A stretch of 64,000 nt of DNA, from positions 9,862,209 through 9,926,208 of the forward strand of contig CM057003.1 in assembly GCA_029891345.1 (NCBI GenBank). Reading direction: 5' to 3'. A program made the translations under genes and the position numbers. Shown one piece after another: positions 1 through 64,000 of this stretch; the stretch's first letter is position 1; each line of letters begins with the position of its first letter. The stretch is from Dryococelus australis (taxonomy: Eukaryota; Arthropoda; Insecta; Phasmatodea; Phasmatidae). The notes beneath the pieces were generated by a model. That model was given only the letters and a program-made list of their open reading frames with translations. It ran no database searches and was not told the DNA's origin.

Positions 1-218
1 TAACCACGGAGAAGGTAGTAGGCAGTCATTGTTAAGACTCGAGCCTACACCAGATGTCAGTTCGAACTGGATGGGATAGTGCGAGGCGAGTCAGATGGAG
101 CACATTGGGTACGGCGAAGTGACACAATACTAGAGATGATACAAACATGTACAATGGGAATCAATACTACAGATGACACACGCAAGAACGAAACAGTTAC
201 AACTCTTTAGGAACCTGT

Positions 219-440
219 GAGAGTCCGTAGAGGTAACACACTGGACTTGCATCCGGAAAAAAACCCCGGGTTCGACTCCCTGTCCAGCCATACCGATTTC
301 AGTTTCAAATGGTTTTCGAAAATCACACCAGGCCAATGCTCGGTTAGTATTTTTTATTACATTCCATGGCCGCCTCATTGCGTGATCCTGAATTGCAGAG
401 CCGCTCGTTCACTCCCATGCTCTGCCCATTGCACGGTGGT
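219..440 (+). mobile_element. tRNA-derived SINE, family beta (copy 1)
   Basis: A Pol III style head is visible: a degraded A-box region followed by a clear B box (GGTTCGACTCCC) near 269-280, then CCAGCCAT. The body matches the copy at 21.2 kb: both have TTTCAGTTT after the head, a CCAGGC..AATGCT block and a CATGGCCG block. The 3' part is diverged and the 3' end is not sharply defined; it runs almost directly into the family A element that starts at 442. The family assignment rests on the shared body. The 3' limit is approximate. Confidence 0.6.
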
Positions 441-441
441 A

Positions 442-860
442 TAGGCTGTTCACGGTAAAATTAGCACTTTTGAAAGCCCTGCTTAAGATCTACTTGTGTG
501 CACGTGGTGTATTCTTCCGGTTTTTGTAAAATTAACACTGCCTTGGGCCTCGTCACTTTATTCATGCGTCGGTCAAGCGAAAATGTGAAATTATTATAAA
601 AGTAAATATTTTACAAATCTACTAATTTTATACGCCGATGCATAAAAAAGAGAAAACGAAAGAAATAGTTTAACTTATCACAAATGGTCACCGGATATTT
701 TTTTATTCGACGTTAAGATATCGAGCTATTTTCGACCCATTGTTACCAACTTCACTGGGGGTATGTCACTCAGTGTGTCCGTTTAAATATATGCAGGCAG
801 GGGCAGTGACTTTTTTCTAAGTTTGATTTCAAAAGTGCTCACTATATCGTGAACAGTCTT
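442..860 (+). mobile_element. Family A MITE, full length (copy A1)
   Basis: The element starts TAGGCTGTTCACGG after a TA and ends in the complementary GTGAACAGTCTT before another TA, so it has terminal inverted repeats and a TA target duplication. It is about 419 bp. Landmarks used to recognise the family run in order: GCTTAAGATCTACTTG, CTTCCG, ATTCATGCGTCGGTCAAG, ACTATTTTC, a CACTCAGTG block, AAATATATGCAGGCAGGG, then TTTCAAAAGTGCTCAC. There is no reading frame for a transposase, so it is non-autonomous. TA duplication fits the Tc1/mariner/IS630 group, but the mobilising enzyme is unknown. Confidence 0.85.
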
Positions 861-862
861 TA

Positions 863-2010
863 GCCTGTATTACTCTCCACGCAGATGCATCGTGACTCGA
901 GCGATCAAGCCCTATCGCTTTCAGACTATAAAATAATTCTAATTTTAGTCGCACATTTCTAATCTAGAAAATCCTTTACATTAAGCATTAAATGTATTAA
1001 CCATCACCCTTTCCTCTTTGCTTTGCAAAGGCTTCCTTCGTTATTGTTTTTCAACACATAGTGACATTTTCTCCAGACTCACTTCATCTGCCATCTTGCT
1101 CAACGCTGCTTACGTGGTGCGTTTTCAATCCGAAACAAAACAACAAATAAAAATATTCCCAAGATGCAAGTCATAAGCACGGACTAGTCTTATATTACAA
1201 AACATTAAATAACGAGCGTAATAATTTAAATTGCCGCATTTGATGTTAAAACTTCCATAATATCGTTGGAACTATTTTCCGCCGCAATTATTTGTATGGA
1301 CCGACTGACCAACTAGTGATCTTGGCTTCTCGCTAACAGTGTTTAGCTCTGCTGCCACCTTGGAATGGAGGAAGTATAATTAACACAGTTGTCTAAACGT
1401 GAAGCTACACCGGAACAATCTATTTCTGAAGTTGGTAAACTTTCTGAGGTTCTCGGTGTTTCAGAGATTAGGCCAGCATGCTTCAAACTCTATGAATGCG
1501 ATGTCAAACGCTGCTGGCGCAGTAAAGTACGGCACATTCATAAATGTCGCCAGTGGCTCAAGCATTACAATTTCGTACTCAAACGTAAAAAGACAATTTA
1601 TATTTTTTTAAAAAGTTTTAAACTTTTATTGTTATTAAAATTGTGTGTTGAAGTGTTTTCGGTGGCAATGCATTTTAAATATATGATTTGAGGATTCGGA
1701 CGTATTCGGTAGTGCTCGGGTATTTTCGCCAGTTGGACCGAGAGCTCTCGGGCGAACTCGGCTTTTTTTTCCCCCCCCGTTATACCGGTTTGCAGTTACG
1801 ACTGCGAAGTCTTTGTTCATGATTGGTCGTTTCTGTCGTCTGTCAGACAGAGGTTAAGGTACTTTTGTACTCGTATTTACTTTTCTTACTACATATAGTT
1901 TCAATTACTGGTAAGGTTTCTATTCGCACTACTTAATCTATGGCGCGACGCTCCCATTAACTTGAAAATTTACTACAGTTGTGTACAAGTATATATGCGG
2001 TGAGAAAATT
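863..2010. other. AT-rich spacer, no recognised gene
   Basis: Open frames here are short and have no recognisable domain. The stretch holds a perfect 14-bp palindrome at 1738-1751 (CCGAGAGCTCTCGG) and a T-then-C homopolymer pair near 1763-1779. I see no promoter, RNA gene or repeat shared with the rest of the window. Confidence 0.5.
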
Positions 2011-2234
2011 GGCTATTCACGGTAAAGTGAGCACTTTTGAAAGCCCTCTCATATAGTCAATAAACATATTTCATTTTAGTTTTCGACGTTAATTTCCTAT
2101 TGCGGTGGAAAATGCACATTGTGTTTATTAGTAAATGGCAGTATTTATTTTAAAAGGTCGTTAGGGGATAAAAAATTACTGAAAGGAAAAAGTAACTAGG
2201 TCTTCAAATGTGCTAACTTTACCGTGAACAGCCT
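2011..2234 (+). mobile_element. Family B MITE, short form (copy B1)
   Basis: The left end is GGCTATTCACGGTAAAG and the right end is the complement, TTTACCGTGAACAGCC followed by TGTA. The terminal ~32 bp equal those of family A, but the core is different and shorter (CTCATATAGTCAATAAAC, TTTTCGACGTTAA, GGGGATAAAAAATTACTG). The core matches the copies at 43.05 and 43.61 kb. The left TA is mutated and the right TA is kept. It is non-coding. Confidence 0.8.
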
Positions 2235-2349
2235 GTACAAACCTGAACAAAATGTTAATAACCCTAATTAATTATGGCACACATCAAACTAAGGATCAGA
2301 GATAAACAATTTTCCTGATCTTTTGCAAGATACTTCATTCGTTTCTGTA

Positions 2350-2736
2350 AAGGCTGTTCACGGTAAAGTGAGCACTTCTGAAATCAATCTTTGAAATGTG
2401 TCACTGCCCCGGCCTGCAAATAGTTTAACGTGTACACTGAGAGGCATGCGCCCCGTACAGTTAGTAAAACGACAGAGAAAGTAGTTCCGTCACTTAACGT
2501 TTAATTTCAAGTGTTAGTTACTCATGAGTGCATTCTGAAATGCTTAATTTTGCTTTCTGTGATCTTACATGCATATAAATGTGACAATCACCAAATTTGT
2601 AAAATATTTACTTTTCTTAATAATTGCACTGTTTTACTTCACCGACGCGTGAATAAAGTGACGAGGCCCACGGCAGTGTTAAGTTTACATAAGGCGGAAA
2701 AATACACAACGTGCATACATAAAGTAGATCTTGTAA
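2350..2736 (-). mobile_element. Family A MITE, 3'-truncated (copy A2)
   Basis: Starts with AAGGCTGTTCACGG after TA and runs through the family landmarks in reverse order (CACTG block, ACCGACGCGTGAATAAAG, CATAAGGCGG, CAACGTGCATAC, GTAGATCTT). Homology stops after GATCTT, so the last ~35 bp, including the second terminal repeat, are missing. A dead copy that could not be mobilised by itself. An open frame of 79 codons across it is chance, because other copies do not keep it. Confidence 0.8.
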
Positions 2737-3879
2737 CATGGAATACATAAACTAGGCCACCAGTTGGGCGCTATTAATTCTGTAACGTACTGCAATGCAG
2801 CATAAAACCGCCTCGTTGAGATAGCCAGAATTTTATGTTACGCACCACATGACAAAATATTAAATTGTGATGATGTTGGCAATATTTCTGATTCAATTAG
2901 CGAGTAGAAATAAATGAATACTGTCCCAAATAAATATGTTTGCTCGGTTATACACAGTTCAGGACCCAGTATGTAGAATGCGTAGAAACTCGCCTTTGAC
3001 AACCCCACTCTCGTTACAGGCTAACAATTATTTGCCACACTAGCTCCACAACTTATTGGACATAAGTACACACATAGCATGACACTTGTCGAGTCATTTT
3101 GAACTGCAAATATGTAGACGAGGTATAGGATAAAACGTGCATACTCAGAAAAGGTGTCAGACGTGTCAAATCCAGCTAAAAATTATTCATTCAAAATATA
3201 TTCAAAAATTTTCGAATTAAAAATATCTGTTTGTTTTAAGATGGAAAAATAATTCAAATAATCAAATATCCCCGAGTGGCAATGACGAAAGAAAAATAAC
3301 AGTTTTAAAACTAAACTGCCGTTAGGAAGTGGTCATTCTTAACGGTCGTTTTCAAATACCCTTGCGTGACACGTATTAACAATCTGACTTAAGCACTTTA
3401 CATATGTAGTCCTCTCAAAAATAAAATATCTTGAATTTAGTTCAGAAAAATGTAACTCGACTGTCTCAATTTAAGTAGAAAACACTTGACTTCTCTCAGG
3501 GCTTAATTGTGGTTAAAATGTGATAAAGCTAAAATAGGCGCCTTGCCAACATGGCGTCGTGTAGAATGTTCTAAGCCGACGGCGTTACGTAGCAAACTTA
3601 AGTAGAAACAAATTTAAAAACTTGATGAAAACTAGTTCTTGTAGTAAAATACCAGTTTATAGGCGAAGGCAGGACGGTGTATCTCGTAGAAGGAGCGGAG
3701 ATAGGAAGGTCACACTGGGTGAGGTGCTGCTTAATCGTGGCTCACCGGCTCACGGCGTTACAAGTCTAGCTAGCTACCTTAAACTCCTAAACAGCTGCTT
3801 AAATAATAAATAATAATATCTCAACTCGACACAAATAATAACAGAAGCAAGCTGTAAGAGCAAAAACACCCTAACTCCT
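2737..3879. other. AT-rich spacer, no recognised gene
   Basis: Mostly AT-rich sequence with short unrelated frames. Nothing matches other parts of the window. A slightly GC-richer patch near 3640-3790 encodes only a chance 63-codon frame with no domain. Confidence 0.5.
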
Positions 3880-4085
3880 AGTTACAATACATCCGCCACG
3901 TCCAACTGTAGGACGAGCGACCTATCCTAGCGTCTAACACAGTTGAAGGTTGTTGGCAGAGCGAGCGAATTTTCAAACTACTGGCGCGGCCTAACCCTAT
4001 GTTAAACTCTCCAGCTAATCGTAGCACAGGATTTGAACCTGTTAGCCAATCGCAAGGCTTCCTGACTAACGAACTAAAATGACAC
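3880..4085 (-). mobile_element. tRNA-derived SINE-like sequence (singleton)
   Basis: On the minus strand the first ~65 bases fold like a tRNA: a D-arm-like A box (TAGTTCGTTAGTCAGGA), an anticodon-like stem AGCC/GGCT, and a perfect 5-bp T stem ACAGG/CCTGT closing a TTCAAAT loop that is the B box. No acceptor stem is evident. About 140 bp of unrelated body follows. This is the layout of a tRNA-derived SINE or a tRNA pseudogene with flanking DNA. No second copy occurs here, so the length is an estimate. Confidence 0.45.
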
Positions 4086-4467
4086 ACTCCAAATGGCCTA
4101 AATCCCTGTTCCAGAAAGTTATGGGTCTCTTAGAAGTTTATAAAGAAAATACAAAAGAAATTCCTTGATACATTCACAATAAAGGCGAGACCAAAAATGC
4201 AAAATATTAGTTATTAATTAATATATAAAAAATAAAATCTAGCTATCTATTTCAATTAAACATGAATTATTGCCATTCGTACATCTAAGTTAAAAAAATT
4301 CCTAACCATAAGAAAAATGAAAAATAAAATAATAAAATTTACGAAAAATAAAACATATGTGAAATATAGGTAAATTACAAGTATTATGCATGACAGTGTC
4401 CAGTGTGTGAAACAAACATTAATTATGAACAATAGATGCAGATCGTGAAAAATGTTATGTTACATTC

Positions 4468-4512
4468 TTAAGCAGGGCTTTCGAAGTGCTCATTTACTGT
4501 GAACAGACTTTA
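4468..4512 (-). mobile_element. Family A MITE, isolated terminal fragment (A3)
   Basis: Only the last ~45 bp of the element are present: CTTAAGCAGGGCTTTCGAAG, then GTGCTCATTTACTGTGAACAG, then TTTA. This is the end that copy A2 lacks, but it is 1.7 kb away with unrelated sequence between, so a link to A2 is only a possibility. Confidence 0.7.
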
Positions 4513-5803
4513 AACTATTTAATTTCTGCTGACCCTAGTTTTTCGCATTTTTGCGAGTGTAGTTTATTCTGTGACAACATGCCGTACGCTTGCAGGGAAA
4601 CTTCGTTTCATGTTCCTTTTTTTCTTTTATCTCGCGTGTGGCCATTTTATTTACATTCGAAAGGATACTCTGTTTCTATGTTTATTTGCGGACTGTCAAT
4701 AAACTGGATACTGCAATCCACCAGTGACTATGTCGGTAAATATTTACTGGGTGTTCGCTGTCACAAACTTCACCAACTCCTCGCCGTTCTATTTTCTCTT
4801 AGTTTTGAATGTTCTTTGAATAAAAAAAAAAGAAAATTTTGGAACACTTACGAAGGAGAATCTAAAAGCTCGTCTTGGATTACAATAACGTGTTACGTGT
4901 GGTCACTGCACTCTACTGCTTTCCATTTTCATGATTGCGTAATGTAACTGTGCTCGTTTCGAGTGTCGAATAACGTGACAAAACGGGTGGGTAACGCATT
5001 TCCAAAAGGTAGTATGCTCCGCGAAAATCTGATTGGTTGTTCAAAGTCCATTTGATTTTTAGTTCTCGTACATGATTCGTCGGTGAGTTATGCTGTGATG
5101 TCATAATGCTAGTACATGATCGATTGAAGTTGCAATCTTTGCGGCCACATAAGGCGCCGAAACTCGGCAACACTGTCGTTTTATTTATTTATATTAGAAA
5201 TGCGGCAATCGATTGATCATTATCTCTTCCCTCGACATGATATCTTTCAGTTGGGTGATATGTGTTACTGTTTGCTGTAGGGTTTAAAAACTTGAAAACA
5301 ACTCCATCACAGGCAGATCAGACTAATATTAATTTTTGCGAATGTTCTTGTACTATGTAATGTTCGCAGCTATTTGCTCACCTCCAAAGCAACGAAAAGA
5401 CTATGAAACTGTTAGAAAGAGGAACCCAGGTAATTTTTACGTCAAAATGTTTTCTTAAACTAAAAATCAAAAGCGCACACATCATTCTTAAATTGCCATT
5501 ACTACTTTAACTCTATTTTCCTAACGAAACAATATAATGTTCTGTGTTTGCAGACATTTCTTAAATGTCATTTTCCCACTACGGATGGATCAAATAAGGT
5601 TCAGTTACATGCATAAAGTTTTCGGCTAATGGTATAAGTCATATTTGGACATTGATAAGTAGGTAGCTATGTAGGCGAGATCTGCACCAGATTCCTTATC
5701 TGTTTTCGGCTACGGCTAGTCAAAAATTACGGAGGCGCTATGAGTCAGTTTTCAGAATAAGTGTTCTCGCTGTTTTGTAATGTGATGTGCGTAAATGTAC
5801 GTA
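4513..5803. other. Spacer, no recognised gene
   Basis: A 153-codon open stretch spans 4486-4947 on the plus strand but starts inside the family A fragment. It is rich in Cys, Phe and Ser with no domain, and I take it as chance. An inverted CCAAT (GATTGGTTG) occurs near 5031. Otherwise nothing was recognised. Confidence 0.45.
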
Positions 5804-6223
5804 TAGGCAATTCACGGTAAAATGAGCACTTTTGAAAGCCCTGTTTAAGAACTACTCGTGTGCACGTTGTGTATTCTTCCGCCTTATGTAAAATTAACAT
5901 AGCCTTGGGCCTCATCACTTTATCCATGCATCGGTCAAGCGAAACTGTGAAATTATTACAAAAGTAAATACTTTACAAATCTGCTCATTTCTACATGTCG
6001 ATGCATAAACAAAAACAGACAACGAAGAAAATGATTAAGTTATCACAAGTGGTTACCTAAAACTTTTTATTTTACGTTACGATATAGAACTATTTTCCAC
6101 CCATCGTTGCCAACTTTACTGGGCGCATGTCACTCAGGGCGCCCGTTTAAATATATGCAGGCAGAGGCACTGACTTTTTCTAAGGTTGATTTCAAAAGGG
6201 CTCACTTTATCGTGAACAGCATT
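5804..6223 (+). mobile_element. Family A MITE, full length (copy A4)
   Basis: TA, then TAGGCAATTCACGGTAAAATG at the left; TTTATCGTGAACAGCATT, then TA at the right; about 420 bp. It keeps all family landmarks, including CTTCCGCCTTATGTAAAATT and GCCAACTTTACTGGGCGCATG, and is one of the least damaged copies. It is co-linear with A1. Confidence 0.88.
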
Positions 6224-8710
6224 TAAATGTTTAGACTATTTTTTCCGTTTCCGCTGTACTTAATAGAGTTAGGTCGTGCACACATTGCATAGCGCCTCGT
6301 GTATTGCTAAATGATCATTTATTTCACAGACATGATTAAACGTGTTTTTGAATCGCTACGTTTTCGAATGGCGCGCTGTGCAGGAACAATCAAACATTCA
6401 TCGTTTTAAAACTAATAACTTTTAATTCGCGCGGACAGTTCCCGCAGCAAAGCGAGCGCAGGCCATCCCCGATCCCGCCAGGAGTGTGGCGGCAAAACAA
6501 TCTGGGTTATTTCGTTTTATTGTTCCCTCTCACACCGGCCACATATTTTCGGCTGGAGCCCACGCACCCGAACGCACGCACATTCCTGCTGCTGCGATAT
6601 TGGCTTCATCCAAATACGAGATGTCCGAGGGAACGGTCGCGCGACCAATAAATATTTCCCAAGGATGCACGAGTCAAATTATTTGAAATCTCGCCGTTGC
6701 GCTGGCCTCACGCCCGAGCATTCCGCATCTCGCGGCGCTTATTTCGAATGCCGGCTAGCGGCTTCGGTGGCATGAACGAGACGGAAATCCTGCACAATTT
6801 AATGAATGGACTGATTTGGTATTTTGACGGCGCGACGTACACGTCAAAAATGATAGAATCCAAACTGTAGGCGTGTGATTATTTACACAATACATATTTA
6901 TAATTTAGCTAATTATTTTCAAAGTTATACTTAAATTTAACACTGCTATCTTAACATGAGAAATATTTTCCTACTACAAAAGTTTTATTACTTTAGCTAC
7001 TAAATTCATGTTTTACTGGGGGGGGGGGGCCATAATGCATGCCTTCACTGAAAATTAAATCCGTTACCTCAAATTTGGTTACAGCCAAGTTTTAAAAGCG
7101 CACATTAAAATAAAAAAAAAGTTTGCTATATTTTGTAGTAAAAATGGCCTGTGATAAAAAAAATTTCAAAACAGCTGATAATACCTGTCATAGATATTTA
7201 TTTAATTTTATTTAGCATCCCTAACTAGCAGATATTCCAGTTCTATTTCAGATGTGTTCCAAACCAAATTTTTTATGATAAAAGATCAGAGTGAATCCAA
7301 GATAGCCGTGGAAATGAAAATATATTTTTCTTACTTGCCCGACCTCACATGCAGCCCGAAGCACTGCTGGTATTGACTACGCAACGCTACGAACCGCATT
7401 ACCTACGACCACGAAACAAATCATACAACCCCCAGATAAGCTTTGAATAAAACAAGAAGTAGAGCAGCCCCTAAGTCAATAAAAGCTCCCTGAGGCTGCA
7501 AAGCAACTAATGTTCGCTACATCATTTTCCTTTCAATGGATTTTCCATTCAGCGAGCTTCTGCTTGCAGAAAAAAAAATCCTGCCGTAGGGTAGAGATGA
7601 TTTATTATTTCTAACTCCTTTTTTTGTTCAAACATGGAAAATTACAGCAAATTCTCGTATGCCCGAAATAATCGTGGGCCCAAAAGCGCGCTCACGTTTT
7701 CTCAACAGTGCACCGCAAATTAATCGCGGAAGGAGACATAAATGAACTCTTCTGAGTTAAGCTGTGAGTATGTGGGCTGGGTTAGGTGTTATTTTTTTCT
7801 GTTTGTTTAACATCCTTGAATTAATAAGGGCTTCCAGAAATCATCTACAGCCACTACTGATGATGCTTCACAAAATTAATCAGCTACGTGACAAGATCAG
7901 TTTTTTTTTTCAAGCGTCATTGAAAAACAATTACAAAATAAAACTACCAACATACATTTAACTAAAAATTTATGTTTAAATTGTTTGAAATTTTTTTTTT
8001 TTTGCAATTTTTATTGTGCTCTGTTGGACATGAAGCCAAATAAATTATGAAGTCTGAAGAAATTCTTTGGTTTAAAAGGGGCTTGTTCCGACTACAAAGT
8101 CTGATTAGTGAAATCTCTATTAACATACAATTTTTTAAACTAAGATGCTATGTTTGCGGTTAATCTAACTGCCTTTTACTGACAGCTGATACTTCATCTT
8201 TTTAAATGCTGTAAACCACATAACAAACCATTTCATAAAATTCAAATCCTACGAGTGTCGGCAGTCATAAAAATACATTGATGTGTGATCCAGCTTTCTT
8301 TTCGAACATTCTAAACACGTTATAAGGGGTTTCGTATTTTCCATGCAAAAATTTTGGTAGTTAAAGTATTATTACGAACAAACAAATACGCTACCATGTA
8401 CAATATATGCCGGCACACTACTTCATTCCGTGATAAGATGTATTTGATTCCGATAGAAGTGTATCACGGAATATTATTTTTGTACTCGACCCATACAATT
8501 TATTTACAAACACCATTGGGAGTAAAAAATGTGACAGCATGAATAAATTTTATTACATACAGATATTTTAAACGTAAAGGGCAAGTGCACCTTGATATGT
8601 GTAGTTTCATTATAAATACTTTTTACCCAACTAAAATCACTATCACTGTCGCTAGAATCATATCCTGCGGACATGTGAAATATGAAAGCAGTGGGTGGTT
8701 TAGCTGAACC
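6224..8710. other. Spacer with a GC-richer block at ~6430-6800
   Basis: The block at about 6430-6800 is CpG-rich compared with its surroundings and has no SINE or MITE signature. It may be single-copy regulatory DNA, but no motif proves this. The rest is AT-rich with poly-A, poly-T and a G13 run (7017-7029). No gene was recognised. Confidence 0.4.
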
Positions 8711-8711
8711 A

Positions 8712-9107
8712 CTAAGACTTGCAGTATTCGTGAAACCATTTAAAGAAAAACACCATCGAATACTCGGTATTCTTATTCTCCCTACGTTTGCAGTCCTCGA
8801 TAAATGTCGCACAAATGCAATCATTCGTTTTCACCATCTCAGGCCATATATTGAGCTCTTTTGGTTGCTTTTTCTCCATCATTCCTCTCCCACTTGGGTC
8901 AGGTGTAGCCCCGCGGCTACATCCAGAGGCTGAAGTTTTGGCCTGCGGAATAGTATTAGGCCTAGGGGTGTAGTAAACTTTAGTAGTTAGCTCATACTTC
9001 TTCTTCCTCTGTGGCCTATCCTCTTCATCGTAGTTAGGTCTGTCAGCATTTGAGTCTGTGCGCGCTTGGCAATCTTGTATATGTGATCGAGTACAGGGAA
9101 ATGGCAT
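8712..9107 (-). CDS. Hypothetical open frame, 131 codons, basic and charged
   Basis: I do not recognise this protein. The minus-strand frame encodes a hydrophilic, charged stretch (DEEDRPQRKKKYEL at about residues 27-40; a Pro/Gly/Ser patch; then MEKKQPKELNIWPEMVKTN) and ends in a Phe run. A second minus frame (8504-8824) overlaps its 3' part and carries an acidic stretch, GYDSSDSDSDFSW. The composition is more protein-like than other frames nearby, and the change of frame could mean an old frameshift or a splice site. No known domain, signal peptide or membrane segment is visible. It could be a remnant of a host exon or of a transposon ORF, or chance. Confidence 0.25.
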   Translation of the reverse strand: MPFPCTRSHIQDCQARTDSNADRPNYDEEDRPQRKKKYELTTKVYYTPRPNTIPQAKTSASGCSRGATPDPSGRGMMEKKQPKELNIWPEMVKTNDCICATFIEDCKRRENKNTEYSMVFFFKWFHEYCKS

Positions 9108-12104
9108 TTACAACACCACCCACACTACTCAACGAACCTCAAGCCAGCACAAGACTCAATAACTAAACAAAGTAGTATGTCGCTGGTTCCAGCAACATTT
9201 ATGCTTCTCAGTTTTTGCGGTTTTTTTCTGAAACGGAGATGCCTATCAAGGGATAGTCAATGGAATGTTTTGATTTTTACCACCGGGAATAGCACTTTAT
9301 ACCTAACTCCCACAACTGGATATCACTGTAAACTGCTTTAAGTCGTAAATATGTATATGCTTAGGGTGGCCAAAATTCAATTCAGATGTCATCCCGGTGT
9401 TTAAATTCTGAATCATATCATACGTGGGTATCAAATAATTTCTGTTTGTTCCGCGTCATTACAAGACCAAGCAAATGAGAACCCAATGCACAGAGTTTAA
9501 AATGAATACGTATAGGCCTAAGTATGATGGCGAGCGAAATATGCCACATCTCATCGCAGATAATTCACTCAAGTTTTTAATACTTTTACACCGATTTTGG
9601 CGTGGTGGCGCATAGATGCTTAAAAAAGTTTCGTTATCGTTATATTTCTAAGTATTTTCCAGTATTACTTTTTTTTTTAATTTCAATCAGTCGCTGTGGT
9701 GACGTGTAGTAATTATTTGACATTTAACACAGAGAATGTTGGATGCATAAACCATTACCTCTCAAAACGCCGTTTGTTTTGCACATTCGTACATTTTTAT
9801 TTTTAAAAATAATTTTTTTCGTTCTTACTTGTTAATCTCACAAATGTTTTTCTGCAGTTTCGTATACAAGAAATAAAAAAATAGTAGTGAAAAAATAGTT
9901 ATTCTTGACAAATTACTTTGTTGTGTAATTTAAGGTTGCAAATCAAAACAGTAATAAACATATTCCTATATATTTATAAAGTGTTAAATGTGAATATAAT
10001 TTTACAGTGTTAATATCTGTAACTCTCCATTTCGTTACAGGTAGGTATCCAAACACATCTTAAACTTTAATTTACTTCAATTAAATGTTTTTATTTGTAC
10101 TGCGATTCGAAAGAATAACAATCGTTAGAGGTAACTGTGAAGTAAAAACAAAGAGGAATTATTTTTAATAGAATTATGGCCGGATTATCCACAAATTTTG
10201 AAAATCGGCCAGTACTTGAAATAAACGCAAACAAGTTTGGGATTTTAGGTAACTACACATCGTTAACCGCAAACAGTTTTTTTTTTTGGAGCATCCTGTA
10301 TATCACGTTTTCCGCGCCATCTGACTTTTCACTGCGGGGCCGTGCGCCCCACCGCTGTTGCCGCCCCGGACGTCGCGGGATTGGCCAATGACCCGTGAGT
10401 CGGGCGCCATCCCCTCCTCCCCCCCCCCCCCGGCTTACATTTCGCCCATCGCAGTCCCACCAACCCCCCGGAGTGGATAAAGTCGTTTCAACGGGCGTCA
10501 CCGCAAAGCACGAGCTACACGCGAACGCGTCGTTTTCGGTGTAACGCCGCTCGAGGGCACATTACCGCTCGCCAGAAAATCCCCCCCCCCCCCCAAAAAA
10601 AAAAAAAAACCGACGAGCGCGCCTGTTTACATTGCGGTCGTGTGAGCCCGGATGTGTAAACGGGCGCGTAGTCGGAATATTCTGCGCCGATTACGCGATG
10701 TTGCGCCTTCAAACAAAAAAAAAAAAAAAAAAAACATCTGCGCTGTGTGAATTTCGTATTTCGAATATATTGATTTATCCTGGGATTTCACATTCAGCAA
10801 AGAAAATTGGAAATATTTCAGTTTACAATTAGCTTAATGGCAACTCTTATTAAACATACAGTTATATTAGATTTTTCGTGATAAAAATAATTACTTCGTT
10901 ATTTAACAAGAGAAGATCCTTAACAAATATTCATAAGTAGCCTGTATGCGTTTATAGAAAAACTCTATTCACTATAAACGTATGAATTTACGTTCAGACA
11001 ACGTAATTCATTATCAGACTCAAAAATGTCAATTTGAATTTATTTAGTTTATTATTCATATACATGCGAGTAGAATGTACAATGATTTTTCAGTGCAAAA
11101 TTTTTAATTCGAATAAAAAAGGGGAAGGATAAAATCCATAATGCCTGTGATGTGTAAAATATATGCTGCTGATAGTGAGCAAAACAGAAAAGAAATTTCT
11201 CGCACGGCGAGAACAACACCCCGCAGTATGCGATTATTTCATAATTCTGCTGGCACTCGTGTGCCTCGCATGACTGCAGTATATTATTTGGCATAGCGTG
11301 TTAAATGAGTCTAGAGAGATTTCGATATCTGTATGCACTAGAGGTCATGTTCATTGCGGAAATGAAGATGAACCAATGATCACTTCGCATTATTATGTTC
11401 CGTATATTTTTGATAGGTACGTTATATAAGTAGCAACATTGGCCGGAATGTAGTGTCACCACTTGGGAGGAATTGAGGTTCGATATTTGGAAAATCACTG
11501 CACCTCAGAATGAAATTAAACTTCTGCTGGAGGACTATGAATTTACTCAGCTTTAGTTTCCTAACTGCACAATATATGTATTGATTTATGAGTGTTTATG
11601 CCAGGACAACATATACGTAATGAAAACAACAATGAATGACATAAAACATTTAATATCTCTAAAACGTTACCTTTTGTACGAGGTAGCATTTCTTTGCTGT
11701 GAACAAAAACAGTTCAAAGAATATTTATTTTTTTTCCGTAAAGTAAAGTAGTTTTGCCATTAAACAGAAACGCATAAAGAAATATTTATTAACTGTTTCT
11801 GTGATATTCTCTTTGAATTAAAGCAATATTGTATGACTGTAAACATAATAGCTTCAAAGAAATGGTTTTCTTTGCCACGCAAGAAACTTTGTAAGAATAT
11901 TTTTAGAGTTCAGATAATGTGTGGGCAAAATTTTATTTAGATATTCGAAAGTATTTCTAAAATGCAAATGCGTGATAATTAGAAATATTTAGTTATTTCA
12001 TTGAAAAGATAGTTATGAGACATAAACGGAAAATTCAACATGGCTACGGCGTACTTCATTCTCGTTTATTTCCCACAAGCCCAGATATAGTTCTTCTTCC
12101 AGAA
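9108..12104. other. Long spacer with C/A homopolymer island
   Basis: AT-rich to about 10,300. A GC-rich island follows at about 10,310-10,690, with poly-C tracts near 10,418-10,432 and 10,580-10,594, the latter running directly into poly-A, and another poly-A near 10,714. After that the sequence is AT-rich again. The frames that overlap the island are low-complexity. No domain, TIR or tRNA-like head was found. Confidence 0.45.
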
Positions 12105-12345
12105 TATTCCTCCGCCTCATGCAAACAATGCTTAACCGAGTCAAGAAAATAACACCAGAGGGACAACGCACCATATTCGTGAGTACTCAGTGTAATAATA
12201 TTTTGCAAAAGAACTATTTTTTACTAGGCATTACCAACATAAATATTTTATCACTTGTTTTATTAATATTAATGAATTATATATAATTATTTACAGATAA
12301 AATATAAATAAAATTTCATTTTAACCAAAAATAGGGTAACTTTAT
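12105..12345 (+). mobile_element. Family D MITE, degraded (copy D2)
   Basis: Collinear with the intact D element at 38.16 kb over about 230 bp. Shared blocks include CCGCCT.ATGCAAAC, TATTTTGCA.AAGAACTA, TTACTAGG.ATTACCAA, TTGTTTTATTA, and AACCAAAAATA near the right end. Both terminal repeats are eroded and no TA duplication can be assigned, so the limits are approximate. An old copy, clearly older-looking than most family A copies. Confidence 0.65.
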
Positions 12346-13046
12346 GTCAAGAAAAGTATAAAACGCCTGTGAAACAGGGCATATTTAGGTAACAAATAAC
12401 CATGTCATACTTGGGGTGATTTTTCAAAAGTTTGGTTCAAAAATTGTGAAGAAACCGAGAATAGACTGCACCGAACCTTCAAGTACCGCGGCAGGATGTG
12501 TTCGTGGCAATCCAGCGGGCCTCAACTTCGCCGAAGAATCAGCGTCGCATGCAGGAGCTCTTGTACCACCCGACACGTTGTGGCAGGGTGAGGACGACGC
12601 GAAAGGTTACGGGAGCGGAGCAAATGAGGTCCCAGGGGAACCTCGCGAAAGGTCTTCAATCTTGCTAACGTGTCAAGGAATGAGTTATGCTGTTCCGGGA
12701 GAGGGCGACTCTGCAGCCTTGTCTCGGTAGGGTCGCCGGGGGTTGAAGATGGAGGGTGGTTAACTGCTACCTAGAGGGTGACGAGGGTCGCTAAGGTGTG
12801 ACTAGTCTATGTGTGTGTGATGAAGCAACTTGTCTTCTAGTCACACTCGCAGGTGTCGTCCCGCCCATGTCCGCTGGGTTAGTTGCACGCGACCTCGTAC
12901 GCCGTCGAGGAACTCAGCCCTGCCACGGCAAGAATTGCAGAGGAGAACTTTAACAGGGCGTGGGACACAAACTAACTCAAAATACGTCAGTTAAATTCTG
13001 CACACTTTAGAAGGCCAGCAAACGAAACAAAAGAAAATTCCATATA
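12346..13046. other. GC-richer spacer, no recognised gene
   Basis: The segment at about 12,470-12,960 is GC-rich and carries an open frame (12416-12730, 104 codons) with no domain. No terminal repeat or SINE body was found. It may be a fragment of an unrecognised repeat. Confidence 0.35.
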
Positions 13047-13431
13047 TAGCCTGTTCACGCTGAGAACTTGTGAAATGCCTGCTTGAGATATGCACACCGT
13101 GTATTCTTCCGCCATATGTAAAATTAACGGTGCCAGGTCGCTTTATTCATGCGCCGGTCAAGCCAAACACTGGAATTGTTAGACAAGTAAATATTTTACA
13201 AATTTGCTGATTCTGACGCGTACGCGTATAAGAACACCGGAAAGCAAAATTATTGGTTTAGGAATTAACAAAAGTTTACCTCGCACTTATAATTCAGCGT
13301 GAAGACATATAACTACTTCCACCCTGTCTTTACCAACTTTACTGGGCGCACGGCAGTCAGTGTACCCGTTACGGGCAGTGACATTTATAAAATGTTGATT
13401 TCAAAGTTCCCAATTGACAGCAAACAGACTG
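13047..13431 (+). mobile_element. Family A MITE, diverged (copy A5)
   Basis: Left end TAGCCTGTTCACG after TATA; right end GACAGCAAACAGACTG before TA. About 385 bp, shorter than the usual 420 because of small deletions near the left end and in the 3' half. CTTCCGCCATATGTAAAATT and CCAACTTTACTGGGCGCA are still readable. One of the oldest copies here. Confidence 0.75.
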
Positions 13432-14114
13432 TAATGTTGTTTACCGACTCCGTGAGCATTTATTCTGCAATACAGGTGTATTTATTTCGAGTTCTTTGCA
13501 GCATGTAAAATATAAAAAAATTATAGCATCATAAATAGCTTAGAAGAAATACATCACTATGGTAAACTATCTGCTCTCATAATTAGTAAAACAACAATTC
13601 TGTTGGATTTCTCTATCTTAGCTTCTTTCTATTGGCTTTCGTAAAATTTTAAAATACGACTAATGGCCAGTTGCAACACTGAAGTTCATCGCTGGATCTG
13701 AGTTGAAGTCCGAACTTGATCTAAGATCGTCACAGAATACTGTTGCACTATTCCAGTTCAGAGCATGACTGTAGGTCGAAATAAACATTTCGAACCGCCA
13801 AATACCGTGGTTCAAAGTCTTGATGCAAGATCAGAGTAGTCTCTTAAAGCACTGTTACATATATTTATATAAAAACTTCTTAATATTTTAGTTTTTTAAA
13901 CGTATAAATTTTTTTGTTATTTACTGTTGTAAAATATCGAGTGCTGACGAACAAATGATAATAAACACCAGAGTGGGATATAGATACTTACAAATGGATC
14001 ATATTTCATTTGTGAACTAATAGTCTAACGTCCATAGGTAACCCGCCAATGACAATGGCAATGTGCATGGGCGGGTAGGCAATCGGAATAACTAGGCTAC
14101 AGGCAGTGCAATGA
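13432..14114. other. Spacer, no recognised gene
   Basis: AT-rich. Around 13,665-13,850 there are several short inverted words (for example GAAGT/AACTTC-like), which could be a worn MITE. A second terminal repeat could not be found. Confidence 0.35.
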
Positions 14115-14530
14115 AATGACTCTTTATTTACACATTTGGGCTGAAGGCATGTGGACAGAGTGTATTTTTGATGTCTCTATTTAAAGTGTCTGTGCAAAAT
14201 GTCCGCCATCTCCGGCCACACAGGCGATGTAGCGCTGGAGCATGGTTGCGACGCACGTGTACAAAGGTTCCCGGCGTAATGAGCTCATCCCTCGTGCCAA
14301 GTGGTGTGGCATACACTATAGAATTGATGTGGCCCCACAGCCAGAAGTCAGGTGGTGTGATGTCAGGTGAGCGTGATGGCCATGCTGCGGGGCCTCACTT
14401 ACCTATCCACCGGTTCGGGAAGTGTATGTCGAGGTGCCGGCGAACCGCAGAGGCGAAATGAGGTGAGACCCCACCCTGCCGGAACCACATCACGAGCATC
14501 TAAAGGAACTTCCTCCAAGTTGTACTGCTA
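14115..14530 (-). pseudogene. Mariner/IS630-like transposase, C-terminal fragment
   Basis: Read on the minus strand, this is the 3' end of a DDE/D transposase of a type common in insects. One frame gives RQGGVSPHFASAVRRHLD, then FPNRWIGK, an in-frame TGA, then AWPSRSPDITPPDFWLWG. The second block is the C-terminal catalytic motif (SPDxxPxD) with its acidic residue kept. The first matches the usual QHDGxPAHF block, but the catalytic Asp is Gly. A change of frame lies just upstream, at LEEVPLDARD. The N-terminal half, with the helix-turn-helix and the first Asp, is absent. A dead, truncated copy. Confidence 0.7.
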
Positions 14531-16387
14531 AGAATGAAAGCATAAGATGTTAAGTTGCCAAAGGGCCGACACAGTAGTTTACAGCGGATACATTCAGTTC
14601 CTGATAGGTACTAACAAGGCGTCAACAACAGGAACTTACCAAAAATAGATTTATTTTATATATATTGTCCAAAAAAAAGGGGGACACTGGACTAAATACG
14701 CAAAATAATAGCGTTATACATTGTAATCATTCATAGTACAGGAAACCGTTCCACTACCAAAAATATCTAGAACTATACTGTAGAAATATTGATACAAAAG
14801 GGTAATCTACTCTAATCCTAGCGATTGCTAGCAAGATAACGCACCATGAATAAAAATATTTATACATCAAATATTGGATGACCCTGACTCTGCTAATTTA
14901 CACTACTATAACAATTAGATCAAGAGCTTCACAATACGACTACCCATCGTCTCGGTAGGAATATAATAAGGAATAATATTAACCTAGCAATATAAAAATA
15001 AATTTTTATCAGCGATCAATAATTTACGCCCACTAACAACAATATATCTAAAAACACTGGCATAAAATTAATTATAAAAGTGGTACATCTTTTCTTACTT
15101 AAGATGTTTGCGCTGATTGAATGTATCTGAGTCCTTTCCCTTTGGACGCTACACGCAAGTTAAGTCCACAGGTAATGAATGCCACGTGGGTGTCCCTACT
15201 TGGAAGCCGAACGCCTTCCTATGTGGCAAATGACATGATGCACGTTCTGGCGTGATATAATGCCAAGCTACGAAACTTTTATGCTAAGTAAGATCCTAAT
15301 ACATAACCGAGAAATATCTGTATCTGCTTTCAGAACACATTAAACATTTATCAGGTTAAGAATATCAGAGAAAATAATAATAATTGAACATATTTTGAGA
15401 TCACAGCGCAGGAGTTGACTGTTTACAAATATCCAACCAAAAACTTTTATCCAGCTCGGAACTGTGTTGAGGAGCTTCTTACAATTATTATATCTTAAAT
15501 ACATGTCACAACGGCATAGGCCTATACAATTTACAGCTACAAAAGTGAGGTTTAGCTTCCGTGACCAGAAATTATTTTGGAAAAAAAAATTATAAAGGAG
15601 ATAAATCAGCCATTCTTTGAATATAATACATCGTTAACGTATGCTAGGCTTCTTAGTGATATTGTATAGCTGGCATAAGCAAGAATCTTAATTTGCCCTT
15701 AAAATAAACGGTAATAAGCATTTTAAATAAACACGACTGTTGCGAATTTATTTTAAAGTGTGAATAATGTACTCGTAATTCAATGAGACTGTAGAACAAA
15801 CAAAGTCTCTCTTAAAAACGGCAGGGATTTCAAACTGCCAAGACGTTTATACGCTCCCAGAATAGAAACCGTAAATCTCTACGAAAAGTCGCATGAATTT
15901 CATTAGAAGTTATTTACATTCAGCAACACGGTTTACAACGTAAGCTCATCGAAATGCAGAAGCGTGCCATAAAACAGTCCCAGCACGTTCCGTGAGGTAC
16001 AACTTGCATTAACGACCGTAATCATTGCTCTCGTCGGTGTAGTATCGTGCAAGGAAAGTTTTTCACCGATTCGCTAAGCACCACGTACAATGTACTTATT
16101 ACGTGCAACAAAGAACCGACTAACGTGAAACTTACGTCAGCAATGCTGCTTGGAGTTGCCATGTCTACCCTTTTCTGAGTACAGTATCCCTCCGTGCCTG
16201 AAAAATACTGACTTACCAAGATCTGCCTTTAAGATTGTGATGCGAAACCAGGAATAGCAAGACTGTATTATTTTCCGAAACATTTATTTCTAGCATACAA
16301 TCGCACACAATTATTCTAGATTGGTTGGTTTGAAGTAGAACACTGAAATGTATTGTTTCTTATGCAGTGAAAAAGACAGTTCTGTGG
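14531..16387. other. AT-rich spacer, no recognised gene
   Basis: About 1.85 kb with no frame above about 65 codons, no terminal repeats and no tRNA-like head. I see nothing to annotate. Confidence 0.5.
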
Positions 16388-16430
16388 CGACTCCAAAAAG
16401 AATTTTGGTGACCACAAAATTCTTTTGTCG
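16388..16430. repeat. Inverted repeat (hairpin)
   Basis: Right arm CAAAATTCTTTTGTCG pairs with the left arm CGAC..AAAAAGAATTTTG across a 7-base loop (GTGACCA); the left arm has a 4-base insertion. Related words (CACAAAAT, ATTTTGTGG) recur in the next 90 bp, which suggests a small palindrome-rich element of unknown family. Confidence 0.6.
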
Positions 16431-16639
16431 ATATAGACATGGAAAACATTTTGTGGCACAACAGATTTTTCTTGTCATTGCAGTATTTAGTAGAAGCCAC
16501 AAAATGTGGTTAGCAAGACATTCATTGTGTTTGTAGGCAATAACGTGTTCGTTAGTCGCAGAGAAAATGTTACCATGCTCGCAGCAATACTACTTAGTGA
16601 GGTTCCCAAAGGTGTTTAGAGAGTTATGGGCTTCTGTAG

Positions 16640-16737
16640 GTAGGTAGGTATGGTCTAACACCAATTAAACACTAAATTCGATGTCGTCATGAGTGAAATT
16701 CGAATCTCAGACGTCTCTACCATTACGCTACCTTGCT
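16640..16737 (-). mobile_element. tRNA-like SINE head (A and B boxes)
   Basis: On the minus strand AGGTAGCGTAATGGTAGAGA resembles a Pol III A box, followed about 10 bp later by GATTCGAATTTC, a B-box-like word. The body after it is short and has no second copy here. It stands about 60 bp from a SINE alpha on the same strand. Assignment to a SINE rests on the two boxes alone. Confidence 0.4.
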
Positions 16738-16795
16738 CGACTTTAAAGAATCGTCTTCAGCATTTATATAAAGTAAATCAAATAAGTGGCATACA

Positions 16796-17057
16796 CTACA
16801 AGTAAGCGAGTGAATATATTTGGGCGGCTCTTAACAGCGAGCTCTTGAGAGCCGATGAGCGTGATTGAGGTGAGTATGGAGCAGCGCCGGAATGAATGGG
16901 CGGGGGAAACGGGAGATCCTCGAGGAAAACCGCTGACCAGCGGCATCGTCCGGCAAAATTCCCAAATGCGAAAATCCGGGAGTGACCCGGGCGGGGATTG
17001 AACCGAGTTCGCTATGGTGGGAGGCGAGTAGGCCAACCGCTAAGCCACCGAAGCCCC
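16796..17057 (-). mobile_element. tRNA-derived SINE, family alpha (copy 1)
   Basis: On the minus strand it opens GGGGCTTCGGTGGCTTAGCGG (A-box region), then CGCCTCCCACC and a B box GGTTCAATCCCC. The body follows: CCGGATTTTCGCATTTGGG, a CCGCTGGTCAGCGG hairpin-like word, and GGCGCTGCTCCAT. The tail is GTTAAGAGCCGCCCAAA, then TTCACTCGCTTACTT. The same order is found at 27.6, 45.85 and 63.35 kb. The open frame on the minus strand across it is not a gene. Confidence 0.8.
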
Positions 17058-17678
17058 AGACACACGCTACAAACCTTGCGCACTTCAGCCTTATGGAAAG
17101 TTAATTTTCTGGAATCATTTACGTGTAATATTTACTTACTTGGCATAAATGAGTTCTATAATCAGTTCTTAAGTACTTAAGTGTGTCCTTCGTGAATTAA
17201 TTCGTAACCTGATTGCAAAGAACCGAACTCAGACAAATACGTCGTCGTGGCCTGACAAAAAATGGCCACTTCGAATACGTCAGAGCGCATGCGCAGAATA
17301 TAACGGATGTAGTTTTGCAGTCGCTGCAAAATGTATTACTGTAGATAACATGAGAGCTGTTGCTGCGAACTAAATACTTCGCGGTCGCAAATTAACTTTT
17401 TTTAAGTAAACGAATGTAGAATGTAACGCGTTCTTAGTAAATATACCTTAGGGTGAAAACTTAAGTTTTTCAGGAGGCCCATAAAAAAGTTGCGAATGCG
17501 AAACTGATCGTTTTCTAGATATGAAGGGAACATTCTGAGAGTAGACATGCTACAAAGGTGCGACTTGTGACATTGAATTCCTCGTAGAATTGCCTACAAA
17601 AATAGCCCAATACGCGAAAGTGGTTTTTCTCCCTAAAGTGCCATTTTCTGAGAACGCATCGCAAATATGTTAGTGAGC
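17058..17678. other. Spacer before the satellite, no recognised gene
   Basis: Unique-looking sequence with a small inverted pair GTGGCC/GGCCAC near 17,249-17,272. The transition into the 72-bp array is abrupt: the first unit differs from the consensus by one base in its first ten. Confidence 0.4.
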
Positions 17679-19406
17679 ACTGAATAGCTTTAGTACCTAC
17701 TAGTCAATCTGTGTGTTGTTGGACACCACAGTCTGTGTTTTATACCAACCACTAAATAGCTTTAGTACCTACTAGTCAATCTGTGTGTTGTTGGACACCA
17801 CAGTCTGTGTTTTATACCAACCACTAAATAGCTTTAGTACCTACTAGTCAATCTGTGTGTTGTTGGACACCACAGTCTGTGTTTTATACCAACCACTAAA
17901 TAGCTTTAGTACCTACAAGTCAATCTGTGTGTTGTTGGACACCACAGTCTGTGTTTTATACCAACCACTAAATAGCTTTAGTACCTACTAGTCAATCTAT
18001 GTGTTGTTGGACACCACAGTCTGTGTTTTATACCAACCACTAAATAGCTTTAGTACCTACTAGTCAATCTGTGTGTTGTTGGACACCACAGTCTGTGTTT
18101 TATACCAACCACTAAATAGCTTTAGTACCTACTAGTCAATCTGTGTGTTGTTGGACACCACATTCTGTGTTTTATACCAACCACTAAATAGCTTTAGTAC
18201 CTACTAGTCAATCTGTGTGTTGTTGGACACCACAGTCTGTGTTTTATACCAACCACTAAATAGCTTTAGTACCTACTAGTCAATCTGTGTGTTGTTGGAC
18301 ACCACAGTCTGTGTTTTATACCAACCACTAAATAGCTTTAGTACCTACTAGTCAATCTGTGTGTTGTTGGACACCACAGTCTGTGTTTTATACCAACCAC
18401 TAAATAGCTTTAGTACCTACTAGTCAATCTGTGTGTTGTTGGACACCACAGTCTGTGTTTTATACCAACCACTAAATAGCTTTAGTACCTACTAGTCAAT
18501 CTGTGTGTTGTTGGACACCACAGTCTGTGTTTTATACCAACCACTAAATAGCTTTAGTACCTACTAGTGAATCTGTGTGTTGTTGGACACCACAGTCTGT
18601 GTTTTATACCAACCACTAAATAGCTTTAGTACCTACTAGTCAATCTGTGTGTTGTTGGACACCACAGTCTGTGTTTTATACCAACCACTAAATAGCTTTA
18701 GTACCTACTAGTCAATCTGTGTGTTGTTGGACACCACAGTCTGTGTTTTATACCAACCACTAAATAGCTTTAGTACCTACTAGTCAATCTGTGTGTTGTT
18801 GGACACCACAGTCTGTGTTTTATACCAACCACTAAATAGCTTTAGTACCTACTAGTCAATCTGTGTGTTGTTGGACACCACAGTCTGTGTTTTATACCAA
18901 CCACTAAATAGCTTTAGTACCTACTAGTCAATCTGTGTGTTGTTGGACACCACAGTCTGTGTTTTATACCAACCACTAAATAGCTTTAGTACCTACTAGT
19001 CAATCTGTGTGTTGTTGGACACCACAGTCTGTGTTTTATACCAACCACTAAATAGCTTTAGTACCTACTAGTCAATCTGTGTGTTGTTGGACACCACAGT
19101 CTGTGTTTTATACCAACCACTAAATAGCTTTAGTACCTACTAGTCAATCTATGTGTTGTTGGACACCACAGTCTGTGTTTTATACCAACCACTAAATAGC
19201 TTTAGTACCTACTAGTCAATCTGTGTGTTGTTGGACACCACAGTCTGTGTTTTATACCAACCACTAAATAGCTTTAGTACCTACTAGTCAATCTGTGTGT
19301 TGTTGGACACCACAGTCTGTGTTTTATACCAACCACTAAATAGCTTTAGTACCTACTAGTCAATCTGTGTGTTGTTGGACACCACAGTCTGTGTTTTATA
19401 CCAACC
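17679..19406 (+). repeat. Satellite array: 24 units of 72 bp
   Basis: Exactly 24 head-to-tail units of 72 bp (unit start ACTAAATAGC; 17,679 + 72 x 24 = 19,407). Units are almost identical. I see single-base variants in unit 1 (ACTGAATAGC), 4 (CTACAAGTC), 5 and 21 (CTATGTG), 7 (CACATTCTG) and 13 (TAGTGAATC). Each unit has two small dyads, TAGTA-CC-TACTA and CACAG-T-CTGTG, the second nested in GTTGG/CCAAC. Every reading frame has a stop, so it is not coding. After the array, CAACCAGTTTTTGTGTCCACCAAC at 19,431-19,454 loosely echoes the unit. Confidence 0.97.
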
Positions 19407-20796
19407 ACAAAATTGCACTTTGGAAAGCATCAACCAGTTTTTGTGTCCACCAACAAATCTTGTTTTTCAGTGCGTGATTTGTAGAGCTGCCAACTATCCC
19501 GTGCTTTACGAGGTTTCCCATATCCTGGAGCTAAAAGAATGATCATTTATGAACAAAGGACAGGACACCATGTATCCCATATCTCGGACTTCTTCGAAAA
19601 TAAAGTGAATAAACACAGTGTCAGTAATTGGTCTCTTCTGCGGTCACAGGTAAGCGTACTCTTATAATAGAACTTAATGGCCACAGATAGTTAGTCATAA
19701 CTGATGCCGATAAGTGACGTTCATCAACAAGTGCTTATCTTTTCTTCCAGTGTGTGTTGGTCTAGTCTGTTTTAAACGGATTTACAAAATAAAATTCTTA
19801 AACAGTAAGAAGAAAGGAGTTGAAACTTTTTTTTTTCCAACTTATTAGACTTCCTATACGTAGCCAGTTCCGATACTCGACTGTACATGATTGAACGTAA
19901 TAAAAATTAAGTTACAATTCCACATTTCATTGAACGCTCCTCGAATGAAAAAAACATAAATTCTTAGCCGAATTGTTAGATGGCACACAATTTGCAGGGC
20001 ACACATTTATGTGGTTGTTGACGTATTTCTCGGTACTATTTTCCAGGCTATAATATTTCCGTGAATACGGCAAAGGGTAATTTTCGTAGATCTTCTTGGG
20101 TAACAATGAAAAAAAAAAAAAAAAACTATAGTTTGTTACTATAAAATGTAGATCTGAATATAACGAAAATGCAGACACTTGATCCTACCGGTATTTGCTG
20201 TATTTGGAGAAAATCGCGCATCTAGGTGACAGTCACCTAGAAATTGTCCACCGCTATTCGAGAGGGCATCTTGGGACGGCTGAGACGTAAATGACCTGCA
20301 TCGTCTTCTATGATTACTTCATCCTGGCTGTCTGCCTCAGGCAGCCCGGGCATCATTAACCATAAGAGAACCAGCACTGATGAACGATTTACCCGGACTG
20401 TCATGACGTGGCGACTTCCAGGTGAGCAAACCTGATAGTCAACCAGCCAACTGATAGTCAACCGGCCAATTTGTCCGCAGGCGAGTAGTGGCTGCGGCAC
20501 GTTGGTTGATCGATCACGGTCGGCGTCACCAGCTACAAAACCCCTCTCACATCGGGCGGGAAAAGAGGCGGGGATGGGTGTGTCATGTGTGCGCGTGTGT
20601 GTGTTTTCCTGCGGGGTAGGTGGGGGGGGGGGTGGTGTTTGTTGCGGTTTTGTTGGCTCTGGAGCGGGCGTGTAGGGTGAGGTGTTGTCGACAAGTTGAG
20701 GTTTAATTACTCTGTTTTCGGCGAGACGGGGTTGAAGGGAAACTGCTTCATCACAAGCGGTCTGTCGGCGTCGCCACGCTCTTCCGAACGACGCTT
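19407..20796. other. Spacer, GC content rising to the right
   Basis: AT-rich until about 20,200. A GC-richer segment follows, with GT-rich runs and a G-tract near 20,622-20,632. The minus-strand frame at 20237-20500 (87 codons) has no domain. No RNA gene or TIR was recognised. Confidence 0.4.
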
Positions 20797-20869
20797 GTCG
20801 TTTTATAATATCACTGGCGGGTGTTGCGGATACGAGGTAAGTGGTGGGGGCGAGGCATTATAAAACGAC
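20797..20869. repeat. Perfect 13-bp inverted repeat
   Basis: GTCGTTTTATAAT at 20,797-20,809 is matched exactly by ATTATAAAACGAC at 20,857-20,869, with a GC-rich 47-base loop. Both arms include a TATAA/TTATA word, so each could also read as a weak TATA element facing outward. GC-rich words of the GGCGTCGCC type flank it. Confidence 0.7.
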
Positions 20870-21162
20870 TCGTGACTGAAGGCGCCGAGAAATACGCTAC
20901 GGCGTCGCCTTCCTCGATTAACAACTTCCCCAAAATTCGTTACTGAATCCTCTCGCGTCTTTAGCTCCGCCAGGAAATTTCTTCGGCCAAGTTCACGCCA
21001 GAAAGCACCTGCATTGACTTGTTCACGAATCCATGCTGCCGTTGTGTAAAATAAAAATTGCCATGGGCCTGATCAATTTATCCAGTCTTCGTATATGCGA
21101 AACAATTGAATAGCTGGAATGCAATTTTAAGAATTTTTTATGCAAGTCGATACTGTAATATT

Positions 21163-21850
21163 GTTACGCGCGGGTGCTTCACTCACATTCCTTCTCTCCC
21201 CCCACCCCTCTCCAGCGAGGTGGCGCACTGATCTCGCATTCGGGAGGAACCGGGTTCGATTCCCGGTCCGGCCATCCTGATTTCAGTTTTCCATGGTGTT
21301 CCGAAACCACTCCAGGCGAATGCTGGGCTGGGTCCCTAACAAAGACCATGGCCGATTCCTTCCCGGTCCTTCCCCAATCCATCTTCCCTGTGCATCTTGA
21401 ACAGTCTCTAATGACCTCTCTGTCGACGAGACATAAAGCCCACTTACTTACCTACCTTCTCTCTCCCCACCCCTAACCACTTAAGTGTAAGCCTTGCAAT
21501 AGTCTCACCTTGAAGATGTAACCCGCTGCTATCGGAGGGGAAGAGAGGGCCGCCACACCTGTCTAGTTACGACTAACGAGACTGAAGTCATCCCTTCCGC
21601 TGGCGAAGTCGAAAACTTGGGAGCTTCTGCCCGAATGTTCTGGTCGTCACCCGCACAGGCGCGTCTCGAGGTGCGAAAAACCTCCTGGGCCAGGGCAACT
21701 GAGCTATATAAGCCGGCAGACTTGAATGACCCTTAGCGCCGAGTGTATGCGATGCGTGGGAGATGGATAACGACGAGCGACGGTGCCGTGGCCAGAATGT
21801 GCAATGTGCGACGAATGAGTTAATCAGCTTGGCTGTAAGAAAGTGGGACT
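21163..21850 (+). mobile_element. Possible solo LTR fossil (Gypsy-like ends), interrupted by a SINE
   Basis: The stretch opens TGTTACGCG, a start common in insect Gypsy-group LTRs. It is GC-rich and carries a good TATA box (CTATATAA at 21,704-21,711) about 140 bp before its presumed right side. No internal coding region lies next to it, so if it is an LTR it is a solo one. SINE beta copy 2 sits inside it, so this sequence is older than that SINE. The right end is not defined and the assignment is tentative. A host promoter is the alternative. Confidence 0.3.
21210..21454 (+). mobile_element. tRNA-derived SINE, family beta (copy 2), with target duplication
   Basis: Head: AGCGAGGTGGCGCAC (A box) and GGTTCGATTCCC (B box) followed by GGTCCGGCCAT. 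Body: TTTCAGTTTTCCATGG, CCACTCCAGGCGAATGC, CATGGCCGATTCCTTCCC. The tail is a short run of CTTAC repeats. The flanks are a 20-bp direct repeat at 21,190-21,209 and 21,455-21,474 (19 of 20 identical), the target duplication expected of LINE-assisted retroposition. This copy is well preserved. Long open frames on both strands across it are not genes. Confidence 0.9.
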
Positions 21851-24800
21851 TGTTTCTTAAGCGATAAACACATAGATGGTTTAAATGTATGTCATTGGAT
21901 ATTTACACGTATATTTGTAATAATGAGCGAAGATTATATGTATTTAGGTAATATAGGGACAAATAAAACGACTTTAAATGTAACCGAGGTTATATTTTCC
22001 TCAAATTTTAAAACATTTAATTTACTGTTCCAAGACAGAGTAGATAAGTTCAGCGTCGAGAAATGATAGCTGTAGGGTAAAAAGTCAATACGATATAGTT
22101 GAGCGGGGCCTAAAGAAGCAATTATGGACCTTATCTTCTTCCTAGTATTACAAAAATGAATATGCGCTGCTGTTTGAATTTGAATAATATTTGATAACAC
22201 AAACGTGATGGTGGCTTATACCAGAGACCACAGTGAGCTAAAACACTGGGATTAAAAGAGAAAATTACAAGGTTTTTTCTTTTAGGGTCGTTGGGATTTC
22301 TCCACGTATTAAGACCAAATTGTTTAAAATTACCACAATGTAATTATTAATTAACTCATTTTATAAGGGAAAAATACAAATTTATAACTATTAACATGCA
22401 ATGTGGTGCTTACAGAAGGCACAGTTGTGTTAATGATCCATAGTAAATAGAAGCAACTCACTTGATGAAATGTGAAGTGACGATAATCACAATCGAGATA
22501 CACACGTATTTGTGGGAGGAAAGGTACAAACCCGACAACAAACAGGTCTCTGAATACTGCAATGTTTCACACTTACCCTAACTTACGTATCGAAGCAGCG
22601 CCGAGGCGAAGCTGCATTAGTTTGACTTGATATGAGTACGTTACGTTTGAATTTTATTACATACGACGGAATTAACTGGCCAAACATACAGCCATTCCAC
22701 AACTACAAGGTGTCAGATAGGTTTTATTAATACTTAGCACAAAACGTAATAATGCGAACGGTAAATTAATATTTTAAATTTAAACCATTCTGTTAGATAA
22801 ACCATTCTGTTAGAGAACCAAAGATATACAGTCGACGTGTTACTTATTTTAATATGTGAATTTATATTTTCGCAAATAATTCAATGTTACAAGGATTCCC
22901 GGACCACCCATCAGCGAGACATTCCCTCCAGTAATTTCGAGATCTGCACTAATTTGACGAGTTCTTCCCTACTTACCTCCGTCTGTCTCCACTTGCTGAA
23001 GAAGATACGACGAAACAATTCATAAAATTCATGCACTTATTTCGCAGCCTGGTGCGGACCGACTCTAAGCTACCGAAGTGGTTTTGCGGAGAAGGGGCGA
23101 AGGAGGAATACGCAACAGATGCCTGGAACGACCCCTCTGTAGAAGCCAACACTTCCAGGAATTGCCCTTTATTTCTCCAGCATTCTCTTTTTTTTTTTTT
23201 TTTTTTTTTTCCTTTTTCTCGTCTGGAAACACACCCCCCCCCCCCCCCCCGGCTCGCCAGTTCCCTAACACCAATCTCAAGAGAACATTGTTCTCTGGTC
23301 TCCCCCTTCCTGCACAATATATCCCTCTAGGAGTCCCATTGGGGCGAAATTAAATTATCTTCAGCGCTCTCCGTTACCTGTTTTTTTTTCTTCCGTTAGG
23401 CGTAATTTGTTTAGCGAGCTTGATTAAAAATAAACCTTAAAGGATAAGGTTCACTGTATTTTTGCGCACTTGCGATTTTCTAAAATACTTTACGGAACAG
23501 TCAGCGATCGAGTGTTAATTAAATATGTTTCTTAACGCGATCTTATTTTACTTATAGTAGGTAGGCTACGACAAATTTCCAGCAATGCGCGAAGAAATGT
23601 TCGCAAGCTTTATCAAAGCCATTCTCATGTTTGCTGTAGATTCTTCAGAAGGCAATTTTCCGAAAAAGTTCTTTGGAAATAAATATTTGAGCGGGAAGTG
23701 AACTATTTCTAGTAATTAATCTTGTAGTTCTGTTGGCGACTTCAGATGTTCACACCTAAATTTGGATCGAAAACAAGACGTTTGGATATTTTTACAGGCA
23801 CAGTAAGTTACACGCCACTTTGTTATCATTCATTCTTACTGAGCAGTGACCTACGATTGAGCACAGCACAGTTATAACTAAGCTCGTGACAGGAAAGTGA
23901 TTCCATGATCATACTTCCTTGAAATTCAGGATTCTCAAATAATTTTATTTCTAAATATTATACACTACTCACGATAAAACGAATTTATGAGTACTTTTTT
24001 TATGAATGGAGGTATTCAATTTGTGACAGTTTTGTAGTCAAAACAAACTGTATTCACTAAGATAACAGGCGATGCCGACCTACTATATCTCCAAACGAAT
24101 ATCCTCCCCTTGTATAAAATATTTTATGACACGCGTGAGTTAACAACACCCTTTAATTGGGAAAATGTAACACATAATACGGATAGTTCTCGGGAAAAAC
24201 AATTATTAAGTTGAAACGTCCCGTGCTTGCCAGCGGATCAACACGCCGTGCAGAGTTAAATTTCTCGCGAAAGTGATTAATATCACTCGCTAAATTGTTA
24301 CGAACATCATATTTCAGTTGAGGGAATCACAATTGTGCCAATAATTCATTTTTCTCCACAAATATTCACTAATTAAGTAATTAAAATAAACTCCTTTGAA
24401 AATTATAGCATTCAAGGACGCAAATATCTCTTTATAACCATGGGAGGTTTCTCCACATTTCTTCCACATTTAGCATCAGAAATTAACTATCTGAAAGCCT
24501 TTCGATATGGAATTCAGGCTAATCCTGCATTTATCCAGGAGACCTCGCTCTTTTTAGTGCACAAAAAAAATATCAAAGTTTGACACCAAATTTTTGGACA
24601 TGTCATTCTGTTAGTGGTAAACAATTATGTTTATAAAGTTTTTGGGAAGGGAGTCGCATGCCGTGAATCACTAAGGTGTACCCAGGGGGAGATTTTTCCA
24701 GCAGGGATTCTAGCAAACACTGTCGTGATGTGGAGGTTTTATCGTGGTTCTCTTCCTATCTCCCCGCTGTCATCAAGGCGCCACCGTTTCACTCTGATTT

Positions 24801-25360
24801 CACCCGGTGTTCGGGCTGGTTGGAATGATGAGTGTCCGAAGGGTGGGATAGAAGGCGTATAGCTACATCTGCCACTCCTATGTGCTGTCGAACCTGTGTA
24901 AAGATGTGAATGTTTGCATTTCAGTTTCCAAACTGCGGGGGGAATAAGCCTGTTGCGCGTTGTTCCGAAGAGACATCTCGAAGGTTAGTATTCACCTCCC
25001 TCTAAATGCAGGGAACGACGCGCCGGCGGAGAGGGAGAGGAGAAACTTGGTCCTGCGATGGGGCGGAAGCAATTTGTTAGCGGCGAAAGGGGAAATCCGA
25101 CGAAGGAGGAAAGCAAAGCCTAGGGAGCGATGTCAGTCGTCGCGCTACGTAAACCGGCGATGGAACTTTCTCAATACCGCGCCGAAGAAACAAGAGCCGG
25201 GACACAGAGTAGGCACTCACACAGATGCGAAACAGTCGATAATTCCTCGAACACCAACCGCAAACACTGGCCAGCAAAATGTTGGGACGCTGTTCGCAAA
25301 CGTGCGCCTGGTAAACTTCTCCCAGCCTGGTCGACAGGGAACCTTTTTAGCGTCACGCAG
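21851..25360. other. Spacer with T/C homopolymer tracts
   Basis: AT-rich to about 22,900. At 23,190-23,252 a run of about 22 T is followed shortly by about 17 C, and frames of 71-114 codons overlapping it are low-complexity artefacts. A further AT-rich stretch runs to 24,600, then GC rises toward 25,400, where 24960-25430 is open for 156 codons. That frame is Arg/Ala-rich with no domain, and I take it as a by-product of GC content. Confidence 0.4.
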
Positions 25361-25434
25361 TAGCCAATCAGACACAGGTCCGTCCTTAGAGCCTCACGCA
25401 GCCAATCAGAGAACGGGCGCGCCCACATAAAAAG
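25361..25434 (+). promoter_or_regulatory. Promoter-like cluster: two CCAAT boxes and a TATA-like word
   Basis: Two copies of CACGCAG(TA)GCCAATCAGA lie 38 bp apart (CCAAT at 25,364 and 25,402). GCGCGC follows, then ACATAAAAAGG at about 25,425, a usable TATA position. CCAAT about 25-60 bp upstream of a TATA-like word is a common core-promoter layout, and transcription to the right would start near 25,460. No recognised coding exon follows. It could belong to a host 5' exon or to an old LTR. Confidence 0.4.
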
Positions 25435-25439
25435 GAACC

Positions 25440-27599
25440 ACCTCGCAATTGTCGTGTCTATGTACTCGTCTACTCTATGCTCGAGAGTCGCGTCCCCCAA
25501 GGATTTGGTGCAAGCTTCGGAACGAAATAAGACGTCATGCAACATCACCAGACAATACAACGACGTCAACAGCGCACAGTGTTCTACCTTCCACTTTTAT
25601 TTTATTTTTTTCTCGTGGCCAGCCAAGTCTGGTCACGCATTTTACTTATCATCCATGCACCTGTGCCTTTTCTGGGTAATACCTGTCTACACCAAGTTGC
25701 CTGGGAGGTGAGTGTGGCGCGGTTTTCCTGCATTACACCCTGACTCCTCTAGCAGCTTGGGGGTCAATTTCTTGACATTCTATTCTACTAATTATTATTT
25801 TATGCCTATATTGCGGCACTTAAATACTACTGCTTAGATTATTTGTATTTCAATTCCAGCCATTTGTTTTGGAACTGCCAGCTGAGAAGGGGTCTGTGGA
25901 CTCCTTTCCGATCACTCTCCCCCCTGTTGTCCAGTCCTTTAGTCTGTAACCTTGTCATCCCATTACTCTCTCTCCTTATACATTGCCTAAGTCCTCAGCG
26001 TCCTGATTCGTTTCCTATTCACTTGTCTTGATCATTGCTATTCCGATTTGCCATGTCCTTTGTTCGTTGCTTTGATCTTCATTATATCCTTCCACCAACT
26101 ACTGAAGTTTAATTCCCCTACTCGCATTATTTTATTATAAGCCAATATATGGACGAGTTCTCACAACTCCAACCTTGCCACGCTGCCGTTTCCTTAGAAA
26201 CAAATTCCTGACTCGTGTGACGTAGCAGGTACGAGTTACCGCGTTATTGAGTCGCCGAACGGTCAGCTCGTTGAAGTGAAGAATTGAAAGACAAAGACTA
26301 ATGCAGATTCCCGGTAAAGAGTATTTACCTGGAGCTCTTTCCCGCACTTGAGGCCGAGAATCGCGTGAGCGTTAAGGGCTACTTTCACGCGTATCAGGTG
26401 CACCATCGCCGCTACGCGTAAGACTCTGAACTTGCGTGCAGTGTTCTCGCGGTGCTGCCTGTGCATATGGGAAGTTAAGTGGTAACCCTATACTGTTATC
26501 GATGCAAAGTCTGTAACGAGGATAAGCGCAAGGCATTTGGTACTAGCTTCGCAGGAATTTAACCAGAATATGGTAAGCTATAGCAGTCTGAATATGACAG
26601 TCATTACCCACGTTTAAGTGTTTCAGAGTGTGTTTGCAATAAGCGCGATCTGTCGAAAGCTCTATTTCGCCCTATTGTGAAATAGTTCGTTATGAAAGCG
26701 TCTATTACAACCACACTGCAACTCAAATCTTGCGTCAGATAGACGGGAACCTTAAGTCATCAGCAGACACAGAGGCCCCGTGACAATACTACAGCTGCCC
26801 TGTCCAGAACACCTCTGAAGGCATACCCTGAAGCTTCGCGCAACAACCGCCCCCTCCCCTTTTTTTCTCACTCACAATAGTCTTATAGTGTTCTAGAACA
26901 TCATCTGTTTCGCTTCCACGGGGTTTCTCAACCAGTCACCTGAGTTTGGCTTCTACGTCTTGCACGATGACAAACTGCGATGATTAGTGCTTGTTATTTC
27001 AGCACAGAAACATTTCCCGATGAACACGTTGTCTAACCGGCACCGGCCGTAGCGAATATTTTCTTGAACTATTTTAATGCGCGTTACCATTGAGCGGAAA
27101 ACAGATTCAGCGGCATGACTTGAAATGATCTGTGTCTGTTGTTTGGTAAGAACAGTTTCAATATTGTTTGATGTGATTTTAGTACAGCAAAAGTCTCTAT
27201 ATTACATGGACAGAAAATCTTCACGATTATTTGCATTGCTCATGAAACCACTAGAACTGTAATAAACCTCACGGCCTTCTGATATCGCGAAAGTTTGGAT
27301 GGCTGGCTGGCCGTCGTTGCAGACAGAACGGTTTTTTTATATTTTCCTTTACGTATTGGTCTCGATCTGGGCAGTAATCGCCTGTCCTGTTGACACTGAC
27401 ACATTTGACAGAGTGTGCTAAGTGTTGTCTTCAGATTGCCAAGTCTCGGCTTTGAACTCTAGGGATGCCATGGAAGCACGAGCCTTAAATAACCGCTTCA
27501 GCCTTTTGCCATAACATTGCTAGTGTTTGAAGGCCCCGCCTTTCAAGCCTGTAGCCGCTCAGATTAAACGGGGAGTGGAGGTGAAAGAGATTAGCATCG
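25440..27599. other. Spacer, no recognised gene
   Basis: Mixed composition. The first 300 bp downstream of the CCAAT cluster have several short overlapping frames and a pyrimidine-rich patch (25,590-25,620), none with a domain. The rest shows no TIRs or tRNA-like heads. Confidence 0.4.
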
Positions 27600-27818
27600 A
27601 TGTCTCGAGGGCCCACGAGGATGAAGTGAGGTGTACGGAGCAGCGCTGGAACGCAAGGACGGGGAAAACAGGAGACCCCCGAGAAAATCCCGCCGACCAG
27701 CGGCACTACCCGGCACTATCTCCACGTGCGAAAATCCGGGAGCGAACCCGCCGGGAATGGAACGCGGTTCTCACAGCTGGGAGGCGGGTAGTCTGACCAC
27801 TTAACCACCGCGGCCCCT
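27600..27818 (-). mobile_element. tRNA-derived SINE, family alpha (copy 2)
   Basis: On the minus strand: GGGGCCGCGGTGGTTAAGTGG, CCGCCTCCCAGC, a degraded B box (GTTCCATTCCC), CCCGGATTTTCGCACGTGG, the CCGCTGGTCGGCGGG word, and GCGCTGCTCCG. The 3' tail after the CTCGAGACAT region is lost or replaced, so this copy looks 3'-truncated relative to the one at 16.8 kb. Confidence 0.78.
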
Positions 27819-28125
27819 CCAAATGATGATTCAATGCTAAAATAATTCCCTCTCTGTGCTCCAATTTTTAATATAACCAATTTCTACCTTTAATATATAT
27901 ATTTTATTTGTTAATTATTAAAAATTACATTATACAAGAAAATGAGAATAAGTAAAGTTTATGAGTATTTCTTAACGTAGCAATATTCTCTGAAACAAAG
28001 TTGTTTTGAATATTATTTTGTTCGAAACAGTCACCTTTAAAATTGATGCCATGAGAAGAAATCCCCTTAACATTGATTCCTCTTGTAAACTTGGTAAGCA
28101 GAGCTCTTAAATAGCCAATACAGTA

Positions 28126-28547
28126 TACGTTGTTCACGGTAAAATTAGAACTTTTGAAAGCCCAGCTAAAGATCTACCTGTATGCACGTTGGGTTTTCTT
28201 CCGTCTTATGTAAAATTAACATTGCCATGGGCCTCAGCGCTTTACTCATACGTCGGGCAGGAAAAACTGTGGCATTATTAGGAAAGTAAATATGATGTAA
28301 ATGTGGTCATTTGTAGACTTAATGGATTTAAAAAAATCAGGAAACGAAAGAATTAATTTAAGTTATCAGAAATGATCATATATTACTTTTTATCTGACGT
28401 TAAGATATTGGACTATTTTACATCCATCATTACCAACTTTACTCGGCGCATGTCACTCAGTGCGTACGTTAAAATATATGCAGCCCTGGGCAGTGACTTT
28501 TTTCTAAGGCTGATTTCTAAAGTGCTCATTTTATAGTGAACAGCCTT
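28126..28547 (+). mobile_element. Family A MITE, full length (copy A6)
   Basis: TA, then TACGTTGTTCACGGTAAAATT at the left; TTTTATAGTGAACAGCCTTT, then TA at the right; 422 bp. Keeps CTTCCGTCTTATGTAAAATT and CAACTTTACTCGGCGCATG. Same orientation as A1 and A4. Confidence 0.87.
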
Positions 28548-28549
28548 TA

Positions 28550-30117
28550 AAAATACTGTACGCTGTCACTAGCTTGCCACGAATTCCTCGTCAAGGTTCA
28601 GACGCCTGTCGTTATGTTTACGTGCATCATTCGCTGGGCTGACTATATTTGTGTATATCTTCAGTTTTGTCACACGGATGAAGTGCATTCTAGGGCAAAC
28701 GAAACGAAATTCACGGCACTTGTAAAAATTAAACTTACGATTTCTAAGTACACGTTTGAATTGTTCTATTCTTGTCACAGCAAAATTTTATTTTGCTGAA
28801 TTACACGCCGTTAATATATATTGCCATGCTTATGTTCTCACAAGAGGTTATTAACATATAGCAATAGCTAAAACATTGTCATTTATAAATTACATTTATC
28901 TGAACTTTTCCTCAGATTCCCAGGTTCATAGGTGGGAATCGCCAGTAGTTATTCCACTTTATAAACAATTCAGCAGATCAAAAGTTTAGAAAATAGAACT
29001 GGTCATCACTAATCTCTATTGGCTGTCACTTATGTTCTAACGTCCAAACAAAATTTTCCACTATTACCATTTTTTACGATGTGTTAATTGACTTGTGACA
29101 AAGAGACGCTTAATAATTTCCACATGTCTTGTAATAAATCTCAGAAGCAGGATGTTAAATGGACCGGACGTATCAACGATCATAATACAGTCACTGATAC
29201 TAATAGCGAAACAACACATGCACAAAACAAAGAAAATCAATGCTATGTTCACAATAGTACTCTTCACAATGGCCGCGGAAGTGAGAACTCAATTATGGAA
29301 AATTAATTACTCAGCTGTAATATTTTATTTGTGATAATGAATCTGACAGGAAGAAAATAAGTTTTTGACACTCGGGGAAGAGATCTATGATAGCGGAGTA
29401 TTTACCAATTACTGTATAACAAGACCACTGGCCCCCATCCAACACATTTTTTAAATAATGAATTCATGCTTTAAACATTCCAAACGCGTTAGATATTTCT
29501 TTAACTAAGTAACGCATATCACTTATAATACATTTACACATGTGCTACTTTTTTTTATTAAAACCTAAGTAAGAAAACTTTAATGAGGAACATAAAGGCG
29601 ACAGTGATTTCCATTAGCATATGGTTGTCGCGATCATTTACAATTATATGCCTTATGTAAATATCATACGTAACACAAAGAAAGATCAGAAACAAATCTA
29701 ACGAAAAATCATGGACGCCGATTACAAGGCGTCCTTACAGATGTTTTAAAATTGAAAGAGACATAAATTATTAAACAATAATCAACACATCCAAAATAAT
29801 GCAATTTCTGTTGTCTTGCACAGGAAAGGAAGAAGCACCAATAACAATGTTTTTAACCATTTTGTTCTAAAGTTAAACATCGCAAATATTTCAAATTATC
29901 ACACAACTCCAACCAACGAAAAAAATCGGAAAATAGTCAAATTATATATATATTTTAAATGATCAGTTAATTATTTAAATTTTCAAGATCAAATAGAGCA
30001 TTGCCTCTATTCCTTTAGGTTGCGCACGTTAGTATAATTTTCTGTTGTCTTCCATTTTCCTTCACCTCATCAAGCAGCGTGGGCTCGTCACAGGAAAAAA
30101 AATATCACAATCGTTAC
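28550..30117. other. AT-rich spacer, no recognised gene
   Basis: Frames on both strands are short and show no domain. No repeat from elsewhere in the window was found. Confidence 0.45.
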
Positions 30118-30119
30118 TA

Positions 30120-30536
30120 AAGGCTGATCGCGATAAAGTGAGCACTTTTGAAATCAACCCCAGAAAAAAGTCACTGCTCCTACCTGCATACATTTTAACG
30201 GGCGCACTGGACGACATGCGCTTAGTCATGTTGGTAACGATGGAGGGGAAAGTAGTTTCATATTTTGACGTAGAATAAAAAGTGTTAGGTAATAATTTGC
30301 GATAACTTCAATTATTTCTGTCACTTTCTGTTTTTTAATGCATAAAAGTGTTAAAGTAAGCAAATTTGTGAAATATTTACATTTCTAAAAATTTCTGTTT
30401 CACCTCACCGATGCATGAATAAAGTTATGAGGTCCGTGGCAATGTTACTTTTATATAAGTCGGAAGAATACACAACGTGCATACAAGTGCATCATAAGCA
30501 GGGCTTTCAAAAGTGCCCAGTTTACCGTGAACGGCC
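30120..30536 (-). mobile_element. Family A MITE, full length (copy A7)
   Basis: TA, AAGGCTGATCGCGATAAAGTG at the left; CAGTTTACCGTGAACGGCC, then TATA at the right; about 417 bp, reverse orientation. The word AATATCACAATC stands near both ends (30,101-30,112 and 30,540-30,551), just outside the TA positions; see findings. Confidence 0.87.
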
Positions 30537-30539
30537 TAT

Positions 30540-31128
30540 AATATCACAATCATCCGGCCTGCATGCCAATTACTGTTTTCAGGCCTACAGGGAAGCAGGA
30601 GTTATTTTCGTCTGAGACCTTTCTTCTGTAACACCTACCACATTCCAAAATTTCTAAGACTCGGTATAACCCACGCTATGTCGTATTCTTTCATTTCATG
30701 CATATTTAAATTTTCGTGAAGTAAAATTAATAAAAAAAAATTAATAAAAATCAGCAGAAAACTAGTTATTTGCCTTACTTTACAGTGCGGATATTAAAAT
30801 ACGATTTTTCAACATAAAGTTCTGCCATAAATAGCTTTCTTACATCTAACAAATTACACATAATGAAAGGTTAAGTACAAAAATATTTAAAAACTTGTAA
30901 AATAAAATTTTTCCAGTCAGGGATTCTTAATAATAACTCTAAAACTGAAATCATGACAGAAACACTAAGAAGATTTGAATTCGAGTCTGAAGGAGAATTC
31001 CTAGTAAACAATTTGAAAAGCCTCAAGGTCATACGCATGCCTTAAGGACGCACTGCTACGGGGCCTCCCAGAGATTCGATACGAATTCATGGAGAGCTGT
31101 GATTCTCGCAAATTATAGCTGCTAAATA
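30540..31128. other. AT-rich spacer, no recognised gene
   Basis: About 0.6 kb between two family A copies. No domain, TIR or RNA gene seen. Confidence 0.45.
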
Positions 31129-31546
31129 ATGTTCACGGTAAAATGAGCACTTTTTAAAGCTCTGCTTAAGATCTTTCTGTATGCACGTTGTGAGTTCTTC
31201 CGCCTTATGTAAGATTAACATTGCCATAGGCCTCATCACAGTTTATTAATGTGTCGGTCATGTGAAACTGTGAAATTATAGAAAAGTAAATATTGTACAA
31301 ATTTGCTCATTTTTATACTTCAATGAATAAAAAAATACAGAAAGCGAAAGACATTATTTAAGTTATCACAAATGGTTACCTAACAATTTTTGTTTGACGG
31401 TAAGATATCGAACTACTTTCCTCCCATAGTTGCCAACTTTACTGGGCGCATGTCACTCAGTGCAACCGTTAAAATATATTCAGGCAGGGGAGAAAATTTT
31501 TTCTAAGGTCCATTTCAAAAGTGCTCACTTTATGGTGAACAACCTT
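31129..31546 (+). mobile_element. Family A MITE, full length (copy A8)
   Basis: Left end ATGTTCACGGTAAAATGAGC after TAAATA (the GGC of the terminus is mutated); right end CACTTTATGGTGAACAACC, then TTTA. 418 bp. It faces copy A9, 250 bp away, in opposite orientation, giving a large imperfect inverted repeat. Confidence 0.85.
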
Positions 31547-31796
31547 TACAGTATGATTTTTTTACATTTTATGTAAGCCAATCGATCAAATAATAGCTTC
31601 GACTGGGTAACTATCTCCTTTAATTTATGGAAACCTCACAGAAATGCACTAAAAACTCTATTTTTTTTTTAAATCCGTTGTTAATTTTTTTTTTCTCTTC
31701 GCATAAATTTAATTTGATGAAAGTAAAAATTGGCGGGTGTAGAGAATTAATTTTTACTTTTCCTCGGAAAAGTATGTTCCGAGACCCGCATATATA

Positions 31797-32217
31797 AAGA
31801 AGCTGTTCACGGTAAAGTGAGCACTTTTGACGTCAACCTTTGAAAAATGTCACTACCCATAAATGCATGTATTTTAATGGGTACACACTTGAGTGACATG
31901 CGCCCAGTAAAGCTGGCAACAACGGAGTGACAGTAGTTCCATGTCTTGCCGTTAGATTAAAATTTTAGATAAACATTTGTGATCACTAAATTGTTTTATT
32001 TTGCTTTTTAGTTTTTTAGTACATATCATTAGCAAATTTGTAAAATATTTTCTTTTCTAATAATTTCACAGTTTCACATAACCAATGCGTAGATAAAATG
32101 ATCATGATCTATGGCAATGTTAATTTTACATGTGGCGGAAGAATACACAATGCAGATCTTAAGCAGGACTTTCAAAGATGCACAGCGTTATGATGGGCAC
32201 TAGCGTTAACCAGCCTT
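31797..32217 (-). mobile_element. Family A MITE, full length, worn right end (copy A9)
   Basis: Left AGCTGTTCACGGTAAAGTG after TATAAAGA. The right end has drifted (GGGCACTAGCGTTAACCAGCC), then TTTA. About 421 bp. The middle is well conserved in reverse order (GGTACACACTTGAGTGACAT, CCAATGCG.AGATAAA, CATGTGGCGGAAG). Confidence 0.82.
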
Positions 32218-32219
32218 TA

Positions 32220-33665
32220 AACCAACATACTCGCTGAACTCACCAAAGGTAGACAACTCAGTATTCAGGGCAGTTTGCTAACTCCGGCGGTGAAAGATTG
32301 GCAATACGACGCCAGCCGCGAGGACACTTCAACACGGGCCTACGGGAATAAAGACTAGCTCTCAGCAGTTTCGTCACAGGTAGGTGGAAGGTATACCAGG
32401 ACAAGTTTATAACAAAGAATCATTAATAAAAGCATATCGCACTCAGGAAAAGCAGTCTGTCTGCAGCCAGCCACCGAGACTAGAAGATGCTGCGCTGGCC
32501 TAGTAGCGCCATCGTGCCACGACCGTCGTTTCCGTAATGACGACCAGCCGACGGCGACGACTCAACAGAAGTTGAGCGTGCAGATATGGTCATTAATACT
32601 GTATAAATATGTGGCACTAACCCAACGTAATATCCCTCCTCGCGTTACAGTAAATGCAATGGTTTAACCTTGTTGTAATCAGCTGTAACTATAATATTGC
32701 CATTTCATACGCTGTATCTTGTTCATTGTGATTAACTAACTTCCAATCTAAATTATCAAATGTATGGCTTTGCAAATATAAATGTACCAGGGGACGGGCC
32801 CGCGGAATCGGTGGGATAGGCCACCATCGGTGAGGCAGGTAATCGTACGAAACATTAGTTACTGTACAATGTTGCCTGGGAACTCCTGCATGTACTCGCT
32901 CGCACCTGCAGTTTGCAATGGGAATATTGTATTTATGGTACAGTGTTGTACGGGAATGCCAGCATGACTTAAGACTTAACACATAAGACTCAAGACTTGA
33001 GGGTAAACGACAAATAGGTATATGAACTTGTGTACAATAATTATAGTACATCAGACCCAACTTTTATGGTATACACGAACCTTAAGCTTGGGGCACAAAA
33101 CTTCCCCTCCCGCCCGAAAGGTGGGAGTGGGTTGGCAACCATAAGTCGCCCCCCCACCTATGGGGCACTATCGATCCCTCCATAGCACCCCCCCCCCCCC
33201 GGGTCGTAGTTTGGTCGCCAAGTGTTAGACGTGGCAAACTTTCGTTCTTGATTAATAGTATAGAGAACCAATCATAACAGCTTATACGTGCAAACACTGA
33301 TATTACGTGCAATATTTTACAAGGAAAGCGTCCCCCTAATACCAATCCTTCCTTGCTCTCTCCCCCCCCCCCCCCCCTCGCCTCTTCACGTATTACAGAG
33401 TGTCACTGGCACACTCCCGGGACGAATCGATAGTCGCCCGGGATACAGCACGCGCGCGCACGCACGCGCTTGCATAGGCGCCGCCCCGTAATAGGCTCCA
33501 ATCATACCTGTCACTGGCATGGCGCCCAGGGCTGCCAGATTGTACATTCGGTACGAAACCCGCATAATTTGACTGTCCTTTGAATCGTTTGGTATTGTGC
33601 GAAGCACTACATAATATTATACAAACCATTCATTTTGATAAATTTTCCTAAAGTAATGTAGAGGT
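32220..33665. other. Spacer with poly-C tracts
   Basis: A GC-richer part at about 32,270-32,570 contains CACAGGTAGGT (32,384-32,394), which would serve as a splice donor if transcribed. Poly-C tracts stand near 33,187-33,200 and 33,362-33,377. At 33,400-33,620 minus-strand frames of 73-78 codons overlap but show no domain. No gene was recognised. Confidence 0.35.
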
Positions 33666-33666
33666 A

Positions 33667-34074
33667 AACGCTGTTCACACTTTTCAAAGTCCTGCTTATG
33701 ATCTACTTGTATGCACGTTTTGTATTCTTACGCCTTATGTAAATTACATTGCCATGGGCCTCGTCAGTTTATTCATGCGTCAGTCAAATGAAACTGTGAA
33801 ATTATTAAGAAAGTAAATACTTTGCAAAGCTGCTCATTTATTACACTTCGATGCACTAAAAAAAAAAAGGCGACAGAAATAATTTTAAGTTATCACAAAT
33901 GGTTACCTAAAACTTTTTATGGGACGTTAAGAAATGGAACTACTTTCCATCCATCGTTGCCAACTCTACTGGACGAATGTCACTCAGTGCGCCCATTCAA
34001 ATATATGCATGCAAGGGCAGTGACTTTATTCTAAGGTTCATTTCTAAAGTGCTCACTTTATCGTGAACAGCCTT
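33667..34074 (+). mobile_element. Family A MITE, near full length (copy A10)
   Basis: Left end ACGCTGTTCAC after TA. The 12-13 bp that normally follow (GGTAAAATGAGC) are deleted, so CACTTTT comes directly. Right end TTTATCGTGAACAGCCTT, then TA. 408 bp. A copy with half of one terminal repeat removed would probably not be mobile. Confidence 0.85.
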
Positions 34075-34076
34075 TA

Positions 34077-34587
34077 CATGCAAAAATACGCAAGGGCCTC
34101 TGTGTTGAACCTTGCTACAGAATTTAATCTACGACTACATCCATGGTCGTTCACTTACTGAACACAAATGGTGATCATCCCTTCAAATTTTACCCGGGAT
34201 AGGCAAATATAGCTAAGGAAAGTATAAAGGTATTAACATGCTGCAGACAATTTAAAGTTTTGACGATAATTAATTTTTTGCGCTACTAAATTTACCCATA
34301 TTTTTTATCGCCATGCGTAATCTTCTGGTTGAATGTGGCCATTGAATTTGTTCAAAAACCATAAGTCGTGAAGAGTACAATATATAGCTTTCACCATAAG
34401 AAGAACGTTTGTCCGGTTGTACACCGAAAGATAATGCCATTTCATAAAATATGCATGGGGATAAAAATCAGGTTGCTTTCCCCTAGTCACTACACAAAAA
34501 AAAAAAAAAAAAAAAAAAAACTGAAATGAAACGCCCTTTTAAAAATCACGTCACCAGATTTTTTTACAATACACGGGCACTGGTTAG
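34077..34587. other. AT-rich spacer, no recognised gene
   Basis: Ends with a poly-A run of about 22 (34,496-34,520) about 70 bp before the Tc1-like element. Nothing else to annotate. Confidence 0.4.
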
Positions 34588-34589
34588 TA

Positions 34590-36323
34590 AGGGTTCTTCC
34601 AAAAGTATAAGGACACCATTATATTTAATTAACGTAACGTTTTGTCCTTATAATTAATCGTTCAGAATCCGATGATCAATTGCACAGGAATAACTGGATT
34701 AGGATATATCCTGAGCTTCATAAAAAAAAAAGTGGAAATATGACAATTTGTTCAAAAGTTACCTCTGTTTTCCGTGTTTTTATATAAAATGATTTTTTTT
34801 TCACTTTAATGTATTTCCGCAGATGTGAACAACGCAATCAGTGGAATAGTTTATAATTTTTTTTTTGGGAGAAACACAAAACCTAAGGAATAATTATAAT
34901 CACATAATATCTATCTAATTTGATTCTACTAGAAATTACAACGACATTTATCACTTGAAAATTAATTATAAAAGATGTCGCAAGACTGAACAAACTGGCA
35001 ATCTTTAGTAATGAACTACTGTAACACCGACTGAGTCACCGAAGCCGGAGTGGTGTCAAGTTTGAGTTTGTATGTAGTACCAAAGATAGCAGTACTGTAA
35101 CGATTTTTTGTTCCTTCCTTCTCGCTGTTATTTTTTACTTATGTCGAAGCTTCCATAGATGCGTGCGTACAGTATTATAAAGTTATCTTTATGTGATAAT
35201 GGGAAGAAAAAGTGTGAAAGAAGAAATCAAGTGGCAAGTTATCGGCATGCTTAAGTGTGGTATGTCGTATAGAGCAATTGCAAGTGAGCTAGGTATAAGT
35301 AAAACGTGTGTTGAACAAACAAACAAACATACGAAGAGCGCCACTGTAGCAGACTTGCCGCGGAGCGGTAGGCCGAATATTACGTCACCCAGGGAGGACA
35401 GAACAATAGCAGGTATTTCCAAACGTCATCGGAGGGGTTGCATTTCTACAATTCAAAGGGAATTTAAGGAAAAGACTCGTAAGCCAGTGTCACCTATGAC
35501 TTGTTCCCGTCGACTGCGTAGTGCAGATCTTGATTCATATGTGGCAATAAAGAAACGACTCCTGGCAGCGATTTCGCGCAACAACAGACGAATTTTGTGC
35601 AAAAGCAAGAAGAAATGGAGAGTGTAAAGGTGGGATAAGGTACTGTTTAGTGTCGAGTCACGATTCCAGCTATTCCCCAACCAGAGAGTTCGTGTAAGGC
35701 GCACTACAACCAGAAATTCCTTCCGGAATATTTGTCACCAGCAATTCAAGGTGGCGGTGATTCAGTTATTATATGGGGCTGCATGTATGCAAATGGTACT
35801 GGAATATTGCGGTTCATCAATGGTTCAATGGACTCCAAGGAGTGCATATCAACCATGAAGGACAATCAGTTCTCTCCTGCAAGAAGCTTCATGGCTGTTA
35901 CTTCGTATATCAACAGGACAATGCGCCGTGCCACAAATCTCGCGCAACTACGCAGTGGTTTGAAGACAATCAAGCACCAGTGTCAGAGTAGCCAAGCAGA
36001 AGTCCGGATCTCAACCCCATTGATAATCTACGGCACAATAATAGCTGCCTGCAGGCCCGTAAAGCGTCAGAACTTCGTAAAGTTATATCCACAACTAGGA
36101 ACAATATTACAGTGCAAGAGCGTCAAAAACTTGTGCAGAGCATGGTGAAAAGGGTGGAATTGTGTTGGAACGCCCAATGAGGTCCAATAGACTATTGGAA
36201 ACATTCACGGTGTCATTTGGAAGTGAATCGGAGTGATTTTATGTAATTGCGTATTACCATATGTTTTTTAATTAAGTGTTACATACAGTTCATTGGGTGT
36301 CCTTATACTTTTGTTAGGACCTG
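34590..36323 (+). mobile_element. Tc1-like DNA transposon, decayed, both ends present
   Basis: The left terminal repeat (GGTTCTTCCAAAAGTATAAG, then GACACC, from about 34,592) pairs with the right one (GGTGTCCTTATACTTTTG, then TTAGGACC, ending near 36,321). The inner 17 bp are identical. TA lies at or one base from each end. The length, 1.73 kb, is close to the usual Tc1 size, and a single transposase region in the plus strand is centred within it. The terminal repeats do not resemble those of families A-D, so this enzyme type is an unlikely partner for them. Confidence 0.88.
35199..36180 (+). pseudogene. Tc1-like transposase (DD34E/D type), inactive
   Basis: The first frame starts at ATG 35,199 and reads MGRKSVKEEIKW, a helix-turn-helix (MLKCGMSYRAIASELGISKT, residues ~16-35) and the linker RSGRPNITS. 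An in-frame TAA lies at 35,625-35,627, then FSVESRF, where the usual catalytic Asp of FSDESRF is Val. Near 35,725 the reading moves to another frame (QGGGDSVIIWGCM), and near 35,840 to a third (YQQDNAPCHKS, with the second Asp kept). A TAG replaces a Trp codon, and SPDLNPIDNL follows, with 34 residues between the two acidic positions. Two stops, two frame changes and a lost catalytic Asp mean a dead enzyme. Family length is about 340 residues, which fits. Confidence 0.88.
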
Positions 36324-36379
36324 ATATATACCAGTTAATATTCATCCGGGTGATGCGAAAAGGGCTGCGAAAGTTTTTT

Positions 36380-37135
36380 TCTCCCTGGAGATGTTATTGG
36401 CTTGGTGGACGTTGTCCCAGATTCCGCGTCGAGAGAAGTTTGCTGCGAAACCCACACATTTATTTGTTGTGTGTTAAATCACGTGACCGTCCTAGCAGCA
36501 TCCCCAAAAAAGGGTCGAGGGTTTCATCGAATGCCGTTTTCCACACCGTCCAACCCCTCTTGCCCCGCATTACCCCTCGTCAAACTCCCGGGCATGCAAC
36601 CGCACACGGCCAGTGAACTGGCTAGTTTATTTTTACTGGCGGACATAAAGCCAACATGCTGCTCTCTTGTAACGGTCGCCCTTAAGCGATATTTACGTGG
36701 ATTTTCTCTCCCAGTTTCCCAACCTGACCCGCCTGGCAGGCCGTTCCCGTACAGGATCCCTGTTGCCTTGGTCGAGGGGTGGACGCGGCGGAGGGGTGGG
36801 GATCTGCTATAAAGGGCCCAGAAACGCAGTCATAAGAAGATAACGAATACGTCTCTGTGCGAGAACGTGAGGGCACAACCCTCGCAACACCCCTCGAGCG
36901 CCATGATGCCGCGCCCGGCCCAGGGTCGCGTGAGTTGATGGCAACGCAGCTTTCCGCGTTAGCGCCACGACGTCACGGACGCCAGTTTACGACCTCGTCA
37001 TCTCTTGCCTCCGATTCTTCTGAAAACCTGCGTCAGGGCGGAGCTGATTGCCTCGCCCCACGCGTCAAACCGTTTCGAAGGTGCTGGCGAAACAAAGACT
37101 CGACTTACTGGACCAACGACGGTATGTGACACCGT
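36380..37135 (+). other. GC-rich island with possible 5' exon
   Basis: GC-rich, CpG-rich sequence directly downstream of the Tc1-like element. Frames on both strands are open by composition (for example 36402-36812 and 36857-37129), with no recognisable domain. The island ends at GACGGTATGTGAC (37,118-37,130), which would fit a splice donor. Together with the TATA box at 36,808 this could be a first exon of an unseen gene, or an old LTR. I cannot decide between them. Confidence 0.3.
36808..36815 (+). promoter_or_regulatory. TATA box candidate
   Basis: CTATAAAG in a GC-rich context (CTGCTATAAAGGGCCC). An initiator-like GCAGTCAT lies about 25 bp downstream, near 36,826-36,833, which is the expected spacing. 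No known coding exon follows, so this is a sequence match only. Confidence 0.4.
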
Positions 37136-37229
37136 ATTCTGGAGACTAACTTCTGTCAGGACACTCTGCTATAACTAATTATGTACACTGAGTGTTTGAA
37201 GACTCTTAAATTTCCCCAGAGGAGTGCGC

Positions 37230-37306
37230 GTCGTTTTGCCTAACGTCATTTAGCCTAACAGTCGTTTTCCTTTCAAATCGTTTTACCCAAAATTAGGCAA
37301 AACGAC
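37230..37306. repeat. Perfect 14-bp inverted repeat of a TTAGGCAAAACGAC word
   Basis: GTCGTTTTGCCTAA at 37,230-37,243 is matched exactly by TTAGGCAAAACGAC at 37,293-37,306. The loop contains three related words (ATTTAGCCTAAC, GTCGTTTTCC, TCGTTTTACCC), so the whole 77 bp is built from variants of one motif. It may be a fragment of a larger repeat family rather than a simple hairpin. Confidence 0.75.
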
Positions 37307-37309
37307 CCG

Positions 37310-38155
37310 AAGGTCTACTACTTCGGAACACGTAAAGAATGCGTTTTGTAGCCGCACCTAACATTTTATCAGTTAGTGAAACCAGTCAAGTTTATACTGC
37401 CCTCAAAATCTAAATTACTATTATTAATCTTCTAATCATCTAGAGTGAAAATATTCGTGAAAGTATATATCTATAGAAGTTTAGAATAAAAAGTAAGTAC
37501 TATCTAAAATCTGACTCACCTAAATCTGAATTTTTAAATACAAATTTGACGCCCAACCATAAAATTATAAAATTAGTTAGTTTCCATAATTGTTCCCGTT
37601 ATTTGAAGAACGCAAATAAAAGTAAGGGGAAAGATAATAGACGTTACACGGGAATAAAATTGAAAATGACATGGGAAGTTTAGAGGAAATATTAATAAAC
37701 GGCAAAGCGTCCATGTTAGTTGTGAATTATTGCAGCTTTTTAAGAGAGTTTGTGCAGAAATTAAAAAAAAAATGTTTGCACTCATTTAAATCAAGTTAGA
37801 ACACTCCCCCAACGCAACCTAAAAAAAAAAAAAAAACAAGCCACCGAAATGTATCATTTAGCAGCCCATGGCAAATAACTATGTATCATTTTGATCATTT
37901 ACTGGCAAGTAATTTGAATGGTAAATATCTAAGATAGAAAATATTTAAATGGCATTTTTTTCTAACAGAAATCTGAACGGCGAAAGTTCCAAATTATTGC
38001 ATATTTTGGATGATTTGAAATTATATCTCTCCGCCATTTAGAATGTATTATTCACTGGAAATATTAGGCAATTATTTTAACCAAAAGTTGCACAAAAATG
38101 GAAGGTTAGATTACCGCTGTGGATATGTGGACATGTTATTCTCTTACATACGTAT
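37310..38155. other. AT-rich spacer, no recognised gene
   Basis: No domain-bearing frame. Poly-A near 37,820-37,835. Nothing shared with other regions. Confidence 0.45.
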
Positions 38156-38157
38156 TA

Positions 38158-38471
38158 TAGTCCATTCACAGTTATTGCACACTTTTTGAAGCCCTTCTTA
38201 AGTACTACTTCCATGCGATTCGTCCGCCTTATGCAAACAAAAATTAACGGAATGTAAAGAACAACGTACCGCATTCGTGCGCACATTTTGTAATACTATT
38301 TTGCATAAGAACTACTTTATTTCTTACTAGGAATTACCAAAACACCTATTTTCTCCCTGTTTTATTAGTATTATTCATAAATTAAATATTATAATTTATG
38401 TATAAATATAAGTAAAAGTTAAAATTAACCAAAAATAATGTAAAAAGTGTGAACAAAGTGCGAATAGACTA
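38158..38471 (+). mobile_element. Family D MITE, intact ends (copy D1)
   Basis: TA, TAGTCCATTCACAGTTATTG at the left; GTGCGAATAGACTA, then TA at the right; 314 bp. The left 60 bp align with family A (CACACTTTTTGAAGCCC against GAGCACTTTTGAAAGCCC; then CTTAAG, CTACTT, CGTCCGCCTTATG). The core differs from A, B and C and recurs only at 12.1 kb. Non-coding. The terminus TAGTCCATTC is also that of element C, so D joins the two families. Confidence 0.82.
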
Positions 38472-38473
38472 TA

Positions 38474-39034
38474 CATATATTTTCTTGATGTTATTGGCTG
38501 TTAACGCATCTAGAAAATATCAACAATACATTACACTAAATATTTGCGAAGTGAAAGTAGCCATGCAACAGAGAATAATTAGCATGTATCGGGTCAGAAT
38601 TCGATCAGATGTAAGATAGCAGAGAAAATGTAGAACTCTAAAACAAGTAAATTCACAAAAGATAAACCAATGAGAGGTATAAAACGTGTGCTAATACACA
38701 GTGATCAGACATTTATTTTATCCTTTTAGAAGATATCTCCATGGACTGTCAATTAATACCGACAAAAACGATTGGCTTGTGTTTTTCTATGTAGAGAAAA
38801 AAAATTAAAAACCAGGATAAACGAAAATTTATAAATGATATAATCCATAGTTAATATAATTTTAATGAATGACGCCAGGTTAGTTTGACTTATAATAATC
38901 AGTTTACATTAGCGTTCAAACTTATATTAGAGCTTTTAAAAATAAAGCTTTATGTTTAGTAATTATTATCAACTGTATGTGAAATGTTTAGGCAAAAATG
39001 TTTTGGAGAATAACAAGCTGGATGAGCAGACATC
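38474..39034. other. AT-rich spacer, no recognised gene
   Basis: 0.56 kb between elements D1 and C, with no frame or motif worth naming. Confidence 0.45.
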
Positions 39035-39036
39035 TA

Positions 39037-40944
39037 CAATCCATTCCCCATTGGAAGCAACCTTCTCGGAGCCCTCCTAAATATCTACTTGCAGTCCCGT
39101 CTCGTATCCTTCCGCCAAATGTAAACAAACATTGTCATGTGACTGCCATGTAGCATCTGTCAAATCAATGTTTACATTCCATTTTGTGTGTACATATGTT
39201 CGTATACTTTCGCTACACCTAAAAATAAACATTGAAATGTGACTTCTACTTTTATACCTGTCAAATGTGTTGTTTACTGTTTACAGCTTTTGAAAGAATT
39301 CTGTCATATTCCAAAAACCATTCCATATGATCATTCATAGTTTAGGACTCTAACATTATTTAGGCCAGCTTTATGACGTTTTAAAAATGGCTGAATTGAA
39401 GACAGTTCTTACGGTTATTTTACATTAACATATTTATTTTCCACGACGTAGCTCAATACATATAATGCACGTCAGTATTTTGCTGCGACTGTGTTTAACA
39501 CTGTTACAACTGCGAGGTAAAGGGCTGTACTAATTGTAATTACCCTTTTGTTATTGATGTGTTGGATAATTTCTCTAAAAGGACGGCCTCAGTTGGAATA
39601 AATATTAAAACCAAGGAACAACCAGTGAAAAAAGCTCATTAAATTCAAGCACGCAACTTGTGTTGCTCATTTTTGTCATACAACCTTAAAATATAGCTGT
39701 AAACATTCACACAAATAAGCCTACGGTAACATTTATTCCGCTCATATTTATATGTATTGCCACTTATTGTTTATTAGGTTTATTGAAATTTATCGGGCTG
39801 GGCTTAGTATTTTTCTTCTGGGATTGTAGAAAATTACGTTAGACGACTGTGTTTCAAACCCCTCAGGGCAAAGGTACAACGTTGTGATAAATAAATAGAC
39901 GTGGATTTAAATAAATAACTTCGTCGAAAAAACATTTCACATTTAAAACTTATAACTAGTGCTAATCAAGTATTTGAAATCACGCACACACAGCGCCAGC
40001 GTATCGACCACGATACACAAATGCACACCATTTCACAGACGCAATGATTAACGAAACACACGCCAGAGTATATTTATTACTGCCGTGGAAACACAGATTT
40101 ATCACAACATCGTAACTTGCCTAGGTAGAAAAAACACAACGTCTACAAACGTGATGTATTAATTTGAAGTATTTTTCGGAGTAAGAATAATTTACGTTTC
40201 GTTTGACAAAAAGCAACATGCCATGTCATGGCTCGCCAAGTCTGCCAACTTCACTAGGTAACAGCCCCGCCATCATATCTAAATATATTAAAATACGTAT
40301 TCAAACATTAAAATCTCTTTTCAGTTGTAAATTACGAATTCAAAAATCATTATTTTGCTGTAATAAGTATGAAATATACTACAATTGAAAACATGTATAA
40401 TTTCAGCTTACTAGCGAAGTGAAATTACCCGAGTGTGAAAGACGAAGAAAGAGACAGAGAGCGACAAGCCTCGCCAGCAGACAGTTTATCAATTGCTTTC
40501 TCGCTCGATAAAACAATACCGTATCATTACGGCCAACTCACGATATTTTCCGACGTTATTTTAAACTGCAAAAATTAGATATGTTGCCATCAGGGTTACT
40601 TAAATATTTAAATATTTCGATAGGCACCGTTTAATTTACAAATAGCATACTAAAAAACGAGGTTAGAATAATATTTTAAGTGTGAACTATTTCTTACCGA
40701 TCGTTGCCAACACGTCGCTGCACTCGCTGTTGTTAATGCATAGTTAAAAAAGAAATAAATATTACAAGTTATAGAAGATATTAACGTAAAGGTTTATTTA
40801 TTCAATAATACAGTACTCTAAAGTTAGCCAAAGTGTTATATATTTGTTGAATACAGGTTATTGAATAAACAGTTGACATGTTATGCCTAGAGTGTTTTTT
40901 CAAACGTTGATTTTCATAAGTCGCTTCCAATCGGGAATGGACTA
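39037..40944 (+). mobile_element. Element C, 1.9-kb relative of family A
   Basis: Left end CAATCCATTCCCCATTGGAAG after TA; right end CTTCCAATCGGGAATGGACTA before TA; 1,908 bp. Subterminal sequence matches family A at both sides. Left: ATCTACTTG, then TATCCTTCCGCC, ATGTAAAC and AACATTGTCATG. Right: TGCCAACTTCACT, AAATATAT, and TTTTTTCAAACGTTGATTTTC at the very end. The core adds about 1.4 kb, AT-rich, with no transposase frame. It could be an internally enlarged or worn longer member from which shorter forms derive, or A-type ends joined to other DNA. Confidence 0.72.
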
Positions 40945-40946
40945 TA

Positions 40947-43045
40947 GGCGAAAACTTTTACTATGCCTGTGTATGCTGGAAATCTATAACAAAATATAAA
41001 CAACTTATCAAATATCATCAAATGTTTAACTCTATTTCAATTCTAACCTTAAAAATAATCAGAACAAAATCGAACAATGAAGCGAACTGAAAATGTATCG
41101 CTAGTGCAATTCCTCTAATAACTTACATCTTCTACAATTAAATTTCTCATACTTGACATGACATTAACTCAAAGTAAGATGCTGGTTACAAATTAAATCG
41201 TAAGAACATCAAAGTTACAAAACACATATAAATATAATCCCCTGCTGTAAGTTACTGAGAGTTGAGCTTATTCTGAATTCTGCTATGAAGATCTGAAACG
41301 ACACTATTTCTGTTATTGCGTATAGTCTGCATGAATGAAATATCAATTTTGGTTTTCGACATAGAGGCGTCCCGTGCCTGTTATAGTCAGAGATTTAATT
41401 GCGTAAATGAAACAGAAAATTTGATGACTGTACAAAAACGTGTACCCATACAGTACGTGGATATTCTTTAGGTGTTCAGTATGAACGATATTACTTTATA
41501 TATTCTATCTGATTCCATGACAAAATTTTGTAAAATTTACCTTATTTAAAATAACAAATAATATATAAAGCGTCTTCATGATGTGCAATAATTATTGAGG
41601 TCGGCGGGTGTCTAAGATTATTGGGATTTTTAAACGACCTTATTTTAAAACATCATTAACTTACTAAGAATAAATAATAAATTCAATATTACTGTATTAT
41701 TGAATGAATAACTGTAATCTGTAAAAGTCTTATGCATTATATATTTCCATCTCATAAATAAAATAGAGCAATGCTATGTTTCGAAACGTACAAATATTTG
41801 AAACCGTGCTCTGTGATCAAATGTTTTAAGATATAAACAAATCATCTCGTTTAAGTTAGGGGGAAAAAAAAAAAAAAAAACATGGCGTTTGGGTGATTCT
41901 CTCAGGCAAACTGGAAAAAAATAATTAAAACCCATTTTAACCCATTTGATGCTGTTGTGCGCCTGTGAGCTATGCAAATCGCGTGCCAGAGTTTGTCTGT
42001 TAGTGAAATTGAATTGAAAAAATTGTGTTAGGCTGTGTTGTAGACACGGGCGTTTGTTTTGCGTGAATACCGTATACGTCGACGCGCTCGCACACCTTGA
42101 TGTTTATTTTACGTTCCCGGCACCGCTTCACACCATCATATGGGGTTTTATTGGTGTCACTGGATTGCTCTTGAGATGCTCTTTCCAACCGTGCACGATT
42201 TCTGTATTTCGACTTGACTTTTTGACGAGTATAGGCCGACATTGTGTTAAATCTTTTTTTAACTTTCTACATTAAACACGCACAATTTCACCATAGTCAC
42301 GCCACGCAAATGTTTTTATACGCGCGATCGATTGATCTTGACGAGAGATGTCGATTGAAACATAAACGAGTATCATAGCTTCTCCTAGTTAAAAGCTATA
42401 CTACGCGGAAGTTGAGATGCGGCGAAACTAACTAAAAATTGCGCCCCCTCCCCCCTACTTACACCTGAACGGCGCGCAATGCTTCACATTCTTGACGTAA
42501 CATATTCTTTGATCCTTTGGCAGTCGAGTGGTGTAATAGAATTTTGCACGTAGACGATAGTTTCCGAGCTGCAATGTCAAACTGTTACGTCCCGATTTTG
42601 TTATCATAGAATTTTCTGGATTGCCTCCCACTATGGTAGCAAATTTAAAGACGTATTCACGTCAGAAAGTTGACAACGTTATCCACTGAATGATCGAAAA
42701 CGCCGTTTTAAAATAAACTAGTTACATTTCACGGCGTTTTTGGTCTCGTCACAATTAGTTCGAAAATTATTATTGTTAATGGACTCGTTTGACAACACGA
42801 TTTTCACATTCCTTCCTCTGCTGATTATTTCGGTCACGAGCTGTGCTGCGCTGTCTCTCTTATTCGCACAAGGTGTCATTTCACTCCTCGCCGGCCTGCT
42901 ATTCAAAACAATCCTCTGTATGAAGTTTTTTAACATCCGCGTATGCTACCCCTCACACATATGCAACCGCAATATTTTAATAGTGCACCGGGTTGCCTAC
43001 CGGTATGAGACCATCCCCGCACACACAATAATATGCATTTATATG
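40947..43045. other. AT-rich spacer, no recognised gene
   Basis: 2.1 kb with only short frames. Poly-A near 41,865-41,880. The frames on both strands at 42,000-42,275 and 42,718-43,069 overlap each other and carry no domain. A plus frame, 42740-43069, is hydrophobic at the start but has no homology I can name. Confidence 0.4.
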
Positions 43046-43047
43046 TA

Positions 43048-43286
43048 TATGCTATTCACAGTAAAGTGAGCATTTTTGAAATCCTTCTCATTTGGAATAA
43101 TAGACGATAAATATTTTTTTAATTTTAGCCTTTAGGCATTAACTTCTGTGCGTGGGGGAATATACACACTGAGTTTATAACTTGCATTGCAATATTTATT
43201 TGAAAAGATCATAAAAGGAAAAAAGATGGCTGAAAGGAAAAAGTAACAAGGACGTGAAAAGTGCTCACTTTACCGTGAACAGCCTG
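43048..43286 (+). mobile_element. Family B MITE, full length (copy B2)
   Basis: TATGCTATTCACAGTAAAGTG at the left; CACTTTACCGTGAACAGCC, then TGTA at the right; 239 bp. Shares with B1 and B3 the core words GGAATAATAG, ATAAATAT, AACTTC, GGCTGAAAGGAAAAAGTAAC. Same orientation as B3, 325 bp further on. Confidence 0.87.
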
Positions 43287-43610
43287 TAACTTTTAACAAC
43301 TCGGTTCAACACCAGTATGCGGTGGTTATCTGGGTGCTAAATAGTCTGCTTATTTTGTAAGAATAGCGATGATATACAGGTTATCAAGCAATGCATGCGT
43401 ACAGGATTCTCTCTGTGTATTTTACCTATCATATAAAAAAATAAAATTTGTTATTTAGTTGTGCATTTAACCTGTTGTTTATTTTTCCAGAGAAAATGAT
43501 TGACGTTATAAGTACTGAAATAATTGCTGATCATGTGCTTTAACTCCTTCCTCACTCTTTAAATAACCATAATTTTTTACGGAAATATTCCGTTGGTCTA
43601 TTCATTTGTA

Positions 43611-43842
43611 GGCTATTCACGGTAAAGTGAGCACTTTTGAAAGCCTTCTCATTTGGAATAATAGTCAATAAATATATTTTATTTTAGTCTTAGACGTTAA
43701 CTTCCGAACGTGGTGGAATATACACACTGTGTTTATTACATATATCGCAATATTTATTTTAAAAGGTGGTTAAAGGATAAAATATGGCTGAAAGAAAAAA
43801 TAACTAGGGCCTCAAAAGTGCTCACTTTACCATGAACAGCCT
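43611..43842 (+). mobile_element. Family B MITE, full length (copy B3)
   Basis: TAGGCTATTCACGGTAAAGTG at the left; CACTTTACCATGAACAGCC, then TATA at the right; about 232 bp. Its core is nearly the same as B2 (TCATTTGGAATAATAG, ACACTGTGTTTATTA, AAGGATAAAATATGGCTG). The left TA has become TG. Confidence 0.87.
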
Positions 43843-44118
43843 ATAGGTAGAATTAGCAAGTATTAATACTACATAAATCTTATTAGCACTTGTTTGTCTA
43901 AAAATGGCGTTTTGAAATGTCACAATTTTAAGTCTTATATTTCCCTAATTGCAAACTCATAACATTATTACTTAATATTAGCAAACATAGCTCATTTGTT
44001 TGTTCCTTCTATGAGCTGCGATACTGGTGCATATGCTTCATTAGATGCACCTAGTTTTTCAATCTATTTTAAAAGATAGGCCTACCTCTACCCTTTAGAA
44101 CCTACAAATATTTTAATG

Positions 44119-44206
44119 CGTCAAAGTAATGGCGTGGAACCGTGGTTTGCCACACTCGTTTACGTCAAAGTAATTGCGTGGAACCGTGGTTTGCCACACT
44201 CGTTTA
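44119..44206 (+). repeat. Tandem duplication, 2 x 44 bp
   Basis: CGTCAAAGTAATGGCGTGG and the 25 bases that follow (up to CACTCGTTTA) are repeated immediately with one substitution (GG to TG). A recent local duplication with no other copy in the window. Confidence 0.9.
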
Positions 44207-44570
44207 CGACTGTTTGAAAAGCAAATGTAATTTCACTCCTGCACGTAGCTACATTTTTTTGGGGGGGAAATTTGTAAGCTCTTTTCACAGGGGACGAAAT
44301 ATTGTTACGAGCTGCCCTTTGTCTTCGTTACCGTCCCCGTTCCCCTTAAGCATGCGAAGCGAAGCCCTTCGAGGGCATTACCACCTGGTACCGGAGGATA
44401 GGTGGAGCAGCAAACGCCAGATGACACTAACGCTGGCTGCGATAACGCTATCGGCGCTGAAGCGGCTCCTGTCTCGGGAAGGATGAACGACTTCCTAGTC
44501 GCCGCGCGAAAATCTCTGGTCACCACCTTCCCCGGGGAGACTAGAGATGAGATGGACCTCCTGGACCAGG

Positions 44571-45773
44571 GGGGGCCTTATTCTAAGTTATTCGTTAATT
44601 TTTCGTTTTCGTTAAGTTCCGAAAGCTCCCTCAACGAATAAAATCTTCGAGAAAGGCAATTTTGGTATTCTAAGTCATAATTCGTTACGTCCTCCCAGAT
44701 GCCACCAAGACTTCGGCAATGTTCGGGTTTTCGTAGGCGAATGCAGGGTGGCAACACTCTGCTCGTGAACTTTAACTGTTTTATGAGACTTTGTTTGTAA
44801 ATTATGAATAAATAAAATTTAAAACATTAATTAACCAAAGCAGTAAAGCGCTTGAAAATTCTGTTTGCTTTTGGCGTGTTTTGGTTATTAGTATTACATG
44901 CATATGTTGAAAAAGGTATATATAGTTTTTCAAGTGTATCAAATTTGCTGACGGCATTGTACTATTTTGTACCTCGGCTAGACGTTTGATGTATTACACA
45001 TAAATATGCTTTAATTTCGTATGCTCTGAGTTGAAATAGACTCACATGTATGCCGATAAGAGAGAACAGAGAACTTTGGTTATTATATGCCCGAAGATTT
45101 TTTTTTTCTCAATGACCATTTTGCTGATTGGCTGCAAGCTATTTACGAACAAGCATTTACCTCTGTTATTCATAATACCAAGATTATAAAATAAGCCGTG
45201 GACAACTGTCGTGTTTCTTGTGGCTCGTATGTATACCAATATATGAATTTTCACTCAATTATTTCAAGAGAAAGTATTTTGGTAGTAAATCACCAAGAAT
45301 TATTTACAGTTTAGCACTACCTATCATGTGATTTACGAACTACATTGTCCGAAGCAAATTTTTTAAATAAATTAGTGTTTATGATCTCTTATTTCATTAT
45401 AAACGACTGTAATAACCTAATAAATTCCTCGCAATAGCCAGCTTACACTGTTCCTTACATAGTTCACAAATTGATACAGAAAGTTTAATTGATGCTTTAA
45501 AAATATTTTTTCTGAAATATATTTTGATGTTCCTGTAATGCATGAAGGGACATTACACCACGACTCTCTTCTTTTAAAGTCCCGAAAACGAATCTGTTTC
45601 ACACGCGAGCAAAGGTTTTCGTTTTCTTTTCGAGTTTCTTAACGAATATAGTGACGTCAAACGAACAACAGAATGCGGTTAGAATAGTTCATTTCGTTAG
45701 TAAACGAAAATTCGAGTAATAACGAATATTTTTGTCGCCAGGAAACGAAACGAATAGCTTAGAATAATCCCCC
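44571..45773. mobile_element. Inverted-repeat element, 1.2 kb, family uncertain
   Basis: The left end GGGGGCCTTATTCTAAGTTA, then TTCGTT, pairs with the right end, which read on the other strand is GGGGGATTATTCTAAGCTA, then TTCGTTTC. The flanks are AGG on both sides (44,568-44,570 and 45,774-45,776), a possible 3-bp target duplication. TTCGTT/AACGAA words recur in the subterminal 80 bp of both sides. No transposase frame, so it is non-autonomous. A G-rich terminus and 3-bp duplication would fit PIF/Harbinger-like elements, but that is a guess. Confidence 0.68.
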
Positions 45774-45849
45774 AGGTCAGCTCAGCTCAGTCTTGTACGG
45801 GCTGTTAGTGCCAGGTGCGTGGAACCATCGGAACGACTAGCGAGTGTAG

Positions 45850-46083
45850 GGGCCGCGGTGGTTTAGTGGTTAGACTACTCACCTCCCACCAGGGCGAACT
45901 GGGTTCTGTTCCTGGCGAGACTCGCCCCCCATCCGCCTAGATTTTAGGATGTGCGAATCGTGCTGGACAATGCCGCTGATCAGCGGGTTTTTCTCGGGGA
46001 CCTCGCCTCGCTTCACCCTCATCGGTTCTCGAGATCTCGAAGTTAAGAGCCGCCCAAAACTCTTCACTCACTCGCACTTACCA
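45850..46083 (+). mobile_element. tRNA-derived SINE, family alpha (copy 3), with target duplication
   Basis: Head GGCCGCGGTGGTTTAGTGG, CACCTCCCACC, B box GGTTCTGTTCCTGG. Body TAGATTTTAGGATGTGCG, CCGCTGATCAGCGGG, TTCTCGGGGACCTCG, CTCATCGGTTCTCGAGA. Tail GTTAAGAGCCGCCCAAA, then TTCACTCACTCGC. Flanked by GCGAGTGTAG (45,840-45,849) and GTGAGTGTAG (46,084-46,093), probably its target duplication. It lies 76 bp from the inverted-repeat element on its left. Confidence 0.83.
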
Positions 46084-46183
46084 GTGAGTGTAGTCTGCGA
46101 GCATCGGGGGAGTAGAGAATGATACTGACCGGCTGTGGGACTTTATGGGTGAGATACGGACATATGTAATGTACATTTTGATA

Positions 46184-46363
46184 AAGGCTGTTCACGATAA
46201 AGTGAGCACTTTTGAAATGTGTCTTAGAAGAAAGTCACTGCCCTGAACGCATATATTTCAGTGGGCGCACCGAGTGACATTTGTCCAGTAAAGTTGGTAA
46301 CGATGGGTGGAAAATAATTCCATTTCTTAACGTCGAATAAAAAGTGTTAACCATCAACAGCCT
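46184..46363 (-). mobile_element. Family A MITE with internal deletion (copy A11)
   Basis: Both ends are present (TA, AAAGGCTGTTCACGATAAAG; CAACAGCC, then TATA). Only about 180 bp remain: the first ~160 bp, up to AACGTCGAATAAAAAGTGTTA, then a jump to the last ~15 bp. The right terminal repeat is cut to CAACAGCC. Confidence 0.82.
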
Positions 46364-46365
46364 AT

Positions 46366-47484
46366 AACAAGTGAATATTAAGTAATCACAGCTAGTGCAG
46401 ATATAGCGATAAGAAGTTCAAAATTATTATTGATATTGGCATAAACATTGCGCTCACAGGCAGGAATGAATAATTGTTTTAATAGACAGGTAATTTAATG
46501 TTGTAAATAATATTTAAAGGTATTTTATAACGTTGAACAAAAATAATACATTTAATTTAATTCTGTTATTTTCATAAAGATATTCATCCTTCGCGGACTC
46601 GGACATGCGATAAGCAATTTGAAACAATATGGTTCTCTTGACGCATCTGAGCTTCGATAAAATTACAAAATTTTGGGCACGTAAGTGAGCGATATACCAC
46701 ACGGAAAATATATTGACCACTATACATCTGCGATGAGAGAAGGAAGATATGGGAAAATCATACCACATTCCAGTACAAAAGGCACGTATCGAATTTATCA
46801 ACTAGCGTATACAAAGGCACACCTAGCGATTCGTCAAAATAAGCTTAGCAGGACAGCCGAAATAAGTATTCAAGAGTTTGTAACTACGTTAAATTCTCTC
46901 CTGTCTTAAATTATGCAATATGCTCGTACCGGTTCTTTAGTAGAGAATTCAATATTTTTCTCTTTATTGTGTTTCATCTGGAAAAAATCACATCAGACAT
47001 CTGTAAACATTTTTCACCCGCCATGAAACCTATGTGTTACTAACAAGAATTATAAATGTTATAGTATTTCAAGAAGTATGTTCAGGCATTTGAACTGTTC
47101 CATCTCTTTGTGTCTTTAAATAAATACTTAACAAAATAACATACAATAATATCAAAGAAAATACTGGTATTACTTTTATACCCCTTAACTTAATATATAT
47201 TTATTAAAGGAAAAATACATTTAAAGTCCAATTTCTTTCATGATATTTTGCTCTTGTCGCATTGTAAAACTTAGTTTTTGTTGAAACACAGCAAAATTTA
47301 ATATTTGCAAGTAAAATAAAAGGCAATAATTTATTTTTTCTTACTATAAGGATAATAATTATATTCAACACATTTGGGATTACAACATCAAAACGTGAAT
47401 ATTATTTCCGGAAATATAATTCTGAATCATAAACGAGAAGTTGAGTTCAAGTACGTAGCTACCATATGCTAATACGACATTAAG
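46366..47484. other. AT-rich spacer, no recognised gene
   Basis: Open frames on both strands at 46,514-46,909 overlap one another. Neither shows a domain, and the plus-strand frame has no early ATG. I do not call a gene. Confidence 0.35.
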
Positions 47485-47486
47485 TA

Positions 47487-47797
47487 AAGGCTGTTCACGA
47501 TAAAGTGAGCACTTTAGAAATGAAACTTTGATAAAAGCCACTGCCCCTGAACGCATATATTTTAATGGGGGCACTCAGTGACATTTGCCCAGTAATTCTG
47601 GTAACCATGGATGGGAAGTAGTTGTACATCTAAACGCTTTCTTAGTAATTTCACAGTTTCACTTTACCGACGCATGAATAAAGTGATCAGTCCCATGGCA
47701 ATGTTAATTTTGCATAAGGCGGATGACTACACAACGTGTATACAAATAGATCTTAAGCAGGAGTTACAAAAGTGCCATTTTTGCTGTGAAAAGCCTA
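47487..47797 (-). mobile_element. Family A MITE with internal deletion (copy A12)
   Basis: Ends AAGGCTGTTCACGATAAAG and TGCTGTGAAAAGCC, then TATA; about 311 bp. About 105 bp are missing from the middle (after GGGAAGTAGTTG, resuming at CTTAGTAATTTCACAG). The breakpoints differ from those in A11, so the two short forms arose separately. Confidence 0.83.
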
Positions 47798-47959
47798 TAG
47801 AAAGGTGTGTGTATAGAAAGCTGATAAGAGTTATTTTTGTGTGTGACAAACAAATAAGATATTCTAAAAACGTTTCGCATTAACGTATGTTAGACACTGT
47901 CCAATAATACAAGGAAATTTCAAATTTATCCGCGTCACGTAGGCACTTCGCGAGCACCT

Positions 47960-49180
47960 TAAATCTTCCGGAAAATTCAGATGGATGGAGGGGTAAGAGC
48001 TAGTACTTGACTATTCACGGAAGGCCCTTGTAGAAGGGGTGGAAGGGGGGGGGGAGGGACGGTAGAATGGAGAAGAAGGATCAAACCGGCGAGAGGAGGG
48101 AACTGGAGTGCTTTATCTCGATCTCTCGCCTCTCGATTTATCGCACGCGTGAACGGGCGAGTCGGGATGAAATCAACAAAACAAGCTTCCCGGAACCCGC
48201 TCGCGCGCGATAGCATCGCATCGCATCGCATCGCTTCGCGTCGCTTCCCCACTTCAGCGGGAATTTGTTTACCTCCTGCTCTCCTCCCTCCTGGGCTCTT
48301 TTGGAACCCGCCCCCCCCCCCCCCGGGCGGTGCTGCCCAACCCCCCCCCCCCCTTTTCACTGGTGTCCTGTCCGAAGAGAAGAGGTTTCGGCTTTCTGAA
48401 AAGGGAAGAGGGGAAGAGTGGAATAGGAATCCTTCAAAGTCTTTCAGGCGGCCACGCAGTTTATAACACGGTGAAGTAGTCTTGCCCGCGTAGTTTTCAG
48501 GAGGGGTAGGGCTGGAAAGGGGATCGGGGGGAGGGGTACACAGAGTGCTACTGCTACCACTCCCGTTTTGCCATCAGACTCCCCCTTAATGAAAACGAAC
48601 TGGAGTGAAGCTAGCAAAGTGGGTGAACTGAGACGAGAAAGGCCAGAGAGAGAGAGAGAGAGAGAATCACAGATCTATGGGTTGGAATGGGGGAACGGGG
48701 CCTACCTCCCGGGTCTGCTGTTTTTGTTTTACTTCTTCGCAGAAACAAAAGAAAACACGTACCACCCCCCCCCCCCCCGGGCCAAGCTCTCTTGTGCCAA
48801 CTCCACGTTGTCATGGCGACCGACGCTCCAGGGTAGAGGGAGCTATCTACGGCTGTAACCCAAGTTACGAGCGAAAAGCAGATTGGTGAGGGGGTGAAAA
48901 GAGGGTTGTTTTCGTTTTGATGAGAAAGCGGAGGAGGAAGTTTCAGATAAACACGAACAGATCGAACGACCTTTTCGGCCAGTTCTCCGGCGTCGGGGAC
49001 TGCATTCCTTTGGAGAGGTCGCTAATAATTCAGTGACACCCGTCACTTTTATTTTCCTTCTCCGCCATGGTCTGAGATGTTGCACACAACTTGAGAACGC
49101 TCGGCAGGGTATTCCATCCTTCAACCGCAGGCCCACCTGGCAGCACCAAAAGCTTTTCACGACACAATGGATGGCATTGA
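47960..49180. other. GC-rich island with poly-G/poly-C tracts and (GA)n
   Basis: CpG- and GC-rich sequence with tracts of 10-14 G or C near 48,044, 48,310, 48,342 and 48,764, a (TCGCA)n-like run at 48,213-48,240, and (GA)10 at about 48,646-48,665. Open frames on both strands are low-complexity, Pro/Gly-rich and mutually overlapping, as expected from homopolymers. It could be a CpG island of a gene outside the window. No TATA box, splice site pair or protein domain supports a gene inside. Confidence 0.4.
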
Positions 49181-49592
49181 AGGAAGGGATATACGAATCG
49201 ACGACAAAGTTGGAAATAGGTTACCTACACTGTTTCAGAACCATTACGCACATGTTAACATACTAACGACACCGCAAATGCAATATTCTAGTACGAGGGA
49301 CACAAAATTCAGGCAAAAAGGAATTCTTTGGTGCTTGAAAATCGAATTTTTGAACACGGTCAAAGAAATTTTGTCCGGCAAATTCATGACATGCAAGGGA
49401 CCACCATCAGCAAAAACTGTGGTCTTCGCTGTTGCTACTCGGCTATTTATAACATGAGGCAGTACTGCAAATAAAGCGCTTTCCTGAGACGAAATACGTT
49501 CAGCCACTCAGTATTAGACATACTGATAGCGGCTGTGTTTAGAACAACGTTGACTTCACATCTGAGATAACGGGTTCGTAAGTTGTGGCACC

Positions 49593-49644
49593 ACTAGGAG
49601 TTGTACAATTTGTCTCTAACTTTTTTACCCACGAAACTCCTAGT
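49593..49644. repeat. 10-bp inverted repeat next to minisatellite
   Basis: ACTAGGAGTT (49,593-49,602) and AACTCCTAGT (49,635-49,644) are exact complements with a 32-base loop. The right arm abuts the first 25-bp unit. Confidence 0.7.
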
Positions 49645-49645
49645 T

Positions 49646-49830
49646 ATAGAAGTGAGGTCCATATTATGAAATAGAAGTGAGGTCCATATTATGAAATAGA
49701 AGTGAGGTCCATATTATGAAATAGAAGTGAGGTCCATATTATGAAATAGAAGTGAGGTCCATATTATGAAATAGAAGTGAGGTCCATATTATATGAAATA
49801 TAGAAGTGAGGTCCATATTATGAAATATGA
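49646..49830 (+). repeat. Minisatellite, 25-bp unit, about 7 copies
   Basis: Unit ATAGAAGTGAGGTCCATATTATGAA repeated head to tail, with essentially identical units except near the end, where one unit gains ATAT and AT insertions (49,789-49,803). The minus-strand frame over it encodes NMDLTS repeats but has no other support. Confidence 0.93.
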
Positions 49831-52800
49831 AGATAAATAATTGCCCTTCCAAAAGTTCCGTTAAAGTTCTAAATCTACATTTAAGTTTTTTTTTTTTTTT
49901 TTCACTACGGAGTTTAAACCCGTAATATAAAAAACGTTTTCTAAATTCCGAGTTTAAATGGAACCACATTTATGGTAGATAGACGGAAACTGAAATATTG
50001 TTTGGAATATCCCGTACAAAGTATCATACAACGTCTCGTGCATTCATGCCTAATGCTTTGATAATACTATCCCAAGCTGTCGTGTCTTACGAATAAGACA
50101 GAATTTGAGTTTCTTCTGAAAAAAAAAAATATATATATAGTAAGCAGTTCCATTGTAACCGCTATCTTCCTTATTTTCATGCTTCACTGTGTGCGATTCA
50201 TGCTCACTTAATTAACTCTATAAATAATCAGTGTTTCATATATATTTGCAGCTAAAAACTGAACACATTGTTATACATTGAAATGATTCCCCAATAAGTT
50301 TGTAACAGGCAATTTGTGAGATGGGCACAAAAGTTGCAAAACTATATAAACGGGAACATAACTGTATCTATAGTTATAGTCGATGGTATGTGGTTCGAAT
50401 ATTATGTACCCCACATAGTGAAATGGTGTGATATAAGGTATATTCAGTGATGATGTATAAGTACATTCTGATGTTAGAGTTTCTAGTAGGGATAATTCAA
50501 AAAGGATGAATCTAAATGAACGAGCTAGCCAATCCTCCAGTGAGGTTGAAGGGGAGGGAATAGAAAAAAGGGGGGGGGGGAGTAGGAGGGAATCCATACT
50601 GGTGTAATAAAAAATTAACTCCACTAACCTTAATGTTAGAAGTATGTAATCTCATATAGAAAGGCGATTATACGTCAAATTAAAACTATGTAAGTATAAT
50701 GAAGATTGAATAAATACACTGTTCGTACGGAATCGGAAGACAGGGTCTCGCTTTGATACAAAGTCACACGCGATTGGCTGTTTCGGCTTCCCTTGTTCTG
50801 TTGGCTGGTGCGAGCTGACACGGGGATTCGCAGGGACGCGATAGGCAATTTGGCGGCGACGTTCCTCATGAATCGGACGATCCGAATGTTGATTGGTTGT
50901 TTAATTTACCATCCGGAAGAACATACAGTTGCAGTCATTGTGTAAGCTCAGAACTTTGAATCAGTTAGCAGTTAACTACATAAAAAAGGGGTAAGTGTTA
51001 ATATATGTCTACTTAAACCTTCTACAAACACGGCAAGTAAACATCACTGATTTTAAATATCATATAAGAAATGAGTAGTGTTTGTAGTTGACAGTTCTGC
51101 TGTAACGATACCCACGCATTCATTAATGTACGAAAAATATGTTGTAAGAACAAAGTATGTCTTGAAAATACTTCCTGCACCAACATTTTATAACAGAAAG
51201 CTCACGTTTCCTCAGAAGTCAACATGCTCTTGACGAGAGCAAAATTAATTTTCTACCAAATTACGGAGTGATTTACTTTTATATTTATTACAGTGTGTGA
51301 AAATCTGCTGAAATTGAAGCTCCTTGGTATCTGTACGAAGGTCTTCAATTATTTGCCACGTCATATCTTGACAAGCTAAAAACGAACGAGATGAAATTGG
51401 GCATGTCATCTGGAAATTAATGGAAGGCAATTTTTTCACGAGAAAGTATTAAAATAATCAAATATCTCAAAAATCCGATGGCTTTATGGCGAGTTGGGCA
51501 AAAGCCGCTTCTAAACAAGATATTTTCTGGCGTGTTTCGATTATATCCTGGAACAGTTATAAAAACGCGTTTATCGCCAACAATGTAATATCACCGCGCT
51601 TATAAGGTACATTAAAATTTTATATTGGAAGCGCGTGGAAAATTTGTATGTGTGTGGAATAGCTATATTAAAAACTCGTTTGGAAATACGAGAGGCTGAA
51701 AAAGGTATTTTCTTTGGCGAGGCTATTGTGCAGGCCAACGGAAAATGATAAATTTTAAAAACCGTTATCATGTTAAGAGCTCTACTCTCGCAAAAATAAA
51801 AGTTTGAAACACAGTTCAGGCTACGTAACTTGTACGATTCGCAGATATCTTAGAAGTAAAGTAGCCGAGGAGGATGTAATATAATGAATAGACTATAATC
51901 CAACAAAAAATGTTGTTAATGAAGAGCCTGACATATGAAAACTTAATGCATCCATAGGCATAACTAAGTACTCTTAAAAACTATCAGATTACACGTTTTC
52001 ATTTTGGCTTTTATATGTATTTACCTCACCACTAGTAAGATATCTTCATGCATCGTTTGAACATTATAATAAATTTATTTAATTAAAGTAAAGAACACAT
52101 CAATGTTTGAGTCATATATTTTAATTTTGACGCCGATGCTTGAAGTCTTTAAGGCTTTGGACTAAGTAATCATACGTTTCCACTAGCATGCCTCTACTGT
52201 GAATATTCTGAGCATACTCTATTATTTCCGCACGCCAACATAATGGGAAAACATTATTCGAATTCAGTTGATATAATTATGTAACAATTTCATGGCCCAA
52301 AGAACAGTGAAACAAGCGAAATTAACTTCTGCCTTTGCTATAAGCCACGGCATAAAAGCTAGGTTATGCCTTATTTGGGAACGCTTTCATTAAATTATTT
52401 AAAAGTCTTGAGGGTCTTTTGTCATCTAGCTTCATTTTATGTACTACTTAGGTACTAACACGTGGGAAGCTGGTTTCGCGATACACGTTTGAAAACAGTC
52501 TCTCATTGTTTGACCTAAGAGAATACACACAAAAATAAAATCAATGTGTTAACAATTTATTATTGGCCATCACACGTTTAGTGATTCAATTATTATACAA
52601 TTGTGTTAGATTGCTCTTTCATAAGTTGAGTTTTAAGCATAGTTTCAAATAAATAGCTCCTCTTGAGCATTGGAAATAATTAAACAAATAGATTTAATTC
52701 ACTTCGATTTCATCCAGTGAAAAATCCATAACTGTGGTACAGAACTGACACTTTGTAAATAAATTTATTCAGTAGTATCTAAAAATTAAGAATTCGGGTG

Positions 52801-54500
52801 GTATGAATTATTTTGCAGTTGGTAGTATTTACAAATGTATGCGTGGTACCTGAGTGTTTCACATTTTAACATATTTTTCTTAACTACATATGCTATGCTA
52901 AATGGCTGTAGAATTTTTGTTTCAGAGTTTTCTCTGTATTTTCATTTGTTTTGTGTGATTTATACGGACATTTACTTCTGTGGACTGGAAAACTTTAACC
53001 AAAGCTCTTTGCAAAATTTCTTGCCTCAACCGAGTAAATAGTATTATTTTTATATCTATTGAATTGTTTATTGAACTACTATATATTAAAACTAGATCCT
53101 TGTGATCTTAAACGCAATGTAATTTCTTATTTATCAGTGCTCTGTAAACTGTTTACATTTATTATATTTTTTCAATAATTTTATTTATGAACGTACTCTG
53201 ACTGCTACAATAAATTGGAGTGTATTATCACACAGCCAATAATGCATGATACGAAGATCTACACAGAACCGCATAAATCACAATTACTTGTAGTGTGAGT
53301 ACCGCTATCATAGATATAGTCCACCTTAGACACGAAGGCCAAAATTTTTACAGTTCTAGAAAAGTAGTACTAATGTTGATGATTTGCAAATGTATCGCTT
53401 CGCCTCAGCTGCTCTAACACGTGAAAGCAATGCTGTTTGCTGTTCATGTCGGCTGTAAGCATTAAAAGAAAAAGTTTAAAAACTAACTGTATGCTGAAAA
53501 CGCTTTACTTTTCTAAAGTTGAAACGATTCTACCATCTCAAAATTTCTTTTGCGGGCACTATTTCAGCAAGTGTTGCAAACACAAACACGTACACAAGAG
53601 TGTAACTAACCAGGCGACCAGAGACACTGAAAATTGTGTCATTAGTTGCGACACCGTTTCAAAGTGAGTGGTTCTACCTGTCGAAAACTGGCCTCCGTGG
53701 TCGAGATGCGCTATGCTGGGCAGCCACTGCACACCATGTAGGGTTAATTATATTATGAACCCAAGTAGAAAAAACGTCAGTTTGATCACTTGGCCAAATC
53801 CGATAGTTCACGCGCAGCCCATAAACGGTTTCTATAATCAGCCGATATCTGTAATCCACCAGCAGATGCGTGTAGCCCACATGATGCACCTGGACTGTTG
53901 GAAGGTTAGGAAAATAAGTGAGTCTGAATAAATTTCCAAGAAAGACCTATATATTGTGCAGCACCCGTTTAGAAAATTCACTTTTGAGTGAAATTGCATT
54001 GTGATAATAATCGAAATGTCTAAATCTTTGTAGTTGAAACCTTTTTGTGACAATTTTGGAGTGATAGAAACTTTCATGAGAAAGTTATCTTTCTTAGTAA
54101 GTGTATTTAGCCTGAATATATATATATATATAATATGTATTATAACATATGTACTTATCCCATTAAGTTTGGAATGTTTATAACAGTTAAAATATCTACT
54201 TTTCTTCAATATTGTAATTTATAAAATGTAAAATGTGTTATGCAAGGTCACTTTGTTTGCCCAAAATAATAAGGATAGACATTAATATGGCAATGCCCCG
54301 AATTGTTGTATTTTCTCCTGAATATCATTCAAATGAATCAATTTGTATTTTATACTAAATAAATATTGAAATATCATGAGAGAATTCATGTGTGTGTTTG
54401 CCAGAAATCCTTACACTACGTGGGCCTGTCTTATACATTTGTTTTTGAAACATTTTGTTAACTTGCATTACTGTCACGCGCTTTGAGAAGGGCGTCGCAT
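49831..54500. other. Long AT-rich spacer, no recognised gene
   Basis: 4.7 kb without MITE, SINE or domain-bearing frame. Notable spots: a G10 run near 50,571-50,580; two inverted CCAAT words (ATTGG at 50,773 and 50,892) followed by ACATAAAAAAGGGGTAAGT at about 50,978-50,996; (AT)n near 54,117-54,132. At 53,686 GGCCTCCGTGGTCGAGATGCG looks like the start of a tRNA-derived head but no B box follows. This is the longest stretch here with no recognisable mobile DNA. Confidence 0.4.
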
Positions 54501-55189
54501 GGTGTTGTTTCCGCATTTGACTGAGCCACTTTGGATTCCGTAACTCCGACACTCCATTGGTGTAGAATATGTCCGATTGCGCAAACGAGGTTCGGGCGAA
54601 ACTAAGGTCGCTCAGGGAAAATTTTTGTTGGCGAAAAATTGCAGCATTTACACGCAAAGGGGCTGGCTGCTGCATTCACGTATAAGCCAGCACTGTTTGG
54701 AGCGGTTGGCTGCTTGGCCGCAGGCGCCCTCTCCTCCCACGCCACCTAGAGGGGGAGTCTTTCCGTGGTATTTTTCCACTCCTTCGTGGAACTCCGGGAG
54801 CCTTCGGGCGTGCTCGGCTATCGAATGCTTGGCTCCCCGTTCCCCGACAGCATAACGCAAAATGTAAATACACAGCCATTTTCGATGCGGGATGCGGCGA
54901 GCGAGGTATTTCGATTCGATACTCTTCCTCAAGGTCGAAAACAGTTTCCGCAAAAACTATCAATTGATTTCTCGAACAAAAGACAATAGACATCGACAAC
55001 TGTTACATATGTTTCTTCCTATTTTTTTTGGAAGTGATTGCGAGTAAATAAAGCAAACGTGAAAGTTTGGTGATATTGTGCATGTTCGCTGTTTATTATA
55101 TATAGCGTGCAGTGACCCTATTCATGATATAGGCCTGTGTTGTGTACCAATTACTTTATTAAATTTCGTGGTGTATACAAGTGTTATTT

Positions 55190-57950
55190 TGTGTTTTATT
55201 ATGTACACTGAAAACTACAAAAGAAACTATCCCCACTTTTAAAAGTAAACAGGAAGCGAAATGCGAATTTCGTGCGTGGCGAGGCAGACGCGATACACTC
55301 ACAAATCACGTTTCGAATAAACATCCAAATGAAAAGCCTAGAACTAGTGATCAGTGTAGTATTTCAAGGTTTTTGAAAGGCACAACCTGAGATTTTGAAG
55401 AACTTGGTACTGCTACTGAAAATGATTAGTCTTGGAATACTAGCTGCAAACCCTTAAACAAATTATGAAAACTTGATGATAGACCTATCATTCAACATGA
55501 GAGAAAACTTGGTCGGGAATTACCAGTCGCGTCTTGCGCCCAGGATAACGACAGTGTTAAAGAGTCTGCCGAGATCAACAAACAGTTATCAACCACATCC
55601 CAGACATTATCTTGTATTACCAATAAAGTTGACGAGTTGTTGAAACCAAATTAATCTGTGAAACAGGCCAAAGTCGTTACCCCCCTTTAACACACAATAA
55701 TGAAGAATATGAAACAAAAATTAAGTTAATTAGAATTTGCAAATCGGTTCCAGAAATTTGTCAAATGATGCCATGTTTAGAAGGAGGTACAGCTACAATT
55801 CAATGCTCTCCATGTGTAGAAAATTACAAAAACTTTCCCAAGGAGGTAGCCATTCCTTAAGTCGGCACATTTGGTATTTTTTTTCTCTTCCGAGTGAAAA
55901 GCAGTTAACACAACCTACTCAGCGTATTGAGTTTCGAAATTTGAAGACACGCCTCATTGATCGTTTAAAATCAAATGCACATAAATGGTGTATAAAGTTT
56001 TCTGAATCAATGGAAAAGAGAGATATGGTGGTAAAAAAAAAAAAAACACGAAAAGGTGGGACTCAGGGTTGACAGGACTCCTTACAGTGCAATTAAAGAA
56101 GGCAAGGGTGCGAAATATTTTGAACGTTTATTGAGTTTAAATGTTCTAAGTGATGCTGATGTTGGCGAACTTAATCACTCGACCGAATTTTCCAGTGAAT
56201 ATAGAAAAACACATTTCTTACTGTGAATGCGAAAATATGTGATTTTTTTAAGTACAAACAATCCAGTGACAAATCATCTACCTCTCGTGTCAGTCACAGC
56301 AGACAAAATCACGAAACTACAACGGACATACCAAATAACTTGCCTGATTACACTTTTAGAGGGGGTTCAGACATGTATTATGATTGACATTTCACCATGT
56401 GGCACCTCACACAAAGGTGGTGTTCGTGTTGAAAAACTGCAATGTGCCCTTTAAAATTGTAAAATTAAGTTTAAAGTAACAATTTAATGGAATTGCATTT
56501 GATAGTCAATATTTTGATCTTGGCGAGGATACAAAATTGGCCTTTGTAAAAATGTCAATCATGACATCATGGGGCTAAAGTTAGATTTTTAACTAGTCAC
56601 TGTACATCTAAGAGCGTCAACTGAGGTAATGGCCTAAATGGTAAGAAGTAATTATTTTAGCAGATAAATTTCAAGTGGGTGTTTTAAATCCAAAATCATT
56701 CCAAGAAACACGTTTTGTTCAAAGTGAGCTAAGAATCTACAAAACATTTCAAAAAGATTTCAAGTAGTTTTTTATTGACTTACAAAAGATGCGCACTGAA
56801 TGCATTCGGAAAGGCAGCAATACTCTTGCTAAGGATTACTCATTGGAACTCGATAATTTTTCCAAGCCTTGTTTTATGTATCAACTACTACGGACGGTTG
56901 ACATATTAGAGTTGGTCACAAAATTCAGTTGTACCTCTCAGAATGTAAACACCTGCATTTGGACAATCTTTGATTGTTATGACTGTATGAAAAACACACT
57001 TAATGACATGACAATGAAACTAAAACAAGGGAGCTTAACTGAAAAAAAATTTCCATCAGTTTCTAAGGCAATTGAGTCATTACAAAATAATGTTTACCAA
57101 GACTGTTTATTGGTTAATGAAGACTGCCAAAGATCAAGCCGTTCCCAGACTCAGCATCAGGATGAAGACGTAACAGATGAAGAAAGTTTAAAACATTCCA
57201 GAAAAGATTAGAAAATCTTTGTGTAACATTGCTTGAAAAACTAGCACTTAAAATCACTGAACCTCCAATAGTAGAAAATATGCGGAAATGTTTCAGCAGC
57301 AAACACATAACGAGCCCTCCAGATACAACAGCTGAGCATACAATTAGGGAAGCTCTAGAAACACTTGTTACATGGGTCAATGAAAACCGAGGATGCAAGT
57401 TGGACATTGACTTTATATTTTCCCAATTGAATGTTATGAAAAGCAACTTTTTAAACACACCATTTTTTAAATTAGTACTTGATTCTTCAGAATAAAATCA
57501 AAAACCAAAATTAATCATCCAGGACAACATAATAACAAAAGAAGCATTTACTAACCCTGAAGTGTATGCCCACATACCTGAAATAATTTATCTGTTTGAA
57601 AACTGTTTAAAAATCTGTACTGAAGCAGTTTGTGAAACAGTTGGATCAGTAATTGACAACCATATCCACAATCGGAACATTCAATTCGACACCCTTTTCA
57701 ATGAAGTCTTCATTTCTTGGAATGGACCTCCTGTTCACAAGGCTTCACAGCTTTTAAACGAATCCTTGGCCAGGCATTTCCATGGGGGAATATATTATTT
57801 TACACGATTTTCTTCAGCATCTCATCTCAAGGTGTACAAGACTTCAAAGGTGGTTGACGACCTTCGCAAAGAGAGGAGAAGGTTGCCGTTTCTTGGAGAT
57901 AACTGGCTTCAGAAATGTGTATATTTTTTTATGTATTCATTATGATAAAT
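55190..57950 (+). pseudogene. Decayed coding region, transposase/zinc-finger-like, unidentified
   Basis: A series of protein-like segments runs in the same direction over 2.7 kb but is split across frames by many breaks. The first segment has a Cys/His-containing stretch (CEFRAWRGRRDTLTNHVSNKH), short of a clear zinc finger. Later segments are rich in Asp/Glu/Lys (56,789-57,208; QHQDEDVTDEESLKHSRKD at its end). The last (57,562-57,945) has FNEVFISWNGPPVHKASQLL and KVVDDLRKERRRLPFLGDNW. The size and layout recall hAT-related or zinc-finger transposon-derived proteins, but I see no diagnostic motif. No introns or terminal repeats were identified. It could be a dead element or a dead host gene copy. 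Confidence 0.5.
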
Positions 57951-57959
57951 ATTCAGGTA

Positions 57960-58920
57960 TGTTTTCAAATGAATAAGTTTAAGGTTTAAATGATAGTTCT
58001 TAATCTTCAACATGCTCTAATTAATTGTCGCTTAACGTGTATGAAAATGTGCTATAGTTTTGGGGGAAATTTTGAGCCAAAACATTGTGTTCTGGGGAAA
58101 TATTGGTCTCTGAATATTTTCTGCATCCCTGCGACACTCTGCCTTCATTATTCGTTCGCAAACAGTTTACATCGACTGGAACATGCTTCAGCCAATCAAA
58201 AAGCTGGACAACCCCACACTGCTTTGAACTGTATCTTGTCTCGAAATCTTTTCACGAAATATCACTGCCGCTAGCCATAAGTTAACCAAATGTCGACAGA
58301 CATCTGTTGGCAAGCTATTTGTTGCCTAGCTATTGCCCACTAACCTAGCTATTTGCACTTACATCCCAGCTATTGAACAATTGTGGCCCATTTTAAAGCA
58401 GCCTGCCATGAATTTTTAGAAAAAAAAAAAAAAAAGATTGTAATGTTTTGCCCAAATTACAATTATATGTAACCCATCCTCATATCTGTTAACTTAGGTA
58501 TTATTTCACGTTTGGCAATTTTCTTTGGAAGAGTATGGGCTCGGAATTACAACCCTCGCGTTAATAGTCTGAAATGTTACCAACTATTCTACCATATATT
58601 AATAAAAACCTTCAGTAAATCTGAATACTTTCTGATATAAAACTTGTATTATTAACTTTGCTACACACGCATTTTATGTTAGTATCACAATTAAATGCTG
58701 GGATTTGTGTTATTTGTTTAAAATAGAAGTATTTTATTTTCGGGCTACTTTCAAATGGTAGATTTTTTTTTTTTTCAGACTTAATGTTTCGCCGGTCTCC
58801 AGTCTATAAACTGGTTTTTCCTACTCTTTGCAATGTCACGTGATAATTTGGTTTCATATAAGCATGAAACAAAAAATGTAGCAAATTCAAATGCGCTATT
58901 TACTATTTCACAACAACATA
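57960..58920. other. Spacer, no recognised gene
   Basis: Includes a poly-A run near 58,421-58,436. The frames at 57,990-58,285 overlap one another without any domain. Confidence 0.4.
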
Positions 58921-59216
58921 CAGTTGGCATACCATAAATGACGTATGAAATTGTCACTAATACGAATCTAGCAGTAACATTTGGCATGTCATAAATGGCC
59001 TTTAAGCTTGCGGTTAATGTTACCTAAGTAGTAAGCAACAGTTACCATGCCATAAGTGGCCTACAAGTTTGCTGCTAATATGTCCGTAGCAGTAAGTAAC
59101 ATTTGGAATGTCATAAATTACCCATTTTCTTGCTGCCAATATTTTCCCTACAGCATGTAACAGTTGGCATGCCATAAATGGCCCAGAACTTGGTGATATC
59201 ATTTTCCCAGCAGTAT
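58921..59216 (+). repeat. Degenerate minisatellite, about 61-bp unit, 5 copies
   Basis: Units begin near 58,921, 58,978, 59,039, 59,100 and 59,161 (57, 61, 61, 61 bp apart). The conserved core is CAGTTGGCATGCCATAAAT and the unit closes with AGCAGTAAGTAA-like words. Units differ at many positions, so this array is old, unlike the 72-bp satellite. Confidence 0.8.
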
Positions 59217-60529
59217 TTTGTCTATTTTCTGCTTGTGGGGCTTCTATTGAATTCTAACAGTTACAGATATTGTGAGACAATTGACACACATCACGATTAT
59301 TTAAAAATATAGGTAATATCACTTTTATCGATATTATCTGATTGACAGTCATAAATGCGAACAATTGCCACCACTGTCAACTGTTAACTGCTTGTTGTTG
59401 GCTAATTAGGAAAAACATTTTCTACGGTGCAGGAAGTTGCAAGCGAAATAGAATCCATTTTGTGCGAATTGTGAATTTTTTATGCTAGATGAGAAATAAG
59501 TTTCGTGCTTGCATACTGAATGAAAGGAAAAGACCGTATGATAAAAAGTAAATCATTATTACGTGAGATCGAGGTCCAACGTACGATATTATTGTTCAAT
59601 AGCGGTCACGGTAAGTATCATAAAAGTAAATAAATAAATTAAATAAATAACGAAAAAGTTACTATAATATATTATGACGATATTGGCACACATGACTATG
59701 TTTCACAGGATTCCATCACTTTGTGCTAAGCATTTTTAATAAAAAAATTTGTTACAAAGAAGAAACGAATGTACAGAACTAACAGGCGGAATGAATACGA
59801 TGTATCCCATTATGCTTAGATTTAAAACTCCAGAACGATTATAAAGAAACAACATCATGTTTAAATTTCAATCAAGAAAACTTTGTATAGCTGAGAAAAA
59901 AAGAACGCATTTGACCGTGGGCTACCTCCGAACATATATCAACAGAAAACAAAAATACTCCTAGGATACACGAGATAAAACCAATATGAGCTCGAATTCG
60001 CAGAAACACGCAAGAGACAATATGAAAAAAACAACAACGTAGAGAGAAAAATAATACGACGAATTTCAGGAGAGACGATACTTCCAGGTATTAGAGTAAA
60101 CAAAGTTTACTATCACAGGGGTTAGGAGAAAATCTCTGGTAAGAAGAAATTGTTCCACCACGAAGTAGGAGAATCTCGCCTGTACTGAATCTCGCCCTAC
60201 AATGAAAGTAACAACAGACTCCCTTACATTACGTTGTTACTGAAGTAAATGGTATCAAAAATCAACCTATAATTGAGTGGATATTATTCGTAATTAAGAA
60301 TAACATTTCTAATACAAAATGCTGAGATCATCTGAATATATGATGTTAACTTATTCCAGAACATCATCGTGAAAAATATTGCTTATTTTTATTCCATACT
60401 GTTTAGTTTTTTGGTGAAAGCGCTTTTCATTTTCATTTTCTGTAGTAAAATTGTTTATCCAAATATGTTCTTGATATACGGATAACCCATTGTTGTCACT
60501 GTCTCAATTAATTAATTATTTTGCTCCTA
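59217..60529. other. AT-rich spacer, no recognised gene
   Basis: No frame above 60 codons and no repeat from elsewhere in the window. Confidence 0.5.
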
Positions 60530-61266
60530 CACTGTAAAAAAAAAAATCTCCTTCGTTTTACGGAAAATTGCCGGTAAAAATTTATCCAGAAGTGTCCGTA
60601 AACTCTCCGTAAAATTACGGACACATTTACATTCGGAAACGGACTTTCCGTAAATTTCACGGGACCTCTCCGTTTATTTCCAAGTTAGTTTTCTGTACTT
60701 TCCGTTTAAAATAAAAAGAAATAATGAAAATGTCTTTAAACTTTCGTTATGTGGGTGTTCTACCGTGTATAAAAAGTGATCTTAAAAGAGTTAAAGTATT
60801 TTGTACTTAATCAAGGTTTGAAGCCGAGTAAAAAACTTACCAGTCCACGACTCTAGTCGTTCACCTATAAATCTCACTTGAAAATTAGGGTATAACTTTT
60901 ATATGTGTATTCAAAAGACGAAACTAAAATTCAGTTTCTATTAAATTCAGTGTATTTTTAGTGTTGCCAAATGTCACAGACACCTGATGCTATTTTTTAA
61001 TGTTTGAAAGAATATATCATAGTCTCGTTGATAACCTTAATTGCCGTAGAAACGATAAATTTCTTGTTACAGTGGCAAAGAAAGCTTCGTGTAGAATCGG
61101 CATTGTTCGTCCCCGTAACTCGAAGCCAAATGGAATACGGAGACATTCCGTATTTTGTATTTACGGACTTAACTCCGTTTTTCGTCATTACGGATTGCCT
61201 TTCCGTATATACACCGTAAATTTCCGTAAAACATTCCGTAAATATATACAGAAATTTTTAACGGTG
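60530..61266. mobile_element. TA-flanked MITE rich in CCGTAAA words
   Basis: Left end CACTGTAAAAAAAAAAATC after TA; right end TTTTTAACGGTG before TA (read on the other strand, CACCGTTAAAAATTTC); 737 bp. Both subterminal regions carry many copies of CCGTAAA/TTTACGG (for example TTTTACGGAAAATT on the left, TTCCGTAAAACATTCC on the right), so each side can fold on the other. The middle is AT-rich. Frames at 60,997-61,269 on both strands come from the repeated words and encode no transposase. TA duplication points to the Tc1/mariner group; family unknown. Confidence 0.72.
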
Positions 61267-62265
61267 TAAATACAAACAGATATTTCGGAATGGCGTTATT
61301 CAAATGTGTAACTTACTCGTAATGAATCATATGAACGCAAACTTTTCTGTGATGCTGGTCAATTGCAGATGGTATTTAGGGCACAATTTGTACTAAGGGA
61401 AATTGTTGAACAGGCGTGAAGAAAGCGAGTTTGTTGAGTTCATTAGTCAATGGTACCTCATCAGAGATCTACATGTTATGAGAAATGTATGAAGGGAAAA
61501 TGATTTTTTTTTTTCATTTCATTTTCGTTTTATTATAATTCCCGCTTTTGCTCACGAAGACCAAGACGAGGTGAGGGCTGTTTACGAGTAGAACTGACGT
61601 AATCTTACGTCTTTAAACGGCATATGCATCCATGGTTTTCTCAGGATTCGAACCGGAAATATCGCAGGTATAATACTGTCCCTTAAATTCTTTGCGAGGT
61701 TTATTTTATGATCCTTGTTTATCAACATAGGCTATGCATGTTCTGCCCTGTGAAAGAATGTGTGTGTCTCGCATTAGACAACCGACTGACGTTAGCTTTT
61801 TTGTTTAGCATTCTAATACTCCGAGGAAAGTAAAGTTCTGACTGGTTTAATTTTCATAAGCTAACTGTACAGATCAAATGAGAGCGTTTTGGTGACAACG
61901 AAAAAATATATATGGTAAAATTGTATAGTAAAATAGTAATACCTTCACTAATTTTTAATAAGTATACATATTTTCATTTCTGACACACTTTTCACCACAA
62001 AAAATTGGTAGTTAAGAACATACTTTTTAATTTTTACGTTCAATCCATTTTGGTGTTAAAGAAATTACTCGGTTAAAATAGATACAAATATATAGTTAAA
62101 CAATACGTTTGTAGAATTGGCAATAATAGATAAAAATGGACCAGGAAACTAAATAAATATTCTCGGATTTTACGTGTATTGAAAACAAAGATTGCGGACA
62201 AGTATTTATAATCCATGTTAACAAAGCAAATGTAAAATTCAAACGGACAAAATATCCACAAAATA
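61267..62265. other. AT-rich spacer, no recognised gene
   Basis: No domain-bearing frame. Nothing to annotate. Confidence 0.45.
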
Positions 62266-62269
62266 TTAA

Positions 62270-62565
62270 CTCATTCAGACCCAGCATACACAGTTGTAAA
62301 CATTAAGCACGTGTAGGTAATTTCTGGTCTGTATTACACACAGCGAAGCTCAATGACCAATGATGTTACATGTGTGTAAATGATTCGCAAACCGTCTTAC
62401 TGGTCTAGGTCACAACTGGTTCATATGACCGTAGCCGAACATATAGCGTACAGCTCACTGGCTGTGACAGCAAAATAAGTGTTGCGTTGACTTATGCACA
62501 GCACATATCATAATAATTTTTGTTAGCACCACCTGAAACCCTAAGTTAAACTGGGTCTGAAAGGG
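62270..62565. mobile_element. TTAA-flanked MITE (piggyBac-like)
   Basis: TTAA (62,266-62,269), then CTCATTCAGACCCAG; the other end is CTGGGTCTGAAAGGG, then TTAA (62,566-62,569). The terminal repeats match at 13 of 15 positions (CTCATTCAGACCCAG against CCCTTTCAGACCCAG). A TTAA duplication with C-rich starts of the CCC type is the hallmark of piggyBac elements. 296 bp, no reading frame, hence non-autonomous. Single copy in this window. Confidence 0.8.
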
Positions 62566-62569
62566 TTAA

Positions 62570-63340
62570 ATAGGAAAAATGTACTTTCCCAGGATATATT
62601 CCGGCCGATTATGACAAGATAATTCATCATCAGCGCTATAGTAGGCTTAAGAAGAAACCTTGACTAATCATCCAAATTTTCTGCGGACTATAATGAGGAA
62701 ATATAACGTGCCAGTAAGGTGTACCTGGGTGTAGCTAACGGGCGCTTCAGAAATATCGCCTCATTAAGCGGCTCGCAGCTTCCTTCAAGGGAGCGAACTA
62801 TTGTCGGGTGGTTGGGGGAGGGGGGATCGGCACAAGACTGTAGGTGTGATGAGAAAGGTGTTGGAAAGTAAAAGGGAGAGGGGGGTGTGAGCGCGCAAAT
62901 CAACAATGTAATTAAGCATGACGCGGGAAGAATCTCGTCAGGTGCTACTCGTCGCCAGAACGTTGCTCTCGCCTTAATTAGGCTTGATTGAACGCCAGGC
63001 GGCCGAGACAAATATCCTCAAGATTATTTCCCCGAAAAGGGGTGTGAGTTTTGCCATACCGACTTCCACCTTTCTCATCTTTTCCTCGAGGCAAAACGTA
63101 ATTACCTCCGCTACGTAAATGAGTTTCTTGATGTCTGAGCGGGTATGATTTCTCACTGCTTACTTATGTAACTATTCTTAATTTCTCAGAAAATCTGTTA
63201 CGAAATTGGATTCTACGTCCCATTATTAGTTCAGTTGCACGAACATAAAACCAACCAATATTACGACGATGTGATGAGCAAATATCTGGAAAAAAAAAAA
63301 TAAATAAAAATTTCGCCACGCCGACAATTGAGAGAGTTGA
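62570..63340. other. Spacer with a motif-dense block at ~62,740-63,070
   Basis: This block has balanced composition, G-rich runs (62,814-62,825 and 62,880-62,886) and several homeodomain-type words (GTAATTAAGC, CCTTAATTAGGC, AAGATTATTTCC) plus a CAGGTG E-box at 62,939. No gene, TIR or SINE. It may be a regulatory element; the evidence is motif density only. Confidence 0.3.
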
Positions 63341-63344
63341 GAGA

Positions 63345-63586
63345 TTTTAGCGGCACTTAACAACGAGGTCTTGGGAGCCGGTGAGGGTGAAATTAGCTGA
63401 TAATGGAGTAGCGCCGGAATGCAAGGGCGGAGAAAACGGGAGATCCTCGAGAAAACCCTCCGACCAGCGGCATCGTCCGGCACGATCCCCACTTGCGAAA
63501 ATCCGGTAGTAACCCGGCCGGGTATATCGAACCCGGTTCGCCTTGGTGGGAGGCGAGCAATCTAACCGCTCAGTCACCGCTGCCCG
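63345..63586 (-). mobile_element. tRNA-derived SINE, family alpha (copy 4)
   Basis: On the minus strand: GGGCAGCGGTGACTGAGCGG, CGCCTCCCACC, GGTTCGATATACCC (the B box has a 2-base insertion), CCGGATTTTCGCAAGTGGG, CCGCTGGTCGGAGGG, GGCGCTACTCCAT, TAAGTGCCGCTAAAATCTC. The best preserved alpha copy in the body. Confidence 0.83.
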
Positions 63587-64000
63587 TATTTGCTGAGATA
63601 GTAGGTGCGTTACAGAAAATACATTTGTTGAATCTGGCGTGTCATTCTGTGCGGACAATGCGTATTTTCATCCCATAATTTCTCTTGAGCTGTACGCAAC
63701 CTATCAACTAATACATCCCAGTGGTGCAAAACTTGAACGGAGATATGGGTAGCAGTCAGCAAAAGTCATTTCTCCGGGAAGTCAAGAAAACGACTGTGAC
63801 TGTTGAACGACATTTTGGACGAACGAAGTTTGACAAATTGAATTTAGATCTAACGCGTCTCGGTCTACTGCCTGTTGGTAAAGTTAAAACATTTTTTTTT
63901 TTTTTCGTGAGAGGAATAAATACTCCTTTCAGGTGCATTGCCTGATGGCTAACTGCCCGTTGCATCTGTTAAGACATTTTATGTGAGAAATAAAAGTTAT
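63587..64000. other. Window end, no recognised gene
   Basis: A plus frame (63721-63945) has a reasonable start and mixed composition (MVQNLNGDMGSSQQKSFLRE) but ends in a poly-Phe run from a T-tract near 63,891-63,905 and shows no known domain. Too weak to call a gene. Confidence 0.3.

Follow-up and report, generated by a model that had tools for sequence, protein, structure and literature searches.

The window analysed here, that is, the whole stretch of 64,000 nucleotides of Dryococelus australis DNA, carries within 47 kb twelve similar sequences that the initial annotation read as a single TA-flanked MITE family, and the question raised by this locus is what these sequences are, why they lie so close to one another, and which enzyme may have moved them. 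It is very probable that they belong to a clan of MITEs (non-autonomous DNA transposons) on which a predicted Tc1/mariner DDE transposase acted in trans. The elements are short cut-and-paste DNA parasites, dependent for their movement on an enzyme supplied from elsewhere.

Copies and subfamilies in the window

Three subfamilies were distinguished, LONG (~420 bp), SHORT1 (~235 bp), and SHORT2 (~235 bp), all of which have a terminal inverted repeat of ~30 bp in common; SHORT1 shares with LONG only this repeat and a few bases further in. A blast search with the LONG and SHORT1 consensus sequences, whose underlying sets include five LONG and all three SHORT1 copies of the window, retrieved each of the 12 copies listed initially and gave no hit in the reversed window. 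All twelve fall into one subfamily, LONG. With the 17-bp end named in the initial annotation as the query, the window gave 24 matches at up to 3 mismatches, whereas in 100 shuffles the matches averaged 0.17 and never exceeded 1.

Nine of the LONG copies retain both ends, and in all nine TA lies on both sides. Two are full length, at 442..860 (forward strand, 89% identical to the LONG consensus) and 5804..6223 (forward, 91%), and three more lie at 28126..28547 (forward, 86%), 30120..30538 (reverse, 87%), and 31125..31546 (forward, 90%). The most worn of the nine is found at 13047..13431 (forward, 72%), and the remainder carry deletions, situated within the left terminal repeat at 33667..34074 (forward, 90% from position 24) or internally at 46184..46364 (reverse, 88% over positions 256-422) and 47487..47797 (reverse, positions ~162-272 gone, 85% and 88% in two pieces). 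Three copies are one-ended: 2350..2732 (reverse, 81%) is truncated, its first ~43 bp being gone; 4466..4510 (reverse, 89% over 46 bp) consists of the left terminal repeat only; and 31797..32184 (reverse, 78%) is truncated and without the left terminal repeat. The preserved ends of the first two have TA, and altogether the twelve copies retain 21 ends, every one of which adjoins TA (read by eye), so that the flanks described in the initial annotation were borne out at every end that survives.

The initial inventory was sound in what it contained and incomplete in what it left out, namely three SHORT1 copies and three worn LONG fragments. The SHORT1 copies are located at 2009..2235 (forward, 85% to the SHORT1 consensus; TA on the right, AA on the left), 43048..43286 (forward, 87%; TA on both sides), and 43609..43843 (forward, 96%, the copy itself being in the consensus set; TA on the right, TG on the left), TA thus being present at 4 of their 6 ends. 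The fragments lie at 21042..21103 (77% over 62 bp), 38180..38237 (73%, E 1e-5), and 39070..39139 (76%, E 8e-8), all on the forward strand. Copies of the window with two ends and no large deletion measure 419-422 bp in LONG (n = 5) and 227-239 bp in SHORT1 (n = 3).

The window has a G+C content of ~38%. The LONG copy at 31797..32184 has two extra bases inside its end, and an unrelated dispersed repeat starts beside it at ~32187. The interval 31800-34073 (2.27 kb) was considered as one longer element and rejected, as it is made up of two LONG copies with the unrelated dispersed repeat (~32187-32789) and other sequence between them.

The termini of the LONG consensus read TA|TAGGCTGTTCACGG...CAGCCTT|TA, and TA lies outside both ends; going inward, the element itself therefore opens with T on the left and with A on the right. 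The starts given initially, mostly one base outside AGGC, are therefore correct according to this consensus. MITEs derived from Tc1/mariner elements typically have TA flanks, terminal inverted repeats of ~30 bp, a length of 200-450 bp, and no coding capacity. The present elements are like them in their TA flanks, in their terminal inverted repeats of ~30 bp, in their length, and in being non-coding; a point of difference is that the two ends of LONG do not share the same outermost base, as given above. The longest open frame in the consensus sequences is 58 aa, and of the 13 consensus frames with at least 30 residues, 8, the six longest included, were searched against Pfam (E up to 1) and gave no match. 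Consistent in length, bounded by terminal inverted repeats and TA, devoid of coding capacity, dispersed, and present in high copy number, the copies are non-coding MITEs.

Abundance and TA flanks across the genome

In the 3,415,067,245 bases of the genome searched, an 18-bp end allowing up to 2 mismatches occurs 349,126 times (174,576 + 174,550), compared with 110 occurrences (60 + 50) of the reversed pattern. Copies bounded at left and right by perfect 17-bp ends, counted in two size bands only, number 4,774 in the LONG band and 1,858 in the SHORT band, the reversed control being 0 in each. That the similarity reflects chance or low complexity has practically no probability, since the controls are near zero at every level, with at most one match in the shuffles, none in the reversed window, and next to none for the reversed patterns in the genome. 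The 349,126 ends correspond to ~175,000 copies if both ends were always counted, and to more if many copies contributed only one; from the end counts together with the divergence of the copies, we infer that the genome holds more than 300,000.

The TA flanks extend well beyond the window. Exact matches to the 18-bp end number 52,998 in the genome, and 46,327 (87%) of them are preceded by TA, the flank whose absence elsewhere would, according to the initial annotation, have spoken against its reading. Among ends taken from fetched sequence and from the window, TA stands at the predicted register in 52 of 66, as compared with 1-10 of 66 at five other outside offsets; this set is what remains of 86 ends found, 20 having been removed because the search pattern had anchored them or a duplication had carried them, and loci L023, L039, and L081 having been skipped beforehand. 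At the innermost offset, TA was seen at 34 of the 66 ends, and there the T and A belong to the element itself.

One apparent empty site, read by eye, offers a possible but weak direct view of an insertion. L056 and L051 are related copies of one larger repeat, and a SHORT2 copy carried by the first is missing at that place from the second. The copy is flanked by AA instead of TA and sits in a run of A, whose length would suit a 1-bp duplication, or one of 2 bp with a slip, and thus does not fix the size of the duplication.

By the same criterion as used for the genome, the window contains 14 ends, as against a genome mean of 6.5 per 64 kb, and its density is thus only about twice that of the genome. 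Since the ends are abundant genome-wide, the dense spacing of the copies in the window is largely a property of the whole genome. A rival reading of the excess would make the window an exceptional hot spot or the product of segmental duplication, and in its favour six fetched loci, L056, L063, L068, L070, L075, and L076, hold one copy that they share through duplication of a larger repeat. However, a twofold excess argues only weakly for this, given that the window was chosen for its repeats, and 14 of the 15 window copies (31797 excluded), compared by 300 bp of flank, show no mutual homology past the ends, the only hits seen among flanks being overlapping stretches or a neighbouring copy inside the flank. 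We therefore regard a hot spot or a segmental duplication as highly improbable, and the window copies are best explained as an ordinary if rather dense sample of a genome-wide population. The finding of TA flanks elsewhere, along with flanks that share no homology, leaves the MITE reading and the boundaries proposed initially intact, both the ends and the TA flanks being supported in the window and in the genome at large.

Divergence and age of the subfamilies

Full-length copies from 12 of 30 places for LONG, 8 of 10 for SHORT1, and 11 of 12 for SHORT2 were compared. The LONG copies (n = 12) are 9.8-17.3% (K2P) from their majority consensus, and their pairwise median of 25.5% is about twice the consensus distance. 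In SHORT1 (n = 8), the distances from the consensus range from 4.7 to 26.7%. Those in SHORT2 (n = 11) range from 4.7 to 13.4% and are biased downward, because 6 of the 11 copies are carried in a Tc1-bearing repeat and 4 of the other 5 come from a search that favours well-kept ends.

The divergence of LONG is star-shaped, and one burst fits it better than several bursts or long activity. The initial annotation had deduced from the density a long activity, perhaps in several bursts; the density itself is real, but it is only about twice the genome mean, and the star pattern of LONG is that of a single burst. Between subfamilies, separate bursts at different times are plausible.

Transposase source and relation to known elements

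In the predicted mechanism, a DDE transposase whose gene lay elsewhere would have bound the shared terminal repeat, excised the short elements, and inserted them at TA sites. Every subfamily would have spread in this manner from one or more master copies particular to it and then decayed. On the strength of the TA flanks, Tc1/mariner is the most likely superfamily of the putative transposase.

First-look candidates for transposase domains in the genome amount to 14,198 for DDE_3 (PF13358), 8,242 for DDE_1 (PF03184), 4,158 for DDE_Tnp_4 (PF13359), and 720 for Transposase_1 (PF01359). The profile matches inspected were 30 of 144 for PF01359, 30 for PF13358, 4 for PF03184, and 1 for PF13359, the last three each among 150 matches listed; by type, these are 30 mariner, 30 Tc1, 4 pogo, and 1 Harbinger-type (L087) loci. 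The scan for ends took in the mariner, Tc1, and pogo loci, except L023, which overlaps L009, and two pairs of PF01359 loci overlap each other. A longer element with the same ends that encodes a DDE transposase, the search for which had been suggested initially, did not emerge: none of the 65 loci inspected has the ends of this family as its own, although most of these loci reach only ~1.5 kb past the domain, so that a long element might have its ends outside the sequence scanned. Two facing pairs of exact ends with TA flanks on C1 (4132974/4136651 and 6426110/6430492) are first candidates for such an element, but chance alone would also produce pairs of this sort.

In a bracketing test, Tc1 and mariner loci nevertheless came out somewhat closer to such ends than shuffled ends would lead one to expect, the mean number of mismatches being 19.1 for Tc1 loci, as against 21.9 with shuffled ends, and 20.6 for mariner loci, as against 22.0. 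Three loci, L009, L056, and L065, had no more than 12 mismatches out of 50, and each was rejected as the donor. L065 is a Tc1 element with its own terminal repeats, inserted in a LONG copy near position 353; L009 is a 1.9-kb mariner-derived element, inserted in a LONG copy near position 67; and at L056 a SHORT copy is present beside a Tc1 domain. The ends near transposases at L010, L014, L033, L037, and L066 are those of LONG or SHORT copies, whole or incomplete, that lie nearby, and the other ends near transposases belong to SHORT copies hitch-hiking in a Tc1-bearing repeat of at least 3.4 kb. L046, which has one end and a different interior, was also set aside; its sequence leads to a GT-rich tract and a run of N, and no Pfam family matches the small open frame that it contains.

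Within the window, a Tc1-type transposase remnant is present at 35181-35624, enclosed by terminal repeats of its own (34592-34617 and 36296-36321) that differ from those of the family, which fits the initial statement that the transposase driving these copies is not contained in the window. With no autonomous partner found, the filing under Tc1/mariner rests on the TA flanks and the general resemblance described above rather than on a donor.

The donor may instead have come from another superfamily that duplicates TA, such as pogo/Tigger or the ISL2EU-like relatives of Harbinger, with the MITE mechanism unchanged. Pogo and Harbinger-type transposases are abundant, as the 8,242 DDE_1 and 4,158 DDE_Tnp_4 candidates attest, and 2 of the 6 SHORT1 right ends start with TA-CAGG, which we take to resemble Tigger ends. 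On the other side, the ends of the family are absent from the four pogo loci and the one Harbinger-type locus inspected, each taken from among 150 listed, which argues weakly against such a donor, and the sole pogo terminal pair seen begins with GTACAGTGAAACC. Such a source is possible, but we consider it rather unlikely, and Tc1/mariner is retained as the predicted superfamily.

MITEs in large numbers have been described in other stick insects. According to the parts of the Clitarchus hookeri genome report that deal with repeats, MITEs are the commonest repeat type in that 4.2-Gb genome, with 87 models and 1,214,018 copies making up 5.79% of the assembly, and the commonest model is named there only as rnd-1_family-8 (PMC5691397). 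The same parts of that report cite Ricci et al. 2013 for MITEs in Bacillus stick insects (as cited in PMC5691397). The likeness to the present clan, compared by description only, lies in the abundance of stick-insect MITEs in Clitarchus hookeri and in the high copy number in Bacillus (PMC5691397). In the open-access text, no paper matched the terminal-repeat strings, nor did any bring together Phasmatodea, MITE, and terminal inverted repeats.

We can also envisage, as a joint reading of doubtful probability, that several MITE subfamilies, independent of one another and otherwise different in sequence, exploited one shared ~30-bp repeat and so reached several hundred thousand copies, and that the donor lineage is extinct here or belongs to an undescribed TA-duplicating group; the clan would then have contributed measurably to the large genome of this stick-insect lineage.

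The well-defined and very abundant MITE clan described here is of an ordinary kind, to be expected in stick insects. In the published account of the Dryococelus australis genome, as far as its repeat figures go, 1.56 Gb of the 2.17 Gb of masked repeats are unclassified (PMC10268593). For part of these, the clan is a sharply defined and roughly datable marker, with ends precise enough for annotation and for hunting the donor, and it would let the MITE expansion of Clitarchus hookeri be tested as shared or independent.

Other repeats in the window

A worn Tc1-type transposon occupies window positions 34592-36321, with a transposase HTH match (35181-35624) and the inverted ends GGTTCTTCCAAAAGTATAAGGACACC; it is unrelated to the MITE clan. 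A dispersed repeat of ~600 bp (32187-32789) starts about three bases past the end of a truncated LONG copy of the MITE clan. Its identity to the other listed copies, 40 of them scored out of 2,137 first-look candidates, ranges from 78 to 91%. Near the left edge of the window, a tRNA-like stretch spotted by eye at about 230-290, with GGTTCGACTCCC close to its 3' end, is a possible SINE head, although no tRNA is called by ARAGORN anywhere in the window.

Mariner-derived element and observations at other loci

The dispersed mariner-derived element of ~1.9 kb at locus L009 (1086-3016) has two arms of ~630 bp each, which are mutually inverted copies; in L009 they are 95% alike and each contains a Transposase_1 match. 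Its relatives are found at L011, L013, L015, L018, L019, L027/L031, and L035.

In both L082 and L046, a run of N, either an assembly gap or withheld sequence, adjoins a long GT-rich tract and masks the interior past one MITE end. Mitochondrial COX1 gave 102 matches on large nuclear contigs of the genome (e.g., at L081), several being almost full length with mitochondrial TGA codons; these matches represent many nuclear mitochondrial insertions.

SHORT2 within a Tc1-bearing repeat

Common to six loci (L056, L063, L068, L070, L075, and L076) is a repeat that spans at least 3.4 kb, includes a Tc1-type transposase domain and carries a SHORT2 MITE at a constant position; L051 may be the empty form of this repeat, without SHORT2. 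Carried along in this way, MITE copies multiply by hitch-hiking too.
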